Source of the DNA: Zhengitettix transpicula | Lineage: Eukaryota > Arthropoda > Insecta > Orthoptera > Tetrigidae | DNA: 64,000 bases | Direction of reading: 5' to 3' | Assembly (NCBI GenBank): GCA_037074705.1 | Contig: CM073594.1 | Span: 62,802,509-62,866,508, forward strand | Shown: positions 1-64,000 of the stretch, piece by piece | Position numbering within the stretch: position 1 is the first letter of the stretch | Layout: each line of letters begins with the position of its first letter | Notes under the pieces: generated by a model | Databases searched by the model: none | Told to the model about the DNA's origin: nothing | The model's input: the letters and a program-made list of their open reading frames with translations, nothing else | Program-made: the position numbers and the translations under genes

Positions 1-34
1 TCACTTGGCTTAGATTCCAGATAAATACTTGTCC

Positions 35-130
35 CCTTCCCAGAGAGCTCTGGAGGAGGCTACATTTAGGGATGCCTTCACAGATCTCGGTGTTTTTTGA
101 GCCTGTTTTGAGAGGTGTATAGTTAGAGAG
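35..130 (+). repeat. Rep-A interspersed repeat, 5' fragment
   Basis: The stretch reading gggatgcctt, then cctgttttgagaggtgtat, matches the beginning of the Rep-A copy near 63.6 kb (gggatgcctt, cctgttctgagaggtgtat). The match breaks off after that. It is probably a truncated copy of the same non-coding repeat. Confidence 0.35.
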
Positions 131-1270
131 GTTTAGCCTGGCGTACGACCTGCGCGAAAGGGGAAATGAGATGATGGGAGGGGAGTTTGGTAAGCGGAGA
201 ACTTCTCTTAGGGAAGTTGTAGGGGAGATGCTACTACCATTTTTGAAAACATTCATTGTGTCATTACGAACGGGATAAACAGGCACCCTGTACTGATCAG
301 CTCTTAAATTATACGGATTATCCTGAAACTTTAGAATTAAAGTTATTTCCCAGTGGTGGAATGAAGCTTGCAAAAATATTATTCGAGTATTTCATTTTCT
401 GTAAACTGCAAATGAATAAGGAAAAGGAATATTGTGCATAGCAGGTTAATAAGTGACTGAAGATACGAAATGGAAGGAGTAGGTTGCAAAATTGTAAGAG
501 TTAAAAATTCTGTGTTTGATTTTAGGTCGCCATTTTTGTACCGTTCGTTTAATGTCGGATTAAATCTTTGATAAGAAATATATTTTTTTTCATGCAACAG
601 ATCCACGCGATTGCTTCTCTAGATTTCTACAACCAAACAAATTTTTGTGACGTTTTGGAACAATTAATTGATTTCTTAGCTTTACCCAGAGCAATACAAC
701 AACAAAGGAGAAGCATAACAGGACGGTCGCATTGTTCACATCTGCAGCTAACAATTAGTCCAAGTTGATTGTTAATTATTGGCAGGCGAGTGTTTACGTT
801 ATATACGGATCCAATAAACTGACTTCGAATGTAGTTAAATTTACAAAATCATTAATTAAATTTTAATAAATTTCGTATAGATGATTTAGGACCTAATTAA
901 TTTAAAACGAAATTTAAAGACGCCAACCAGCAAGGTTAACGTTTCAGACCTTTCTAAATCTACGATTCGTTCCGAGAAAAACTTGAAATGCCCCAGCAAG
1001 TGAGTAAACAAAGCCTGTCACTCTCACCCCCGAACCCTATAAATTTAACAAGTCCCAAACTCTTTTGTCATACGCGAAGGCCTGGATAGCAGACTGTGAA
1101 GTAAGCTGAATATAATAGATTAATTTTCATAACATAAATAAAGATTAAATTTACGTACACTGAGTACAATATATTTCTTTGCGTCAATGTTTTTAGAATT
1201 GTATTAACAGTTCCTAGTTGTCGCAACAAAGAATCGTGTTAAACTGAGGTCTTCGTTACCCCCACTAAAT
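131..1270. other. No gene recognised
   Basis: AT-rich sequence with only short ORFs on both strands, none resembling a known protein. No splice-consistent exon pair was found. Confidence 0.5.
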
Positions 1271-1289
1271 CCTAAGGGGCGAGGACGAC

Positions 1290-1700
1290 TGCGCAGCTTT
1301 GGTGGACACGACATCTGAAACCTCTCGAGCTATATGTTCCGAGGTCGCAGACTTTGGGCGTACGGTAAGAGTTGTCATCTATTCCTATTGGAATAGTCGG
1401 CCAGCTGCCTCCTATTCTGGTCAAGGCACGGCGAGGGGAAAGCTGCGACCCAACAGCAAACCCCTCTCCCGCCATCGGAAGGACGTGGGAGGAGTACCAA
1501 AATCCCAACCTACCTGATGCATGGTTTTCCCTGCATTACTTTTAGGCGAATTGCCAGGTAGGATCCTTAAACCGTAGCCCGGGGACCCTAGTTAACCCTT
1601 GGCTACCTTCCTCTACCCTTCCGCATCCCCGTTCCTATGCTATAAGAGGGGAATTGCCACTATGTGGATTACCCTATCCATAGCCTGTCTACACCTTCAA
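1290..1700 (+). repeat. Rep-A interspersed repeat, near-complete copy
   Basis: A GC-richer block shared with 52010-52465 (inverted) and 63565-64000. Shared landmarks are cggtaagagttgtc, ggaatagtcggccagctgcc, cctacctgatgca, ggcgaatt(g)ccgggtag and tggctaccttcctctaccc, ending in gtggattaccctatcc and agcctgtctacacc. Overlapping ORFs on both strands are by-products of its base composition. No terminal inverted repeat or reverse-transcriptase motif is visible, so its class is unknown. Confidence 0.7.
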
Positions 1701-2515
1701 AAAAAAAAAGAAATATTTGTCGCCATTTCGTAAGGTAACAGACATTTCCCAAACAAATGCAAAATGCGACTGATATATGTTGGACGTGGTCCTTGAGGAC
1801 GAAGGTCGCGTCACTAATAACAAGCAAGGTCGAGGCCACTGCAAGGCCGAGGTCGTACAAGGAAACGCCAAACCTGAATGAACAGAACACATTGGAATGT
1901 TATCTGTAAGACAGGCTTACAAAATCCTTGCGAACAAATATGGCTGCCACCTTCCGAAATCACATTCAGCCCTTAAAGCAGCTGCCAGTAAAGCGGCGGA
2001 GGAATCCTAGTATAATTAACTAATTCCTCCATGGTTTATTTCGATCTTATGTGCTGATCCTGGCTCCTTTGCTTTATCCATCTTTTATTTTAATATCAAT
2101 CTAATCAACAAGTGGCTATTGAGGCCATGACCTGATTTGAGGCTCTTCCTTTTTCTGAATCAACCAACGAAAGCAACAAGGATTGCAGAAACGTTGTTTT
2201 GTATTTATTTTATTTGGCTAATTAGTGTTTACCCAACAAAGACGTTTTATATTTTCAATCGCGGTATATTTTTTAGAAAATATTAATCATTTTCATTAGT
2301 GGACTAAAATTAATCTGCATGCAGTCTGCAATCGTAGGTTAAATTTGGATACAGCAATAGATTCCTATGTTTTATTTTTTTCAAAAAAAAAGAAAGGTTA
2401 ATCTTAACAACGTTTTTTCTTACTGTCTTCAGGTTGTGACTGAAACGTAATGTAATAAAATTAGTGAAACTGAAACTTTGTTACTTCCAAGGAATATTTT
2501 TAATAAACTTCATTC
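1701..2515. other. No gene recognised
   Basis: AT-rich, with stop codons in all frames at short intervals. No repeat family was recognised. Confidence 0.5.
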
Positions 2516-3085
2516 TATTATCATTATTATTATTATGTTGTGTCTTCCGGAGGGTTGTCGGATTTGATCCTTAAATTTCCGCCTTCACCTCGCTTCCCTT
2601 AGTTTCTTTGTTGTTTCTCGCTTCAAGTCGTCTGACAGCTACTCTCTTATTCTTCCTCGGTGACCTGGAACTCCAACCGCGTGTCTTTCCTTCGATGATG
2701 TTGTGATTATTATTATTATTATTATGTTGTTTCTTTCGGAGGGTTCTCGGATTTGGTCCTTAAATTTCCGCCTTCACCTCGCTTCCCTTAGTTTCTTCGT
2801 TGTTTCTCGCTTCAAGTCGTCTGACAGCTACTCTCTTATTCTTCCTCGGTGACCTGGAACTCCAACCGCGTGTCTTTCCTTCGATGATGTTGTGATTATT
2901 ATTATTATTATTATGTTGTTTCTTTCGGAGGGTTCTCGGATTTGGTCCTTAAATTTCCGCCTTCACCTCGCTTCCCTTAGTTTCTTCGTTGTTTCTCGCT
3001 TCAAGTCGTCTGACAGCTACTCTCTTATTCTTCCTCGGTGACCTGGAACTCCAACCGTGTGTCTTTCCTTCGATGATGTCGTGCA
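2516..3085. repeat. 188-bp tandem repeat, three units
   Basis: Three nearly identical units follow one another. The marker ggagggtt(g/c)tcgg recurs at about 2551, 2739 and 2927, giving a 188-bp period. Each unit begins with an ATT trinucleotide run and ends in ttccttcgatgatg. On the minus strand each unit has a short basic open stretch (RSPRKNKRVAVRRLEARNNK) before a stop. This could be the tail of a retroelement ORF, but no family was recognised. Confidence 0.9.
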
Positions 3086-3770
3086 GCAAACAATTTCTCC
3101 TTCAGGATTTGTTCCCATTCAGTATGGCGTTTGCCTTAAAAATCCTTGTCAAGGTAGATCTTTTATAAATGAAAAATAAAAATTAGCCTATTAATCAGAA
3201 TATTTTTTAAAACTTTAAAACATTATAGTGAAACAAACACGACGTTGCATCTCTAATTTTTTACGGACCTTTTCGTTTAAAAGACGCCATTTCGTGATAA
3301 GAAACAGTCGATAAAAATAATTTTCTGAGGTTTGATTATCACGAACGTTGCATCCAAAACAAATTGGGTGATGAAACGTCGTCTGTTGTTAATGTGTATT
3401 ACATTTTCATGATAAAATTCTGTATAATAGGCTGATGTTTCTTCATTTGTTTAATGATATATCTTCTTAGAATCTTCGTTTTTTTAATCTCCTTCGCATT
3501 TCAGGACATACAGGTATTTTTCTTTCTCCCCTTTTCTGATCCTCGAAAAAGCCCCGAGCTTTACCACGTTCTTCCTTAAAATTAAACGTGTGTAAAATAA
3601 AATAATAAGTTGTAACGTATTTTATTAAAATTTACAGACGTTTAAGTTTCAAATGAGCCTAAAATATAGGTACGTGTATAATTTTGTAAATTTGTTTTCT
3701 TAATTTGTGAGATGTAACATGTATTTTCTGGTACTAAACATTCGCTCAGAACTGACTTGTGAAGTTTCTT
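3086..3770. other. No gene recognised
   Basis: AT-rich intergenic sequence with no recognisable gene or repeat. Confidence 0.45.
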
Positions 3771-3776
3771 TTCCAG

Positions 3777-3915
3777 AATGCGAGAGACAGTTGAGTTATC
3801 GAGTTATCGAGCCTCTTGGTTGCGGTTTCTCTGCAAAGGAGCTCCTGAAAGGTGCGAGTTGTTTGCTGGCGGAAATCCTAAACCGCAACGTTGTCATTTC
3901 CTTGCCTCTATGAAG
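3777..3915 (+). other. Possible coding exon, unrecognised
   Basis: A pyrimidine-rich acceptor (tttcttttccag) precedes 139 nt of GC-richer sequence that runs into a plausible donor (aag|gtactg). One frame is open throughout and contains three cysteines in CKGAPERCELFAGG...CHF. The opposite strand is also open over most of the block. No family was recognised and no partner exon was found, so it may be a chance ORF. Confidence 0.18.
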
Positions 3916-4576
3916 GTACTGGTCTCTTCTCATCTTCCAGAGATTACGAGTCCGAAGAAATGTGACACGGGGAAGTGACAGGTCAGGTTCTTCGCATCCA
4001 CTCATCGGGAGCGTTTCCGTCGATACCAACTACATGAAGAACGTCAGATCCTCCACAAAGATAATTCTTAGAAATTGTCACTCGTAACACGAATTGGGTT
4101 GTCATTTTCTAAACCATTTCTATTCATCCATCGTCACTGTATTATTCTGTACCATAAACAACCCCACTTCCATCGCAAACATCCTCTGAATTCTTCACGT
4201 TTACCTCCCAAAATAATCATTACTCTAAACTACAGCAGGAATAACAAGCCTGGATCAATTCCTTTGATGAAATTTGGAGGTAAAAAGGTAAATTGGTCGT
4301 AAACATAAGTGAATCCTTTGACGTCACCACAATTCAGTCACGTCATCTTTACGAAACTTAAAAATAAAATAGTCGTTGGAAATCTTGACAACCCTATTTT
4401 CAGAATTTGCGTACAATGGGTACGGGAATAAATTCACATAAACTTGTGATGATAGATTAAATTTTTCTTATTTATCCTTATTTATATAAGGTATCCTTAT
4501 ATACCTTCTTATTCTTTAATTTTTTGGTCTTGCTTTTGTTGTTTGCTCCAGCTCTAACTAGTATTATTTATCAGTC

Positions 4577-4616
4577 ATATATATATATATATATATCTGT
4601 ATATATAGTAAATATA
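4577..4616. repeat. (AT)n microsatellite
   Basis: A run of TA dinucleotides with one interruption. Confidence 0.9.
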
Positions 4617-4640
4617 TATAAGTTATTCATATAAATAATA

Positions 4641-4841
4641 CGTAAAACGAATTATTGGTAGAACTCATGGACAAGTAATTTTAATAAATAGTTTTAGAAA
4701 AATCTAACACAGCTCTTAAATTAGAAAAATTATATATAATCAATATATATATATATTATTGATTAAATCTAATTTTTCAAATTTAAGAGCCATTCTAGAT
4801 TTTTTATAAAAATCTAGCACGTTTCTTAAATTAGAAAAATA

Positions 4842-4896
<55 letters not shown>

Positions 4897-4996
4897 ATTA
4901 AATCTATTTTTTCTAATTTAAGAGCCGTTGTAGATTTTTCTAAAATTATTTATTAAAATTACTTGTGCATGTGTTCAACCAATAAATCGTTTTATT
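4641..4996. repeat. Nested AT-rich palindrome (foldback or MITE-like)
   Basis: The left arm (4641 to about 4730) is the near-perfect inverse of the right arm (about 4902 to 4996). Both contain aagtaattttaataaata, ttttagaaaaatct and ggctcttaaattag or its variant. The centre holds a second, smaller palindrome and (AT)n runs, so the block is a palindrome within a palindrome. No coding sequence is present. Confidence 0.85.
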
Positions 4997-6858
4997 TTCC
5001 CCACATTATTATATTGTTACTGTGTTTGTATATGTAATATTTATATGTTTAATTTTTCCACTTTGAATATATGTATATATTTAAATAAGAGATTGTTATA
5101 TATTAAATAAGCTGATATACCCTTTGAATTTAATATATTTTATAATTACATAATTATATATCTATAAATACAGAAGATTTTGTGATAAAAATAAATACCA
5201 CAGAACGTTTCTGTAAACCGTTTTGATTTCTCAATTAAACACCTATTTTACTGTTTACAGTTGTTTCATTATTTAATTTAATAGTTTTCATTTTACTTCT
5301 GTTTTTAATTACATAGAATAAAATGTAGTTTATAACGAATAACAGTCTATAAAATATTAACCGTCTACGATAAAATTTATGATCATATAATTAAATTGGC
5401 AAATAACAGAGAAAAATTAAGTGATAAAAAAATACCTCACAACATTTCTGAAATCCTTGTTACTTTCGTCGTGTGATTTATCTAGCACTTTTATCTGTTA
5501 TTTGGCTACTTATTTATCTAACAGATAGTTTATTTTACACACGTTTTGAGTTATAGCCAGACTGACTGACTTTTATAATTTACAGGTTCACTAATTTTAC
5601 TACTTAACTTAACAGTCAAGTCACAACCTTGAAGAAATTACAAATAGGTACCGAAACGTTATTGATATTTAAAAATGGATTTTTTTATATAAATTGTCTG
5701 TAATTGCACTAGCCACATTATATTCTTGATCGTTATTAATTGTTAATTTCAATCCAATGCAGGTACAAAAATTTTAATCTCCTATATATTTATATAATCT
5801 GTTATATATTAATATAACATAATAATTGAAAGATAAACCCTATAAAAACTAAATATTTTATTTTCCTATCTTTGATATTGAAGTTTCTAATAATTTTAAT
5901 ATTTAATTTTTTATTTAAATTAGTAGAAATTGGGCAACAGTCAAACTATTTATTTACGAACGTTAAAAGCTACATATATTAACGTCGAAACGTTTCTTCC
6001 TTTTGATTATGGATTTCTTCAGACGTTTTATTGTTTAAAAATAAATTTAAATGTGTTATGAATGTTGAAATTAGAATGATCCTTCTCATAATGCATTACA
6101 TAATTATATTACTTCCTATGAAATTTTGTTGATAACTTTTTTAAAAAAAATCATTTTTGTAGGGAATATATGTAACTTTTAATGTATATAATTAGTGTAA
6201 GACGGCCAAAAGTCAGAAGATGTTAACATTAAAACTTACAATAATACTGAAAAACATCTTGCATTTATTATAATTATAGAAATAAATGAATGGCCTTGAG
6301 TCGGAACACTTTATGCATTTTATTACAAAAATATCTCATTTACTATTATTTATTTATTTTCACAATTTAGCTTAAAGCTAATTACTTCAATACTATCACT
6401 ATTTTTAAAAAACATTTAAACTATTCTTTACTGCTACAGGCAACTCATTAAATAATATTAACCCTCTATCAAACATCGAATTTTTATTACTTCTTAGATT
6501 CAGATGCTGGATAAATAAAATTATGGACATATAATTTTCATTTTATTAAAAATATTTAAATACTCGGGTAACTGCTCCTTAACTATTGATAAATAAAAAT
6601 TAACACAGCATACAAAATTTGGTCCCTAACATTTAAGAAATCTAATTTATTTTGAATATCCTGAATCTTACTATATTTATTTTCATTCAATACAGCTCAT
6701 AATCCTCTATTCGATATTATTTCTAATTTATTATTAACATTACTACTTATACCAAACAATAATGAATTACAATAACGTATATATATTGACGTAAATACTG
6801 TTTTTTTTTAGCTTTAAGGGACAAAATATTTCTTACTACTATTTTTGTTGCCAAATTA
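4997..6858. other. AT-rich intergenic DNA with ribozyme-like remnants
   Basis: No gene is visible. Two weak relatives of the hammerhead-like motif occur: near 5632-5665 (ttgaagaaattacaaat, then ccgaaacg) on the plus strand, and near 5990-6030 on the minus strand (CTGAAGAAATCC, then AGAAACG). Confidence 0.45.
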
Positions 6859-7070
6859 ACAACAACAAAGTCGACGTTTGTCCTATTCTGGGACCTCTTC
6901 AGGTAAAACAAGTTTTAATCTACAATGAGAACTTTGATATATTTATTTCTGAATATTTATTTAATAACAAACGGAAGTTGTTTTATTATGTATACATATG
7001 AATAGTAGATTAAATATAAATATGGTTATATCTGAAGAGATCCCAGAAGAGGTCGAAACGTCGTTGTTGT
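6859..7070. mobile_element. Inverted pair of Penelope-like termini (pair P1)
   Basis: The left arm (acaacaacaaagtcgacg, then gtcctattctgggacctcttcagg) is the inverse of the right arm (tctgaagagatcccaga, then gtcgaaacgtcgttgttgt). About 120 bp of AT-rich spacer separates the arms. Each arm carries one hammerhead-like core on opposite strands. The link to Penelope-like elements is inferred from reports of hammerhead motifs in those elements; no reverse transcriptase is present here. Confidence 0.55.
7032..7059 (+). ncRNA. Hammerhead-ribozyme-like core
   Basis: CTGAAGA at 7032-7038 and CGAAAC at 7054-7059 flank a short interval (gatcccagaagaggt) that can form a stem II of GATCC/GAGGT type. This fits the core consensus CUGANGA...GAAA. 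I cannot identify a helix III loop and cleavage triplet that pair properly, so activity is not claimed. Confidence 0.4.
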
Positions 7071-7071
7071 A

Positions 7072-7136
<65 letters not shown>
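7071..7136. repeat. (AT)n microsatellite
   Basis: About 60 bp of almost pure TA repeat directly beside the P1 inverted pair. Confidence 0.95.
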
Positions 7137-7139
<3 letters not shown>

Positions 7140-7797
7140 AATCAAATGAAATAATAGTCTTCTGACTGGAGGCCGTTTATTTTTTCATATTAAAATTTAC
7201 AATAAATTAAAAATCGTTTCTTCCCTTTGCTTACGAACCTCCCCCCCCCCCCCAGGTGTATATAACTGAAGAAACGGTCAAAAAATATGTGAGTTTAAAT
7301 AAATACAATTTAACAGAAAAACTTAAACTTCCTCCATCAACGTCCGTCAAAAAATGACATTTGGTCATTTTACACTGTTTGTAAATAAATATTCTTACTA
7401 CCGGCCAATTTCTACTATTTAAAATTTTAATACGAGTCAGATATAGTTTTAATTTCGTTTTTATTAAGAAAAATAATGAAAACTTCGCCTGTGTGGTTCC
7501 TACATTTCATGTGAAAAATTACTTTCCAAGCGAATTGGCACGTGTTTTCTTCTTTTGTGAACGTTTTTATGACCTTGTATTTTACGGCGTTACTGGCCTG
7601 TTCCCGTTCCTCGGGAGAGGACTAAAGGTATTAATAAATCAAAGACGTCAATGATAAATCAGGATACAAATCTAGTGCCACACGACTTGTAAACGAATCA
7701 AAAAAATACTTGACGGTTTCCTCATTGGTTTTTTTTTTCCACAAAAAGATTAGTTTCAGTTTGGTTATGTAGATACGTTGTTGTGTTTGGCACTTAC
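7137..7797. other. No gene recognised
   Basis: AT-rich sequence with a poly-C tract at about 7240-7253. A lone motif at 7260-7280 (aactgaagaaacggtc) looks like another ribozyme-like fragment. Confidence 0.45.
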
Positions 7798-7878
7798 CAT
7801 GAACGTGGTGCACATGGAGAAGCTGTTGCTGGAAGATTCTTGCTCAGATGCGCGTGAGGCCAACTCGCCGCTACGCAT
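7798..7878 (-). CDS. Candidate first coding exon, unknown protein
   Basis: On the minus strand an ATG (7876-7878) opens 27 codons, beginning MRSGELASRASEQ and ending MCTTFM, and runs into a strong donor (ATG|GTAAGTG) in phase 0. The block is GC- and CpG-richer than its surroundings, and two perfect CRE octamers lie 95-140 bp upstream, as expected of a promoter-proximal exon. The serine-rich peptide matches no family I know, and no downstream exon was found, so this remains a gene-start candidate only. Confidence 0.28.
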
Positions 7879-7972
7879 TCTTGACACAGACGCACAGGGA
7901 AAAACATTTGCGTTGTCATTATGAGTGCAGGAGTAGGAATGGGAGTGGGGGAGGCCAGGAGCTGACGTCAGG

Positions 7973-8018
7973 GAAAAACGCTGCTGGTGGTGGTGGTGGT
8001 GGACAACGTGTGACGTCA
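7973..8018 (-). promoter_or_regulatory. Two CRE-type TGACGTCA sites
   Basis: Perfect palindromic octamers TGACGTCA occur at 7973-7980 and 8011-8018, separated by a GGT repeat. They are the known binding site of CREB/ATF bZIP proteins. Their position just upstream of the candidate exon 7798-7878 (minus strand) suggests a cAMP-responsive promoter, but this is inference. Confidence 0.35.
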
Positions 8019-8077
8019 CAGTCACGCCGGGCAATGTCAGGTTGCAGCTTCGTAGAAAAGTCTCCCTCTATCTGTGT

Positions 8078-8168
8078 GGGGGGAAAAACGAAACACCACT
8101 TCATTGCACAATTACGTTACTATGCGGGGAAAACGAAACACCACTCCATTGCACAATTACGTTACTAC
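8078..8168. repeat. 45-bp tandem duplication
   Basis: Two copies of a unit containing cgaaacaccact, cattgcacaattacg and ttacta follow one another with a 45-bp period. Confidence 0.85.
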
Positions 8169-8697
8169 GTCTCTCTGCGTCACTTTACGTCCGTTCTATC
8201 TCTGCTGTGTAACTACCGTTTTCCTTAGTCATCTTCTTTACCCATACATATCATGACCCATCGATATTGCTGAGACGTTGGAATACCCGATAAATGTTTT
8301 AAATAAATAGTAACGCTGATGCATTCTGGGAATTACCCTTTGCGGCGACTTCGTCACCGTCCCCGTGAAATTTTGCGCTCATTATATAAAAAAATCGACA
8401 TTCATCCTCCTGGTTCAATCGACACTTTGTTTTCTTTATACTTTTCTACGGTTTTAACACGCTGTTTACGTGTCTCTACCTTGCTAATCGTTGACTTTCC
8501 CCTTCATTCTCACGATTTTTCTTCAATTTTACTCAGGGAACGGAAAAATAACAGAGTGAATGAATATATCTCTGATTGGGTGTGTCAATAATAATTCTGA
8601 GTGTAAAAGGAAAAAAAAATTACGGTCTGTATATCTAAAATACATATTTTTAATAACTCAAATTTAATACATTCTTAGTAGTAGTGAAGAATAATAA

Positions 8698-9311
8698 TCT
8701 ATATAATAAAAAAGGATGTATATTTGTATGTATGTATGTATGTATGTATGTATTTACGTTGTTCTTTATACAAATTTTATCGCGTGGACAGAATGCAACA
8801 AAAATTGGTATACGTATTCTGCCAAAATCGAGAACCGGTACTGTGGGGGTGAGAAACGCCTAGCATACATGTGGAAAGAATTATAATTAAAAACCGTGAT
8901 CATTAAATATTAAATTACTGCGCGCCAAGAGACAATGACGTCACGCGAGAGAAAGACGTTACTACGCAACGAACAAAGGAAATATTTCCTTTATTAGGAA
9001 TGAAATAAAGCAGAAATATTTTCTTTAAATAAAAAGTATAATTTTATACAGCAATACTCCATCGAATGGTAATAAAGAAGAATATGAAATACTTTACCAT
9101 CCTTGGGGAAAATGTAAGTTAATTTTCGCGCTGTATTAGTTGTGAGTCTAGCTAACAATTTCATCAATGTAATATTTCGTAATGTATGAAGACTGAGTGA
9201 CAATTGACAATTATATCCTGAAATACTCAAGGAATATATTTAAGTATTCAATTAAATACTTTTTCGAGTTTATATAAATAAGTACACGAGCAACGCCGGG
9301 CACCCAGCTAG
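8698..9311 (+). mobile_element. Non-autonomous Helitron A
   Basis: It starts with TCTATATAATAAAAAAGG and a GTAT repeat, and ends with gcaacgccgggcacccag then CTAG. It lies between A (8697) and T (9312) with no target-site duplication, the hallmark of Helitrons. Removing it restores gaagaataataa|tagtaaat, exactly the sequence found in the next satellite unit at about 9613-9634. No Rep/helicase ORF is present. A TGACGTCA octamer lies at 8936-8943. Confidence 0.85.
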
Positions 9312-10414
9312 TAGTAAATAATAGAAATATTGTGAGGGAAGTTTTAGTCGTGGTGCCTACGTTCTTAATAATCAAGGCCAGTGAAAATTACGTAAAATGT
9401 TGTTCTGTAAGTAAAAAGTGTTTATTGATATAAAGTATCTCTTTGGTAGTAAGGTGATTGTGAAAAAAATAACACAGAGATTAATGTATCTCTGATTGAG
9501 TGTGTGAGAAGGTAAAAAAAATATATTATTTAGGTTCTATATATCTAAAATACACATTTTTAAGAACTCAAATATAATACATATACCAGTGTTATTCCAT
9601 TTTTAGTAGTAGTGAAGAATAATAATAGTAAATAATAGCAATATTGTATTGGGAAGTTTTATTCGTGCTGCCTACTTACTTAATAATCAAGGATCGTAAT
9701 ATTTTAGTCACGTAAATTACTACACACATTTTAGGCCAGTGAAAATTACGTAAAATTTTGTTCTGTAAGTAAAAAGTGTTTACTGATTTCGGGACATAGT
9801 ATAAAGTAGCTTTTTGGTAGTAGGGTTATTGTGAAAAAAATAACAGAGAGATTAAACTATCTCCGTTTGAGTGTGCGAGAAGTAATTCGGAATGTAACAG
9901 AAAAAATATTATTTACATTCTATACATCTAAAGTACATAGTTTAAAGAACTAAAATATAATACATATATCAGTGTTATTCAATTCTTACTATTAGTAAAT
10001 AATAGCAATATTGTGAGGGAAGTTTTAGTCGTGGCACCTACTTTGTTAATAATCAAGGGCCGTAATATTTTTTCCACGGAAATTACTGTTCTCATTTTAG
10101 GCCAGTGAAAATTACGTAAAATGTTGTTCTGTAAGTAAAAAGGTGTTTATTGATATAAAGTATCTCTTTGGTAGTAGGGTGATTGTGAAAAAGAATAACA
10201 CAGAGATTAACGTATCTCTGAGTGTGTGAGAATGTAAAAGAAATAAATATTTTTTACGTTCCATATATCTAAATACATAGTTTTAAGAACTAAAATATAA
10301 TACATATACCAGTATTATTTAATTGTTACTATTAGTAAATAATAGTAAATAATAAAAATATTGTATTGGGAAGTTTTAGTCGTGGCGCCTACTTTCTTAA
10401 TAATAAAGGACCGT

Positions 10415-11118
10415 GTGGCATTTCTCCTTGACTACCCGCCGTAGGAGGTTTTCGACCGTTCAATTCTTAGAACGGCTTACCTGCGGTAGGAGGAAGTAAC
10501 TTTTGAAAACAATATCCCTTGGTCATTCTAAGCTAATTTATTAAATATTATTTAAGATATGTACAATTAAAATTTTGCCCTCCCGACTAGCCAATTATGA
10601 AAATCTCAAGGATTAATGTGGCAAGTTAGGCCCGAGAAACGATTTATAAAAAAAATGCTCTACGCAACCATGATATGTGCAATATTTGTTACCAGACTGG
10701 GGTCTCTGCAACACAGCGACGTCCCTCGCTGCTGGTCATCGATGTATATATCGCTGGTGAATATCTCCACTTCTCAAGCAACCTCCTCTAGTCAGCATCA
10801 GCAACAGAATGCCTCTAGGCCTCCACTTCTCCCGACCTGTGGGACCAACTGTTTCCCTATTGGTCCATTTAATTTATTATGGACCAATCACAGGTCTTAG
10901 GCAAACTGACGTAGAGAATTTCAACACCGAGACCCTCTGCACCTGCTGTTTGTTCACGGGAAAACCTTGGAGGTACCTTTACTATCCCCAGCCTGACTGG
11001 CACCAAACGGTACTTTTTGCCGACGTTCGATAAACATGGTTGCTCCCGCGTTTAAATAAACTGACTAAAATATCAGTAAAATCATTTAAAGGACGCCTAT
11101 CCTAAATAACGCGCTATA
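10415..11118 (+). mobile_element. LTR-like insertion (solo LTR candidate), 704 bp
   Basis: It interrupts a satellite unit and is flanked by a 5-bp direct repeat ACCGT (10410-10414 and 11119-11123). The neighbouring unit at about 11824 shows the intact site aaggaccgtaatatt. There is no terminal inverted repeat. It starts gtggcatttctcc (or TGTGGC if the duplication is 4 bp) and ends gcgctata. An AATAAA near 11055 and GC-richer body fit a solo LTR, although a clean TG...CA end pair is missing. Confidence 0.55.
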
Positions 11119-12985
11119 ACCGTAATATTTTATTCACAGAAATTACTACTCACATTTTAAGCCAGTTAAAATTACGTAAAATGCTGTTCTGAAAGTAAAA
11201 AGTGTTTATTGATATTGGGACATAAAGCATCTCTTTGGTAGTAGGGTGATTGTGAAGAAAAATAACACAGAGATTAATGTATCTCTGATTGAGTGTGTGA
11301 GAATGTAAAAGAAAAACTATTATTTACGTTCCATATATCTAAAATACATAGTTTTAAGTACTAAAATATAATAAATATACCAGTGTTATTCAATTCTTAC
11401 TATTAGTAAATAATAGAAATATTGTGAGGGAAGTTTTAGTCGTGGCGCCTACTTTGTTAATAATCATGGGCCGTAATATTTTTTCCACGGAAATTACTGT
11501 CCTCATTTTAGGCCAGTGAAAATTACGTAAAATGTTGTTCTGTAAGTAAAAAGGTGTTTATTGATATAAAGTATCTCTTTGGTAGTAGGGTGATTGTGAA
11601 AAAGAATAACACAGAGATTAACGTATCTCTGATTGTGTGTGCGAGAATGTAAAAGAAAGAAATATTTTTTACGTTGCATATATCTAAATACATAGTTTTA
11701 AGAACTAAAATATAATACATATACCAGTATTATTTAATTGTTACTATTAGTAAATAATAGTAAATAATAAAAATATTGTATTGGGAAGTTTTAGTCGTGG
11801 CGCCTACTTTCTTAATAATAAAGGACCGTAATATTTTATTCACAGAAATTACTACTCACATTTTAAGCCAGTTAAAATTACGTAAAATGTTGTTCTGTAA
11901 GTAAAAAGTGTTTATTGATATTGGGACATAAAGCATCTCTTTGGTAGTAGGGTGATTGTGAAGAAAAATAACACAGAGATTAATGTATCTCTGATTAAGT
12001 GTGTGAGCATGTAAAATAAAAATATATTATTTACGTTCTATACATCTAAAATACATAGTTTTAAGAACTAAAATATAATAAATATACCAGTGTTATTCAG
12101 TTCTTACTATTAGTAAATAATAGAAATATTGTGAGGTAAGTTTTAGTCGTGGCGCCTACTTTCTTAATAATCAAGGACCGTAATAATTTATTCACGGTAA
12201 TTACTACACTCATTTTAGGCCAGTGAAAATTACGTAAAATTTTGTTCTGTAAATAAAAAATGTTTATTGATATTGGAACATAAAGTATCTCTTTGGTAGA
12301 TGGGTGATTGTGAAAAAGAATTACACAGAGATTAATGTATCTCTGATTGAGTGTGTGATAATTTAAAAGAAAAAATATTATTTACGTTCCATATATCTAA
12401 AATACATAGCTTTAAGAACTAAAATATAATAAATATACCAGTGTTATTCAATTGTTACTATTAGTAAAGAATAGTAAATAATAGAAATCTGGTATTGCGA
12501 AGTTTCAGTCTGACGCCTACTTTCTTAATAATCAAGGATCGGAATATTTTAGTCACGTAAATTACTACACACATTTTAGGCAAGTGAAAATTACGTTAAA
12601 TGTTGTTCTGTAAGTAAAAAGTGTTTACTGATTTCGGGACTTAGGATAAATTAGTTCTTCGGTAGTAGGGTGATTGTGAAAAAAATAACAAAGTGCTTAA
12701 TCTATCTCTGATTGAGTGTGCGAGAAGTAATTTGGAATGTAAGAGAAAAAATATTACGTTCTATACATACATAATTTTAAGAACTGAAATATAATAAATA
12801 TACCAGTGTTATTCAATTCTTACTATTAGTAAATAATAGCAATATTGTATTGGGAAATTTTAGTCGTGGTGCCTATTTTCTTAATAATCAACGATCGCAA
12901 TATTTTAGTCACGTAAATTACGGCACGCGTTTTAGGAAAGCGAAAATTACGTTAATTTTCGTTGCGTAAGTAAAAAGTAAGTTAT

Positions 12986-13633
12986 GTTCAATAAATTTTT
13001 AATTATTTGTATGTTTGTAAAATCTTGCTTTGTTGGAATTTTTAGAAACACGGATTTTGAAATTAGATCATTTAATTGATTTTACAGCACCTGAAAAGGA
13101 TCTAATAAATTAGGGATGAAACTATTCTAAACTTTAAAAATTTAAATTAATATTAAATTTATAACTGAACAGGTTGATGTTTTCATTTATTTAAGGACGT
13201 CACATAACTGTTAAAATATTTATATCATAACTAATCATTTCTAAGCATATTTAGTAAACGAATCGTTACCAATAGGAATAGTTTCTATATTGTAGATAGA
13301 GATAGAAATTACAAATCCAGATAATTTTCAGAAATTTTATACAATAAACTTGTATTACATTCACCCAATACATTCTTTAAGCAATGAAGTTGCCTTTCCG
13401 AAAGTTTATACCTGCTCGCTCAGCGGTCAGAGTTGTGGAAGGGGGCGAGAGGGAGGTTTTCCGCTCATGGCACGGCCGCTCAAAATACGGCGCCAGCAGA
13501 GAATGTCCTTTAATCTGGTCTCTCGCATAGAGAATAGAATAAAGAGGATCTTTTACTTTTAGTTGGTTTAATTTTCTTTCCATTACACAAATTTCATATT
13601 TGCACCTGAGCAACTTCATTCATGTCTTCATTT
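12986..13633. other. 3' flank of cysteine-rich gene 1
   Basis: AT-rich, apart from a short GC-richer patch at 13410-13500 with short ORFs on both strands and no recognised product. Confidence 0.45.
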
Positions 13634-13740
13634 CTACACGCACTTGGCACAAGAACCGCAGGGACACGTGTAGCTGCCTTTTTTGCAACACACGTCCTCA
13701 CATATGGCGTCTCCATAGTTCTGCTCCTGCCCCTCGCAAT
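13634..13740 (-). CDS. Gene 1 coding exon 3 (module 2 and stop)
   Basis: The acceptor is gtgtgtatttcag|AT. The split codon G|AT gives Asp. The exon encodes CEGQEQNYGDAIC, EDVCCKKGSYTC and PCGSCAKCV before TAG. The reading frame is fixed by the cysteine pattern and by the phase of exon 2. Confidence 0.78.
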
Positions 13741-16700
13741 CTGAAATACACACAGCCAGTAAGAAAACGTGTAGGACATTTTGAAATTTTAACTCTAATT
13801 AAAGTTAAAAACTTTATTTGTCAACGCCGTCTCCTTGGCACACTTTCCCCAGCGATGTTCAATAACTTCGATACCGTGTTTATTTATTGTTGCCAAATCA
13901 TTTACCGCCGAGACTTTTTTTTTCAAGTTTGTAAAGAGAACTTAATCCGAGGGCGCTAATTGGGGCATCAGGAAGCAAATAAAACTTGATTTTGACCATC
14001 ACGATAATGCATGTGCATTGTGAATGATTCTTGATTTCATCACTCAAACGTTTCAAGAAGTTCTCATAATACTCGTCGTTGATTGAAGATAATCAATGAA
14101 AATCTGACCTTTCCTGAAGATGGAACTGTCTTCACCTTCCATGTTTCATCCTTGGCTTGAGAAACGTCGCCAAACACGAAGCTATTTTTGTTCCGCTGTA
14201 ATAAACGCGACACCCATCTCACTAACAGCTTTCTCATGTCAGTTAATATGCGATGTACAGCACTACTTTGTCTGGTCACTTCATTTGGCCGATCACTCAA
14301 TATTATATGGTAGTAAACGAAGGAGTAGATTCCCCCAGAGTAGATTCTACCTCGATTTTGATATTTATTGGGCTGAGACCTTTTAAATGAAAGTATTGTA
14401 TCACATAACGATGTATATATTTTTTCATATGTACAAATTCCCCGAGAGCGTTCACTATTGACGGCTGTCAAAGAAACACTAAACAATGTAGCCTCTTCAA
14501 ACTTAGGTGGTTGGTACTTGTCAGGGCTTTGGAGCTGCCAGTTTTTGAGTCGCTCCGCACCGACATAAAAGTATTTTCTCCAGCTCCACTCCATGCTTCA
14601 GTGGAAATATTCTTACAGGAATTACATAAATTTTTTATATATATTGTAATAATTAAATTAGAAACATTTAATTTAATGACTTTATTCGTGCCACACGTTG
14701 TGGAAGCTATTTTGTAATATACAAAAGGAGTGGCTTTTAAATGAAAGATTAAATTTTAACAACAAACAAATTTATTTATCATCAACTGAACAATTATATA
14801 ATTTAATACATATCTCAGGGTCTCTACTGGGTTTGATAACGGCGAATCATTCAAAATAATTAAAGAACACAAAATTAAATTTAAAAGGAAAAGATTTTAC
14901 TCATCAATTAACAAAGATGAAATTTACTTGTCGACGAACTTAACCTACAAAGATGGATTCTAATTTACCATTTTTTTTATCAATTAGAAAAGAACGATAT
15001 CTGACATCTATCTTTTAATCCGGTTTACATCATTCATTGTTTTATATTGTTACTTACGGCTGCCCAGGATACTTTTGACTTACGAAGCACTGTAACGGGG
15101 TTTTTTGCACAGGTTCTAGTTAAACTCACAGATTCTAATTAATATTTTGGATTTAAATAAGGAACCACTAACCTCTTCTTCGTCTCTCCCTCGGTAGACT
15201 TCTTCTAATCTCCACTGCCGGCTAAGTCCACAAATTGGTTGGTGTTTAGCAGGTTTCGTAGTTCTGCCTTCGATTCTCGCTCTCGCCTTTCGCTTTAGTC
15301 CTCGTCTCTCGGTACGTGTTTGATCTCCAATTTTCAAAAAGTTCTTTTACGACCACTTGATCGCTTCCAGGCAACTCAATGCGAACTGAACTCTTTAAAA
15401 GAATATCTCTTCTCTTTTTGTACGACCTGTCCTTTACCGGTCCTTCTAGCCAACTCAATGCGAACTGCTGCTCAATATTTTAATGCGACCTCACTTGACC
15501 AAGCCGTTCACCCAACTTAATGCGAACTGGCTCCTCAATATTTTAATGCGATCCAAATAGTTATTTATTTTAACCATTGACAACATTATCGGAAATATTT
15601 ATAGAAATACAAGATACAGACTTTTGATAAAGTAAGTTAAAAAATTCAAAAAAACTTTATTAGTCCTCACATAAAATAATGTCAAACAGGAGATTTTGAC
15701 TTTTTCATAAGCCATATTCATCTGTTATTTATATAAAAAATTATACGTGAGACGAATGTCACACGCTGAGGAAAGTGCGCCATGATATGTAATTTTCTAT
15801 GTAAAAATAAGATTAATATGACTTAAGAAAAAGCCGAAAGATCCTCTTAGACATTATTTTATTTGAGGAATAATCAAGTTTTTTTTTTTAATTTATCGTG
15901 GAAATATTTATTTATTTTTTATACATATTTATAAAATTATTTTATAAATAAAATGAAAAAATAAAACAATAGAATAAGAATGAATAACAAGCAGGAGAAT
16001 ACGCAAGGAGAGCGTAGAGCGGGAGCGAGACTCGGATACACAGACTCACCGTGTGAACGAGCCGATTGCCGTCAATGGTCCGTCAGCCGCCTCAAGTCTT
16101 AAAAGAATCGAGTCGGTCGCAGGTCCCGATAGACTCATTTCGTGAATCGCCGTGACTGGCGCTCATGGGCGGTCTGACTGCTTCAGACGTGACTGACAGA
16201 TACGGAATCGTCGTGTGAAAATGACCTTACTCACCATTGCAATTGAGACAGATTCCGCAACATTCTCCAGGCGGCACGAATACGATGCCGTTCGTACAGT
16301 TTGGATTAGCGCACAGGACAGCTGCACAGTCGGGACGTTGGCAATCATCGCCCGCCGAGATGACGGACAAGTAGCTCAGGAAGACGGCGAGAAAAGCCTG
16401 TAAGAGAAGCAGATAATTTGTTAACACATTCATTACAATAACGTAGTATCCCTACAACGAGCATCAGCAGGAACCTCTTCAACACACATTCTCGCTGTTA
16501 ACTGCCCGACTGATATTTCCATCTTCCATAATACCACTCACCAAATTAAACTATTAACCCCAAATCGGGAATCGTTCTACACGCTTTGTCACTACTTGCA
16601 ACTCTCGTATAATTGTTTACTGGTCACACCTCACTAAACCTCTCAAATCACCACCTCGCTGGATTTAAGTTTATTCATTTAATTTTAATAACACAGTGAT

Positions 16701-19010
16701 ATACTTTTAAACGTTACCCTCATCTCTTTTATGATCCAGCCCGTCTACGATGATGTCAAACAGCTGCTGGAAGTTTCTGATCCAGTTTACCTTTCCATTC
16801 TGAGAGCTCTCACAGTTTCCTCACAAATTACCGCGGAATCCAATCAACCGTAAAGTCGCCGCAGTTGCCAAGTAATCAAGAGCTACATAACCCGTTTTCT
16901 TTTCCAAGACATCCATGTTTTCTTTCGACTTCCCCGTGACGTTATTTTCTTTTAACATGCTGTTGAACACACAAAATCATTATTTCCTTTTTTCGATTTT
17001 GTGGTACTTTCAACCAGCATTAACTGTCCAACTTGATGAGGTCCCCAAAAAGAGGACGAAACGTCGTGAAATTAATATTTTTTGTCAATAAATCATAATT
17101 CATTTTCTGTCTCATATTAATTTGTCAGTTGTAATTTATTAACAAAAAGTATCATAAGATTGACATAACGTTTCGTCCTTAATCTATGTCATCGTCATGT
17201 GTACAGTGCTGTAATTCTAAAAAACTAAATAAAATATTTATATTTTAAATAGTTGAATAAATATTTTAGTATAAAAATGATATAAAATAGTTTAACTTTC
17301 AATTTCCATAAATTGCTGCTTTATTCCATAAATGTTAACCAAAATTGATGTTTAATATAATCTGGCATTTATCATTTTGATAACTAAATAAACAATTCAG
17401 CCAATATGACAGAAAAAATTATTTGAACCAAAAAATCAGTTCTTACGTTTCGTCTACAAGCTTTGGGACTTCTGCAGGTAAACAGGAAATGTGTAGTTTT
17501 GAATTATATTTATTGTAACATGATTACGTTACATTGTCAATTTATGGCCTTTGGCGGTATCCCTTTTCCACGCCGCTGAGTATTGTTGGTTTAAGGTGCG
17601 CGCCGAGACGTGGCGTGGCAATGCTTCAGTTCCGCTTAGGACTCGACAAGGGTCGGAGGTCCCAGTGGTTTAACGAAAAATGTAATAAACAACCACGCCT
17701 TGCAGATAGTAAATGTTCTCAGTGCTCTAGAAATAAATTAATTATAACATAAATTGTTTTAGTAATTTCACTCAAAAAATTACGTGAAGTCCCCAGTGCC
17801 ATAGTGGCCAAGTCATCAAGAGCTACAGAAGCTGTTTTATTTTCCAAAGCATACAAGGTTTATATATATTTATATAATTATATTGTAATGATTTCTGATA
17901 AATGATTGAAATTAGCCTCACGTTGAGGTACCAATTTGTAGTAATTTACAAAATAAAGTTAATTAAATCGCCACATTGAGGCGCGAATTTGTAGTGATCA
18001 CAAATGAAAGACAATTAAATTAAAAGCAACGCCTCACGTTAGAGCAACAAATTGTGGTATTTCGCATTTTCATTACAATTATTCAATTTACTTCACAAAG
18101 AAAGCCACACGTTGAAGGTCAATTTATAGTATTTTACGTCCAATACAGAATGCAAAACAATTAACATTTATTAACTGCAAACAATTATAATTTACAAAAG
18201 TTATTTAGGCAAATAAATTTCCATTTACATTATCAATTAATCCTTTACAATAAAATGACTATTTCGCAGGGTCGTTTACTGGACCTTTAATAAAGAAATA
18301 CTTGTTAAGAATTAAATTTTATCAAGCTATCATGGACTTAATTCATCAATAGATTATTACAATGCAAAAACAGAAAATATGAACTTTAAATTCTGTACGA
18401 AATACGAAATCTGACGACAATATATTTACTTATGAGTTTACAGATAGTAATTCTGTGGAATTTTACCTTACTGTCTCTGGTACTCAAGGAAATTGTCTCG
18501 TTCGTACACACACACTTTTTGCACTTTATAGACAGGCCATTTTTATCCACTGACTCTAATCAACACTTTTAGTTTTGCAATAGTTGGTTCACTGTTCGTT
18601 TAAGAAATCCTATCAGCTGCTGGATGCAGTTACCTGGGCTTCCATAATTGAATAAATGGTCTTAATCGAGAATATAGTAATTTAGACTCAACACTCTGAA
18701 TATTTAGCGTTGAGTATTACGTAGTTATCTCTCAGACTGCAACTTGTAAAATGTTCTAACTCTTTTAGCTGTTGAATACATGTATCCAGACACTTTCTGG
18801 ATATTATACTTTTCGTCTGTCGACTGCTATATTTCCACGAAGACTTTACTGGAGCTCGACTCCCCACAGACTCAGCTCTGCGCGTCTAGCGAACCAACCT
18901 CCACAATACCCACAAACATTACATTCTTGTGTACGACTTGTGTGTTTTATGCCGCTAACAATGAGAGTCCAAATTTTTGTTTATTAATTAATTATTACCT
19001 ATTAATAACC

Positions 19011-19041
<31 letters not shown>

Positions 19042-19575
19042 TGAATTATAAAAAAAATTAATTTAGGGCTGTGGACTGCTTCTTATGACAGTTGTAGCTA
19101 AAAAACTTTTGTTTTAATACATTTTATGGCTTAATTAATTCACTTTGTGGCTTAATTAATCAATCATTCTTCTGGTTCGATAATTAATAACTTTTCTGGT
19201 TAAATTAATTAATACATATTTATGGCATATTCACCAAATTGTTTATTTATTTAACGAAGTTGATGTAATTGAAATAAATGTTGCTCATAATTTGGATCCC
19301 TCCATCTGCAATGACCGAAATGAACATAACAATGATTTTAAAGAAATACGCAAGTACTGTTGATGGTTTACATTATATTGTTGTAATCCTTCAATTTTGT
19401 AATTATTTCCAGTTTCTGACACCATAACGGTCGAAACAGCTTGGTGAAGTTCTCCCAGTACCGTAATAATGTATTCCATTCTCACATTCAATCAATCTTA
19501 AAAGGCTTTACATTTAATCGCTTTGTATTAAAGCGTGAAGCGGTCATTGTTTTGACTTACCTGCTGCCACTTCAT
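13634..19575 (-). CDS. Small secreted double-module cysteine-rich protein (gene 1)
   Basis: The coding sequence is 15 + 163 + 107 nt, giving 94 residues. A signal peptide starts MKWQQAFLAVFLSYL and ends near ISAG. Module 1 has eight cysteines and ends GECCGICLNC. Module 2 also has eight and ends CPCGSCAKCV. The introns are phase 0 and phase 1, the same phase as at the matching intron of genes 2 and 3. The family appears to be the small secreted CxCCxxC proteins of chelicerates related to the 8.6 kDa transglutaminase substrate; a VWC-, IGFBP- or antistasin-like inhibitor is an alternative. The product is probably extracellular and disulfide-rich. Its role (cuticle or clot cross-linking, or protease inhibition) is not shown by the sequence. 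The introns hold a solo-LTR-like repeat and other repeats. Confidence 0.75.
13741..14509 (-). other. Intron 2 of gene 1: unassigned 176-codon ORF
   Basis: A minus-strand ORF covers 14064-14594. Its start lies in a repeat shared with 58.3 kb. The rest (containing LLVRWVSRLLQRNK and FGDVSQAKDETWKVKTV) matches no family I recognise. It sits in the intron of gene 1 on the same strand and may be part of an unidentified transposon. Confidence 0.25.
14510..14605. repeat. ~85-bp interspersed repeat, copy 1
   Basis: Shared with 58258-58342. Common words are tcagggctttgg, gccagtttttgagt, gctcc and ataaaagtattt, then ctccagctcc. The family is unknown. Confidence 0.7.
14713..15550 (+). mobile_element. 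TGTAAT-type LTR-like element, copy 1 (truncated)
   Basis: Begins TGTAATATAC and carries the family landmark tctcagggtct(c)tactgggttt, also seen at about 48955 and 52832. Further on it shares ttactta/cgg and gcccag words with those copies. The 3' end is not clear. It lies in intron 2 of gene 1. Confidence 0.6.
15460..15545. repeat. Short direct repeat (aatgcgaactg units)
   Basis: caatattttaatgcga and caacttaatgcgaactg-type words repeat two to three times within 15370-15550, inside the end of the LTR-like element. Confidence 0.6.
15551..16234. other. Gene 1 intron sequence with GC-richer patch
   Basis: The AT-rich part is followed by a GC-richer stretch (16000-16210) without a cysteine pattern or plausible exon. 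No function was recognised. Confidence 0.4.
16235..16397 (-). CDS. Gene 1 coding exon 2 (signal core and module 1)
   Basis: The acceptor is ctgcttctcttacag|GCT and the donor is AATG|GTGAGT (phase 1). It encodes the hydrophobic core AFLAVFLSYLSVISAG and the module DDCQRPDCAAVLC...CCGICLNC. An upstream in-frame ATG at 16431-16433 lies inside the predicted intron and is not needed. Confidence 0.8.
16398..17032. other. Gene 1 intron 1, no feature recognised
   Basis: Mixed-composition intronic sequence with no recognisable repeat or ORF of note. Confidence 0.4.
17033..17061 (+). ncRNA. Hammerhead-ribozyme-like core
   Basis: TTGATGA at 17033-17039 (the canonical first base C is T), then GGTCCCCAAAAAGAGGAC forming a GTCC/GGAC stem, then GAAAC and GTCG. 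It is followed by ttttttgtcaataaat, similar to the tail at the 20.5-kb copy. Confidence 0.4.
17062..17883. other. Intron 1 of gene 1: repeat remnants
   Basis: Holds a degraded ribozyme-like motif on the minus strand near 17443-17478 and a GC-rich patch at 17550-17670 of unknown nature. Confidence 0.4.
17884..18990 (+). repeat. Possible fourth copy of the TGTAAT LTR-like family
   Basis: Starts TGTAATG and has a diverged landmark (cagggtcgtttactgg) at about 18268, but no clear 3' end. It also contains three internal words of the type (c/a)acgttgag...caattt. Weak assignment. Confidence 0.25.
19013..19040. repeat. (AT)n microsatellite
   Basis: A short TA run. Confidence 0.9.
19041..19560. other. 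Gene 1 intron 1, proximal part
   Basis: AT-rich, with no recognised element. Confidence 0.4.
19561..19575 (-). CDS. Gene 1 coding exon 1
   Basis: ATGAAGTGGCAGCAG encodes MKWQQ and is followed by a perfect donor GTAAGTC in phase 0. It joins the phase-0 acceptor at 16397 and completes the signal peptide. The matching exon of gene 2 is also exactly 15 nt. Confidence 0.65.
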
Positions 19576-20272
19576 CGTTGATTCTTGGTTGAAACGCTTT
19601 CCTCAAATAAACAACACTGCAGATACTTTCCACAGTATAAATTATCACTTGCAGCGATATTTTTTTTTAAACTGTGACACAAACGTTGACGATAAAACCA
19701 TTTTAATTTATTAATTTTTTTTTCTTTGCGTTCCGGTTACTAATTCACTTCATATCTTTGCGATAACAGCGTTACTCTTTTGGTTCCTTGTTTCATGTCC
19801 TTTTCAACCAGGTCAGTTAAATAATTTAGCATAGTAATCTTTTTAACGATTTACCTTGACTCACCCTCCAACCATTGCGCAGATACCAGTGACACTATTT
19901 TGTAAATTATTTCGTACAAATAAACATTAAAATTAATTCAATAACAGAATAAACGCTTCAGTTCGAAGCGACTATAAAATTGAATTAAATGTTCGTGGTC
20001 GCTCTCCCCACCTGAGCTATCCGAGTCGAATCTTCGTCCAGATCGTGCAGATCTCAAAGGTAGGTTCACCTTAAATTTACATTCTTCACGGCCCTAAATT
20101 TATGATATAATTGAAGAATGGAAGTAGCGGGTTCTATTACCGATCCGATCTTCAGGTTTCAAGCAGCGCTACTTTTAGTAGTTGTGCAGTTTTCACCGTC
20201 TGAAGACGCACGCAGTAAATCCAGGTTTGTCTGCAAGCTTAATGGTTTCCTCCAAGAGCATCAACACCTATA
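19576..20272. other. Upstream region of gene 1
   Basis: Should hold the 5' UTR and promoter of gene 1. A weak TATA-like TTTATAC on the minus strand lies near 19636, about 60 bp above the start codon. No other signal is clear. Confidence 0.3.
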
Positions 20273-20300
20273 GGAATTAACAAAAATTAAGTTTACGACG

Positions 20301-20327
20301 TTTCGTCCTCTTTTAGGACCTCTTCAG
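20301..20327 (-). ncRNA. Hammerhead-ribozyme-like core
   Basis: On the minus strand CTGAAGA is followed by GGTCCTAAAAGAGGAC (a GTCC/GGAC stem with a small loop) and GAAAC, then GTCG. This is the cleanest example in the window, but helix III and the cleavage site are not evident. Confidence 0.45.
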
Positions 20328-20478
20328 GTTGGACACTTTTAATAATTTTGTATATAAATCATGCTTTAAATTGTAGATGATGAGGAAAAAATAATAAGTT
20401 TGTAACGGACAAGGCAGCAGAACCTTGCCTTTAAATTGTATGCATGATTTATGCAGAAAATTATCGAAACCGTCCAAC

Positions 20479-20507
20479 CTGAAGATGTCGTAAAAGGAGG
20501 ACGAAAC
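20479..20507 (+). ncRNA. Hammerhead-ribozyme-like core
   Basis: CTGAAGA, then TGTCGTAAAAGGAGGAC, then GAAAC and GTC. The stem II strands pair less well than in the partner at 20301-20327. Confidence 0.4.
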
Positions 20508-20536
20508 GTCAAAAAATTAATTTTTGTTAATAAATG

Positions 20537-21398
20537 TTCACACCTAAGGCCTTATATTTATTTAATTATATTATTATAAATGTAAGATAATTTTTAATCC
20601 TAGTTATAAGGATTTTAGTAGCCTTCTTTTCCCGGATCCGTTTGCATTTTTTTTTGGTCACTGCTATATCAATATTATCTGTAATTATTTTAAAAAGCAG
20701 TCATATTTAACATTATCATTATGGTTACTGTCTATTTAACATTCACTGTACATCAGGTGTATAACACAAGGAATAAATTCCAAATAGTTGGTTTTTTATT
20801 GTAGTTTTTATATTATATTATGTTATTAGATTGAGCTCTTAAAGGTAACGAGGCTGTGTTCCATAAACTTCAGCGTCGAAAATTAATTGAGCTAAGAATA
20901 TAAATGGTGTATCAATAGAAAATACGGTAAACAAAATTTTCTGTCGCTGTAAGGAGACAATTCAAGAAAGCGATACATAAAAAACTGATACGTTTCTTGT
21001 CGTATTATTTTTTCCACCGCCATTTTGTCGCTCATAAGATGGCGGTGACATGCATCGGTTTCGAAATGTGCAACAGGATATACGTGGTAAGGTCATGTTT
21101 AGAACAATGGCCTCATACGAAACTTAATAAGTTATGTCCTAACACTTTACTTTACAATCTTATCGCCAAAAGTTGTTTTAAATGTGGAACGCGTTAAACT
21201 ATCCTTGAAAAATAAAATATATAGATTATCACGAAAGTTTTATTTATTACCCGGTTCCTAAGGTTATGAACATGTTTTGGAAATAATTATTCCACGTTGT
21301 TTTGCAAGGACCCTGTATCACCTTAATGGACAAACCTTTGACCAAAATATATATTTAAAAAAAAACAAAGAACGATCCTAGCAAAAGATGTGGTAATT
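20537..21398. other. Intergenic, no gene recognised
   Basis: AT-rich. A small perfect 7-bp hairpin (CCGCCAT...ATGGCGG) lies near 21017-21045. Confidence 0.4.
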
Positions 21399-22162
21399 AG
21401 AGCGATAAAAAAGGACGTATATTTGTATGTATGTATTTATTTATGTTAATTTCTATACAAATTTAAACGCGTGGACTGACTGCAATAAAAATTGTTACAC
21501 ATATTCATCAAACACGAGAAACGGAACTGTGGGGGTGAGAAACTCCTAACATAAACGTGGAAATAATTATAACTGAAACAGTGATAATTTTGGGTTAAAA
21601 ATACTGCGCGCCATGATACACTGACGTCACGATAGTGAAAGACGCGACGAACAAAGTAAGAGTTCCCTTTTACGTAGTGAAATAAAGCAGAAATATTTTA
21701 ATTAATTAAAAGAGTAATTTTATCCGGCAATACTCCATCGAATGATAATATAAAAAAATACGAAATACTTTATGGTCCTTGCGGAAAATGTAAGTTAATT
21801 TTCGTGCCATATTACTGACTCCAATATGGCGACCATTTGTGAATCTAGATAACAATTTCATCGATTTAATCTTTCGTAATGACTAAAGACTGAGGGACAA
21901 TTATATCCTGAAATACTCGAGGAGTACATTTAAGTATTCTATTCATAAAGAAATTCGGAGGTATATTTGTTGGGACTGATGCAAAACAATTCCGTGTATT
22001 TTACAGATGTTCAATTAATGCACTATCGGTCGAAAGTATGTACCGAACTAGGAACACTTAGATTTAAGTTAAATCTCTTCTTGACTACAGATTAAAAATG
22101 AATTAAATACTTTTTCGGGTTTATATAAATAATTACACGGGCAACGCCGAGCACCCAGCTAG
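21399..22162 (+). mobile_element. Non-autonomous Helitron B (same family as A)
   Basis: Shares ataaaaaaggacgtatat, the gtatgtatgtat run, cgcgtggactga, ctgtgggggtgagaaa, tactgcgcgcca and a TGACGTCA octamer (21622-21629) with element A. It ends gcaacgccgagcacccag and CTAG before T. The 5' TC terminus has decayed. No helicase ORF. Confidence 0.75.
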
Positions 22163-22284
22163 TATAATAATAAAATGTGTATATATTGCTTGCATTTTAT
22201 TACTCATGTATCTTAAGTGTCTAGTTTCCTCAACAATTGATTAACGGAATGAAAAATTTACGTCTGTTTGGAAAATTGTTAATA

Positions 22285-22545
22285 TTAAAAGTAACCAAAT
22301 ACAGACAGAATAAGTGATGATATAAATACCATACGACGTTTCTAGATGTCTTATTCCTTTCTTCAGGTGCTAATAAAACTAGAGCGACACATTCGCACAA
22401 TACAGTTGACAAAACTCAAATGCTCTAGACTCTTGTGTTTTCAAGTTTTCTTATCACCTGAATAAATGAACAAGGTGTCTGGAAACGTTGTGTGGTATTT
22501 ATATCATCACTTCTTTTCTGTGTATTCGGCTGTTCTTCTTCTTAT
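22285..22545. mobile_element. Inverted pair of Penelope-like termini (pair P3)
   Basis: The left arm (aaatacagacagaa, tgatgatataaatacc, gacgtttctagatg, tttcttcaggtg) inverts the right arm (cacctgaataaatg, gtctggaaacgttgtg, ggtatttatatcatca, tctgtgtattcggctg). The words are the same as those of pair P4, so this is a second family variant. Confidence 0.6.
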
Positions 22546-23392
22546 TAATTGACTAACTGAGATAATAAACCGTTGAAGAGGTTGAGGGACTGAAATCGGT
22601 TTTTAGACACGAAGAAAAAGATGGACGGGTCCTTGATCGCCAGATGCGTGATCAGATGCACGCCAGATGCTGTCCTTCTACAGTTCATAAAGTCAGCGTC
22701 TCTTACTTTAAATGTATAGACAATACTACAAGACTACAACTGGAGAAAACAATCATAATTCAGAGTAATCAATTCTCTAAATTAAAAAAAAATTATAAAT
22801 CTGTAAATAAAAATATTATTTCTTCTGCTTTTCCTGTTCATTTTTCTACCTTATATAGTCTAGGTTATTTCTTTATTGTCGTTACAAAAGGAACGGCAGA
22901 CATTGCCTTGTAATTTTTTTCCACAGCACGACAATTTTACAAGCAGATAAAAAATATACTTTCTTGGTGCTTGTGATGCATGCGAATTCACACGGAGGAT
23001 CTAAATGAATGGTTTCTACAATATTTAGAAAATAAACACTGCCACTTAATTTACTTTGCAGTAAGGGACACAACACAAGGCTCAAAATGACACAATATTC
23101 GAAAATGATTGCCTTGACTTACTTGTGAAATTGAATTTTAGAGTTCCATCTAAAAACCTCTAGATTGGAATATTCGTCGGCAACGTAGCAACAAAGTAAA
23201 TTATGTGATACACAAAACAAGGAAAATCTCTAGCCATCACATTATAATCATCTAAGTATTTACAGAGTAGCAAATTTCCATTAAGAATTACCACAAGTTA
23301 AAATTTTAAATGCTTTACTTAACTACACGTACTACTCTGCGGTTATCTTTAACGCGTTGTAACTTAACGTAGAACGTTAAAATCAAAACTGC
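22546..23392. other. No gene recognised
   Basis: AT-rich. Short minus-strand ORFs between 22882 and 23085 show no domain. Confidence 0.45.

Positions 23393-23429
<37 letters not shown>
23393..23429. repeat. (AT)n microsatellite replacing a mariner end
   Basis: The TA run directly abuts mariner 1 where its left terminal repeat would be expected. Confidence 0.85.
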
Positions 23430-23431
<2 letters not shown>

Positions 23432-24636
23432 TTTATTTATAAAATATAAATTCTTTATTTATTCTTCCAAATCAATTTCATCCCCTTCAAAGTAATCCCT
23501 GTCCGATAAAACGGACTTTTTCCAACGATTTTTCCAGTCCTCGGAACATTCTGAATAGTCTTTTTCCAGTATAGCCTTCAAGACCTTCTTCAATTCGATT
23601 TTTATCTCCTCAATCGTGTCAAAACGGCGTCCCCGCATTGGCCATTTGAGTTTGCTGAATAGCCAGAAGTCGCACGGAGCCAAATCAGGCGATTACGGTG
23701 GTTGCGGAACGATATGAGTCGAGTTTTTGGCAAAAAAAGTCGCGAAGAACCAATGCAGTATGACCTGGTGCATTATCGTGATGAAGGAACCAAGAGTTGT
23801 TCGCCCTTAATTCCGGCCGTTTCAGACGAATAGCTTCACGAAAACGACGCATAACGCTCAAATAATATTCTTTGTTGACAGTTTGGCCCGGCGGAAGGAA
23901 TTCATAGTGCACCACACCACGATAATCAAAGAAAACTGTCAACATGACCTTGATTTTCGATCGACTTTGCCGTGGTCTTTTCGGTCTTGCTGCACCTTTT
24001 GCACGATATTCGCTGGATTGGTCGGTGGTTTCAGGGTCGTATGCGTAAATCCAAGTCTCGTCTCCAGTAATGATGCATTTAAAGTGGTCCTGATAGTCAG
24101 TCAGCAAAGTCAGACACATCAACGCGACGCTTTGAGCGATTTTGGCACCAATCGAGTCTTGACGGGTCTGAGGCACAAAACATTCTTCAAAATGGTTTGG
24201 GCTGAGCCAAATGATATTTGATTTGAATTTTTGGACGTGGCCCTCGTTGATGGTCGTCCAGAGCGCGGTTCGTCTTCAACGCGATCTCGGCCCTCTTTGA
24301 ACTCGTTGTACCACTTATAAACGTTTATTTGTGCCATAGTTTGATCACCAAAGGCCTTCCGCAACATTTTCAACGTGTCCGCACAAGAATATTCGTTCCG
24401 CAAACAAAATTTGATGCAAGTTCCTTGCTAAACAAAATCACCCATTGGAAAAATCGTAAAATTCACTTTTGGCTGTTTACAAAAACACGTGTAACTCGAA
24501 AATAATTAAACCTTTTAACAAACAGACGCTTGGCAAATTTTATAGACAGTCCTACCAATCGAGGAAAAAAAATACCTACCTTCCCAATACCCGGGATTTT
24601 TAAATGACAATGTCACCTTACTTTTGATCACAGTGG
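23430..24636 (-). mobile_element. Mariner element 1 (irritans-type), left end lost
   Basis: The right end carries the terminal repeat (minus strand: CCACTGTGATCAAAAGTAAG, then gtgac) next to a TA at 24637-24638. The left part aligns with mariner 2 from ttatttataaaatataaatt inward, but its outer terminal repeat is replaced by an AT microsatellite. Without both ends it cannot be mobilised. Confidence 0.85.
23459..24420 (-). pseudogene. Mariner transposase, broken copy
   Basis: The N-terminal part has the helix-turn-helix region (LRNEYSCADTLKMLRKAFGD, KWYNEFKEGR, VEDEPRSGRPST). The catalytic core retains TGDETWIY (first Asp), HHDNAPGHTA (second Asp) and MAPCDFWLFSKLK (third Asp), the spacing of the DD34D mariner class. 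The end, YFEGDEIDLEE, is typical of irritans-type mariners. The frame breaks at least twice: near 24170-24210, where part of the linker is missing, and near 23690. A functional protein is not encoded. It lies between cysteine-rich genes 1 and 2. Confidence 0.9.
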
Positions 24637-24893
24637 TACTCCAAGCGAAGAAAACAAGAAAAACAGAAAGAGAGAGGCAGTGTGAAAGAAACAAGTTAGG
24701 TTAAGGAAACTCCAAAGTTTCGAACAGTACAGAAAAAAATCTGTTCATCAGGGAGAGAACAACGCTCAGACGTTCAACATGAGAGTTCAAACTCATTAGG
24801 GGGGCAGACCTACTAAGTTCTGCCTGGTCCTGTAGTGACACTACCTGTTCCTCTCTGTTTTTCTTGTTTCCTTTGCTTTCTTCCCTTGGAGTA
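24637..24893. repeat. Inverted repeat flanking a ribozyme-like motif
   Basis: tactccaagcgaagaaaac, then aagaaaaacag (24636-24668), is inverted at about 24855-24893 (ctgtttttcttg, ctttcttcccttggagta). The roughly 190-bp interior carries the hammerhead-like core. It lies directly against the mariner 1 target site. Confidence 0.65.
24718..24751 (-). ncRNA. Hammerhead-ribozyme-like core
   Basis: The minus strand reads CTGATGA (the canonical hammerhead box), then ACAG...CTGT pairing strands, TT and CGAAAC. The core bases fit the consensus exactly; helices I and III are not established. Confidence 0.4.
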
Positions 24894-25862
24894 TATCTCT
24901 ACATCTCTCACTGATCTTCTGGACGATCATTCTCGTCATCTCTTTGACCTGCAGAGCACAGTGCGTGAGGGTACAAAGACCAGAAAAGTCTAGAAGACAA
25001 CATTAGATTGACTCTAGTCGTTAAGACTTTTATATTTTTAGAAGTAAATTAATGGTTAGCCTTAAAAGAGCAGTTTTAATTATAAGCACACAGTTGCTGA
25101 TAAAGAAAAGAAAAATATCAGTTTGACCTGCCTCGTTCTTTCAGTTTTTTCTTTTCGTTCCTTTTATTTTCCTTTTTATTTCTCAATTTTTGCTATTCCT
25201 AGACCCGATTAATCTCAATAATAATATTTCACCATTGTCTGGAAATTTGAAATCCAGTAAAACAATATTAATTCAGAATTTTAATATATGGTAGTTTTAG
25301 GAAATTAATTTGTTTACTTTACCTGTTTACTTCTCCATCTTTCTGTCATAATAGATTCAGAGCTTGTATCATCACAGGAATAATATAATCTGTTCATTTA
25401 AACTCCACCGTATTTCAAGTCCTGAGAGATATGGCTCGTCGTGTAAGTCACGCATGCACAAGACGTAGTGAGTACTGTTGTCAGTTGGTAACTCGTCCTA
25501 TTTGATCGTTCTGGAACTACGCAATCTTAAAAATATTCATTATATTCTTAGTAACGGGATATACAGACAGCGGCAAGGTGTCTGTACTTAACATCTCTTA
25601 ACTTTCCAACACATCCTGAACTGAGCTGTTTCCACGCGTCAGGGTTTTGAGAATACTTTTTACATTCCCAAAGTCGTCGTAAGAAACGTTCGTGTTAAAG
25701 TGAGCCCACACTGGACCACTGCTGCTCATCGTATCTTGACAAGACTAGTCATTTCTCTCCAGCTATACATTATTCTTGTTCGCACTAATTACCTCCGACC
25801 AGATGCGTAATGCAATAAGGATAATGAAGAGAGAGAAAATTGATGGATGACCATAGTGCTTT
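24894..25862. other. 3' flank of gene 2, no gene recognised
   Basis: Mixed composition. The string ATGGCTCGTCGT|GTAAGT near 25432 looks like an ATG with a donor on the plus strand, but nothing else supports an exon. Confidence 0.4.
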
Positions 25863-25868
25863 TTTATT
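25863..25868 (-). terminator. Polyadenylation signal AATAAA of gene 2
   Basis: AATAAA on the minus strand lies about 50 nt past the TGA stop of gene 2, a normal distance for the cleavage signal. Confidence 0.65.
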
Positions 25869-25917
25869 TATGTTAATTCACATTCTTACAGTGTTTTAAT
25901 GTGAAGACGACGTTCCT

Positions 25918-26042
25918 TCACACCTCTAGCTCTGGAAAAGTAAAACACCTAGGACAGCAATCGCAAGAGGTCTGGTAAGTTCCGTATTTGCAGCATATTT
26001 TCGGACATGCGGTCTTTGGACATACAGGCGGCTTGGTGCAAG
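25918..26042 (-). CDS. Gene 2 coding exon 3 (module 2 and stop)
   Basis: The acceptor is acattctcaaag|CT. The exon encodes CTKPPVCPKTACPKICC, KYGTYQTSCDCCPRC and FTFPELEV before TGA. Confidence 0.82.
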
Positions 26043-26076
26043 CTTTGAGAATGTAAAAAAGAAAAGATTAAGTAGT

Positions 26077-26126
<50 letters not shown>

Positions 26127-29100
26127 GATTTTTCTAAGAATGTCATACGTACTTTTTCGGACACAAATTGGACAACATTTGCAAGGAGGCGTGACAATGG
26201 TCCCGTTTACACAGTCATCATTCGGACAGATTTTTTTTTTGCACTCAATGCTGTTCACGCAATGACAGTTTTGGTCAGTCTGTGCTCTAGTGACGAACAC
26301 CGTCGTCGCCGCCAACAAGAAGGCGACCAAAAATACTATCTGAAACAGAAAGAGCATATAACAAATAAACCAACCATCCCCAACAAATGATGTCTCGCGT
26401 AACTGTAGCAGAAGCCATGTCAAGAAAAAAATAAAATAATAACCTGGGGTGAACGAAGGACCAGAAGGGGAGGAAAGAACCAAAACACTATTTTTTAACA
26501 GTCTTGTTCTTGAGTAACATCGGTGTAATCACAGAGAGACCTTTAAAGCAACGTTGCTTGATCTTGAGCTGAAATTAACTCCTTTTTAATATTCAATAGA
26601 ATTTGGAAATCTTAACTTAATAAACAATACATCCAATATGTCAGAAAAAAGTATCAATTAAATAAAACAAAAAATTATTTCAAAGCTAAACAAGCAATAC
26701 AGACAATACGTCAGAAAAGTTTATTTATTAATATATAATTTTCAGATTATATCAAATATTAAAGAAACCATTTCAATTCTGCACTTTTTCGTCCCCATTT
26801 ATGGGCATCTTCAGGTAACATACACTTCGAAGTTAGAGGAACAAACATGAATTCAGAGTCATGGTCTTTGTCCTATAACAGTTCCATTCGAAATGTTTTT
26901 TTCTTAAGGAATGAAACAATTAAGTGAATAATAAAGATAGCCAATACAGACAAAAAAAAGGGCAATATAAATACCAAACAACGTTTCTGGAATCCTTTTC
27001 TCATTCGTCAGGTGCTAAGAAGTGCAGTTGTGTTTCTCTAGGCTCTTCTTAGCAAAGGATCCCAGAAACGTTGTGTGGTATTTATATTGCCCTTTTTTTG
27101 TCTGTATTGGCTATCTTTATTATTCACTATTTTCAATCAGACGTAAATATTTTCATTTAAACAATTAAATGTTGTTCTCTTCCTTGAAGTCACATTGACA
27201 GATTTAAATCGGTATCTTACCTGGAAAATGTGGACGAAATTATTATTTTTTTTGTTTTCATTAATGAATTAATCGATTTATATATGCCATATTGGCTGTA
27301 TTTTTCTATTCCTTACTTGTGAGTCACGACCCCGGTTCGCATGTCTGCAACTCTTCTGTAAAACTGATATTTGAGGACTCGACTTTAATTATAGACGAGG
27401 AATATTTTCGGGAAAGTAAGTTTCCTCTTGGTGGTCCGGGATTCTTGGGAGGTTGTGACCACTGATACCTCCCTATTCTTCTTGTCCTTCCAGCAATGAC
27501 AGAGGAACAACTCTCGGACACGTGACTTCAACGCGTTGCAATAACTTTCAAATGACAATGATAATTGTAATACGCCCTTTAGCCATTTCACTATCCTGCT
27601 TCTGATCACGATTTACCCCTTTATTTTTCTTACACAAAGAAAGGAATAACTCCGCCTTCTACTTCTACTTAAAAGAAAGTCTGATTTTAAAAAAAAAAAA
27701 AAAAAAAAAGACTTTTTAATAATCATTTGAAACTAAACGTTATTGATTAATTTTCTGCGGCTTTCAGAAAGTTTATATTTCAAATTTGTTTGCAGTAGAA
27801 TTCCTAAGGATTTAAGGTTTTATTTGATTTATTTATTCCATTAGTCCTCGAATGAAGAAATAGGATAGGCTACGTCATTATATAAAATTACAACATAATC
27901 ACTAAATCTTTGGATTGTATTCTTACGAGTAGGTCCTTGGAATTTCCCAGCAATTATCTTTGTAACTAGTTAGTATCTATAATTTTTCATTTAATTACTA
28001 TCTAAAGTTATATACATAATTTTAATAATAAGTGTATAGATAAGTGAGAAAAATAATTCATGTGCATAATTTTAATATAAAAGATATTTACTTTTACATA
28101 TATTAAAATTATATTGTACTAGCTGCGTGCCCAGGCGTTGCCCGGGTTGTTATTTATCCTATTGGACGCAAAAATCGGCCGGTTATATTTTATTCTCCCC
28201 CACCTCCGCCCTGTGCCGCTCCCACCCCTGCACGTTGCCCGGGTTGTAAAAATTTCATCTCAGCAACATCCATAACCCCGGATTTGATTCCAATCTCGAT
28301 TGTTTTTGTGTTATTTTTAAATATTACCACTCCCCTTAAGGGTGCTCCCCTCCAATCCCGGAACAAGTTGAAAATATACACATACAACGTGTAGAGAAAT
28401 ATTATGAATCTCATTAACCCTGAAATATATTTATTCGACGTAAATATCGGCCAGTTAACATATTTGAAAATTTCAATCCCCGCCCACCCCCGCGCGTTGC
28501 CCAGGTTGTCATAAATAAATTCAGTGATATCCATAATCCCGATTTTAAAACAATCTCGGTTGATTTTTCGTTATTTTAATGTATCTCCCCTCCATCACCC
28601 TCCAAAGAGTGCTCCCCTCCCATGCCAAAAGGGGTTGAAATTATACACAAACAACATCAGTAGAAATACTATCAATCTAATTGACCCTAAAATATTTTTT
28701 CAACGCAAATATCGGTCGTGATTTCATGTTTCAAAATATCCACCCCGGCCTTGCGATTTAAATGGTCAATTGAATGCGATAATTAAATCAGCGACATCCA
28801 TACCCTGGATTTGACTCCAATCTCGGTTGTATTCGCGTTATTTTCTTGTAACCCCTTAGGGTGCTCCTTTCCCGTGCTATAAAGGGTTGAAATTATAATC
28901 AGATAACATCGGTAGAAGCACTTTCAATTTCTTTGACATAAAAAAATATTTCCTCGACTCAAATATCGGCCGTTTTAGAATGTTTGCATATTTCCATCCC
29001 CGTCGACCCCTGCTCCTGGAGGAGTGGCGGACGTTGTCTCACCACCAAACAATCACTCTGCTTTTATTAGATTCATATTTGTGTCCCGATACATAAGCTA

Positions 29101-30293
29101 GGAAGATAATGCAAGTACGTAATAATTTTAGTTTTATTTATTCACTTTGGAAAGGAATACTAAAAAACTAATTTAAAGTTTATTAGTGTTTTCTTCCGCG
29201 AATAGTTTGAGTATTGATGAAAAGAAATTAATATTGTAAACTGACTTTCTGTGTTTATGAGACTAGAACGAATTACGTTGGTAGCCCGAGACTCCTCTGA
29301 ATTATGTAGGATTTCGAAGGAAATTAGGGCTTCGGAATTCATACTTCGAAGTTGTTCTTTGGAATTTCTTAGCAATTACGTCACTGTAACTAATTATATG
29401 AAGGAAAGAAATGTATTCATAAGTGAGAAAAATAATTCATCTGTATTATTTTAATATAAATGAGAAGAAATTAATATAAATGTATACATTAAAATTATGA
29501 ATTCTTTTCTCACTTTTGAGATAATTTTCCCTTAGATTTCCTCAAGTACTCTACTTTTATCATGTGTACAACGGAGTACATAATTTCCATACAATGCCAA
29601 ATTCTTCTAATATCAACTAAATGTTGACGATAAATTAATAAATTTTGCTGTATAATGTTCAAGGAATGCTTAATTTTTTTGTTAATAAATTATGTTGACT
29701 AATTTTGCAGTGTTCATACATTTATTGCAGTCGGATAAGCATAATTGTTAACCAATTAGGATATTAAAGTAAGGTTCAAATAAGGGTTGTTCAAACTAAG
29801 AGTGTGCAAATATTGACACTGGAGTAAGTAATATCTGTAAAACTATAACTGACTTCCTCAAACCTATATAAAAAGATCAGTCGAGTATAAAAATGGAGGG
29901 AAGAGGCAATAATTCTACCAAAGTAAGCGAAAGGTTTCAAATCTCACTTTCTACTTGTGAAAGAAAAACTCCCTGTTCACAAACTCCAATTTAAAATTTT
30001 TCACCTTTTGACTATGGAAAAATTTCTAAATAAAGCAAATATTCCTGGTAATGTATTTACTTCTATACTAAACATTTCAGTGTAAAAAAACTGAAGAATT
30101 GTGTTAATCATGAAAGCATATGTCGGACCTGATTGTCACAAACGGTTTACCCGACGTAATAAAGTTCGAAAGGTATTGTGTTAAAAGTGAGAAAATATAT
30201 ATAGGCCTATATATAACCCTATAATTTAATTAATACTTTATTCAACATCGTTTCAATTTTTTTCCGCACATTGTTTACCTGCTTGAGATACAT
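25918..30293 (-). CDS. Small secreted double-module cysteine-rich protein (gene 2)
   Basis: The exons total 15 + 187 + 125 nt, giving 108 residues. The signal peptide is MYLKQIVFLVAFLLAATT onward. Module 1 (CHCVNSIECKKKIC to CKCCPIC) and module 2 (CTKPPVCPKTAC to CDCCPRC) have nine cysteines each and both end in CxCCxxC, so the protein is an internal duplication. The tail is FTFPELEV. Intron 1 (about 3.9 kb) contains Helitron E and the P4 inverted pair. Intron 2 is only 110 bp and largely (AC)n. It is the same family as genes 1 and 3, a probable extracellular disulfide-rich protein like the chelicerate transglutaminase substrates. An inhibitor role cannot be excluded. Confidence 0.75.
26079..26122. 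repeat. (AC)n microsatellite inside a 110-bp intron
   Basis: About 22 AC units take up 40 percent of intron 2 of gene 2, so length variation would directly change the size of this mini-intron. Confidence 0.95.
26153..26339 (-). CDS. Gene 2 coding exon 2 (signal core and module 1)
   Basis: The acceptor is ctctttctgtttcag|ATA and the donor is AAAA|GTACGT (phase 1). It encodes IVFLVAFLLAATTVF and NCHCVNSIECKKKICPNDDC, then CKCCPICVRK. Choosing this donor gives the split codon A|CT (Thr) and keeps the phase shared by the family. Confidence 0.82.
26787..26814 (-). ncRNA. Hammerhead-ribozyme-like core
   Basis: The minus strand has CTGAAGA, then TGCCCATAAATGGGGA (a CCCAT/ATGGG stem), then CGAAA. 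It lies in intron 1 of gene 2. Confidence 0.4.
26931..27129. mobile_element. Inverted pair of Penelope-like termini (pair P4)
   Basis: Arms of about 75 bp are almost perfect inverses. Left: tgaataataaagatagcc, aatacagacaaaaaaaag, gcaatataaatacc, acaacgtttctgg. Right: ccagaaacgttgtg, ggtatttatattgc, gtctgtattggctat, tttattattca. The spacer is about 50 bp. The minus-strand arm contains CTGACGA...AGAAACG. It lies in intron 1 of gene 2, so the gene 2 pre-mRNA would carry this hairpin. Confidence 0.7.
27130..28118. other. Gene 2 intron 1, no further feature
   Basis: Apart from the poly-A tract, AT-rich sequence with short ORFs only. Confidence 0.4.
27689..27710. repeat. Poly-A tract
   Basis: About 22 A residues, possibly the tail of an unidentified retroposed sequence. 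Confidence 0.8.
28119..29071 (-). mobile_element. Non-autonomous Helitron E with internal tandem repeats
   Basis: Read on the minus strand it starts TCTAATAAAAGCAGAG after A and ends with ...gcacgcagCTAG before T, close to the ends of elements A to C. The interior consists of about four units of 250-275 bp marked by aaat(a)tcggcc, gttgcccgggttgt, gacatccata, atctcggttg and gtgctcccctcc. No helicase ORF. It lies within intron 1 of gene 2. Confidence 0.75.
29072..30278. other. Gene 2 intron 1, distal part
   Basis: AT-rich sequence with no recognised element. Confidence 0.4.
30279..30293 (-). CDS. Gene 2 coding exon 1
   Basis: ATGTATCTCAAGCAG encodes MYLKQ and is followed by donor GTAAAC (phase 0). 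The exon has the same length, phase and final Gln codon as exon 1 of gene 1 (MKWQQ). The donor is slightly non-consensus and the 3.9-kb distance leaves some doubt. Confidence 0.5.
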
Positions 30294-31518
30294 TTTTAGG
30301 CTGTTCCACGTGTCCTAGTCGTCTGCAGTCAGAAGTCCTGAAAATATTTCGAAAACAAGGATGCTGATTACAATTATCTCTTACAATGATACGTGACCGA
30401 ACAATGGCAACACTTATCTACTTGTGTACAAATTTATTTTCTTAATGTACTCATAAAATTACAAATACTCGAATTTTCGTGCCTTGGAGGTCTGTTTTCT
30501 GAAGCAATACTTTCTGATAACAACGTTAGCAAGTACGTCCTGTAACTGCGTCATTTCGGCCTATAGTTTTGGCTTATCAATAATACTTTACTTTAATCAA
30601 TTTTATTGGACTAAAGGTTCAAATTATAGACATTGAACAAAATTTATCATAACATAATTGATCAGAAATATCGCATATTAAAAAAACTGTAAACACTCTA
30701 AATCGGTGTTTACCAGACCCACACACGGCTCCTCTAGATTTCAAAAAGGAAACCCGCCTGCTATGATTTAACTTGTACAAAACATTGAATTTTGAAATTA
30801 TTAAACAATTTAATAATAATTTTTAAAACTTAAAATAATACAAAAAATGATTAATAAAATTATTTTGTACTTCAGTTTGGTCTATATGTTTTCAACATTT
30901 AGTTATATTTTTTCTTCTTAGTAATCTACTCGTGATTTCTTCCTTTTTTTCCTGAACATGTTGTGATTGGGTTTCATTTACGGAAAAATACAAATGTTAA
31001 ACAGAAAAAAAATTCTGGGATTCAGATCTTAATGCAGACAATACTTCCAAAAATTCCATATACTATCATGGGCTGATCTGCAATTGGTCTCCTGTTTAGA
31101 ATGGATACTTGAGACCATGAACACTAGAAGAGAGCAACAATAACGCCACAACTATAATACAAAGGAATAAAACTTACCTGTTGTACGAGGCTTTAAGGAC
31201 CACTAAAGCCAACAAAGGACCAGAGAGGCTTAGCGTTAAAGCATATGATTCTCGACCTCCACATTTCAGAAAACTACAGACAACAGAATCGTAAGTACAT
31301 TAAAAAAACTTTCTATATGCCCATCTGATCTACAGTGTGGAAAAGTTTTTTATTTGAAACAAGACATCAATAGATGAGCTATTGGAATAAGTGTATTGCA
31401 TGTATAAGAATGTGGTTGTTAGTGTATATTTACTGGAATTGTAATTCAATTAGTTAGTAATTCTCTTGACCTGAATGATGCTTGCTTGACATAAAAAGCT
31501 TATTAATATTATTATATA
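30294..31518. other. Upstream region of gene 2
   Basis: Expected to hold the 5' UTR and promoter of gene 2. No convincing TATA box or CpG-rich patch is visible. Confidence 0.35.
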
Positions 31519-31600
31519 ATAAGAAAGATAGCGAAATACAGATAGTGTGGTATTGTTATCAGTTATTTTGTCTGTATTTGGCTGTCTTTCTTATTATTAA
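31519..31600. mobile_element. Compact Penelope-like inverted pair (P5)
   Basis: aataagaaagatagc, gaaatacagata and tgtctgtatttggctg, tctttcttatt are inverses with a very short centre. The words match the outer arms of P3 and P4, but the ribozyme-like core is lost. Confidence 0.5.
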
Positions 31601-32053
31601 TTTTCAATCAAACATAATTATTTCATTATTTTTGTTATATGTTACATAGAAGAGTATCAGAAATATTTAGTTGGTAAAACAGGTTGGGAAACACCGCACT
31701 AAATTCGAATGATACCTAACGTAATATTTATAATCCAATAAATTTTAACCTTTGATATAATTTTTTTAAAGAAATTTAAATCATTTAAGTTTACATTTGT
31801 AATTTTAGTTTCATAATGGTAACATTTATTATTAAATAACAAGAATGTTGAAAAATTATTTCATTTCAAATATTGTATTGTTTTACATTTTAGACAGAAG
31901 AATAAAATAAATAAATGCTATGTAATTATTGTTTGTTCTTTTCAAAATTCAAAGTTCCATTATTTACAAGGCTTATGGCACTCTGATTGTCAATGTTGAG
32001 TGTAACTTTGTTTGGCTGTCCACTCAGTTCTTCAAGAAAGCTCTTCAGAAACA

Positions 32054-32356
32054 TCAAGGTTTTGTAGCTTCAGCAGAAGTGATGTACTCTGCTTCAGTTG
32101 TTGATGTTGCAACAATAGGCTGCCATCTTGATGAGCAGGAGACAGGATCACCATTGTAGAATACAATGAAGCCTGCTTCAGTTTTGCTATTCTCCAGCAT
32201 AATCAGCATCAGAATAACCAACAAAGGCATTCTCCAAGCTTTTGTGTCCAAAAAATAAGATATTTCAGTGCTTTTGGTCCCATTTATGTATCTCAAAGTT
32301 CTTTTTAGGTTTATCAGATCAGCAAGTGTGGGTTTTTCCACATGACGTCCACACAC
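32054..32356 (-). pseudogene. copia RNase H fragment
   Basis: The open stretch carries TLADLINLKRTLRYINGT and the family signature ATSTTEAEYITSAEA, typical of Ty1/copia RNase H. The middle is rearranged relative to the family (the YSDADWA region is missing). It is not expected to be functional. Confidence 0.85.
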
Positions 32357-32959
32357 TCCAACAGTATGAGGCAGGGCATGTTTTGTTCTGGTTGAAAAAT
32401 TTAAAATACTTCCCTCTGCCTCTCAGTGGGAAATGTTATTTCCATCCTCTCAATTTCTGGAACATGAGGATTTTCCACAACAAGAGGTGTTAAAACTGGT
32501 TATGAGTCACTCATACAATATTTTTACTCAACACTATTTGTGTAATCTCCACGGAACAATTTCAGCTTCTGGTCAGAAATTTCAAAATTTATTCCTAAAT
32601 AGTTACATGGATTTTTATCAATATTATCTAGAATTCATTTTTCAAAGTTTCCAAAATTTTCAGCATTTGTGTGGTAGCAGAGCCTGCAATTAAATCATTG
32701 TTGGCAAAAATGGACATGAATATGGAGCGTTTCAGGTTCACAAATATGCATTGCTCAGTCTTAAGGCCAGTGAATTGATGTTTTTTCAAAAACATCTACT
32801 GAGCAGGAGCCTGGCGGAGACTATAGAGTGATTTTTGCAGCTTACAAATTTTAATTCTATCTGAGTAACCTTCTGGTTTGTACTATATGTAAAAACAGTC
32901 TTCACATCAAATTTCATCAGTTTGTAATTTTCTTTTGCAGCATAGGCTATCACCATTCT

Positions 32960-33226
32960 TTAGGGCTTCAATGCTGACAACAGGACTAAAGACATCATTG
33001 TAGTCCACTCCACCTTGCTGCTGACAGCCTCTAACGACAAGGCAAGCTTTGAATCGTCTTTCACTTTGAACACTGATCGACTTGTGAGAATTTTCTTGTG
33101 TTTACCTTCAATGCAGTCTATAAGTTTCCAGGTTTGATTTTCTTTATGAGCCATCTTTTCTACCTCTATAGCTTCTTTCCATCTAGCTGCGTCATCTCCA
33201 GAAATTGCCTCTTCATATGTCAGCAT
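32960..33226 (-). pseudogene. copia reverse transcriptase N-terminal fragment
   Basis: MLTYEEAISGDDAARWKEAI, HKENQTWKLID and SRSVFKVKDD correspond to the conserved start of the copia RT domain. The frame is lost soon after, near SLEAVSSK. Confidence 0.85.
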
Positions 33227-34030
33227 AACATCATTTAATCTCTCTGGTTTATTTTTTGTTCGTTTTCCTCCGCCTTGAAATTCATCATCATTTCCAAGTG
33301 TTATGTTTTCACCTGGTTCTTCAGGGATTGCAATGTTTGACTCATCGTCGTCATCTTCATTTGATGCATCTGAGTTATCTTCAGATTCAACAGCACAGTC
33401 TTCATAATTTGGAATTCCATTTCAATCACCTCCAGTGCAGAAATACAATAATGACTTTCTTTTAAGATCCTCTGAGATATAGAGTTCATTGGTAAATGTA
33501 ACATCACATGAGATTATTATAGTCGTCTTGATTGGATCCCAATCTTTGAAACCGTGTCTTTAGTTTCTCAAGACAAACATGCACTTGTTTCCTCTACACT
33601 TAGGAAAATTGCTTTGTTGTCACTAGTTACAGTTTTGTTGTTGGCACTTTTCTTCTTGAAAAAGATCTATTTTCGGGGTCATTTGTCTTCATATAGTAAG
33701 TGCAAGTAGGGTACTTTTTAGGTATCTATCAGTCACTATTTTTTGGGATCTATAAATACATCCAAAACATTTTAATTCTTCGGTTTTGAATGCAACACAG
33801 TAATTTTCAGTAAATGCACAATAGCAAATTTCAAATCTTATGAAACGTGCATTGAGATTTTCCAATATTTTTTCTTCCTTCGGAGCTGAATTCCAAGCAG
33901 TTGTTAAATCTGCACCTTCATCGACATTTTGGCACTTGTATGTTGTTTTTCTAGCCGCAAGGAAAGAGTTATGGTTAGTCAAAACTTACCACAATTATAA
34001 ACTTGAGCAGAGGTTTCCTAGTTTTGCGAA

Positions 34031-34514
34031 CAATTATTAACGTATGGACACGTAACCTGTTGGGTTTTATGAGTAATAACTCCTGACATTAGGTTTTAAA
34101 TGTATTTATTAGTATACGTTCAGCAAAACAGAACCCAATCACAACAAGTGAAAAAACAGCAATGTACAGTCAAAGACAACATAAGAAAACTACTACCTCT
34201 TTCTCAGTGCTACCACAAAGACAATTATGTATTAATATTAATAGTCAATATTCAACAATATAAACCAAGAAATTTTAAATATCAATTACTGTGTTTCTCA
34301 AGATTAACTAATTGAACGTTCCTAAAACTATATGAGTTAAATATTACACTATTATTTTCTACAATAAAAATGATACAATTTATTTACATTAATTTGAAGC
34401 AAGAGCAGCATAGTAGAAATACGTACACATGGTAATTATTTTCTTTATTAAATTTATAAATTGTAAATCAAGAACAGAAGAAATACTTTTTCAAATGAAG
34501 CCCAATTTTAGGAT
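34031..34514. other. No gene recognised
   Basis: AT-rich. A tgttgggtttt at 34059 resembles a copia LTR edge, but no partner was found. Confidence 0.35.
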
Positions 34515-34655
34515 CAGGATGGAAAAATCTCAACCACATCAGTAATCAAACCCAGGACCTTTCCTTGGTAGGGAGTGCTCCTTACCAACTGAGACATACA
34601 AGTCAACTACCATGTGTGAGCCTTCTCCGTCCATTGTATTAACCTGAATACAGTC
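34515..34655 (-). repeat. tRNA-derived SINE, copy 1
   Basis: On the minus strand, CTCAGTTGGTAAGGAGC (A-box-like) and GGTCCTGGGTTTGAT (B-box-like) lie at tRNA spacing after a leader (ctgtattcaggtt, atacaatgga). It cannot fold as a full tRNA cleanly, so a SINE head is more likely. Confidence 0.5.
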
Positions 34656-34744
34656 TCACCTAAAATTTATACGAACTTTAAGAGTTCAGTGAATAATGGA
34701 CAGTGTGTGTAAATTGATCAAGGCTGTACAATGTAATTCGGTGA

Positions 34745-34875
34745 ATTGTTGGCCAGTCTGTATTCAGGTCTATACAATGGAAGGAGAAGACTCGTACCTG
34801 ACAGAGAGTCTACTTAGATACAAAGGCCCCAGGTTCGATTCCCATTTCAGTCGAGAGTTCTCAATCGTGATCCTT
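34745..34875 (+). repeat. tRNA-derived SINE, copy 2 (inverted)
   Basis: The same leader (ctgtattcaggtctat, acaatgga, ggagaag) precedes a degraded A box and a perfect B box GGTTCGATTCC. It is oriented opposite to copy 1, about 90 bp away. Confidence 0.5.
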
Positions 34876-34999
34876 TCTAACTTTGTACATGAAATGTTTT
34901 GTTACAATTTTCTCACTAATAGGGTCTACGTATTTTTAATTACATAGAAAATGCATAATGGTCCATAAAGCATTAAAACTGAGATTGAGTAAAAGTTAA

Positions 35000-35559
35000 C
35001 ACGTTGACTGCCACGACAATTTTCAGAAATCTGGCCTAAAATGACAATTTCATTTAATCACATATTATTAAAAATTCTAGTGTGTAGTTATTATCAAAAA
35101 GCATAAAAAATTATATTGCAAGAGCTCCATTATTTAGAGTGTCTACCACCTACTGAAAAAAAACTGTCCGACAAAGCCATGACTTATATGTACCCAAGCA
35201 AAAAAACGCCGAGAAACGTGTTATTTCTGTCCAGCCTGTAAAGAGAAGCCAGCCCTTTGTGTGGAAGATTGTTTTAAGAAGTTCCACAAAAAATAAAATA
35301 TTATTTTATTTCTTGAATTTGAATTAATTTTTATAATTATATTTTTTGTTCGTTTTTTAATAAATTTTCTGTCTATGCAAGCCAGCATTGATTTTTTGTT
35401 ATTTTCCCAGAAGCCATCTATTGATATTAGCACTTATATATTCTGAGTTTAATTGTAGCTGCACAAAAATGACAAGTAAACAAGGACGAGATAACTCGTA
35501 GTTGGCGTCCTAAAAAAGAACGCAATCTACGAGTTATCTCGTAGTCAGCAGTCAATGTG
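35000..35559 (+). mobile_element. piggyBac-like element, internally deleted
   Basis: The left end is TTAA|CACGTTGACTGCC (TTAA at 34996-34999). The right end is the inverse, AGCAGTCAATGTG, followed by TTAT (decayed TTAA). TTAA target sites and this kind of short terminal repeat are typical of the piggyBac superfamily. A 16-bp subterminal inverted repeat (ctacgagttatctcgt) lies at 35490-35541. Most of the transposase is missing. Confidence 0.75.
35219..35296 (+). pseudogene. piggyBac transposase C-terminal cysteine-rich tail
   Basis: One frame reads CYFCPACKEKPALCVEDCF and KKFHKK before TAA. This matches the zinc-binding cysteine-rich domain that ends piggyBac transposases (CxxC, then KPALC, xxCFxxxH). 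The catalytic domain upstream is absent, so only the tail survives. Confidence 0.75.
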
Positions 35560-35565
35560 TTATCA

Positions 35566-35571
35566 TTTATT
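35566..35571 (-). terminator. Candidate polyadenylation signal of gene 3
   Basis: AATAAA on the minus strand, 140 nt past the gene 3 stop and just outside the right end of the piggyBac-like element. Confidence 0.35.
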
Positions 35572-35710
35572 CATTATCAGTCAATCATTTATATGATCAA
35601 GGGTAAAGTACATTTCAGGTCGACATCAATTAAACCTGAAAATAGAAATAAATAAAATACAATTAAAATTTTACATGTCTTTTAAATAAATCTGAAGTGT
35701 ATATAATAAG

Positions 35711-35850
35711 TTAAATAATATTTTCACCTTTTCTAGGCCAGCAGCGACAGCAGCAGTCACATGGATGCCTGTAGCGTACTGTACCTTGAGGACAGGTTAC
35801 TATATTATCGCAATTACTAATGGTACAATCTGGTTTACACTCACAGACAT
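35711..35850 (-). CDS. Gene 3 coding exon 2 (module 2 and stop)
   Basis: The acceptor is tttctctcgacag|AT, with split codon G|AT (Asp). The exon encodes VCECKPDCTISNC, CPQGTVRYRHPCDCCCRC and WPRKGENII before TAA. Confidence 0.82.
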
Positions 35851-36606
35851 CTGTCGAGAGAAATGTGCTTTAATCATCTGGCTTACGAAGAACAATTTTA
35901 AAAGAAATAGTGTGAGTGTATCAGAATCAATATCTAACCCAACTGCAGTAAATATAATGGTGTAGTCTAACTGTCTTATTTAAGTTTTGGTTTAACTAAT
36001 GGTACTGAAAAAAACTTTTTGTGGTAATAATTGAAAATAATTTCAGTAAATACCACGACTGCCATGTCCACAAACATTTTACACAACACTCAGATGTACC
36101 CTTCAGTACAAGTGGACCAAAAAAATATTTTTCCTTTAATTTGTGAATTTTAAAATTTGCTACATTTATCACAAAGGTATTTATAGCTTTGATCTGGTAA
36201 ATTAATGTTAGAAAACTGAATTACATTTGATGCAAATCTGGGGTAAGGAAAGCTTTTCCAAAAGAACTATAAACTCAGGTTTGTGATCCAAGATATAAAA
36301 TAACTGCACTGATTCTGATGATGATGATGCTGGTTATACTGGTGGCATATTATAGCAACAGTATAAAAATGATGATTATATACAAATTATACCTTCCCGT
36401 TTCAGGCAGATTTCACAGCACTCACACCGTGGTTTAACCAAGAAGCCATCTGGACAGGGCGGTTCAAGGCACGCTCCAGCAGTGTCACAGTTTGGAGGTT
36501 CCTCACATGGGCACTGGGCTAAGAGTTCTCCTACACTACATAGCAAAATTACCAGTATCCACAACACTGCTAAACCAAGGACTTGATTGTGGTTAGAACC
36601 TTTCAT
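35711..36606 (-). CDS. Small secreted double-module cysteine-rich protein (gene 3)
   Basis: Two coding exons (214 + 140 nt) give 117 residues. The signal peptide runs MKGSNHNQVLGLAVLWILVI to about LLAQ and, unlike genes 1 and 2, is contained in one exon. Module 1 (CPCEEPPNC to CECCEIC) has nine cysteines and module 2 (CECKPDC to CDCCCRC) ten, followed by WPRKGENII. The intron (36392 to 35851, about 540 bp) is phase 1 between the modules, as in its paralogues. A pyrimidine-rich acceptor (gatttttcag) lies 22 nt before the ATG, so an untranslated 5' exon is likely further up. It is probably extracellular; the function is inferred only from the family. Confidence 0.82.
36393..36606 (-). CDS. Gene 3 coding exon 1
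   Basis: ATG at 36604-36606. The exon ends GGGAAG|GTATAA (phase 1) and encodes the signal peptide and module 1 with the terminal motif RCECCEICLKR. Confidence 0.8.
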
Positions 36607-37489
36607 TATTAGTACAAGGGTGATTTCACTGAAAAATCAAAACATTTTGATAATTAAGATGCAGTTAGGCTATAAACTGTGATAATACTGTAAATCTAAA
36701 GTTATATTTCCAGGGAAATTAAATTAGAAGAAATGTCTCAAATGAATGTAAAAATGTTGGGTAGTATATAGGTACAGATACTTTATCAAAACATTGAGCC
36801 ACAGACTGTCAAAACATAATGTTTCTGCCGCTCCCAATACGCCACAATTTGGATTTTAAATTTGATGTTAATGGTGGATTTCAAATTTAGAATAGGTTGG
36901 GTGTTGTTCAGTTGTCCAGTTTTAAGTCTGCCGACTGGGCAAGCAGTTTCTCCTGACAAAAGGGGCTCTCGAATTGATTTAAGGAAAGGAGTGGCTGTTA
37001 ACACCAGATATTGGAATGACCTGAACATCATTAAATAAATATTAAGTATGTCATGCTTCAAAATATATGTAACATTTGCTATACAATATAAAAGTATTAA
37101 TTACAATAGTCATGAAAATGTCACTAAGACTTGCTCATGCTTAAGAAATATCTGATCAATATAATTAATTCATAGCAAATGGTTGGTTATTGCTCAACTA
37201 TATTTTACATGATGGCAATTTCATATTCATTCATATCTAACATCAAGAAATTTTTTCACGCAACCATCGTTTTTACTACAAGAGATTTTAATATGTAATC
37301 ACATGTGACAACATGAAAGTTTTACCAACTTCCCTGGCAAAATTGTCCCTCTACAAATAATGTGCCACACTTACACTTTCAGGGGAACAATCACTGATAA
37401 GGTCAATGCAAGCATGACAAAGAAAGATTACATCTGCTAGTTAACAGAGGAATAAGAATAATCTTAGGCTGTAGTTATTATTAGGTACA
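36607..37489. other. Upstream region of gene 3
   Basis: Includes the 5' UTR acceptor near 36629. No clear promoter element is visible. Confidence 0.35.
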
Positions 37490-37792
37490 AACACACTGCA
37501 ATGGCTTCCAGTGGACAAATTGTGTGAAATGAAAAGCATTGTATTGATTCACAAAATAAAACTAGGTTTGATGGCACAATACTTTGCCATCAAAACTTTT
37601 AAAGAAACCCATAATTACTTAGCCCGTAACACTGATGATTTTGTACCGCCAAACTTAAGATATACAGGAAGCCAAAACTGTATTTTCTATGAGGCAGTTT
37701 TGACTTCCAATTATCTAAAGATTTAAAAACTCTGCAATGTAAAAATATTTAGTACAAGTAAAAATTATATTTCACAAATTGTTTTTACATAA

Positions 37793-37855
<63 letters not shown>

Positions 37856-37950
37856 TATTAGTATTACTAAATGCTAAGAGGAGTGTAAACATTTACTGAT
37901 TCTTGTTTAGCAAATTTTTGCTAAATAAAAATCATTATTATTATTAAAAA
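37490..37950 (+). mobile_element. LINE 3' end (CR1/Jockey-like)
   Basis: The plus-strand translation LQWLPVDKLCEMKSIVLIHK, LARNTDDFVPPNLRYTGSQN matches the conserved C-terminal segment of non-LTR reverse transcriptases (LHWLPV...R..Y....L.YK, ...L..P..R...G...F). A 3' UTR with an (AT)n run then ends in an ATT repeat near 37938, a usual LINE tail. Catalytic regions are absent. Confidence 0.65.
37799..37850. repeat. (AT)n microsatellite
   Basis: About 50 bp of pure TA repeat. Confidence 0.95.
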
Positions 37951-39065
37951 ATGGCCGCTTTTTGGGCATCCCGAAGTCAACCAGCACCCACACTATCTGT
38001 TCTCTGAAGAGAATTTATAGGTCGAACTGCAGTCTTGCATAACCTTCGCTTGGATCGAATGTAACTTTAAAGTGACATGGGAATCCCCTGAGCGCGTATT
38101 AAAGGTACTGTTCACGTTCAAGTATACTTCACTTTGTTTGCTCCATTGATAACGTTATTGTGAAGAAACAAACATGATAAAGTTATTGTTAAAGAAACAA
38201 ATCTGTTTTACACGTCTTTTATATTAGCGACAGGTTTTAAACGGAAGTAAGAGATAGTTTACGAACAAAAATGTAGAAAGAAGTAAAAATTTGAAATAGC
38301 AAAATAGAAATTCTGTGCTAAAATTATACTAATTAGATAAAAAAAAGTATCCAAATAACATGAAAAATTACGTAATCTTGTTAAAATTATATTAATTAGA
38401 TAGACAAAATAAAATTTATTTGGTTAAAAAGGTAAGAATTATATTTGAAAAATTATTTACTAAATGATGTTACTAAATGTTAAGAGGAATGTAAAAATTT
38501 ACTAATTCTTTTTTGTACCAAACTTTTTATAAATAAAAAGTACTATTATTATAATTAGACAGTAAATTATAAAGAATTGATAGGACCCACCGCTATCTGT
38601 ACTATGAAGAGAATTTACAGGTCGAACTGCAGTCTTCTATAGGTCTAAAATACAAGCGAGCTTCGCTTGGATCGAATGTAACTTTAAAGTGACATAGGAA
38701 TCCTTTTAGCGCGTTATCATAGTCTTGTAAACCTTAGTATTAACTTCGCTTTCCTACATTGATAACGTTATTGTAAAGAAACAAATATGATAAAGTTATC
38801 GTTATGAAAGAAGCATGCAGGTAAAACAAGTTTTTTCCTGCGAAATTGGCGCCGCAGTATTCCCAAAAAGGATTTCTACATTCAAGAAATACGAAAAGCG
38901 ATTTTCATTAAAAATAAACTGTATTTTTTACTCGACAGGTTTAAAGATGGAAGGTTAAAAGAAGTAAAATAGGAAATTGAAAATTAGAAAGTCTGTGCTA
39001 AAATTATATTAATTAGATAAAGAAGTATCCAAATAACGTACGAAATTAAGCGGTTTGTTTAATTT
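37851..39065. repeat. ~600-bp direct duplication
   Basis: Two diverged copies run in tandem with a period of about 605 bp. Shared words are actaaatg(c/t)taagagga, gaagagaattta(t/c)aggtcg, aactgcagtctt, gcttggatcgaatgtaac and ttgataacgttattgt. The first copy overlaps the LINE tail, so LINE sequence may have been duplicated. Confidence 0.75.
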
Positions 39066-40230
39066 TTGGGAACTTCTTTCTGTAATTCGGATAATTTTAA
39101 CACAATTAGTTAATTTTGTTTAGTTACTTCCTCGTCTAATTAATATAATTTTAAGGTAATTACTTAATTTTGTCAGTTAATTGGCTACTTCTTTATCTAA
39201 TTAGTATAAAAATAGTGAAACAAACATTCGCATGAATGCAAAACTTTATACGATGTAAAGCGGGTAAAAAGAAAATTTGGGGACATATCCAGATAAAAAT
39301 GATAACTTATAATAAACATAGAGAAAGAATTTATCAAAAATGGTGGCCGTTTACATGAGCGCGTCTAACTCAAAGATAGACTAAGGCAACATTTCACGAT
39401 CAGATAGCGGAATTTTCTCTATTAAACAACAAGTATCATTATACATTTGTTGGCTATAATTTGAGAATGTACTTGACATTATCTGCTTTTTTTATCATAA
39501 TTTCGAAGTTGCATTTTCTCCTTCCTCCCAGTTTAAATTATCAGAATAATAGAACCACATGAGAAGTGACGTGTAACACCACACATCATTTATAATAATT
39601 GACAAACGTTTTTCTTTTAAATGTTATTTGTAATATCAAACCACATGCGTATTTCTTTTTATTAAAATTTCCATCATTTTCATTTTATTATCTATATCTA
39701 ATAGTACTTTTATTACTAACAAACATATGATAATCATTTATTATCTTGTAAGAATAAATAAAATCTTTGCTGACAAAGGAGTCACTTTACTCATATCCTA
39801 CAGTATATTATCTTACTCCAATTCAAGTTATCTTTGAACACGTACATCTTTCATTGGAATTGTGTTTGTTTAATGAACTTTGCTCTGCTGAATTTCAAAA
39901 TATCGCCAGTAATTGGCGATATAAATTGGCAGACGATGTATACATTTGTGTTATTACACTTACAATCGGATATAGAAAGAAAATTCAGAAGATCGGAATA
40001 GTATTCGCAATATTTCAGCGGCGTGATGACACTGCTGTGTCATTGCGGAAAAATCAAAACAAAAAATAATTTTATCTTATTTAAACATTTGAGATAAAAG
40101 ATTTTATGAAGCTGATAGAGCAGACGCCTAGGCATCTGCTTGCCCATAGGTTCCATCAGTCCTGGATATTTTAAAAACTTCTTTTATCTTTTTAGTTTGT
40201 TTATTTCTTGTTTACAAATCAGTTAGAGCG
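39066..40230. other. PEX11 upstream region
   Basis: A 100-codon plus-strand ORF at 39767-40069 shows no known domain. A tRNA-like word pair (tgatagagcagacg ... ataggttccatcag) at 40110-40160 may be a SINE remnant. The PEX11 promoter should lie here, but no TATA box stands out. Confidence 0.35.
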
Positions 40231-40286
40231 ATGGATATCATAATTAAACTAAACAGCCAAACTGCTGGTAGAGATAAGATTGTTCG
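40231..40286 (+). CDS. PEX11: PEX11 coding exon 1
   Basis: ATG GAT ATC opens MDIIIKLNSQTAGRDKIVR. The donor is CG|GTAAGC (phase 2). An in-frame stop lies shortly upstream, supporting this start. Confidence 0.85.
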
Positions 40287-41002
40287 GTAAGCTTTACATT
40301 TACTCGGTTGTTCATTTAAGTAGTGGTTTTTATGTATAAAAATAAACATAAGGTGTTGTATAGAACAAAAATATAAGGTTCAGGTTATGTCATCAATGTT
40401 GAGTAAATTCTCCCATTTTATCTTACACAACTACTGAATTTATGAAAGAAAAGGTTGTAGTGTAAAGTTGATATTCCAGTTAAAGTGTGAAAAGAAATAC
40501 TCGATAGTCTAGTGTAGGTTCGACAATTTTCTGTTGGTAGTAATATTCATTTTTGGGCATTAGTCATGTTAGTATCAAGGGTGGGTATTACACCAATTTT
40601 GTTACTTAAATTTGGTTTAATAAAAATTCTCAAGTAGTTTGGATTTATTTTATGTTATTTGTTTTGTTTCTTGAAGGTGGGAAATAGGCAGTTTAATTAT
40701 TCTCTATTGACCTGAATCAAAAACATTTTCTCTTAGCAAAAATTATTCTAACACAAGGTTTTAATTGATCCAGTAATAAATTGTTCCATTTATTTAAAAA
40801 AATCATTATATTATATTAATTATTTTTCATTGTTCTGTTGAAATATTGATTTTCTTGATAAAAAGCAAAATTATTTCAATATATGGAGGACTTTAAATGT
40901 ATTGGCCAATTAAATTTTCCTAACCATATTTGACTAAGTCCCAGGTTTACGATATACTTAATTCTAAATAGGTCAATGACCTTCGACACACTATTACTAC
41001 TA

Positions 41003-41062
<60 letters not shown>

Positions 41063-42189
41063 TTATATAACAAGAAATGGTCTTAAGAAAATAGATAATG
41101 GTTCTTAAGACATTCAATCCACAGTGATTTTGTTAGGTTAAATTCATTTGAATATTCATGTTTTGCTCAGATTGACATAACTTTTTTTTTTGTGGTAATA
41201 AATATCTTATCGTCTTTCAAATTTCTGTTTTAGACTACTTCAGTACGCCAGCAAGCTGGCATGGCACTCAATGCAGCAACAGAAGATTAGTCACCAATCT
41301 GTAGACAGACTCAAAAACTTAGAATACACATTCAGTTCTTTCAGGAAATGTGAGTAGACCAAATGTCTAATTACTTAGCATGTTTAGTTTTCTGTAGACC
41401 CTTTCAAGAAGCTGGGCTTCGAAGTGGTGTGCAATGAGTCATAAATTATACACATCTTAATTTTAATATATTATAAATTAAATTACAAATGTTTGCATTC
41501 ATCTTAGTATTAGATTTTACTTTTAAAATAAAATATTTTTACATCTATCTGATTTCAACCCAACATAATAAAAGCTATTTGAATAATTTATTTACGTATA
41601 TTATATTTATATTGAGTATGTTATTAGCATGAATTTACACTATATTCTCATTTGAATCTATTTTATGTAAGCAATTTAATTTTCCGCATGTTTCTATTCT
41701 TCAACAGTGCTTCGCCTTGGAAGATGCCTCGACGTATTGTACAGTGCTCTATCGTCAATACATTACCCAGACCTTGCCCTCAGAGTGACCTTAACCCTGT
41801 CCAAGATTTCCAATGCTCTTTACCTTCTTGCCGATCATATCCTCTGGTTTGGCCGCACTGGGCTGGTTACTGTAGATGGTGACCGTTGGAATCGTGTTGC
41901 TAATAAGTATTGGCTGTATTCTATTACCATGAATTTGGTAAGAGATGTTTACGAGATAATGCGTATCATCAACAGACGTGGCAGACGCCAGAAAACGATT
42001 AACGTGGTCCTAGAACACAGAGAAATAGTTATTGACACACTGAAGAATGGCTGTGACTTCCTCATTCCCCTGGCTGCACTGGGATACATACGACTCAATG
42101 CTGGTGTTATTGGACTGCTTGGTGTAATATCATCATTGGCTGCTATTGTTAGTTTGGTAGATCCTTTGTCACGACTGACACCTTCTTAA
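40231..42189 (+). CDS. PEX11: Peroxisomal membrane protein PEX11 (A/B type)
   Basis: Three coding exons (56 + 116 + 482 nt) encode 217 residues. PEX11 is an integral peroxisomal membrane protein that tubulates the membrane and promotes peroxisome division. Conserved features are the N-terminal amphipathic region (RDKIVRLLQYASKLAW), the FRKLLRLGRCLDVLYSAL helix, LADHILWFGRTGLV, the YWLYSITMNLVRDVYEI segment, and the C-terminal transmembrane region NAGVIGLLGVISSLAAI followed by DPLSRLTP. Human PEX11B is longer because of a glycine-rich loop not present here. The split codons at both introns (CG|A and T|TG) restore the conserved residues exactly. The layout is closer to PEX11A/B than to PEX11G. 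Confidence 0.93.
41007..41057. repeat. (AT)n microsatellite in PEX11 intron 1
   Basis: About 50 bp of TA repeat. Confidence 0.95.
41234..41349 (+). CDS. PEX11: PEX11 coding exon 2
   Basis: The acceptor is atttctgttttag|ACT and the donor is AAAT|GTGAGT (phase 1). It encodes LLQYASKLAWHSMQQQ ... LEYTFSSFRK. Confidence 0.9.
41708..42189 (+). CDS. PEX11: PEX11 coding exon 3
   Basis: The acceptor is ttctattcttcaacag|TG. The exon covers the bulk of the protein, including LYLLADHILWFG and the C-terminal membrane segment, and ends TCT TAA. Confidence 0.95.
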
Positions 42190-42321
42190 TTGAAACAGGT
42201 AATATCCTTTCAACAGATGTGCACGTAAGGCAGAAAAACCTAAATGATAGACAAAGTTCCTAGGACCTTGATTTAAAATTTATGTAACAAATCATGTAAA
42301 TATACATAAAAAATTTATTGA

Positions 42322-42327
42322 AATAAA
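42322..42327 (+). terminator. PEX11 polyadenylation signal
   Basis: AATAAA lies 133 nt past the PEX11 stop. A second AATAAA at 43298 could give a longer 3' UTR. Confidence 0.5.
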
Positions 42328-44689
42328 TATTTATACTATCACTGATTATTTAAACTACTTAATGTTTTCACTTTCAATATGGCATTGTTTATAGTAGTTT
42401 CCAGATTATATTAAAAAATTGTTTGAAAAAAAACCTATTTTTTTGTTGTTACTTTAATATAATTTCTTCCTGAAAGTTAGTGTAATTTTCTCTTCTTTGT
42501 ATTTGTTTAATATATTCAAAGCCAGATTGAAACCAAAAGCAATTCATCAAATTATAATTCTGTGGTAAAAAAAAAATATGTAAAAGTGTTTCATATGCAC
42601 ATTGAATTTGGGATTATCCTTCCACTATATGTTTCATTGAGATTTGAAAGTGAATTAATTGAAGAAAGATTAGAAAACAGTTTTTAAAAGAAAATGCTGT
42701 TGAAATCAGATTATAACTCTTTACAGAAAATAATATAATCCATTTGGTAAATTGATATTCCTAAATTTTAATTTGTGTCTAAATTTAGTAACACTGTTTC
42801 CCAAGAAATTACACAGAATTTAGTTAAATTATGAAACATCTGATGTTTTATTTTCCAGATTGATTTTTAAAGCTGAGCCAGTAAATTGATCTGAGTTATA
42901 CATATTTCCTGAAGAAGACTTAACAGAATTTATAAACACAGCTATAAGTTTGAAGCAAGGAGACACTTAATAAAATTTCTTCCTTAAAGTTAGTGTTATT
43001 TTTCTGGAATTGAATCTTAGCGTGCATATACTTTCCATAAAGTTAACTAAGTTTTGTGTTGTACTTTATGTAGTGTTTTTTTTATATATAAATCATATAT
43101 GATAATACTAGTGTATATCAAGTAGGCTGCTTGCCCTTCAGAGAGGCACTAATTTGTAACCAATGTTTCCTTTCAGTAATTGTATTTTAAAACATTTACA
43201 ACATATGTATGTTATATCTACTTTAAAGTCATTATATATTGATGTGATTTACTGTTGTATATATATTGTTATATCATCAAATGTATTATCTGTGTTTAAT
43301 AAAAATATTTAAATTAAAAATAGCAATGAACATGAAAAAAATCCTGTAAATTACATTAATCACCATTTCAATGGTACAGCAGGATGATTTAGAAGTAAAA
43401 TAATCACAGAAAAGTAATAGAATTAATTAATTTTATTGACTGCAATTAAATATACACTTGGTGGTGCTATAATTAAATATAAAATTTTATATCTAGATTT
43501 AGACTTGAATTATGCTTTCACAAAGGAAACTATCAAAAATTTACTTAAAGTAAAAAACTCACACTAATAATGCCACATAATCCTCTATATATAGGCTTGC
43601 TTTGGAATGAATGGAAACTTAGCATTTCACAATTACATTTATTAAATACTTATTACCTACTTGGCTTTCTTAAAGTAACTTATCCAACCTGTTCTTCAGA
43701 CCTTTACTATTCTTCCTGGCAAATCATTCTGTTCAGAAATTACCGTTTTCCCCACATCCTTGTGTTGCTCTATTTGTTTAAGACATTACTGCTAAATAAT
43801 ACTTTTATATTTTATTTTACTTATATTGGGTCATATTCCATATATCCGTTTCAAGAATCTGGGCTGTGAGGATGTAGAATTGGTCATGATTCATGAAGAA
43901 TACATTACCTTACGATTATTTACTAGTTCCTACAAATTACATTATTTGGCACGCACCTTAACATTATTACAGAAGATTTATTAAAGTTAATGAAAATAAT
44001 GCATTTTTTAAAAAAATTCTGACTGCTTAATACCACTTGAGAGATTGAAAAAGAATATAGTAATACTCTTACAATAGACTTCTTTCTGTGTAATGGACTT
44101 TGAGAAAGAATTTGTGACAGTTAACAGATACGAGTAATAAAAAGTAAAATAAATTGGCAGAGCAGAAGGATGTTGAAATTAAAGGCATACTATCGGTAAG
44201 AATGCCATAACAAGAATATAATGGTGTAATAGGTAAATAGGGTTACCGACTAACTGAAAATAATTTTGTCAGTGTACAGAAAAATCAGATCTGGTGTGGA
44301 TCCTAGGGGGAAAAACAAACTGTCAAGTTGATAGTAAAATAGAATAGACACCATTGGTTATAAAAACTCCTAATGTAGTAGGCCTACTGTATTATTTTTG
44401 TTGGTGTTCACTGTACTTGCAACCCAGGTTATTTATTATTAGTCATTGCAATCTTATCAGTAGACTTATGAACCCCTACATTAAGTAAAATAAAAAGGCT
44501 AGTATTTAGTCGACATGGAAAGCAATTAATTGACATTTGACAAATATGGAACCGGAAAATTAAAGTTTGGCACCCCATTGTAGACGTGCGAATAAGTAAT
44601 GTGGATTGTGCAGAAGACATATTGGCTGCACCGTTGCACAAAAGAAAAATATGGGTGCAGAGTAACTGGAATTCTTTTGTGAGAAGGTG
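42328..44689. other. PEX11 3' flank, no gene recognised
   Basis: AT-rich. A 99-codon plus-strand ORF at 43570-43869 (rich in Tyr, Leu and Phe) resembles nothing known and has AT-driven composition. Confidence 0.45.
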
Positions 44690-45290
44690 AGCGGATATGA
44701 GAGTTCTGAAATGGCGCGGTGGGCGGGAAAATGGCCGATGAACTGGAGCCGGATCGTAAACGACCTGGAAGGGCTTATAGAAGACATTAAGAAGATGGCT
44801 GGGAGAAACTGGTCCAGCTGATTAAGCGACTCGTATTCAATGACCTGAGTTTGGTGCAGTAGTCTTTTTTTTTTCTCGACAGTATGAATTTGATGCGAGA
44901 GCAGCTGTGCCGGGTTCCTTCCACGGTTTCTATTTTAAGGAATGGCGATCGGTGGCGTCTCGAACGTGACTGTCTGGCAGGAATAATGAGTGCAACGTGG
45001 GTAGATGGTGAGGTCTTTCACTTTCACTCTTGCGTGCACGCCGATGAGAGACTTGGCAACGCGGCGCAGCCCCTTCGACCAGTTTCGGAGGCTGCTTATT
45101 TATGAAGCCGCTTTGTGTGGGTCCGAAGCTGGCCGCTCGCTTGGCCTGCTGCATTCCTGCACAACAATTTCGCCAAAGTCGCCGTCCGTCGTCTGCCCGC
45201 CGCCAATTTGGGAACGTTCCATCAGCTTGCAAGTCACCAAAACGCGCGAGGAAAGATAAAAATGTTAGCCCGGGAAATGTTCGCTAACGA
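44690..45290. other. GC- and CpG-rich island
   Basis: Much richer in GC than the surroundings, with overlapping ORFs on both strands. At 44745-44820 the plus strand reads RIVNDLEGLIEDIKKMAGRNW before a stop, like the tail of non-LTR retrotransposon polyproteins (DI..MAGRNW). The rest is unrecognised. It may be a dead retroelement or a promoter island. Confidence 0.35.
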
Positions 45291-45935
45291 GCTTTCATCC
45301 TCAGTGGCTGGCCACCGAAGAACTCAAAACTGTAAATTACAATAAATTCAATTAATATCATTCAATCTTGGCTTGATCCCGTATGACAGCTAAGAAGAAA
45401 AAACGTCTGTAGGGCATTAGGATACCCAATCCCATATATTACCATGGTGCAACCTATGTTGGTACAAGACTCAAACGTAAGGCTGTGTCCATTTACAATA
45501 CAACTAGAATATGATTGAGGGGGAGAAAAATACACTACTTTAGTATACACAAGGGAAGTAAAAAATTACCATAGAGTCCATTTGATTGGTATCACTATAT
45601 TTCATAAACTTCCAGGGCAACCTCAAGCAATTAAAATATAATAAAACTCTATAAAAAGAACAGACCCTTTTTTGTCTTTGCTAATCGCCTATTCAATTAC
45701 TGAAGTACTATTCAAGTGTTCAGATCATTAATTTTATATTTTTATGTAAAGCTACACAGAAAATAAGTCTTGTCTGTAATAACATGTAGATTGTATTTAA
45801 TTAATTAGAGAAAAAAATATTATGGGCACTTGCCAAAAAATTTAAATCAATAGTGTATTTATCAAGGCCGGTACAAACTAATAAAATGAATACTTTTTGT
45901 CAAAAATATTCAAAAGTGAAGAGCTTTTGATTACT
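45291..45935. other. No gene recognised
   Basis: AT-rich sequence without a recognised feature. Confidence 0.45.
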
Positions 45936-46032
45936 GTAGTCATCATCATCTAAAAAGATTTTTTATATATATGAAAACACATATCTCATGTATATAACAG
46001 GATCTTTTCAGATGACAATGACTACAGTAGTT
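45936..46032. repeat. Short inverted repeat
   Basis: actgtagtcatcatcatct and aaaagatt on the left are inverted on the right as ggatcttttcagatgac and aatgactacagtag. It forms a 97-bp foldback with an AT loop. Confidence 0.75.
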
Positions 46033-48190
46033 GAAAGTTCATGAATTTTTGATTGACCAATACTTTCTTCAATTGAATTAAAGTGAATGATATTTGAACT
46101 AAACTCAGTTTATAGTGTATGATAAGTAATTATTCCAGGATGTAATTATAATTTCTGTAAAATTTCATGCCCTTAAATACCTCAGCTTCTTGATAGAGTC
46201 TACAAAATATGACATAACACCAATACACTGGACTTTGTGGGAGAAATGCCAAAAAAAAAGATTATACAGAAGCAGTAGACTGGTTTCAAAACAAACAAAA
46301 AAAACTGGAAATTGCAAAAGTGTACTGATACTGATATGTCAAAATATAATCTGGAAAAATTCTGGAATTGTTTGTTGGGGAAAATGTGGAATGTGTATTC
46401 CATACCATTAAAAAAAAATTATAATTAATTAAAGCACTTAAAGTCCAGTAAGACAGGAGACATTCCAAAGACCATGTGCAAGGAATCTGAAGCTGCATTA
46501 AGTATATGTAAAAACCAAATTACAACCAGATAACACAGACAAAAGCTCAGAGAATGTTTCGAGCTTTAGCTTGGTCTTTACCAAAATCAGGAAAACCATA
46601 ACATTAATTGATAACTAAATAGTGTGTAATATTAAGTTTAATTAGAACAGATATTATTAACTTGTACATCACTTAAGGAGCACATGAAATTAAAATTCAA
46701 TGATTCAATGTGATTTATTGGTTTTTACTCATCATCTGAAACAAAAGGATAAAATAGATACACATTTAATAAAAATATATAAGTTAACAGAAAAAAAACA
46801 AATAAGTGGATAATTAAGAAAATTGAATTGTGAATTTAAAAAACACATAATTGATTAAGTATCCAACAGGAAAAACAAATATGTGGATATTAAGAAAATT
46901 GAATTGTGAATTAAAAAAATACGTAAGTTAGAAAATTGAATAATATATTTTTTTGTTTATCTTTAGATTATATTTACAGATAAACAAAAAAAATATTTAA
47001 TAAATTTTCTAAATCATGTATTTTTTAATTATGTGGGAAAATTGGATTTATAACTGAGGAAATTAATGATATACGAGAATGTAATATATACCTATGTATA
47101 TATACAAGATAAAAAATCTATAAAACTATTAATTTAGAAAATACATTAATGAGTAATTTCACATAAATTAAAATGTACTGTGTACGCAATTGAGGAAATA
47201 ATTTAATAATATATGGGGGAATTATCCATTTGAAAATACATTAATAAGTAATTACACATTTGCAAAAATGTATAATTTGTGCTATATATGTATATATAAT
47301 TGAAGAAATAATATATAAAACCAAATATTGATAACAAACGAACGTCAATGAGTAATTACACACTTGGGGAAAATGCATGTGTGTATAATTGAAAAAATAA
47401 AAATTGAAGGAATTAAAATAAAATTGTTCAAAAATATAATTGTATAAATAGACTGATAGGAAATTGTTAGATAATAATGTTGTAAAGGGAGGGAGTTGTC
47501 GAAGAGAGCTCCTTAGGAATTGTCACAAAAGCTAGTCCCTATAATGGATCCGGGTGCCATCGTAACTGACGTTAGAAACATAACGACGAAGGGAAAAAGA
47601 AATTCCAATATGAATTTGTATTGGTGGTGAATTCCCTCACATCTACTTCATTCAACTTCTTCCACAACGAACTTTGCTCATAGAGAATTCAAGACTCGGC
47701 CTTCGTCACTAAGCAAACATTCCTCTCTTTCTTCTCTTCTTCCTTTCTTTTGTTTATTTTTTGTTCTTTTAAAAGAAACTCTCAACAAATAAAGACGCTG
47801 CTTGTTTCTTTATGAGGAGGCTTCCATTAAACAGAGTCCGCAGCCGGATAGTTAAAATATCTTAAAGCGGTTTTTGTTGAGACGAACCTGCCACAAGAGG
47901 TCGCGTTTTTCCATTGCGGATACCAACAAACTCTCCCAACGACCTTCTTAGTTTTTCTTTCTTCCTGGATGTAAATTTCTCTACCTTACCTCGCCCGTGA
48001 GCGGTATTCATTAAACGATAAATAAATCTTAAGAACGTTCATTAAAAAATTTAATGACATTACTGAGATTAAATCAGATCTTGTTCATATGTTTGTTGTT
48101 CGGGTGAAGATGGTTAGGTGAAGGTGAAGAGTGACAACACAGGTCGAGGGGGAGAGACTCGTAGAACAATGTTTTTTTTTCCCATTTCAG
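46033..48190. other. AT-rich intergenic DNA
   Basis: Several short local repeats (aagaaaattgaattgtgaat, ataagtaattacaca) between 46800 and 47400, and nothing coding. A GC-richer patch spans 47480-48010. A degraded ribozyme-like motif lies near 46555-46595 (minus strand). Confidence 0.4.
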
Positions 48191-48370
48191 TCAGTGAGTG
48201 AAGAATCAGGCAGTCAAGCGTTCAGCTGGATTCGTTACCAAGGCACAGGAACTCCCCCAATCCACTCTTCACGTTCATATTCCGAACCCGCCCCATTTTC
48301 AGGTACCGGAAAATTAAAGACGAGAATTTCTGTAAAGTTTCCTATAGTGGCAGGAAGGGACGATAGATGA
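48191..48370 (+). other. Possible terminal coding exon, unrecognised
   Basis: A strong acceptor (ttttttttcccatttcag) is followed by an open frame rich in Ser, Gly and Pro (SVSEESGSQAFSWIRYQGTG, then PPIHSSRSYSEPAPFSG) ending VAGRDDR and TGA. The composition looks coding-like, but no family or upstream exon is recognised. Confidence 0.22.
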
Positions 48371-48609
48371 TTTACATGAATGGTTACCAAATTGAAGCCC
48401 TGCGTCGAGGCTGAATAGAGAAAGGGCTTCCTGCAGGTAGAGAGACTACCTTTGCCCACCCTCTTACCTACTTACCCTCAACACGTTCTCCCCAATACAC
48501 GAAGCAGTTCCTGGCCGGTATTCAAATGAAGGCTTCCTGCAGAAACGGAAATTTCAGCTACGACACCAACGTTCGTTTTCTTGAGGGGCCATTAAGCTTC
48601 TTTTGAAGT

Positions 48610-48750
48610 ATGGTTACCAAAAGACGAGCCAACACGGCCTGTTTGGAGAACTGTATACTCCGGGGTCTTAGACCTTGGACATACGGCAACTGTTCTCTTT
48701 TCCTATTGGAGCAGTCGGACAGCTGCCTGCTTAACTGGTACTCTTTAAGA
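48610..48750 (+). repeat. Rep-A interspersed repeat, internal fragment
   Basis: cggcctgtttggagaactg, ctccggggtcttagacctt, gcatacgg-like (acatacgg) and ggagcagtcggacagctgcc match the 5' third of Rep-A. The later part is missing. Confidence 0.65.
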
Positions 48751-48840
48751 GCCAATGTTTCCGTGTTCCATCGTATTCACTTCTTAAACTGTATTTTTCC
48801 TAATGAATTTTTACTAGTATTATATATATATAATATATAT

Positions 48841-49741
48841 TGTAATGAATAACTGGACAGCTTTAATTAAATGAATCAATTAACAACATTTATTAATCTT
48901 TAAAAGAAATTTATTATTGTTGATAAATTTTACAATGTACGAAACCTATTTATCTCAGGGTCACTACTGGGTTTAATAATTAGAACAAAATCAACGTATA
49001 AACTGACAATTAACAATTCAAAATATAAAAGTTAACCTAAAACAATATGAAAAAAGTGAAAAGAAAGCTGAACGAAATCTGACTATACCTTTTTAATTAT
49101 CGTTTACAAAATTTTTATAAAAATATTGTTACTCACGGACCGTCTGTCTGGTACCAGATCTCTCTCTTATATCTTGAAAACTACCACACTAAAAGGCCAT
49201 TTTTACACTGATTCTTCACTTCATTGAAAGCTTTAATACACACGATTTAAAATACTCGTCCTCTGCTATCTGGAATCTCGGATGAGCCGCCCCCTTTGGT
49301 CAGCTAGTGGATGCCGGTCTCCTCTATGCGATAATTGTTCAATCAGCGGAAGCAATCGTTTGCTTCACCGAGTGCAAATTATTAAATAAATCTCTCCGTA
49401 AAATATTTGCTTGCTTTCATGTAGAAATACAGGATCTCGCCGTTCGTACTTTTTAACAGTTTCCTCTCTCGTATGCAGATTTTTTACTCCTTCACCTCTC
49501 AATCGCCGATTCCAGACTTTTAGATCATCAGACTTTTACGTTTTTCAGTTCCCCACGTGAACTGAACTGTTCCGTTTCTCGCAGCCAACTGCCTTTCCAA
49601 GTGCATACTGAGTTTAAGCACGCGCCGTCTCCATTGTTGAACAAAGGAAAAACCCGCCTTCATTGTCGCATATACGCATTCGTACAGCTAACAATTTAAT
49701 TATATTAAAAACAATTAATGGCCTGTTTAATAGGCATTACA
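48841..49741 (+). mobile_element. TGTAAT-type solo-LTR-like element, copy 2
   Basis: 901 bp that begin TGTAATGA and end GGCATTACA, i.e. TG...CA edges with a 6-bp inverted TGTAAT/ATTACA. ATAT flanks both sides (low-complexity target). It contains tctcagggtcactactggg. No ORF, so a solo LTR is the simplest reading. Confidence 0.6.
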
Positions 49742-49766
49742 ATATATATATATATATATATATATG
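49742..49766. repeat. (AT)n microsatellite
   Basis: A TA run at the edge of the LTR-like element. Confidence 0.9.
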
Positions 49767-50340
49767 TATATTTATATATATTCTTAGTTATATCTCCATG
49801 AGAAAAATGTTGTGTTCCAGGTTACTAATCATAGTTTCTAGTAACTAATACTAATTTAATGACGTATAAAATTTTCCTAAAGCGAGGACTAATTGATTTA
49901 ATAAAAATAATATAAAACCGTCCAATTGAAGCACGTTTATCGATCAGAAAAATAAATTCTCGATTTAGATTTTTTTAAATTTATTTGCGGTAGTTCTCAG
50001 CTGAGGAAACTGGACATTAATAGGAAAAGAAACATAATGAGAGCTATACAAAACCACTATTAAATACACATAAGAAACTACATAACGGAAAAAATAATTC
50101 TCAAACGACAACTAAAGAAATGAAGTGAAAATTTAACATGAGATTGTAATGTAAATTACACTTTTAACTACCCCAGACGATTCCTAGTCCGTTGACGGTG
50201 TTTTAACACGAAAAAAAAAAGAAGAATTCTGCAGCAATAAATCGTCCGATAGCAAACAAATCCAATATTTACCGATTTATGAATCAATCGACCGAATAAT
50301 AAGCGCCAGTAACGAGCAGAGTTTTACAGATCTGTACAAA
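49767..50340. other. No gene recognised
   Basis: AT-rich, with no recognised feature. Confidence 0.4.
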
Positions 50341-50344
50341 TAGA

Positions 50345-50460
50345 TTAAAAGCACTACTATGGTGCGGGTGGTGGTGGATGAGGTTTACATAAAACGTAAT
50401 GAAAATAAGACCCATATGAGTGTCGACTCCGGAGTTATAGGAGTCGCAGACTTTAGCTAA
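50345..50460 (+). mobile_element. Helitron C-family fragment
   Basis: gtgcgggtggtggtgga, ggtttaca, atgagtgtcgactccgg and ggagtcgcagactttag match the interior of Helitron C at 55125-55215. Both ends are missing. Confidence 0.65.
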
Positions 50461-50496
50461 TAATATTCTTAATATTTTTTTTTTTTGGAATTATTT

Positions 50497-50965
50497 TATA
50501 TCTGAACAGTATAAACTTTAATCATGATGCGAGTGTTTGCAAGATCTTACGATGTCTTCTATTGTGATCCTGAACATCGCCGTTGGTAACTAATAAATTT
50601 CCATTAACATTTTTTTACGGATTTTATAGTTTCCAAAATGTTTTTTTTCTTGGTAGTGTTATTATTCCTCGAGTCTTCAACAAAGAATAATAACATTATC
50701 TGTAATTTTACCCACGATTCGGTCTTTTACATCTGAACAGTATAAACTTTAATCATGATGCGAGTGTTTGCAAGATCTTACGATTGCTCCTATTGTGATC
50801 CTGAACATCGCCGTTGGTAACTAATAAATTTCCATTTCCATTTTTTTTACGGATTTTATAGTTTCCAAAATGTTTTTTTTCTTGGTAGTGTTATTATTCC
50901 TCGAGTCTTCAACAAAGAATAATAACATTATCTGTAATTTTACCCACGTTTCGGTCCTTCAAAGT
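50497..50965. repeat. 231-bp tandem duplication, nearly identical copies
   Basis: tctgaacagtataaac occurs at 50501 and 50732 and almost everything between is repeated, including gatcctgaacatcgccg, ggtagtgttattattcc and acccacg(a/t)ttcggtc. The high identity points to a recent duplication. Confidence 0.9.
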
Positions 50966-52009
50966 CTTTGAAAAATTTTTAATGAGCGCGAATTAAGTCT
51001 CCAATGACCATATAACATTAATTTTAAAAAATTGACTTTTTCAAATACATGAAAAAGAAAAAAGTCTACAGTATTATGTTAGATTGGTCACTAGTGATAA
51101 GAAAATTTAGTAAAAATTTATGTTCTTATTACAGGAATCATACAAAAATTAAATTGCCCGAAGCTCTTTTGACAAAATAAATTACAACTTCTTAATTTCT
51201 GCGACTGGTATAAAAAATATGGAGCAATTTAATTAATAGTTTTCTTTGTTGGGTAATTTTTTTTTCTACGAATTTAAAAAAAATACCTGATATCAAAATA
51301 TTTTTCAATGAATAAAAGTCGTTTTTTGTAACCGCTGAAGAAAACTGTATCCGATTGATCGATTACTCCAACCATTTTTTTTTCTCCCTGGCCGTCGTTG
51401 GAACGATCTCCCAGAGACTTTTGCAGAACCAAGTCTTGACGGTTCTGTCATAACATGCCACTCAACTATGGCCAGAGAGAATCAAGTCACACACACACAC
51501 ACACACACACAAAATCGTATCAACCATTTTGTTTACTTATTTATTTTGCCTTCACGGGAGAAGGAAAACTCATCCATTAAAATTTACGAGCTGTCGGCAA
51601 AACTCAGACTTCGCTTGATGACCAATGTTGCCAAAGTGATAAATCAAACCATGGCTGAAAGGCATTCGGGGATGTGAGAAGGGGGAAAAAAAAGGAGAGA
51701 CAGAAGAACTGGCTTCACGAAGAAGATGTCTCTTTTAACCAAAACTCCCATTAGTTTGTGTCACTCAAGAACGCCCGTAATATGCTCTTTTTTTGTGTGA
51801 TGCACGAGGATGATTGACACGCTCAGGGGATTATGCACATTTTAAAGATGACCAATGTCTCTAATTAAATCAATTTCTAAATTATTGGATTGTTTAAGTA
51901 GCGTAATATTGTGGCCAGGCTATTGTAAGTAAACTTGAACAGTCAGCATACCGTAAGAATGCAGAGATTGGAGTGTTTCCAGTCTGCATTGTTGTTGGCT
52001 GCGGGGGGG
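50966..52009. other. No gene recognised
   Basis: Intergenic. The 69-codon ORF over the AC repeat is an artefact of the microsatellite. Confidence 0.4.
51487..51511. repeat. (AC)n microsatellite
   Basis: Twelve AC units. Confidence 0.95.
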
Positions 52010-52465
52010 GGGGGATGTAGACAGGCTATGTATAGGGTAATCCACATAGTGGCAACTCCCCTGTTATAGCATAGGAAAGGGGGGATGCGGAAGGGTGGAG
52101 GAAGGTAGCCAATGGTTAACTAGGGTCCCCGGGCTATAGTTTAAGGATCCTACCCGGCATTCGCCTAAAAGTAATGCAGGACAAACCCTATATAAACCTG
52201 CATCAGGTAGGTCGGGCATTTGGCACTTGTCCCACGCCCTTCCGATGGCGGCAGAGGGGTTTGCTGTGGGGTCGCAGCTTATCCCTCGCCATGCCTTGGC
52301 CAGTTTAGGAGACAGCTGGCCGACTATTCCAATAGGAATAGCGGATAACTCTTACCGTATGCCCAAGGTCTGTGACCCCGGAACATACACCTCTCAAAAC
52401 AGAATAGGAATAGCGGACAACTCTTACCATGTGCCCAAGCCTAAGCGCGACTGTGTGTGATGTTA
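52010..52465 (-). repeat. Rep-A interspersed repeat, inverted copy
   Basis: The reverse of the 1290-1700 copy, with the same landmarks (ggtagccaa, aaccctagttaac-type junction, cctgcatcaggtaggtcggg, ggcagctggccgactattcc). Near 52395-52440 an internal segment (gaatagcgga, aactcttacc) is duplicated. A poly-G tract at 52002-52014 borders it. Confidence 0.75.
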
Positions 52466-52719
52466 AAAGCTGTGACGAAATACTCACTCTGCTCGTGGCG
52501 GTCAACATGGAAAGATCGATTGATAAGTTGTCTCACAGATTACAGAGGTTGGTTAGAGAGATGTTAGCATTTTAGGGAAAGTTAAGTTAAACTTGTTGTA
52601 AATTAATTTCAATATTTATGTATTTTTCTATAAATTCATTGCAAGTATCTATAATTATTTTAGAGGCCCGACAAAGCGACCCTTGAGATATTAAGTGTCT
52701 CGTAAGTAACCCGTATATT
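52466..52719. other. No gene recognised
   Basis: Short spacer between Rep-A and the next LTR-like element. Confidence 0.4.
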
Positions 52720-53687
52720 GTAATATACAAATGGAAAGGCTTTTATTAAATGAAATATTAATAAAATTTACAAACTATTGATTTATTTTGTAGCAATCAT
52801 TTAAAAATTACAAAGTTAAAATATTCAATCTCTCAGGGTCATAACTGGGTTTGATAACGGACGAATAATATTTATAATCTTATCAACAACAAATTACAAT
52901 TAAAATAAAAAGAAATTTACTCGTCAATTAAACTAGAACGAAATTTAATTGTGAAAGAAATTAAAAGTAAAAAGATTGACTCCGATTAACAATTTTAATC
53001 AAAAAGAGAACGAAATCTGACGGCTATCTTTCAATTACGTTTACATAATTAATTTTTTTTAATTGTTACTCACGTCTGCCCAGCATTCCAGCGTACCTTT
53101 AATTTTCGAAACACTATAGCGGGTTTTACACTGCTTCTAAACTCACATATTCTGCACCAAATTCTTAAGCCAAAACTTTATATGATGTCAGGAACTCGGA
53201 TGATCCTCCTTTCGTCATCTATCGGTTGACCGCTCGCCTTAGGTGAATTCTGCGATTTGTCAATTGGGTATTCTTTATTGTTCCGGACTTAAACTAAAAA
53301 TTTGGCTATTTATGGCCGGCTACGGACACAAAAACTGTTTTTTTTTAGCAGGTTTCGACGTTATACGTTTATGAATGTTTTACTTTGCCCTGCTAATTGC
53401 CAACCCTGTTGAATTCTCCTTCCAAAAACTGTTATACCTCGACGAGGTCTTTCCGTGAACTGTATCTCATATCTCCACGCGAACTGTATCTCACCATATC
53501 TCGCAGCCAACTTTACTTTCGTCTCACAATTTGAGCGCGCATACGCCATTTTGACGGACCTTCCGACAAAGGAACAGAGCCGGATTTTCTATTGTTGATC
53601 CAAAAGCTCCTGCCGCTATAATGAGTTTCTCAAACAATTTATATTTTTATGTTGAAACAATTAATGTCCTAATTAATTGGCATTACA
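52720..53687 (+). mobile_element. TGTAAT-type solo-LTR-like element, copy 3
   Basis: 968 bp from TGTAATAT to GGCATTACA, flanked by ATAT on both sides (52716-52719, 53688-53691). It contains tctcagggtcataactggg and shares blocks with copies 1 and 2. No coding region. Confidence 0.62.
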
Positions 53688-54154
53688 ATATAAAACATTT
53701 ATATAAAAATTTAATTTGTAATCAATTTCAGAATTTCACGTTGACGAATTTGTGAATAATCATTTACTTTCCCAAAACCATCCATAGATTAAAGTTTCCG
53801 TTTAAATAAACTGTGAAAATTAAAATTAAAAAATTAAGGTTACCACTAATTTGCACTAGCAGGTCCTTTTAGAAAACTCGGCGGTTCGCAAATGAGTCAA
53901 TCAGGCTGAAGGAAACGTATTAGAGAGGGTAAACAATCAATCTGACATGTCGGAAGGCGTGTCTTTGACAAAATATGTCGAAAGTCTACTAAATTTTTTT
54001 AACTATACTTTTTAATACTACACGAGACTTTGTGACACTTTTCTGTCAGTGATATTTTTTTCCGGAAATAAAATCTCCATCCACATTAGTTTGACAGTAA
54101 CGCAAAATTTCTGTCAATTCAACGAAATAGCTTGAGTCAGGAGTATATTAAATA
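53688..54154. other. No gene recognised
   Basis: AT-rich spacer. Confidence 0.4.
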
Positions 54155-55541
54155 TCAATATATAAAAATGAATGCTGTCTGTCTGTATGCGGTCCTAAGT
54201 CATTCATCCGATTCGGTGAGTTGTTGTGCGCAATCCCAGGAAGGCTTCTGTCGGGTTTTCGAAGCGGTAGGAAACTCCCAAAGGGTGAACGGAGGTGAAA
54301 TTTAAAAACCTACTAAAATGGCCGTTGGTGGCGTCGATTAATTACGTTTTGATGTGATTAATACTTTTTATCCAGATGTATTTTGCGACCCCTTAAAGCA
54401 CCAATAAGGGAGCGATACTAGTTGAGAATGAATGAGAGTATGAGATTCTTTTGTCTGGTAGCCGTAATGGCATTTTATTACGTTATGTATGAATGAGTAA
54501 ACCAAACGATGATACTTCAGTAATGACAAATTATTAGTTTGTTAAAAGTATATGAAACGTCATCGCGGAGCAGATTCTAAGAAGAAAGAATTCCGTCCAC
54601 TAGACTAGGAAGCGGGACCTCCAGTTAGATGTCACCGCTGCTGCAGCTGCACCAATAAGGGAGGGCGTTGAGGGGGGTTACATAAAATAAACGCGAAACA
54701 ACCGAGATAGGTGTCAAATACAGGGTTATATATGTCTGAGTTTAATTCTGACATTCACTACGCCAGATAAGTTGTAGATCAGCCCCTAAGTGTGGGGGTA
54801 GGAGAGGATGTGGCTGAAAGGCCGTTACTTAAAGTAATGAGTAAACAGCACAGATTGGTGTTGAATTTGGGGTTATGGAAGTCACTGAGCCTAATTTTGA
54901 CATTTACCATACTGGTTCAGACGTAGTTCAGCCACTAGGAGTGGGGGGGGGGGGGGTGGAAGGGGGTGAAACAAATTACCGTTTAAAATCTTAAATGCGT
55001 AGACCAGTTTCTACCAAACTTTATACACATGCTACTTACGATCCAGGAACGAACACTGATGGCTTAAGACACCTACCGCCTCTATGGACGGGAGTTGAGG
55101 GGGAGGAATTTAAAAGCACTACTAGTGTGCGGGTGGTGGTGGAAAAGGTTTACACAAAATGCAATGAAAAAAAGAACGATATGAGTGTCAACTCCGGGGT
55201 TATAGGAGTCGCAGACTTTAATTCTAGCATTAACCATGGTGGTTGAAGAAATTTTATGTTCCACTACGTGGTGGTGGACGCGGTTAACTACCGGGAGTAG
55301 TTTTAGACTTTATTAAGTTAGGGATTATTTTTAGTGTTTAAATTGGTCATTTATTTATTATTTGAAGTTAGATGCTGAGGGGATAGGTCGGGGGGGGGGG
55401 GGGAATGTAAATAGGTAAATGTTCCAAACACTGGCGCTTTTGATGCTGGTTAAATGAACGTTTACCAAGATTAGAGTCGAATTGTTTTTAACTCCGGGCT
55501 AATTTAAATAAATACCCGGGCAACGCCGTGCACTCAGCTAG
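54155..55541 (+). mobile_element. Non-autonomous Helitron C
   Basis: Starts TCAATATATAAAAATGAATG followed by ctgtctgtctgtatg, a common Helitron 5' pattern, and ends cccgggcaacgccgtgcac, tcag, CTAG before T. It lies between A (54154) and T (55542). The interior has loosely repeated blocks (gtgtcaaatacaggg / gtgttgaatttggg / gtgtcaactccggg) and poly-G tracts at 54943 and 55391. No Rep/helicase ORF. Confidence 0.8.
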
Positions 55542-56649
55542 TAATAAATAATTTAAAATTGTTTTGTTCCTGAATATATATATATATAATTTTACGGGAA
55601 GAAGAAAGTTAATTATGATGAATAAAAATGTATCAATATAACTTGAAGTAATTAATTTACCGTGATATTTCTTCAATAATTATTATCTCAGAAGAAACCA
55701 GTACTGTTGCTGTAATTTTTGGCGCTGTTAATGAAGGAATTTATATACTGAGCATTGTTTATTTTTTTCGTGTTACAGAGTGGCAAAAAAAAATATCTTT
55801 TACTGCCGAGTATCAATATGGCAGCTTTATGACTGTACTACTTGAGTCATATCGATGAAAAATTTTGTTGCCACGCTTACATTGAACGTAAAACCAATTT
55901 TTCGATTAATATACGTACTTAATTTTCCCTTAAGAGAATAGAAGTGAAGTATTTGTAATCAAACAAAGATGAATAGAACTTTCTCTAATGACTTTGCCGT
56001 GTTATTCGTTTTGTTTTAATTTACCAAGAGTTGGTAACTGTCTTGTAAGATTGGCTCCGTTTTTTATTTCCGAAGGGCAATGTCCCAGGTTAATCTGTTA
56101 AATAAGCTGCTATCCAACCATCAGCCACGCTGCTCTGTGTGTGTGTGTCTTATAATTATCTGGACCGACCTAATAATATTAACAGATTGAGTGTTAGATA
56201 TTCGCCATGAGGGGGCGTCATTTACTTGATTAAATTACCTTGGAAATGTTTCTCTTTTAAAAGATTTCACGTTGTGATTTGGTCGGTAACCCACTCAATA
56301 CTCGTGACGATTAAGTTTAATTAGAAATTCGCTGTTTTTTCTTCTTTTACTGTGGTTGTGGGAAAAAAGAAATTTAATGACGTTTCAACTTCAAATATAA
56401 ACCAGTTTCATACAAAAAAATTTGCAAAATTCAACAAGGAATTTCATTTAAGATATTTATTCTATCACAAGCAGATTACTATTATTTTTTCAGAATCCAA
56501 TATTTTTTAAATTATTTTATCAGTCATAATATTTTTGAAATAGAAAAAACCAGCTGATTTGAGTCATTTCGGCCGCTAACCGCACGTCAGATTTGTTAAC
56601 CAAAATTTTCATTCATAATTTATAATTTAATGTAATTGAAATTGTACAC
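55542..56649. other. No gene recognised
   Basis: AT-rich intergenic sequence with no recognised feature. Confidence 0.4.
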
Positions 56650-56678
56650 CTGAAGAGGCCGAGAATCAGGAATGAAAC
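56650..56678 (+). ncRNA. Hammerhead-ribozyme-like core
   Basis: CTGAAGA, then GGCCGAGAATCAGGAAT, then GAAAC and GTTGG. It is followed by ttgttaataaactt, the same tail seen at 17.1 and 20.5 kb. Stem II pairs poorly. Confidence 0.35.
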
Positions 56679-56897
56679 GTTGGGTTTGTTCAATATTATG
56701 TTTTACATTTGTTAATAAACTTTTCTGACTAATGGGATGTTTTTTTAACATTTATTTAAGAAGTGGAAAACATAAAAAGAAAATTTCACAAATTTGTCCC
56801 AGCAGCAAAAATATACCTTTTCATTTCTGAATGTCCTAATTTAATTTCCATATATAATACACCTATTATTATAAATATCAAAATTTAATTTATTTTA

Positions 56898-58193
56898 GGA
56901 ACTGTGAACAAAAAGTAAGGTGAATTAATTTATAAAATATAAATTCATTATTTATTCTTACAAATGAATTTCATCCCCTTCAAAGTAATCCCCGTCCGAT
57001 AGAACGCACTTTTTCCAACGATTTTTCCAGTCCTGGAAACAGTCGGAATAGTATTTTTCCGGTATAGCCTTCAAGACCTTCTTCGATTCGGTTTTTATCT
57101 CCTCAATCGTGTCAAAACGGCGTCCCCGCATTGGCCTTTTGAGTTTGCTGAATAGCCAGAAGTCGCACGGAGCCAAATCTGGCAAATACGGTGGTTGCGG
57201 AACGATATGAGTCGAGTTTTTGGCGAAAAAAGTCTCGAAGAACCAATGCAGTATGACATGGTGCATTATCGTGATTAAGGAACGAAGAGTTGTTCGCCCA
57301 AAATTCAGCCCGTTTCAGACGAATAGCTTCACGCAAACGACGCATAACGCTCAAATAATATTCTTTGTTGACAGTTTGACCCGGCGGAAGGAATTCATAG
57401 TGCACCACACCACGATAATCAAAGAAAACTGTCAACATGACCTTGATTTTCTATCGACTTTGCCGTGGTCTTTTCGGTCTTGCTTCACCTTTTGCACGAT
57501 ATTCGCTGGATTGGTCGGTGGTTTCAGGGTCGTATGTGTAAATCCAAGTCTCGTCTCCAGTAATGATGCATTTAAAGTGGTCCTGATAGTCAGACAGCAA
57601 AGTTTCACACACATCAACGCGACGCTTTTGTTCCAAAAATTGAGCGATTTTGGCACCAATCGAGACTTGACGCGTTTGAGACACGAAACAATCTTCAAAA
57701 TGGTTTGGGCTGTGCCAAATGATATTCCAACAATATCAGCCAGATCTCTAATTGTCCTACGACGATTTTCAAGCACCAAATATTTGATTTTTTGGACGTG
57801 GCCCTCGTCGGTAGACGTTGATTGTCGTCCAGAGCGCGGTTCGTCTTCAACGCGTTCTCTCTTTGAACTCGTTGTTCCACTTATAAACGTTTTTTTGTGC
57901 CATAGTTTGATCACCAAAGCCTTCCGCAACATTTTCAACGTGTCCGCACAAGAATATTCGTTCCGCAAACCAAATTTGATGCAAGTTCTTTGCTCAACAA
58001 AATCACCCACTGCAAAAATCGAAAAATTCACTTTTGGTTGTTTACAAAAACACGTGTAACTCGGAGATAATTAAACCTTTTAAGAAACAGAAGCTTGGAA
58101 AATATTACAGACAGTCCTACCAATCTAGGAAAAAAAATTATCTGCCCCGGGAGTTTTAAATCACAATTTCACCTTACTTTTTGATCACAGTGG
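56898..58193 (-). mobile_element. Mariner element 2 (irritans-type), both ends present
   Basis: The terminal inverted repeats are ACTGTGAACAAAAAGTAAGG at 56901 and its inverse at 58168-58191 (ACTGTGATCAAAAAGTAAGG), each adjoining TA (56896-56897 and 58194-58195). The length of about 1.3 kb is normal for mariner. Confidence 0.9.
56958..58031 (-). pseudogene. Mariner transposase, frameshifted copy
   Basis: Fragments in order are FGLRNEYSCADTLKMLRKA, KRERVEDEPRSGRQSTSTDE with the linker RRRTIRDLADIVGISFGTAQ, then TGDETWIYTYDPETTDQSSE, the core with NHDNAPCHTA (second Asp, with His to Asn and Gly to Cys changes around it), and LAPCDFWLFSKLKRPMRGRR with the third Asp and the ending YFEGDEIHL. Frame changes fall near 57900, 57690, 57440 and 57230. 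It keeps linker sequence that element 1 has lost but is also dead. Confidence 0.9.
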
Positions 58194-58257
58194 TATGTTG
58201 TGAAAATTAATAGTTAGATGAAACAACCAAATACAGACAAATGAAGTGATGATATAA

Positions 58258-58342
58258 ATATCAGGGCTTTGGTGCGGCCAGTTTTTGAGTTGCTCCTCTC
58301 CGATATAAAAGTATTTTTCTCCAGCTCCGCTTCACTCTTCAA
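58258..58342. repeat. ~85-bp interspersed repeat, copy 2
   Basis: Matches 14510-14605 (tcagggctttgg, gccagtttttgagt, ataaaagtatttt, ctccagctcc). It lies about 65 bp beyond the end of mariner 2. Confidence 0.7.
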
Positions 58343-59089
58343 TTACTAATAATTTATATATTAATAACATACAACCTAATTTTTTTTATAAACAAAAAAT
58401 ATAAAAAAGCAATTTACATTTAAAATGATTAAAAACTCTATTATTTGTTTAAATTTGGACATTAGTTCATGATACGGTTATTAAGTGAACGTTTTGTTTG
58501 TCCTATGCAGCAGAAACTACAATTAAGCAATAAATTTTGTAAAATACTCAACGTTTGCTACAGGGGTCAATTAGGCCCTTGTGATTATATTAAAGAAGGA
58601 AAGTGTATTAGTAGATTTGTTAATGGTGTATATTTGATATTCTCAAAAACTTTGGAAGAAGTTATTATGTAAGAATTTGTAAAAAGGGAGAACGAGAAAA
58701 AAATTGGATTGAGGTGATTGGGAACGGGTGGCTGTAGGATATTGGATTTCGTTCAGTCTAATGTTGATGTGTTCATTAAGAAAATATTAATAAAATTTAA
58801 AGGGTAGTTGAATATATTATTTTTGTGTTCCGGTTACGATGAGTAAGACTCATAACTGGAGCTGCTGGCTGTATTATCTTCTTTATTTGGGAAGAAGTTG
58901 CGTCTGGACCGGACTTGCCATACAAGGCGAGAGCTCCACTCCTGAGGGTGACGTCATCGTCTACGTCACGGCCAGAGGTCAGCCGGCCGCTTTACCACGC
59001 TCAACGTCGCGACGGTAAACATCTTAATACAAAAGACTAATAATCGTGGCTGCTGTCCATCGAGAAAGTGAAAAAAAAAATTTAATAAA
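58343..59089. other. No gene recognised; GC-richer patch at 58820-59010
   Basis: The patch has a TGACGTCA octamer at 58949-58956 and gtctacgtcacgg next to it. No exon structure was found. Confidence 0.35.
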
Positions 59090-59937
59090 GCCTAAAAGAG
59101 GAGTTACATAAAAATAATGGAAACATTCGAGATTGGTGTCAAATCCAGGGTTTCAGAAAGTCGATCAGTTTAATTTTGACATTTACTATACTGGTTTTGC
59201 TGTAGTTCAGCCCCTTGGAGAATGGGTAGAAGGGGAAGTAACAAATTTCCACGTACAATCTTAAACGCGTAGAGCAATTTCTACACGTGTTACTTACGGT
59301 CAAGGAACAAATAGCGTCGAATAAAACGCTTAATCTGATAGTGACAATCTAGAATTTTTGTGTGTCAAATTTCAACTCCAAAAGGCATGGGAGGGAAATA
59401 CTACTATGGAGCTGGTGGTGGTGAAAGGGTTTTACATACAAAAATAATGCAAAAAAGAGATTAGTGTCGATTCCGAGGTTATAGGGGTCGCTGAGTTTAA
59501 TTCTCGCATTAATCATTAAATTCGTGGAGGTGGACTCAGTTGAGAAAGGTTACCAGGAGTAGTTTTGACCCTCTTCAGGTACCTGCTAAATTTTTGTTTT
59601 TATGGGAGCTATATTTTGGTCTCTATTTAGTTAACGGTTGTATGTATTTACTCCCTTAAGGTATCTGGAATAGTTATCGAGTATATTTTACTGTTTTATT
59701 TCGTCGTGAGTTTGGAGGCACTTATTTGTAGTGGGAAGGTTCCCGAATACCGTCAGCGATCATCCTCGTCTATTTAGTTACCGAGGAGTTAGGTCGGGCA
59801 GGGGACCGTAAATAGGTAATATACCACAGCCGCTATTGACCGTGGTGAAATGAAATGTTTACTAAAAGGTTAGTGCCGAATAGGGTATTACGTATTAATT
59901 TAAATAAATACCCAGGCAACTCCGGCAACTCGGCTAG
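59090..59937 (+). mobile_element. Helitron D, 5'-truncated relative of C
   Basis: The interior matches C (gagttacataaaaataa, gtgtcaaatccagggtt, ggtggtggtg, agtgtcgattcc, ataggggtcgc). The 3' end is cccaggcaactccgg, caactcgg, CTAG. No 5' TC terminus could be placed. Confidence 0.65.
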
Positions 59938-62636
59938 TAGTCAATAAACTGAGGCCGTCAAGATGTTAAAAAGCACCTTTAAGCTGTCATAATGAAAATA
60001 GAAATGTTTGTACGTCCGTGTTTTACGGATAAGGAATTTAAATAAGTACAATATGAATAAACTTTTTTTAAGTTCATAATAATAATTGTAAATAAACATT
60101 GTTTATTGAAAACGAAAATAATTTCTAAGAGAAATGATTTACAAATATTGTATTTGCTGTTGGGTAAAATGAAACAAAGGTCTAAGAAAGTCATACCGAG
60201 CGGGTTGGTTTTTTTTATTACTACCCGTGGCAATCTGATTACGACGACTCCGATTCGAACCGTGGGGGGGGGGGGGGAGCTTCCTTTGACAGGGCACTTA
60301 TTAACGCTCCATTTTGCAACGTTGCAACGAGAAGCATAACTTATATGCAATTATCTAATGAGTAAGTGCCTGTAATTTATATAATCTTTTGCGCCGTGGT
60401 TTAAATCAAGCTCTAAGCACAAAGAAGGAGCGATGCACAAAACTTAACTACGATGCTAATCTTGTTCGTTATGATATTAAATGTTCTCTCTGGTACCTTG
60501 CCTGAAGGCGTCCGAGTCCTTGGATTAAGCCAGAGACATTATACACGTTGTGCCTCATCATTCACGCTCTTCAACTGGGACAAAGACTCTTCCTTCTATT
60601 GCAAAAAAAACAACAACAGTGGTACCATGAAGATATCTCTAGATTTCCGTTCATAATTGATCCTTAATGACGTTTACACGATTAAGGGTTAATTTATTCA
60701 CTTCTGTGACTTCACACCGAGTCAATGAGAAACAGTTTATCTCCAATTTTCGTTTTGGAGTCAAGTAAGAATTTTTATTCAACTGTTTTGAAGATCTGAA
60801 AGTAGAATTCGGGAAGAGGGGACATGGAAAAGTACCGAAGTAGAGCTTTGAGCTGTGATAATCCAATAGCCCATGAATGTAACAAACAGCCCATATATAA
60901 AAAAAGTTAACACTGAAAACAAAAAAATGAGACAAAAGATGAAAAAATCTTAATGCAGCAAAAACCTATCGATAAAATCGATACGAAACGAGGAGATTAA
61001 GAATGAGAGGGATCAGATATACGTTGAAATGTTTTGGAATGCGGTGATGGAGAAGTATTGAAAAAAAAAGGAAATACAATGGAGAGAAATGGTAAAAAAT
61101 AAAGGGGTTCTAAGAAGAAGAGTAAAGGTATACGGTGAGATCCATCTTGACTACAGTTTTTAAGAGAAAGGCTAACTGGATCGTACACATCCTAGCAGTA
61201 GTAAAATAATATTAAGTACTAGTAGTACTAGAAGTAGATATGGTCGAATAACTGTGGTGGTATAGTAGAGCAAAACGAAGAAGAAATGAAAAAATAATGT
61301 CTGCTTTAAAGTATAATAATTTGATAAAATAGCCAAATAACAGAAAAATGAAGAGGTGATATATTGTAATACCCAGTTAAGAAGGACGTAATTTTTTTTC
61401 ATATTTCATAAGATTTGTTTACCAACCCAGACTGGGAATTCTTGGGTGGCTTGCATAAAAAAAAAGAAAAATAATAAATTGATGAGTGACAGCGGAAAAG
61501 CGCACAAACCGGAGGACTATAATTGGACGTTTAGCGGCTCTTAGAGCTAATGTTTTGACAGACGTCGGAACAAAACCCTAAAGGAATAATGACAAAAGTT
61601 TTTGTGGACATCCAATTATATGAAAAGGAAATGTTTATTTTAACAATATTGAGTAGCTCTCTGATCGTGAGAAAGTCAGATGAGGTCCGACCGTGGGAAC
61701 TCAAAAACTGTGGGAAAAGAAAAAAAAAGGGATATTCTGGAGAGGGGGAAGCAGATAGAAAAGTTAGTTGCATTGTAGATCTCAAAGGAGAAGGACGTGG
61801 AGGCTGGAGCAGTGGAAAATAGAAAATAGATGCTGAAGTATAACTAAATGCTGGTTTACTGACTTTGTGGAAGGATTTAATCAATGATTGAGAGTAAAGA
61901 AGAAAGCTTTGAGATAAACATTATTGGGCATTTCGAAATATTTCAAACAAACTGAACATTTGGCACTGGTGATAAATATTCGGTCAAATTGAATGGTGGC
62001 CGTGACTAAAAGCCATTTTAGTCCATGCAAGCAGTCAGGAGTCTGGATATCAAAAGGATAAAGTGAACGTGTCTGTGAAGCGTGTGTGTGTGAAAGTCTG
62101 TGCACAGAAGGGCATTTTAGAATGAAGAGCGTTCCTGAAAACCCAAATAAAATTGTAAGTAGACATTTAGTGTTAAATTCTGTAAATTGTTGTCAAATAA
62201 GGGTAATGAGTCAGATTTCGTTTTCACTTTTTTTCAACTGCAGTGTTTAAATTGTAAATTTTAGTGTTCCGTTTCCTTATCAACCCATTGAAGACCCTGG
62301 GGTATAGAGTCTGATTTATAAAATGTAACTGGATTATTAGTGTAATTTAATTGTTGATGTAAAAGAATAAAAAATATATATACAGAGATTTCTTGAGTTG
62401 TATTCTAGATTAATAAAATTGTTTTGTTTATAAAATTTAATAACTTGTTTAATTTAAATTCCTATAATCAAAATTTATCTATAGTTAGGGTATTCAATGG
62501 GAGAAAATTAATTAATTTTCAAGTTGTTAATAAAAAAACAAATTTTGGGTAATAATTTGAAACAAAAAATTTAAAGAATTGTCGATTATTATATTTTGGA
62601 GCGACAAAGTTTCAAAAATAGATTATCACGAGGTGT
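59938..62636. other. No gene recognised
   Basis: AT-rich with many short ORFs. A poly-G tract lies at about 60265-60280. A block at 61101-61180 (aggggttctaagaagaag, atccatcttgactacag, ggctaactgga) is repeated, diverged, at 62711-62800. Confidence 0.45.
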
Positions 62637-62639
62637 ATT

Positions 62640-62885
62640 ACAATATATATACTACAAACAACGTTCCTTAAACTTTGTTCCTTTCGTCAGGTGATTAAAA
62701 ACAGAAAAATGAAGGGGCTACTATGAAGAAGAGTAAATGCTGATGAAGGAATCCATCATGACTACAGTTGTTAAGAAAAGGGCAAACTGGACCCATTGCG
62801 TCAGTCACAGATTACTTCTGCTATTAATCACCTGAACTGAAAGGAACGTTGCGTGCTATTTGTATAATCGCTGGCTATTTACCAA
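62640..62885. mobile_element. Inverted pair of Penelope-like termini (pair P6)
   Basis: The left arm (gattatcacgaggtg, aacaacgttccttaa, ctttcgtcaggtgatt) inverts the right arm (aatcacctgaactgaaagg, aacgttgcgtgc, tataatcgctggctattt). The left arm on the minus strand reads CACCTGACGAAAGGAAC, with the CTGACGA box but a decayed GAAA. Confidence 0.5.
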
Positions 62886-62929
62886 GAAGAAGAGCTAGTA
62901 GCAGCATATATCGCTTACTGAAGGACATC

Positions 62930-63130
62930 CTCGATGGATTGGACAGGTAAATGGATGGAGTTGCAGGTCATCGTGGACGAATAAGAAGAGTGCAGCTGCA
63001 AGGGGACTCGGAGGCAGAAAAAGGAAGGCTAAGGACAAGGCAAGGTGGAGAAGAAAATTTCCTGACCAAGTTCAAGGACCCTGCACAACACTTAATAACG
63101 ACAGCAACAACAACACGGCACTCACTAAAT
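62930..63130 (+). other. Possible retroelement coding tail
   Basis: The plus strand has an open, basic stretch (RKRKAKDKARWRRKFPDQVQ, then GPCTTLNNDSNNNT) ending in a stop. The arginine- and lysine-rich RW pattern resembles retroelement C-termini, but the family is not certain. Confidence 0.25.
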
Positions 63131-63510
63131 GATGAGTTAAAGCATCTATTATTCAGTTACTGTTCTTATACCGTTATATTCAATAACCAGAGATCCTTTT
63201 CTATTTCTGAATTAATTTTCTCTACATAATTCTTTGATATTTAAATATAAGTTGCACTCATAAAAATCATTCAATTATTATTATTCAATATAACACATTA
63301 CTAGTTCCCTATTTTTTGTTTCCTTTCACGTTTTACATATTATAATAAAACACTTACAACTAGACACATTTTCGATCATTAATATAATGCAATTATTTGA
63401 CGGTCATTATAAATTAACATAAGCAATTAACGAACCGTTAAGGCCCAGACTCTAGTATTGACAGATCACAACAGTTGTACTGTTCAAAATTAATTAAGTT
63501 AATTACAGGT
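63131..63510. other. No gene recognised
   Basis: AT-rich spacer. Confidence 0.4.
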
Positions 63511-63563
63511 CTGCGAGAGCTATTCTCTCGCAGGCAATAACTGCGAGGGATGTTCTCTCGCAG
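63511..63563. repeat. Two adjacent hairpins
   Basis: CTGCGAGAG-ctatt-CTCTCGCAG (63511-63533) is a perfect 9-bp stem. A second, slightly imperfect copy, CTGCGAGGG...TCTCGCAG, follows at 63541-63563, just before the last Rep-A copy. Confidence 0.8.
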
Positions 63564-63564
63564 G

Positions 63565-64000
63565 CAGAACCTTATAGGAGAGATACGAAGGGGCTACCTT
63601 TGGGGATGCCTTTTCCTCTCCGTTTTTGAACTAAGTTTCCCACAAGCCGAGGCACCTCGGCCTGTTCTGAGAGGTGTATGTTCCGGGGTCACAGACCTTG
63701 GGCATACGGTAAGAGTTGTCCGCTATTCCCATTGGAATAGTCGGCCAGCTGCCTCCTAAAATGGTCGAGGCACGGAGAAGGGAATGCTGCGTCCCCACAG
63801 AAAACTCCTCTCCCGCTATTGGAAGGGCGTGGGACAAGTACCCAATGCCCGACCTACCTGATGCAGGTTTTTCTAGGGTTTTCCCCTGCATTTCTTTAGG
63901 CGAATGCCGGGTAGTATCCTTAAAATATAGCCCGGGGGCCCTAGTGAACCCTTGGCTACCTTCCTCTACCCTTCCGCATCCCCCCCTTTCAAATCCCTTC
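63565..64000 (+). repeat. Rep-A interspersed repeat, copy running off the window
   Basis: The longest 5' part of the family: gggatgccttttcctctcc, gaggcacctcggcctgttc, then all the landmarks of the 1290-1700 copy up to ttccgcatcccc. The 3' end lies beyond the window. Confidence 0.75.

Follow-up and report, generated by a model that had tools for sequence, protein, structure and literature searches.

Judged from their sequence, the recurring motifs in the window (the whole 64-kb stretch of DNA analyzed here) are minimal type I hammerheads with helices I and II and without helix III, and they very probably sit within pseudo-LTRs (pLTRs) that belong to Penelope-like retrotransposons (PLEs) with a GIY-YIG endonuclease. 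We propose, with a probability of about 0.5, that short, two-ended insertions of Penelope elements, generated by dual-strand priming from two start sites and end joining of the cDNA heads, have left many of the dispersed "orphan" minimal hammerheads as their footprints. The motif belongs to a known kind of ribozyme-bearing PLE end whose insertion signature is informative, and the back-to-back pairing looks like the trace of a PLE insertion mode, not a new type of ribozyme switch.

The recurrence of hammerhead-like cores, as originally predicted, was confirmed. Nine exact matches to CTGANGA-N4..30-GAAAC were found in the window, compared with a mean of 0.64 and a maximum of 4 in 100 dinucleotide shuffles and a mean of 0.53 in a second test with 300 shuffles; in the latter, cores with a helix II of at least 4 bp (2 vs. 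0.02) and outward core pairs less than 400 nt apart (1 vs. 0) also exceeded expectation. A covariance model (R1) trained on 31 cores, all from outside the window, identified 13 window sites at E ≤ 0.01, with left ends at 20285, 22323, 26968, 5977, 5429, 62648, 6863, and 2397 on the minus strand and at 17021, 22446, 7020, 2157, and 20467 on the plus strand. R1 recovered six of the nine exact matches at this threshold. The match at 56650 scored E = 0.037, the match at 24717 was missed (its helix II class, GAACAG/CTGTTC, recurs among genome cores), and the match at 50001, where the R1 scan of the window gave no hit, may be due to chance. The Rfam scan of the window returned a single hammerhead match (7026-7072, 19.6 bits, E = 6.3) below the cut-off of 34 bits because helix III is missing from the motif. 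Within the window, the covariance-model check proposed earlier yielded the 13 R1 sites and no Rfam match with helix III above the cut-off.

Inverted pairs are present in the window as claimed, with the qualification that only the pair at 20.3-20.5 kb carries an intact core on both arms. In this pair (unit B, 20276..20531), inverted cores lie at 20285-20339 (minus strand, E = 6.4e-15) and 20467-20519 (plus strand, E = 8.9e-7), the left arm having a GTCC/GGAC helix II. Unit A (6862..7070), an inverted pair of PLE pLTR ends followed by (TA)n, has cores at 6863-6914 (minus, E = 0.0012), where the G of GAAAC has been lost from the left arm, and at 7020-7074 (plus, E = 3.8e-7). Unit D (26924..27158) consists of an inverted pLTR pair with a core at 26968-27023 (minus), a right arm lacking CTGANGA (R1 E = 0.22), and a one-sided tail at 27129..27158 (tail score of 56 on the right vs. 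25 on the left); it is flanked by target-site duplications of AAACAATTAA at 26914..26923 and 27159..27168 (locus L031). Alignment and inverted arms identify unit C (22295..22529) as a diverged relative of the unit D kind, with cores at 22323-22378 (minus, E = 1.7e-11) and 22446-22501 (plus, E = 2.1e-8), the latter, in the right arm, reading CTGAATA. Alignment likewise places unit F (62648..62847) as a decayed pair of the unit D kind, with a core-like site at 62648-62702 (minus, E = 0.0002) and a right arm at 62816-62847, and the inverted repeat of unit E (24643..24878) contains the GAACAG/CTGTTC core missed by R1 (24717-24751, minus). A core of the GTCC/GGAC class at 17021..17077 (plus, E = 1.1e-9) has a weak inward neighbor at 17155-17210 (minus, E = 0.34) with a partial inverted match. 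Solo cores were found at 2157..2207 (plus, E = 6.1e-7) and 5429..5484 (minus, E = 2.7e-5), both decayed and of the unit D class, at 2397..2444 (minus, decayed, E = 0.0098), at 5977..6034 (minus, E = 9e-7), and, weakly, at 56638..56695 (plus, E = 0.037). The window also holds mariner-like transposase remains.

The short pairing stem of the original prediction holds as well. Helix II of at least 4 bp was formed in 50 of the 100 genome cores listed, compared with 6.0 in shuffles (maximum, 15), and the second pair was formed in 85 of these 100, compared with 43.9 under permutation (maximum, 60). In a core alignment (A2), 83.1% of helix II cells were paired vs. 59.0% after shuffling, and covariation was 0.497 vs. 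0.153 (0/500 shuffles as high); the sequence of this helix varies by family while pairing is retained through compensatory change. Helix I is short: 81.5% of its cells were paired in A2, with changes on both sides at two of four pairs, and contiguous pairing averaged 2.32, not clearly higher than the 2.14 in permuted flanks (maximum, 2.37). Helix III is absent, the GAAACGT columns averaging 0.989 with no insert in 26 BLAST-chosen unit D copies; five PLE-linked copies displayed had GAAACGU (four) or GAAACAU (one). Among 111 distinct cores, position H17 of the cleavage triplet was C in 65, U in 40, A in 5, and G in 1, the preceding GT being fixed by the search pattern itself. The minimal PLE-type core (CUGANGA, GAAA, and a paired helix II) is present in sequence, and some window copies are not intact.

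Conservation of the core as coding sequence for a PLE C-terminal peptide, instead of as RNA, is hardly credible. An open frame does continue through the core at one locus (L101), but the frame at another (L009) stops ahead of it, spacers of 15, 16, 17, 18, and 20 nt among the cores shift the frame, and the helix II changes are compensatory.

Kinship of the motif with Penelope elements, suggested previously, was supported by its position in genome copies. In L009, a unit D-type core in sense orientation lies 57 nt beyond a GIY-YIG frame, which matches PF01541 at E = 0.0033, a score under the curated cut-off. Of the 10 PLE endonuclease copies ranked next, 9 had a core in sense 112-227 nt downstream, L099 being the sole exception, and L101, chosen for its long frame, had a downstream sense core too. 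A PLE endonuclease frame gave 150 scored matches among 14,294 genome candidates, and a PDB search with the L009 frame gave no match. The earlier statement that the motifs occur without any reverse transcriptase did not survive, as a Penelope-like RT/endonuclease coding relic lies at 58592..58768 on the minus strand (tblastn, 61% over 59 amino acids, E = 8.2e-18 vs. the L090 reading frame). This relic adjoins no unit in the window; an RT/endonuclease frame adjacent to the motif was seen only at genome copies. The hammerheads most likely serve the parent element, if anything.

The pairs are consistently oriented and bear marks of insertion. An outward partner lay within 300 nt of the index core at 13 of 29 loci and an inward partner at none; within 400 nt, the counts were 13 and 1 (L019, 387 nt, other family), and the first 100 exact genome cores contained four outward pairs and no inward pair. 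Insertion features were scored for unit D (the 27-kb unit) in 26 copies, which were the best BLAST matches to the window unit and, since the query included 12 nt of tail, form a sample biased toward similar length. The tail was one-sided in all 26. Target duplications were variable, about 10-15 bp, and scored at least 9 in 16 of 26 copies vs. 5 of 650 mismatched controls; in the other 10, no duplication was clear at this threshold. There were 24 distinct head junctions among the 26 copies, 10 with filler or a complex structure and 16 clean ones with a mean microhomology of 2.6 (vs. 0.72 by chance). Later deletions could add to this diversity. Similar sums of arm lengths were also seen in these copies and were discounted as a signal because choosing the best BLAST matches to the window unit favors equal length.

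Since nearly every copy has its own junction, the inverted pairs, which are head-to-head pLTRs, appear mostly to have formed anew at insertion. The PLE endonuclease would make a staggered double cut, from which the target duplication (about 10-15 bp) would derive, and reverse transcription would be primed on both target strands from two neighboring start sites in the pLTR RNA, about 30-36 nt apart, an offset that would leave exactly one tail. The two cDNAs would then extend toward one another, and their 5'-truncated heads would be joined, often via 1-5 nt of microhomology, leaving both hammerheads facing outward. PLE linkage, tail, duplication, outward orientation, junction diversity, and microhomology are features of the copies themselves; that both strands were primed has, in our estimate, an even chance or slightly better. 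A transcript of such a pair would contain one core in sense and another in antisense and hence presumably could not form a dimer in cis.

Alternatively, pairs of the same PLE origin may arise by self-priming, in which the cDNA folds back and copies itself; we consider this a possible but less favored route. Arms of the same copy are closer to each other than arms of different copies are (0.951 vs. 0.935 in 25 copies; 0/5,000 permutations as high), and short junction microhomology would be expected here as well. However, a copied-back strand should bear the tail on both arms, in conflict with the one-sided tails. By eye, the tailless arm in L034 and L046 has a variant, GACGGTATT, that is absent from the other arm, and L035 and L052 show a mismatch between their arms at another recurring site, the pattern expected from two templates.

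The remaining alternatives concern the compact inverted layout itself. A MITE-like DNA transposon or foldback family, whose fixed units are moved by a transposase and resemble hammerheads incidentally, would account for the compact length, the inverted arms, and the thousands of first-look candidates, and the mariner-like remains within the window would fit, yet this origin is most improbable. The duplications are variable, the tail is one-sided, the same arm sequence lies downstream of PLE endonuclease frames, and neither a fixed internal sequence nor a short constant duplication was found in the unit D copies; the fixed-unit reading was rejected because the junctions differ. For the same reason, the "compact foldback units" described originally do not stand as a mobile entity. 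A selected regulatory device, in which arm pairing masks the ribozyme until some condition releases it, is also very unlikely. RNA folding predicts mutual pairing of the two arms, and not hammerhead folds, in units A and B (-104.1 and -69.9 kcal/mol; z-scores of -11.9 and -8.2), so the masking proposed earlier stands as a predicted fold. The unusual control arrangement does not: head-to-head pLTRs are ordinary PLE anatomy (PMC3846280), and across the 26 unit D copies conservation is lower in the CTGANGA half (0.70 and 0.79 for the two arms) than in the GAAACGT half (0.96 and 0.99), in part because the variable junction adjoins the former. Partner arms are often broken or low scoring, and junctions vary from copy to copy. 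A masking switch was rejected because such conservation is wanting.

Minimal type I hammerheads of PLEs were reportedly described by Cervera and de la Pena in 2014 and by Lunse et al. in 2017. PMC6155905 and PMC7761336 describe the same core (CUGANGA, helix II, GAAAC, and no helix III) in pLTRs and in thousands of dispersed copies, as seen here, whereas many of the present cores are arranged head to head in compact pairs that bear an insertion signature. Such a pair contains no second sense copy with which dimeric cleavage, as proposed for tandem motifs, could take place. In Adineta vaga, Penelope elements have head-to-head inverted pLTRs, one of which may carry a 31-bp tail, and 8-10 bp duplications, and some pLTR-bounded inserts lack PLE coding sequence; self-priming is the reading favored there for the inverted pLTRs, from genomic copies (PMC3846280). 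The present pairs share this layout but are pLTR only, with just the head junction between the arms, are found in high numbers, and have longer duplications (about 10-15 bp) and an invariably one-sided tail in the sample. According to PMC11167929, the Poseidon PAc protein of Anolis cuts and extends both target strands in vitro, and reverse transcription begins at two adjacent sites bounding the genomic tail. The hammerhead-bearing pLTR and a tail from two adjacent starts are common to both cases, although that work concerns a vertebrate element and a purified protein, and the insect case is known from genomic traces alone. Metazoan non-LTR retrozymes, as described in PMC7229834, are likewise noncoding repeats of a few hundred base pairs with type I hammerheads, but they form direct tandem repeats and have helix III or act as dimers, unlike the inverted, helix III-less pairs here. 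A retrozyme identity (direct tandem repeats of 150-450 bp) was considered and set aside, the window sites being inverted pairs or scattered.

In the literature searched, mostly papers available without subscription and in part, we found no description of compact pLTR-only pairs as an abundant class and none joining hammerhead ribozymes to foldback transposons. Many such pairs, with a separate junction, tail, and duplication in each, would allow self-priming and both-strand models to be tested on natural insertions, and travel with the pLTR is a suggested cause of the dispersal of minimal hammerheads in noncoding DNA. If two-ended insertion is correct, the outward hammerhead pair is a by-product of PLE insertion, and the genome preserves independent junctions, perhaps thousands of them, as a record of the insertion reaction.

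A scan of the genome with RF00163 gave no match among 73 scored of 143,538 candidates, a weak result given the small share scored and given that control genomes likewise gave none, and a search of viral contigs for the GTCC/GGAC pattern gave no match. Of 1,486 genome candidates for unit B, the 40 best yielded 94 matches; of 4,091 for unit D, the 40 best yielded 80 matches, lying on both strands. Exact cores numbered 9,050 in the whole genome, compared with 7 for the reversed control. One locus outside the window (L056) contains a tandem row of cores.

The hammerhead motifs of this window can be put down to the biology of Penelope-like retrotransposons (PLEs): minimal hammerheads of a known type lie in inverted PLE pseudo-LTR (pLTR) pairs that are known as well. 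The host genome is a further one, and the family of unit D, the one studied closely, bears a clear insertion signature. Within the window (positions 62802509-62866508 of a contig in a genome of 993.6 Mb and 337 contigs), the motif is real and significant. The pattern CTGANGA-N4..30-GAAAC matched nine times in 64 kb versus 0.64 times in shuffles, or 0.53 in an independent shuffle repeat. The original prediction had proposed a covariance-model search; the Rfam hammerhead models gave no above-threshold match to the window motif, but a model built from 31 cores at other places in the same genome (R1) found 13 window sites at E<=0.01. The prediction's count of at least eight places was correct, since there are nine pattern matches and 13 R1 sites, whereas its motif on both arms of the inverted pairs is intact in unit B (20.3-20.5 kb) and not in the other pairs.

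Genome-wide, the strict GTCC/GGAC form matched 207 times (reversed control, 0) and CTGANGA-N8..26-GAAACGTCG 9,050 times (4,474 + 4,576; control, 7), with copy numbers throughout being lower bounds or rough, as they come from exact patterns or from first-look candidates scored for the best ones only. The figure of 9,050 is not out of line, given that PMC7761336 describes thousands of such minimal motifs scattered over animal genomes and that PMC7229834 credits a coral with more than 6,000 motifs of type I, whether minimal or canonical. Among the first 100 exact cores listed, helix II reached at least 4 bp in 50, versus 6.0 when shuffled (maximum, 15). In the common register, pairs 2, 3, 4, and 5 formed in 85/100, 76/100, 78/99, and 63/97 of these cores versus permuted means of 43.9, 53.1, 40.8, and 38.7; pair 1, at 64/100, lay below the permuted maximum of 66. 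Stems included GGTCC/GGAC, GATAC/GTATC, GAACAG/CTGTTC, and GGGA/TCCC. In a 31-row core alignment, 83.1% of cells were paired versus 59.0% shuffled, and covariation was 0.497 versus 0.153 (0/500 shuffles each); both fell when the partner was slid by 1 to 3 columns, and two of five measures, both-side-change pairs (139/500) and further pair types (210/500), did not exceed shuffles. These pairing and covariation statistics show that helix II is conserved as a helix. For helix I, usually 2 to 4 bp long, support is weak, and helix III is impossible, GU and the cleavage base coming directly after GAAAC. This minimal form is described in PLEs by PMC6155905 and PMC7761336.

A link to PLE coding sequence was found at locus L009, where a GIY-YIG-region frame (Pfam E 0.0033, which does not reach the curated threshold) ends at 362 and a unit-D type core and arm follow at 419-474. 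A genome search with this frame gave 150 matches, all those scored of 14,294 candidates. When 451 bases were fetched around and after each of the ten matches ranked 2 to 11, a same-sense core lay 112-227 nt past the endonuclease-frame match in nine; in the remaining one, L099, the core was absent even at E 5. L101, picked for its 457-aa open frame, has a core at 1435-1490. The window itself contains, at 58592-58768, the relic of a PLE RT/endonuclease coding region (E 8.2e-18, 61% over 59 aa); it is joined to none of the units, but it contradicts the view that the motifs occur here without any reverse transcriptase. PLE coding lay within 1.5 kb of two of the 26 unit-D loci, L035 and L045 (tblastn with three PLE frame pieces), while L032, L037, and L057, which have short matches within the unit itself, were counted separately; L032 has an additional RT frame (RVT_1), unmatched by the three pieces.

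In 29 of 30 strict-pattern loci (L026 was left out as overlapping L025), an outward partner lay within 300 nt of 13 index cores and an inward one of none (E<=0.5); within 400 nt there was a single inward neighbour at the same threshold, 387 nt from the GTCC-class index core of L019 and itself of unit-D class. The first 100 exact cores include four close pairs, each of them outward, that is, head-to-head, the commonest Penelope orientation according to PMC3846280. The 30 unit-D loci represent 26 distinct places, one of which is the window copy (26924..27158); the four surplus entries repeat a listed place on its opposite strand. All 26 had a one-sided tail, scoring 40-70 on one side versus 14-26 on the other, and 16 of 26 had a target duplication scoring at least 9 at the predicted ends, versus 5 of 650 mismatched combinations. 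In the window copy, AAACAATTAA stands at both 26914-26923 and 27159-27168. Among the window's units, the tail and duplication figures are for unit D; the others are A, B, C (22295..22529), E (24643..24878), and F (62648..62847).

Measured against the pLTR of a PLE copy (L092), the 26 unit-D copies had 24 different pairs of arm-start positions (22 after 5-nt binning). Since junctions differ between copies, unit-D pairs are mostly separate events and not copies of one foldback master, and a reading of compact foldback units as the mobile entity is not supported. Fourteen joins had a 1- to 5-nt overlap, two were blunt, and ten had filler or were more complex; mean microhomology in the 16 clean joins was 2.6 nt versus 0.72 expected from the same sequence (0/20,000 samples). 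The longer arm was on the tail side in 17 copies and on the other in nine.

How might such pairs arise? Two-ended priming, to which we assign a probability of about 0.5 to 0.6, would account jointly for a tail on one side, target duplications, outward-facing cores, and junctions peculiar to each copy. PMC11167929 shows in vitro that the PLE protein of an anole can cut both strands of the target and extend each of them, RT starting at two adjacent sites that bound the genomic tail. Alternatively, self-priming of a single cDNA, proposed in PMC3846280, is a less likely but plausible origin: it accounts for head-to-head pairs and for arm likeness, a copy's own arms being 0.951 alike versus 0.935 between copies (25 unit-D copies), but a tail confined to one of the arms is hard to reconcile with it. 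Also against self-priming, the arms of L034, L046, L035, and L052 carry different recurring variants by eye. The GACGGTATT variant is common to the tailless arms of L034 and L046 and absent from their own other arms, a hint that two different templates may have contributed to one copy.

Masking of the ribozyme by the opposite arm, suggested as a form of control, holds only as a predicted structure: transcripts of units A (6862..7070) and B (20276..20531) are predicted to fold arm on arm, but there is no sign that the paired arrangement was selected as a switch. Of the two core halves, GAAACGT is better conserved than CTGANGA across the copies of unit D. Because each strand of a pair has one sense and one antisense core, the dimer that has been suggested where PLE hammerheads lie in tandem should be unable to form in cis inside it. 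PMC11167929 reports that the hammerhead of the anole PLE required protein for cleavage and was dispensable for insertion in vitro. Elsewhere in the genome, L056 has a direct tandem row of six core-like sites, spaced by about 100 nt, at 2584-3176 (minus strand), an arrangement in which dimeric cleavage may occur.

The sole clear host gene among ten frames scanned in the window is a PEX11 exon at 41680-42189 (plus strand; PF05648, E 1.3e-36), whose best named relatives are polyneopteran (Schistocerca, 63%; Diploptera, 62%; Gryllus, 61%), behind a top match at 96%. These matches were obtained with the frame at 41710-42189, and they make a polyneopteran insect the probable host. Broken frames at 23685-24275 and 56958-58070 (both minus strand) are mariner-like transposase remains (Transposase_1). 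Frames at 32054-33421 (minus strand), which gave no Pfam match at 0.001, resemble Copia-type polyprotein pieces by eye. Tandem arrays of a 352- to 366-bp unit occupy 9626-12978, and three repeats of a 189-bp unit lie at 2517-3083. Inverted repeats free of an R1 core, at 4643-4994, 15633-15895, 34618-34793, and 45896-46060, are perhaps MITEs.
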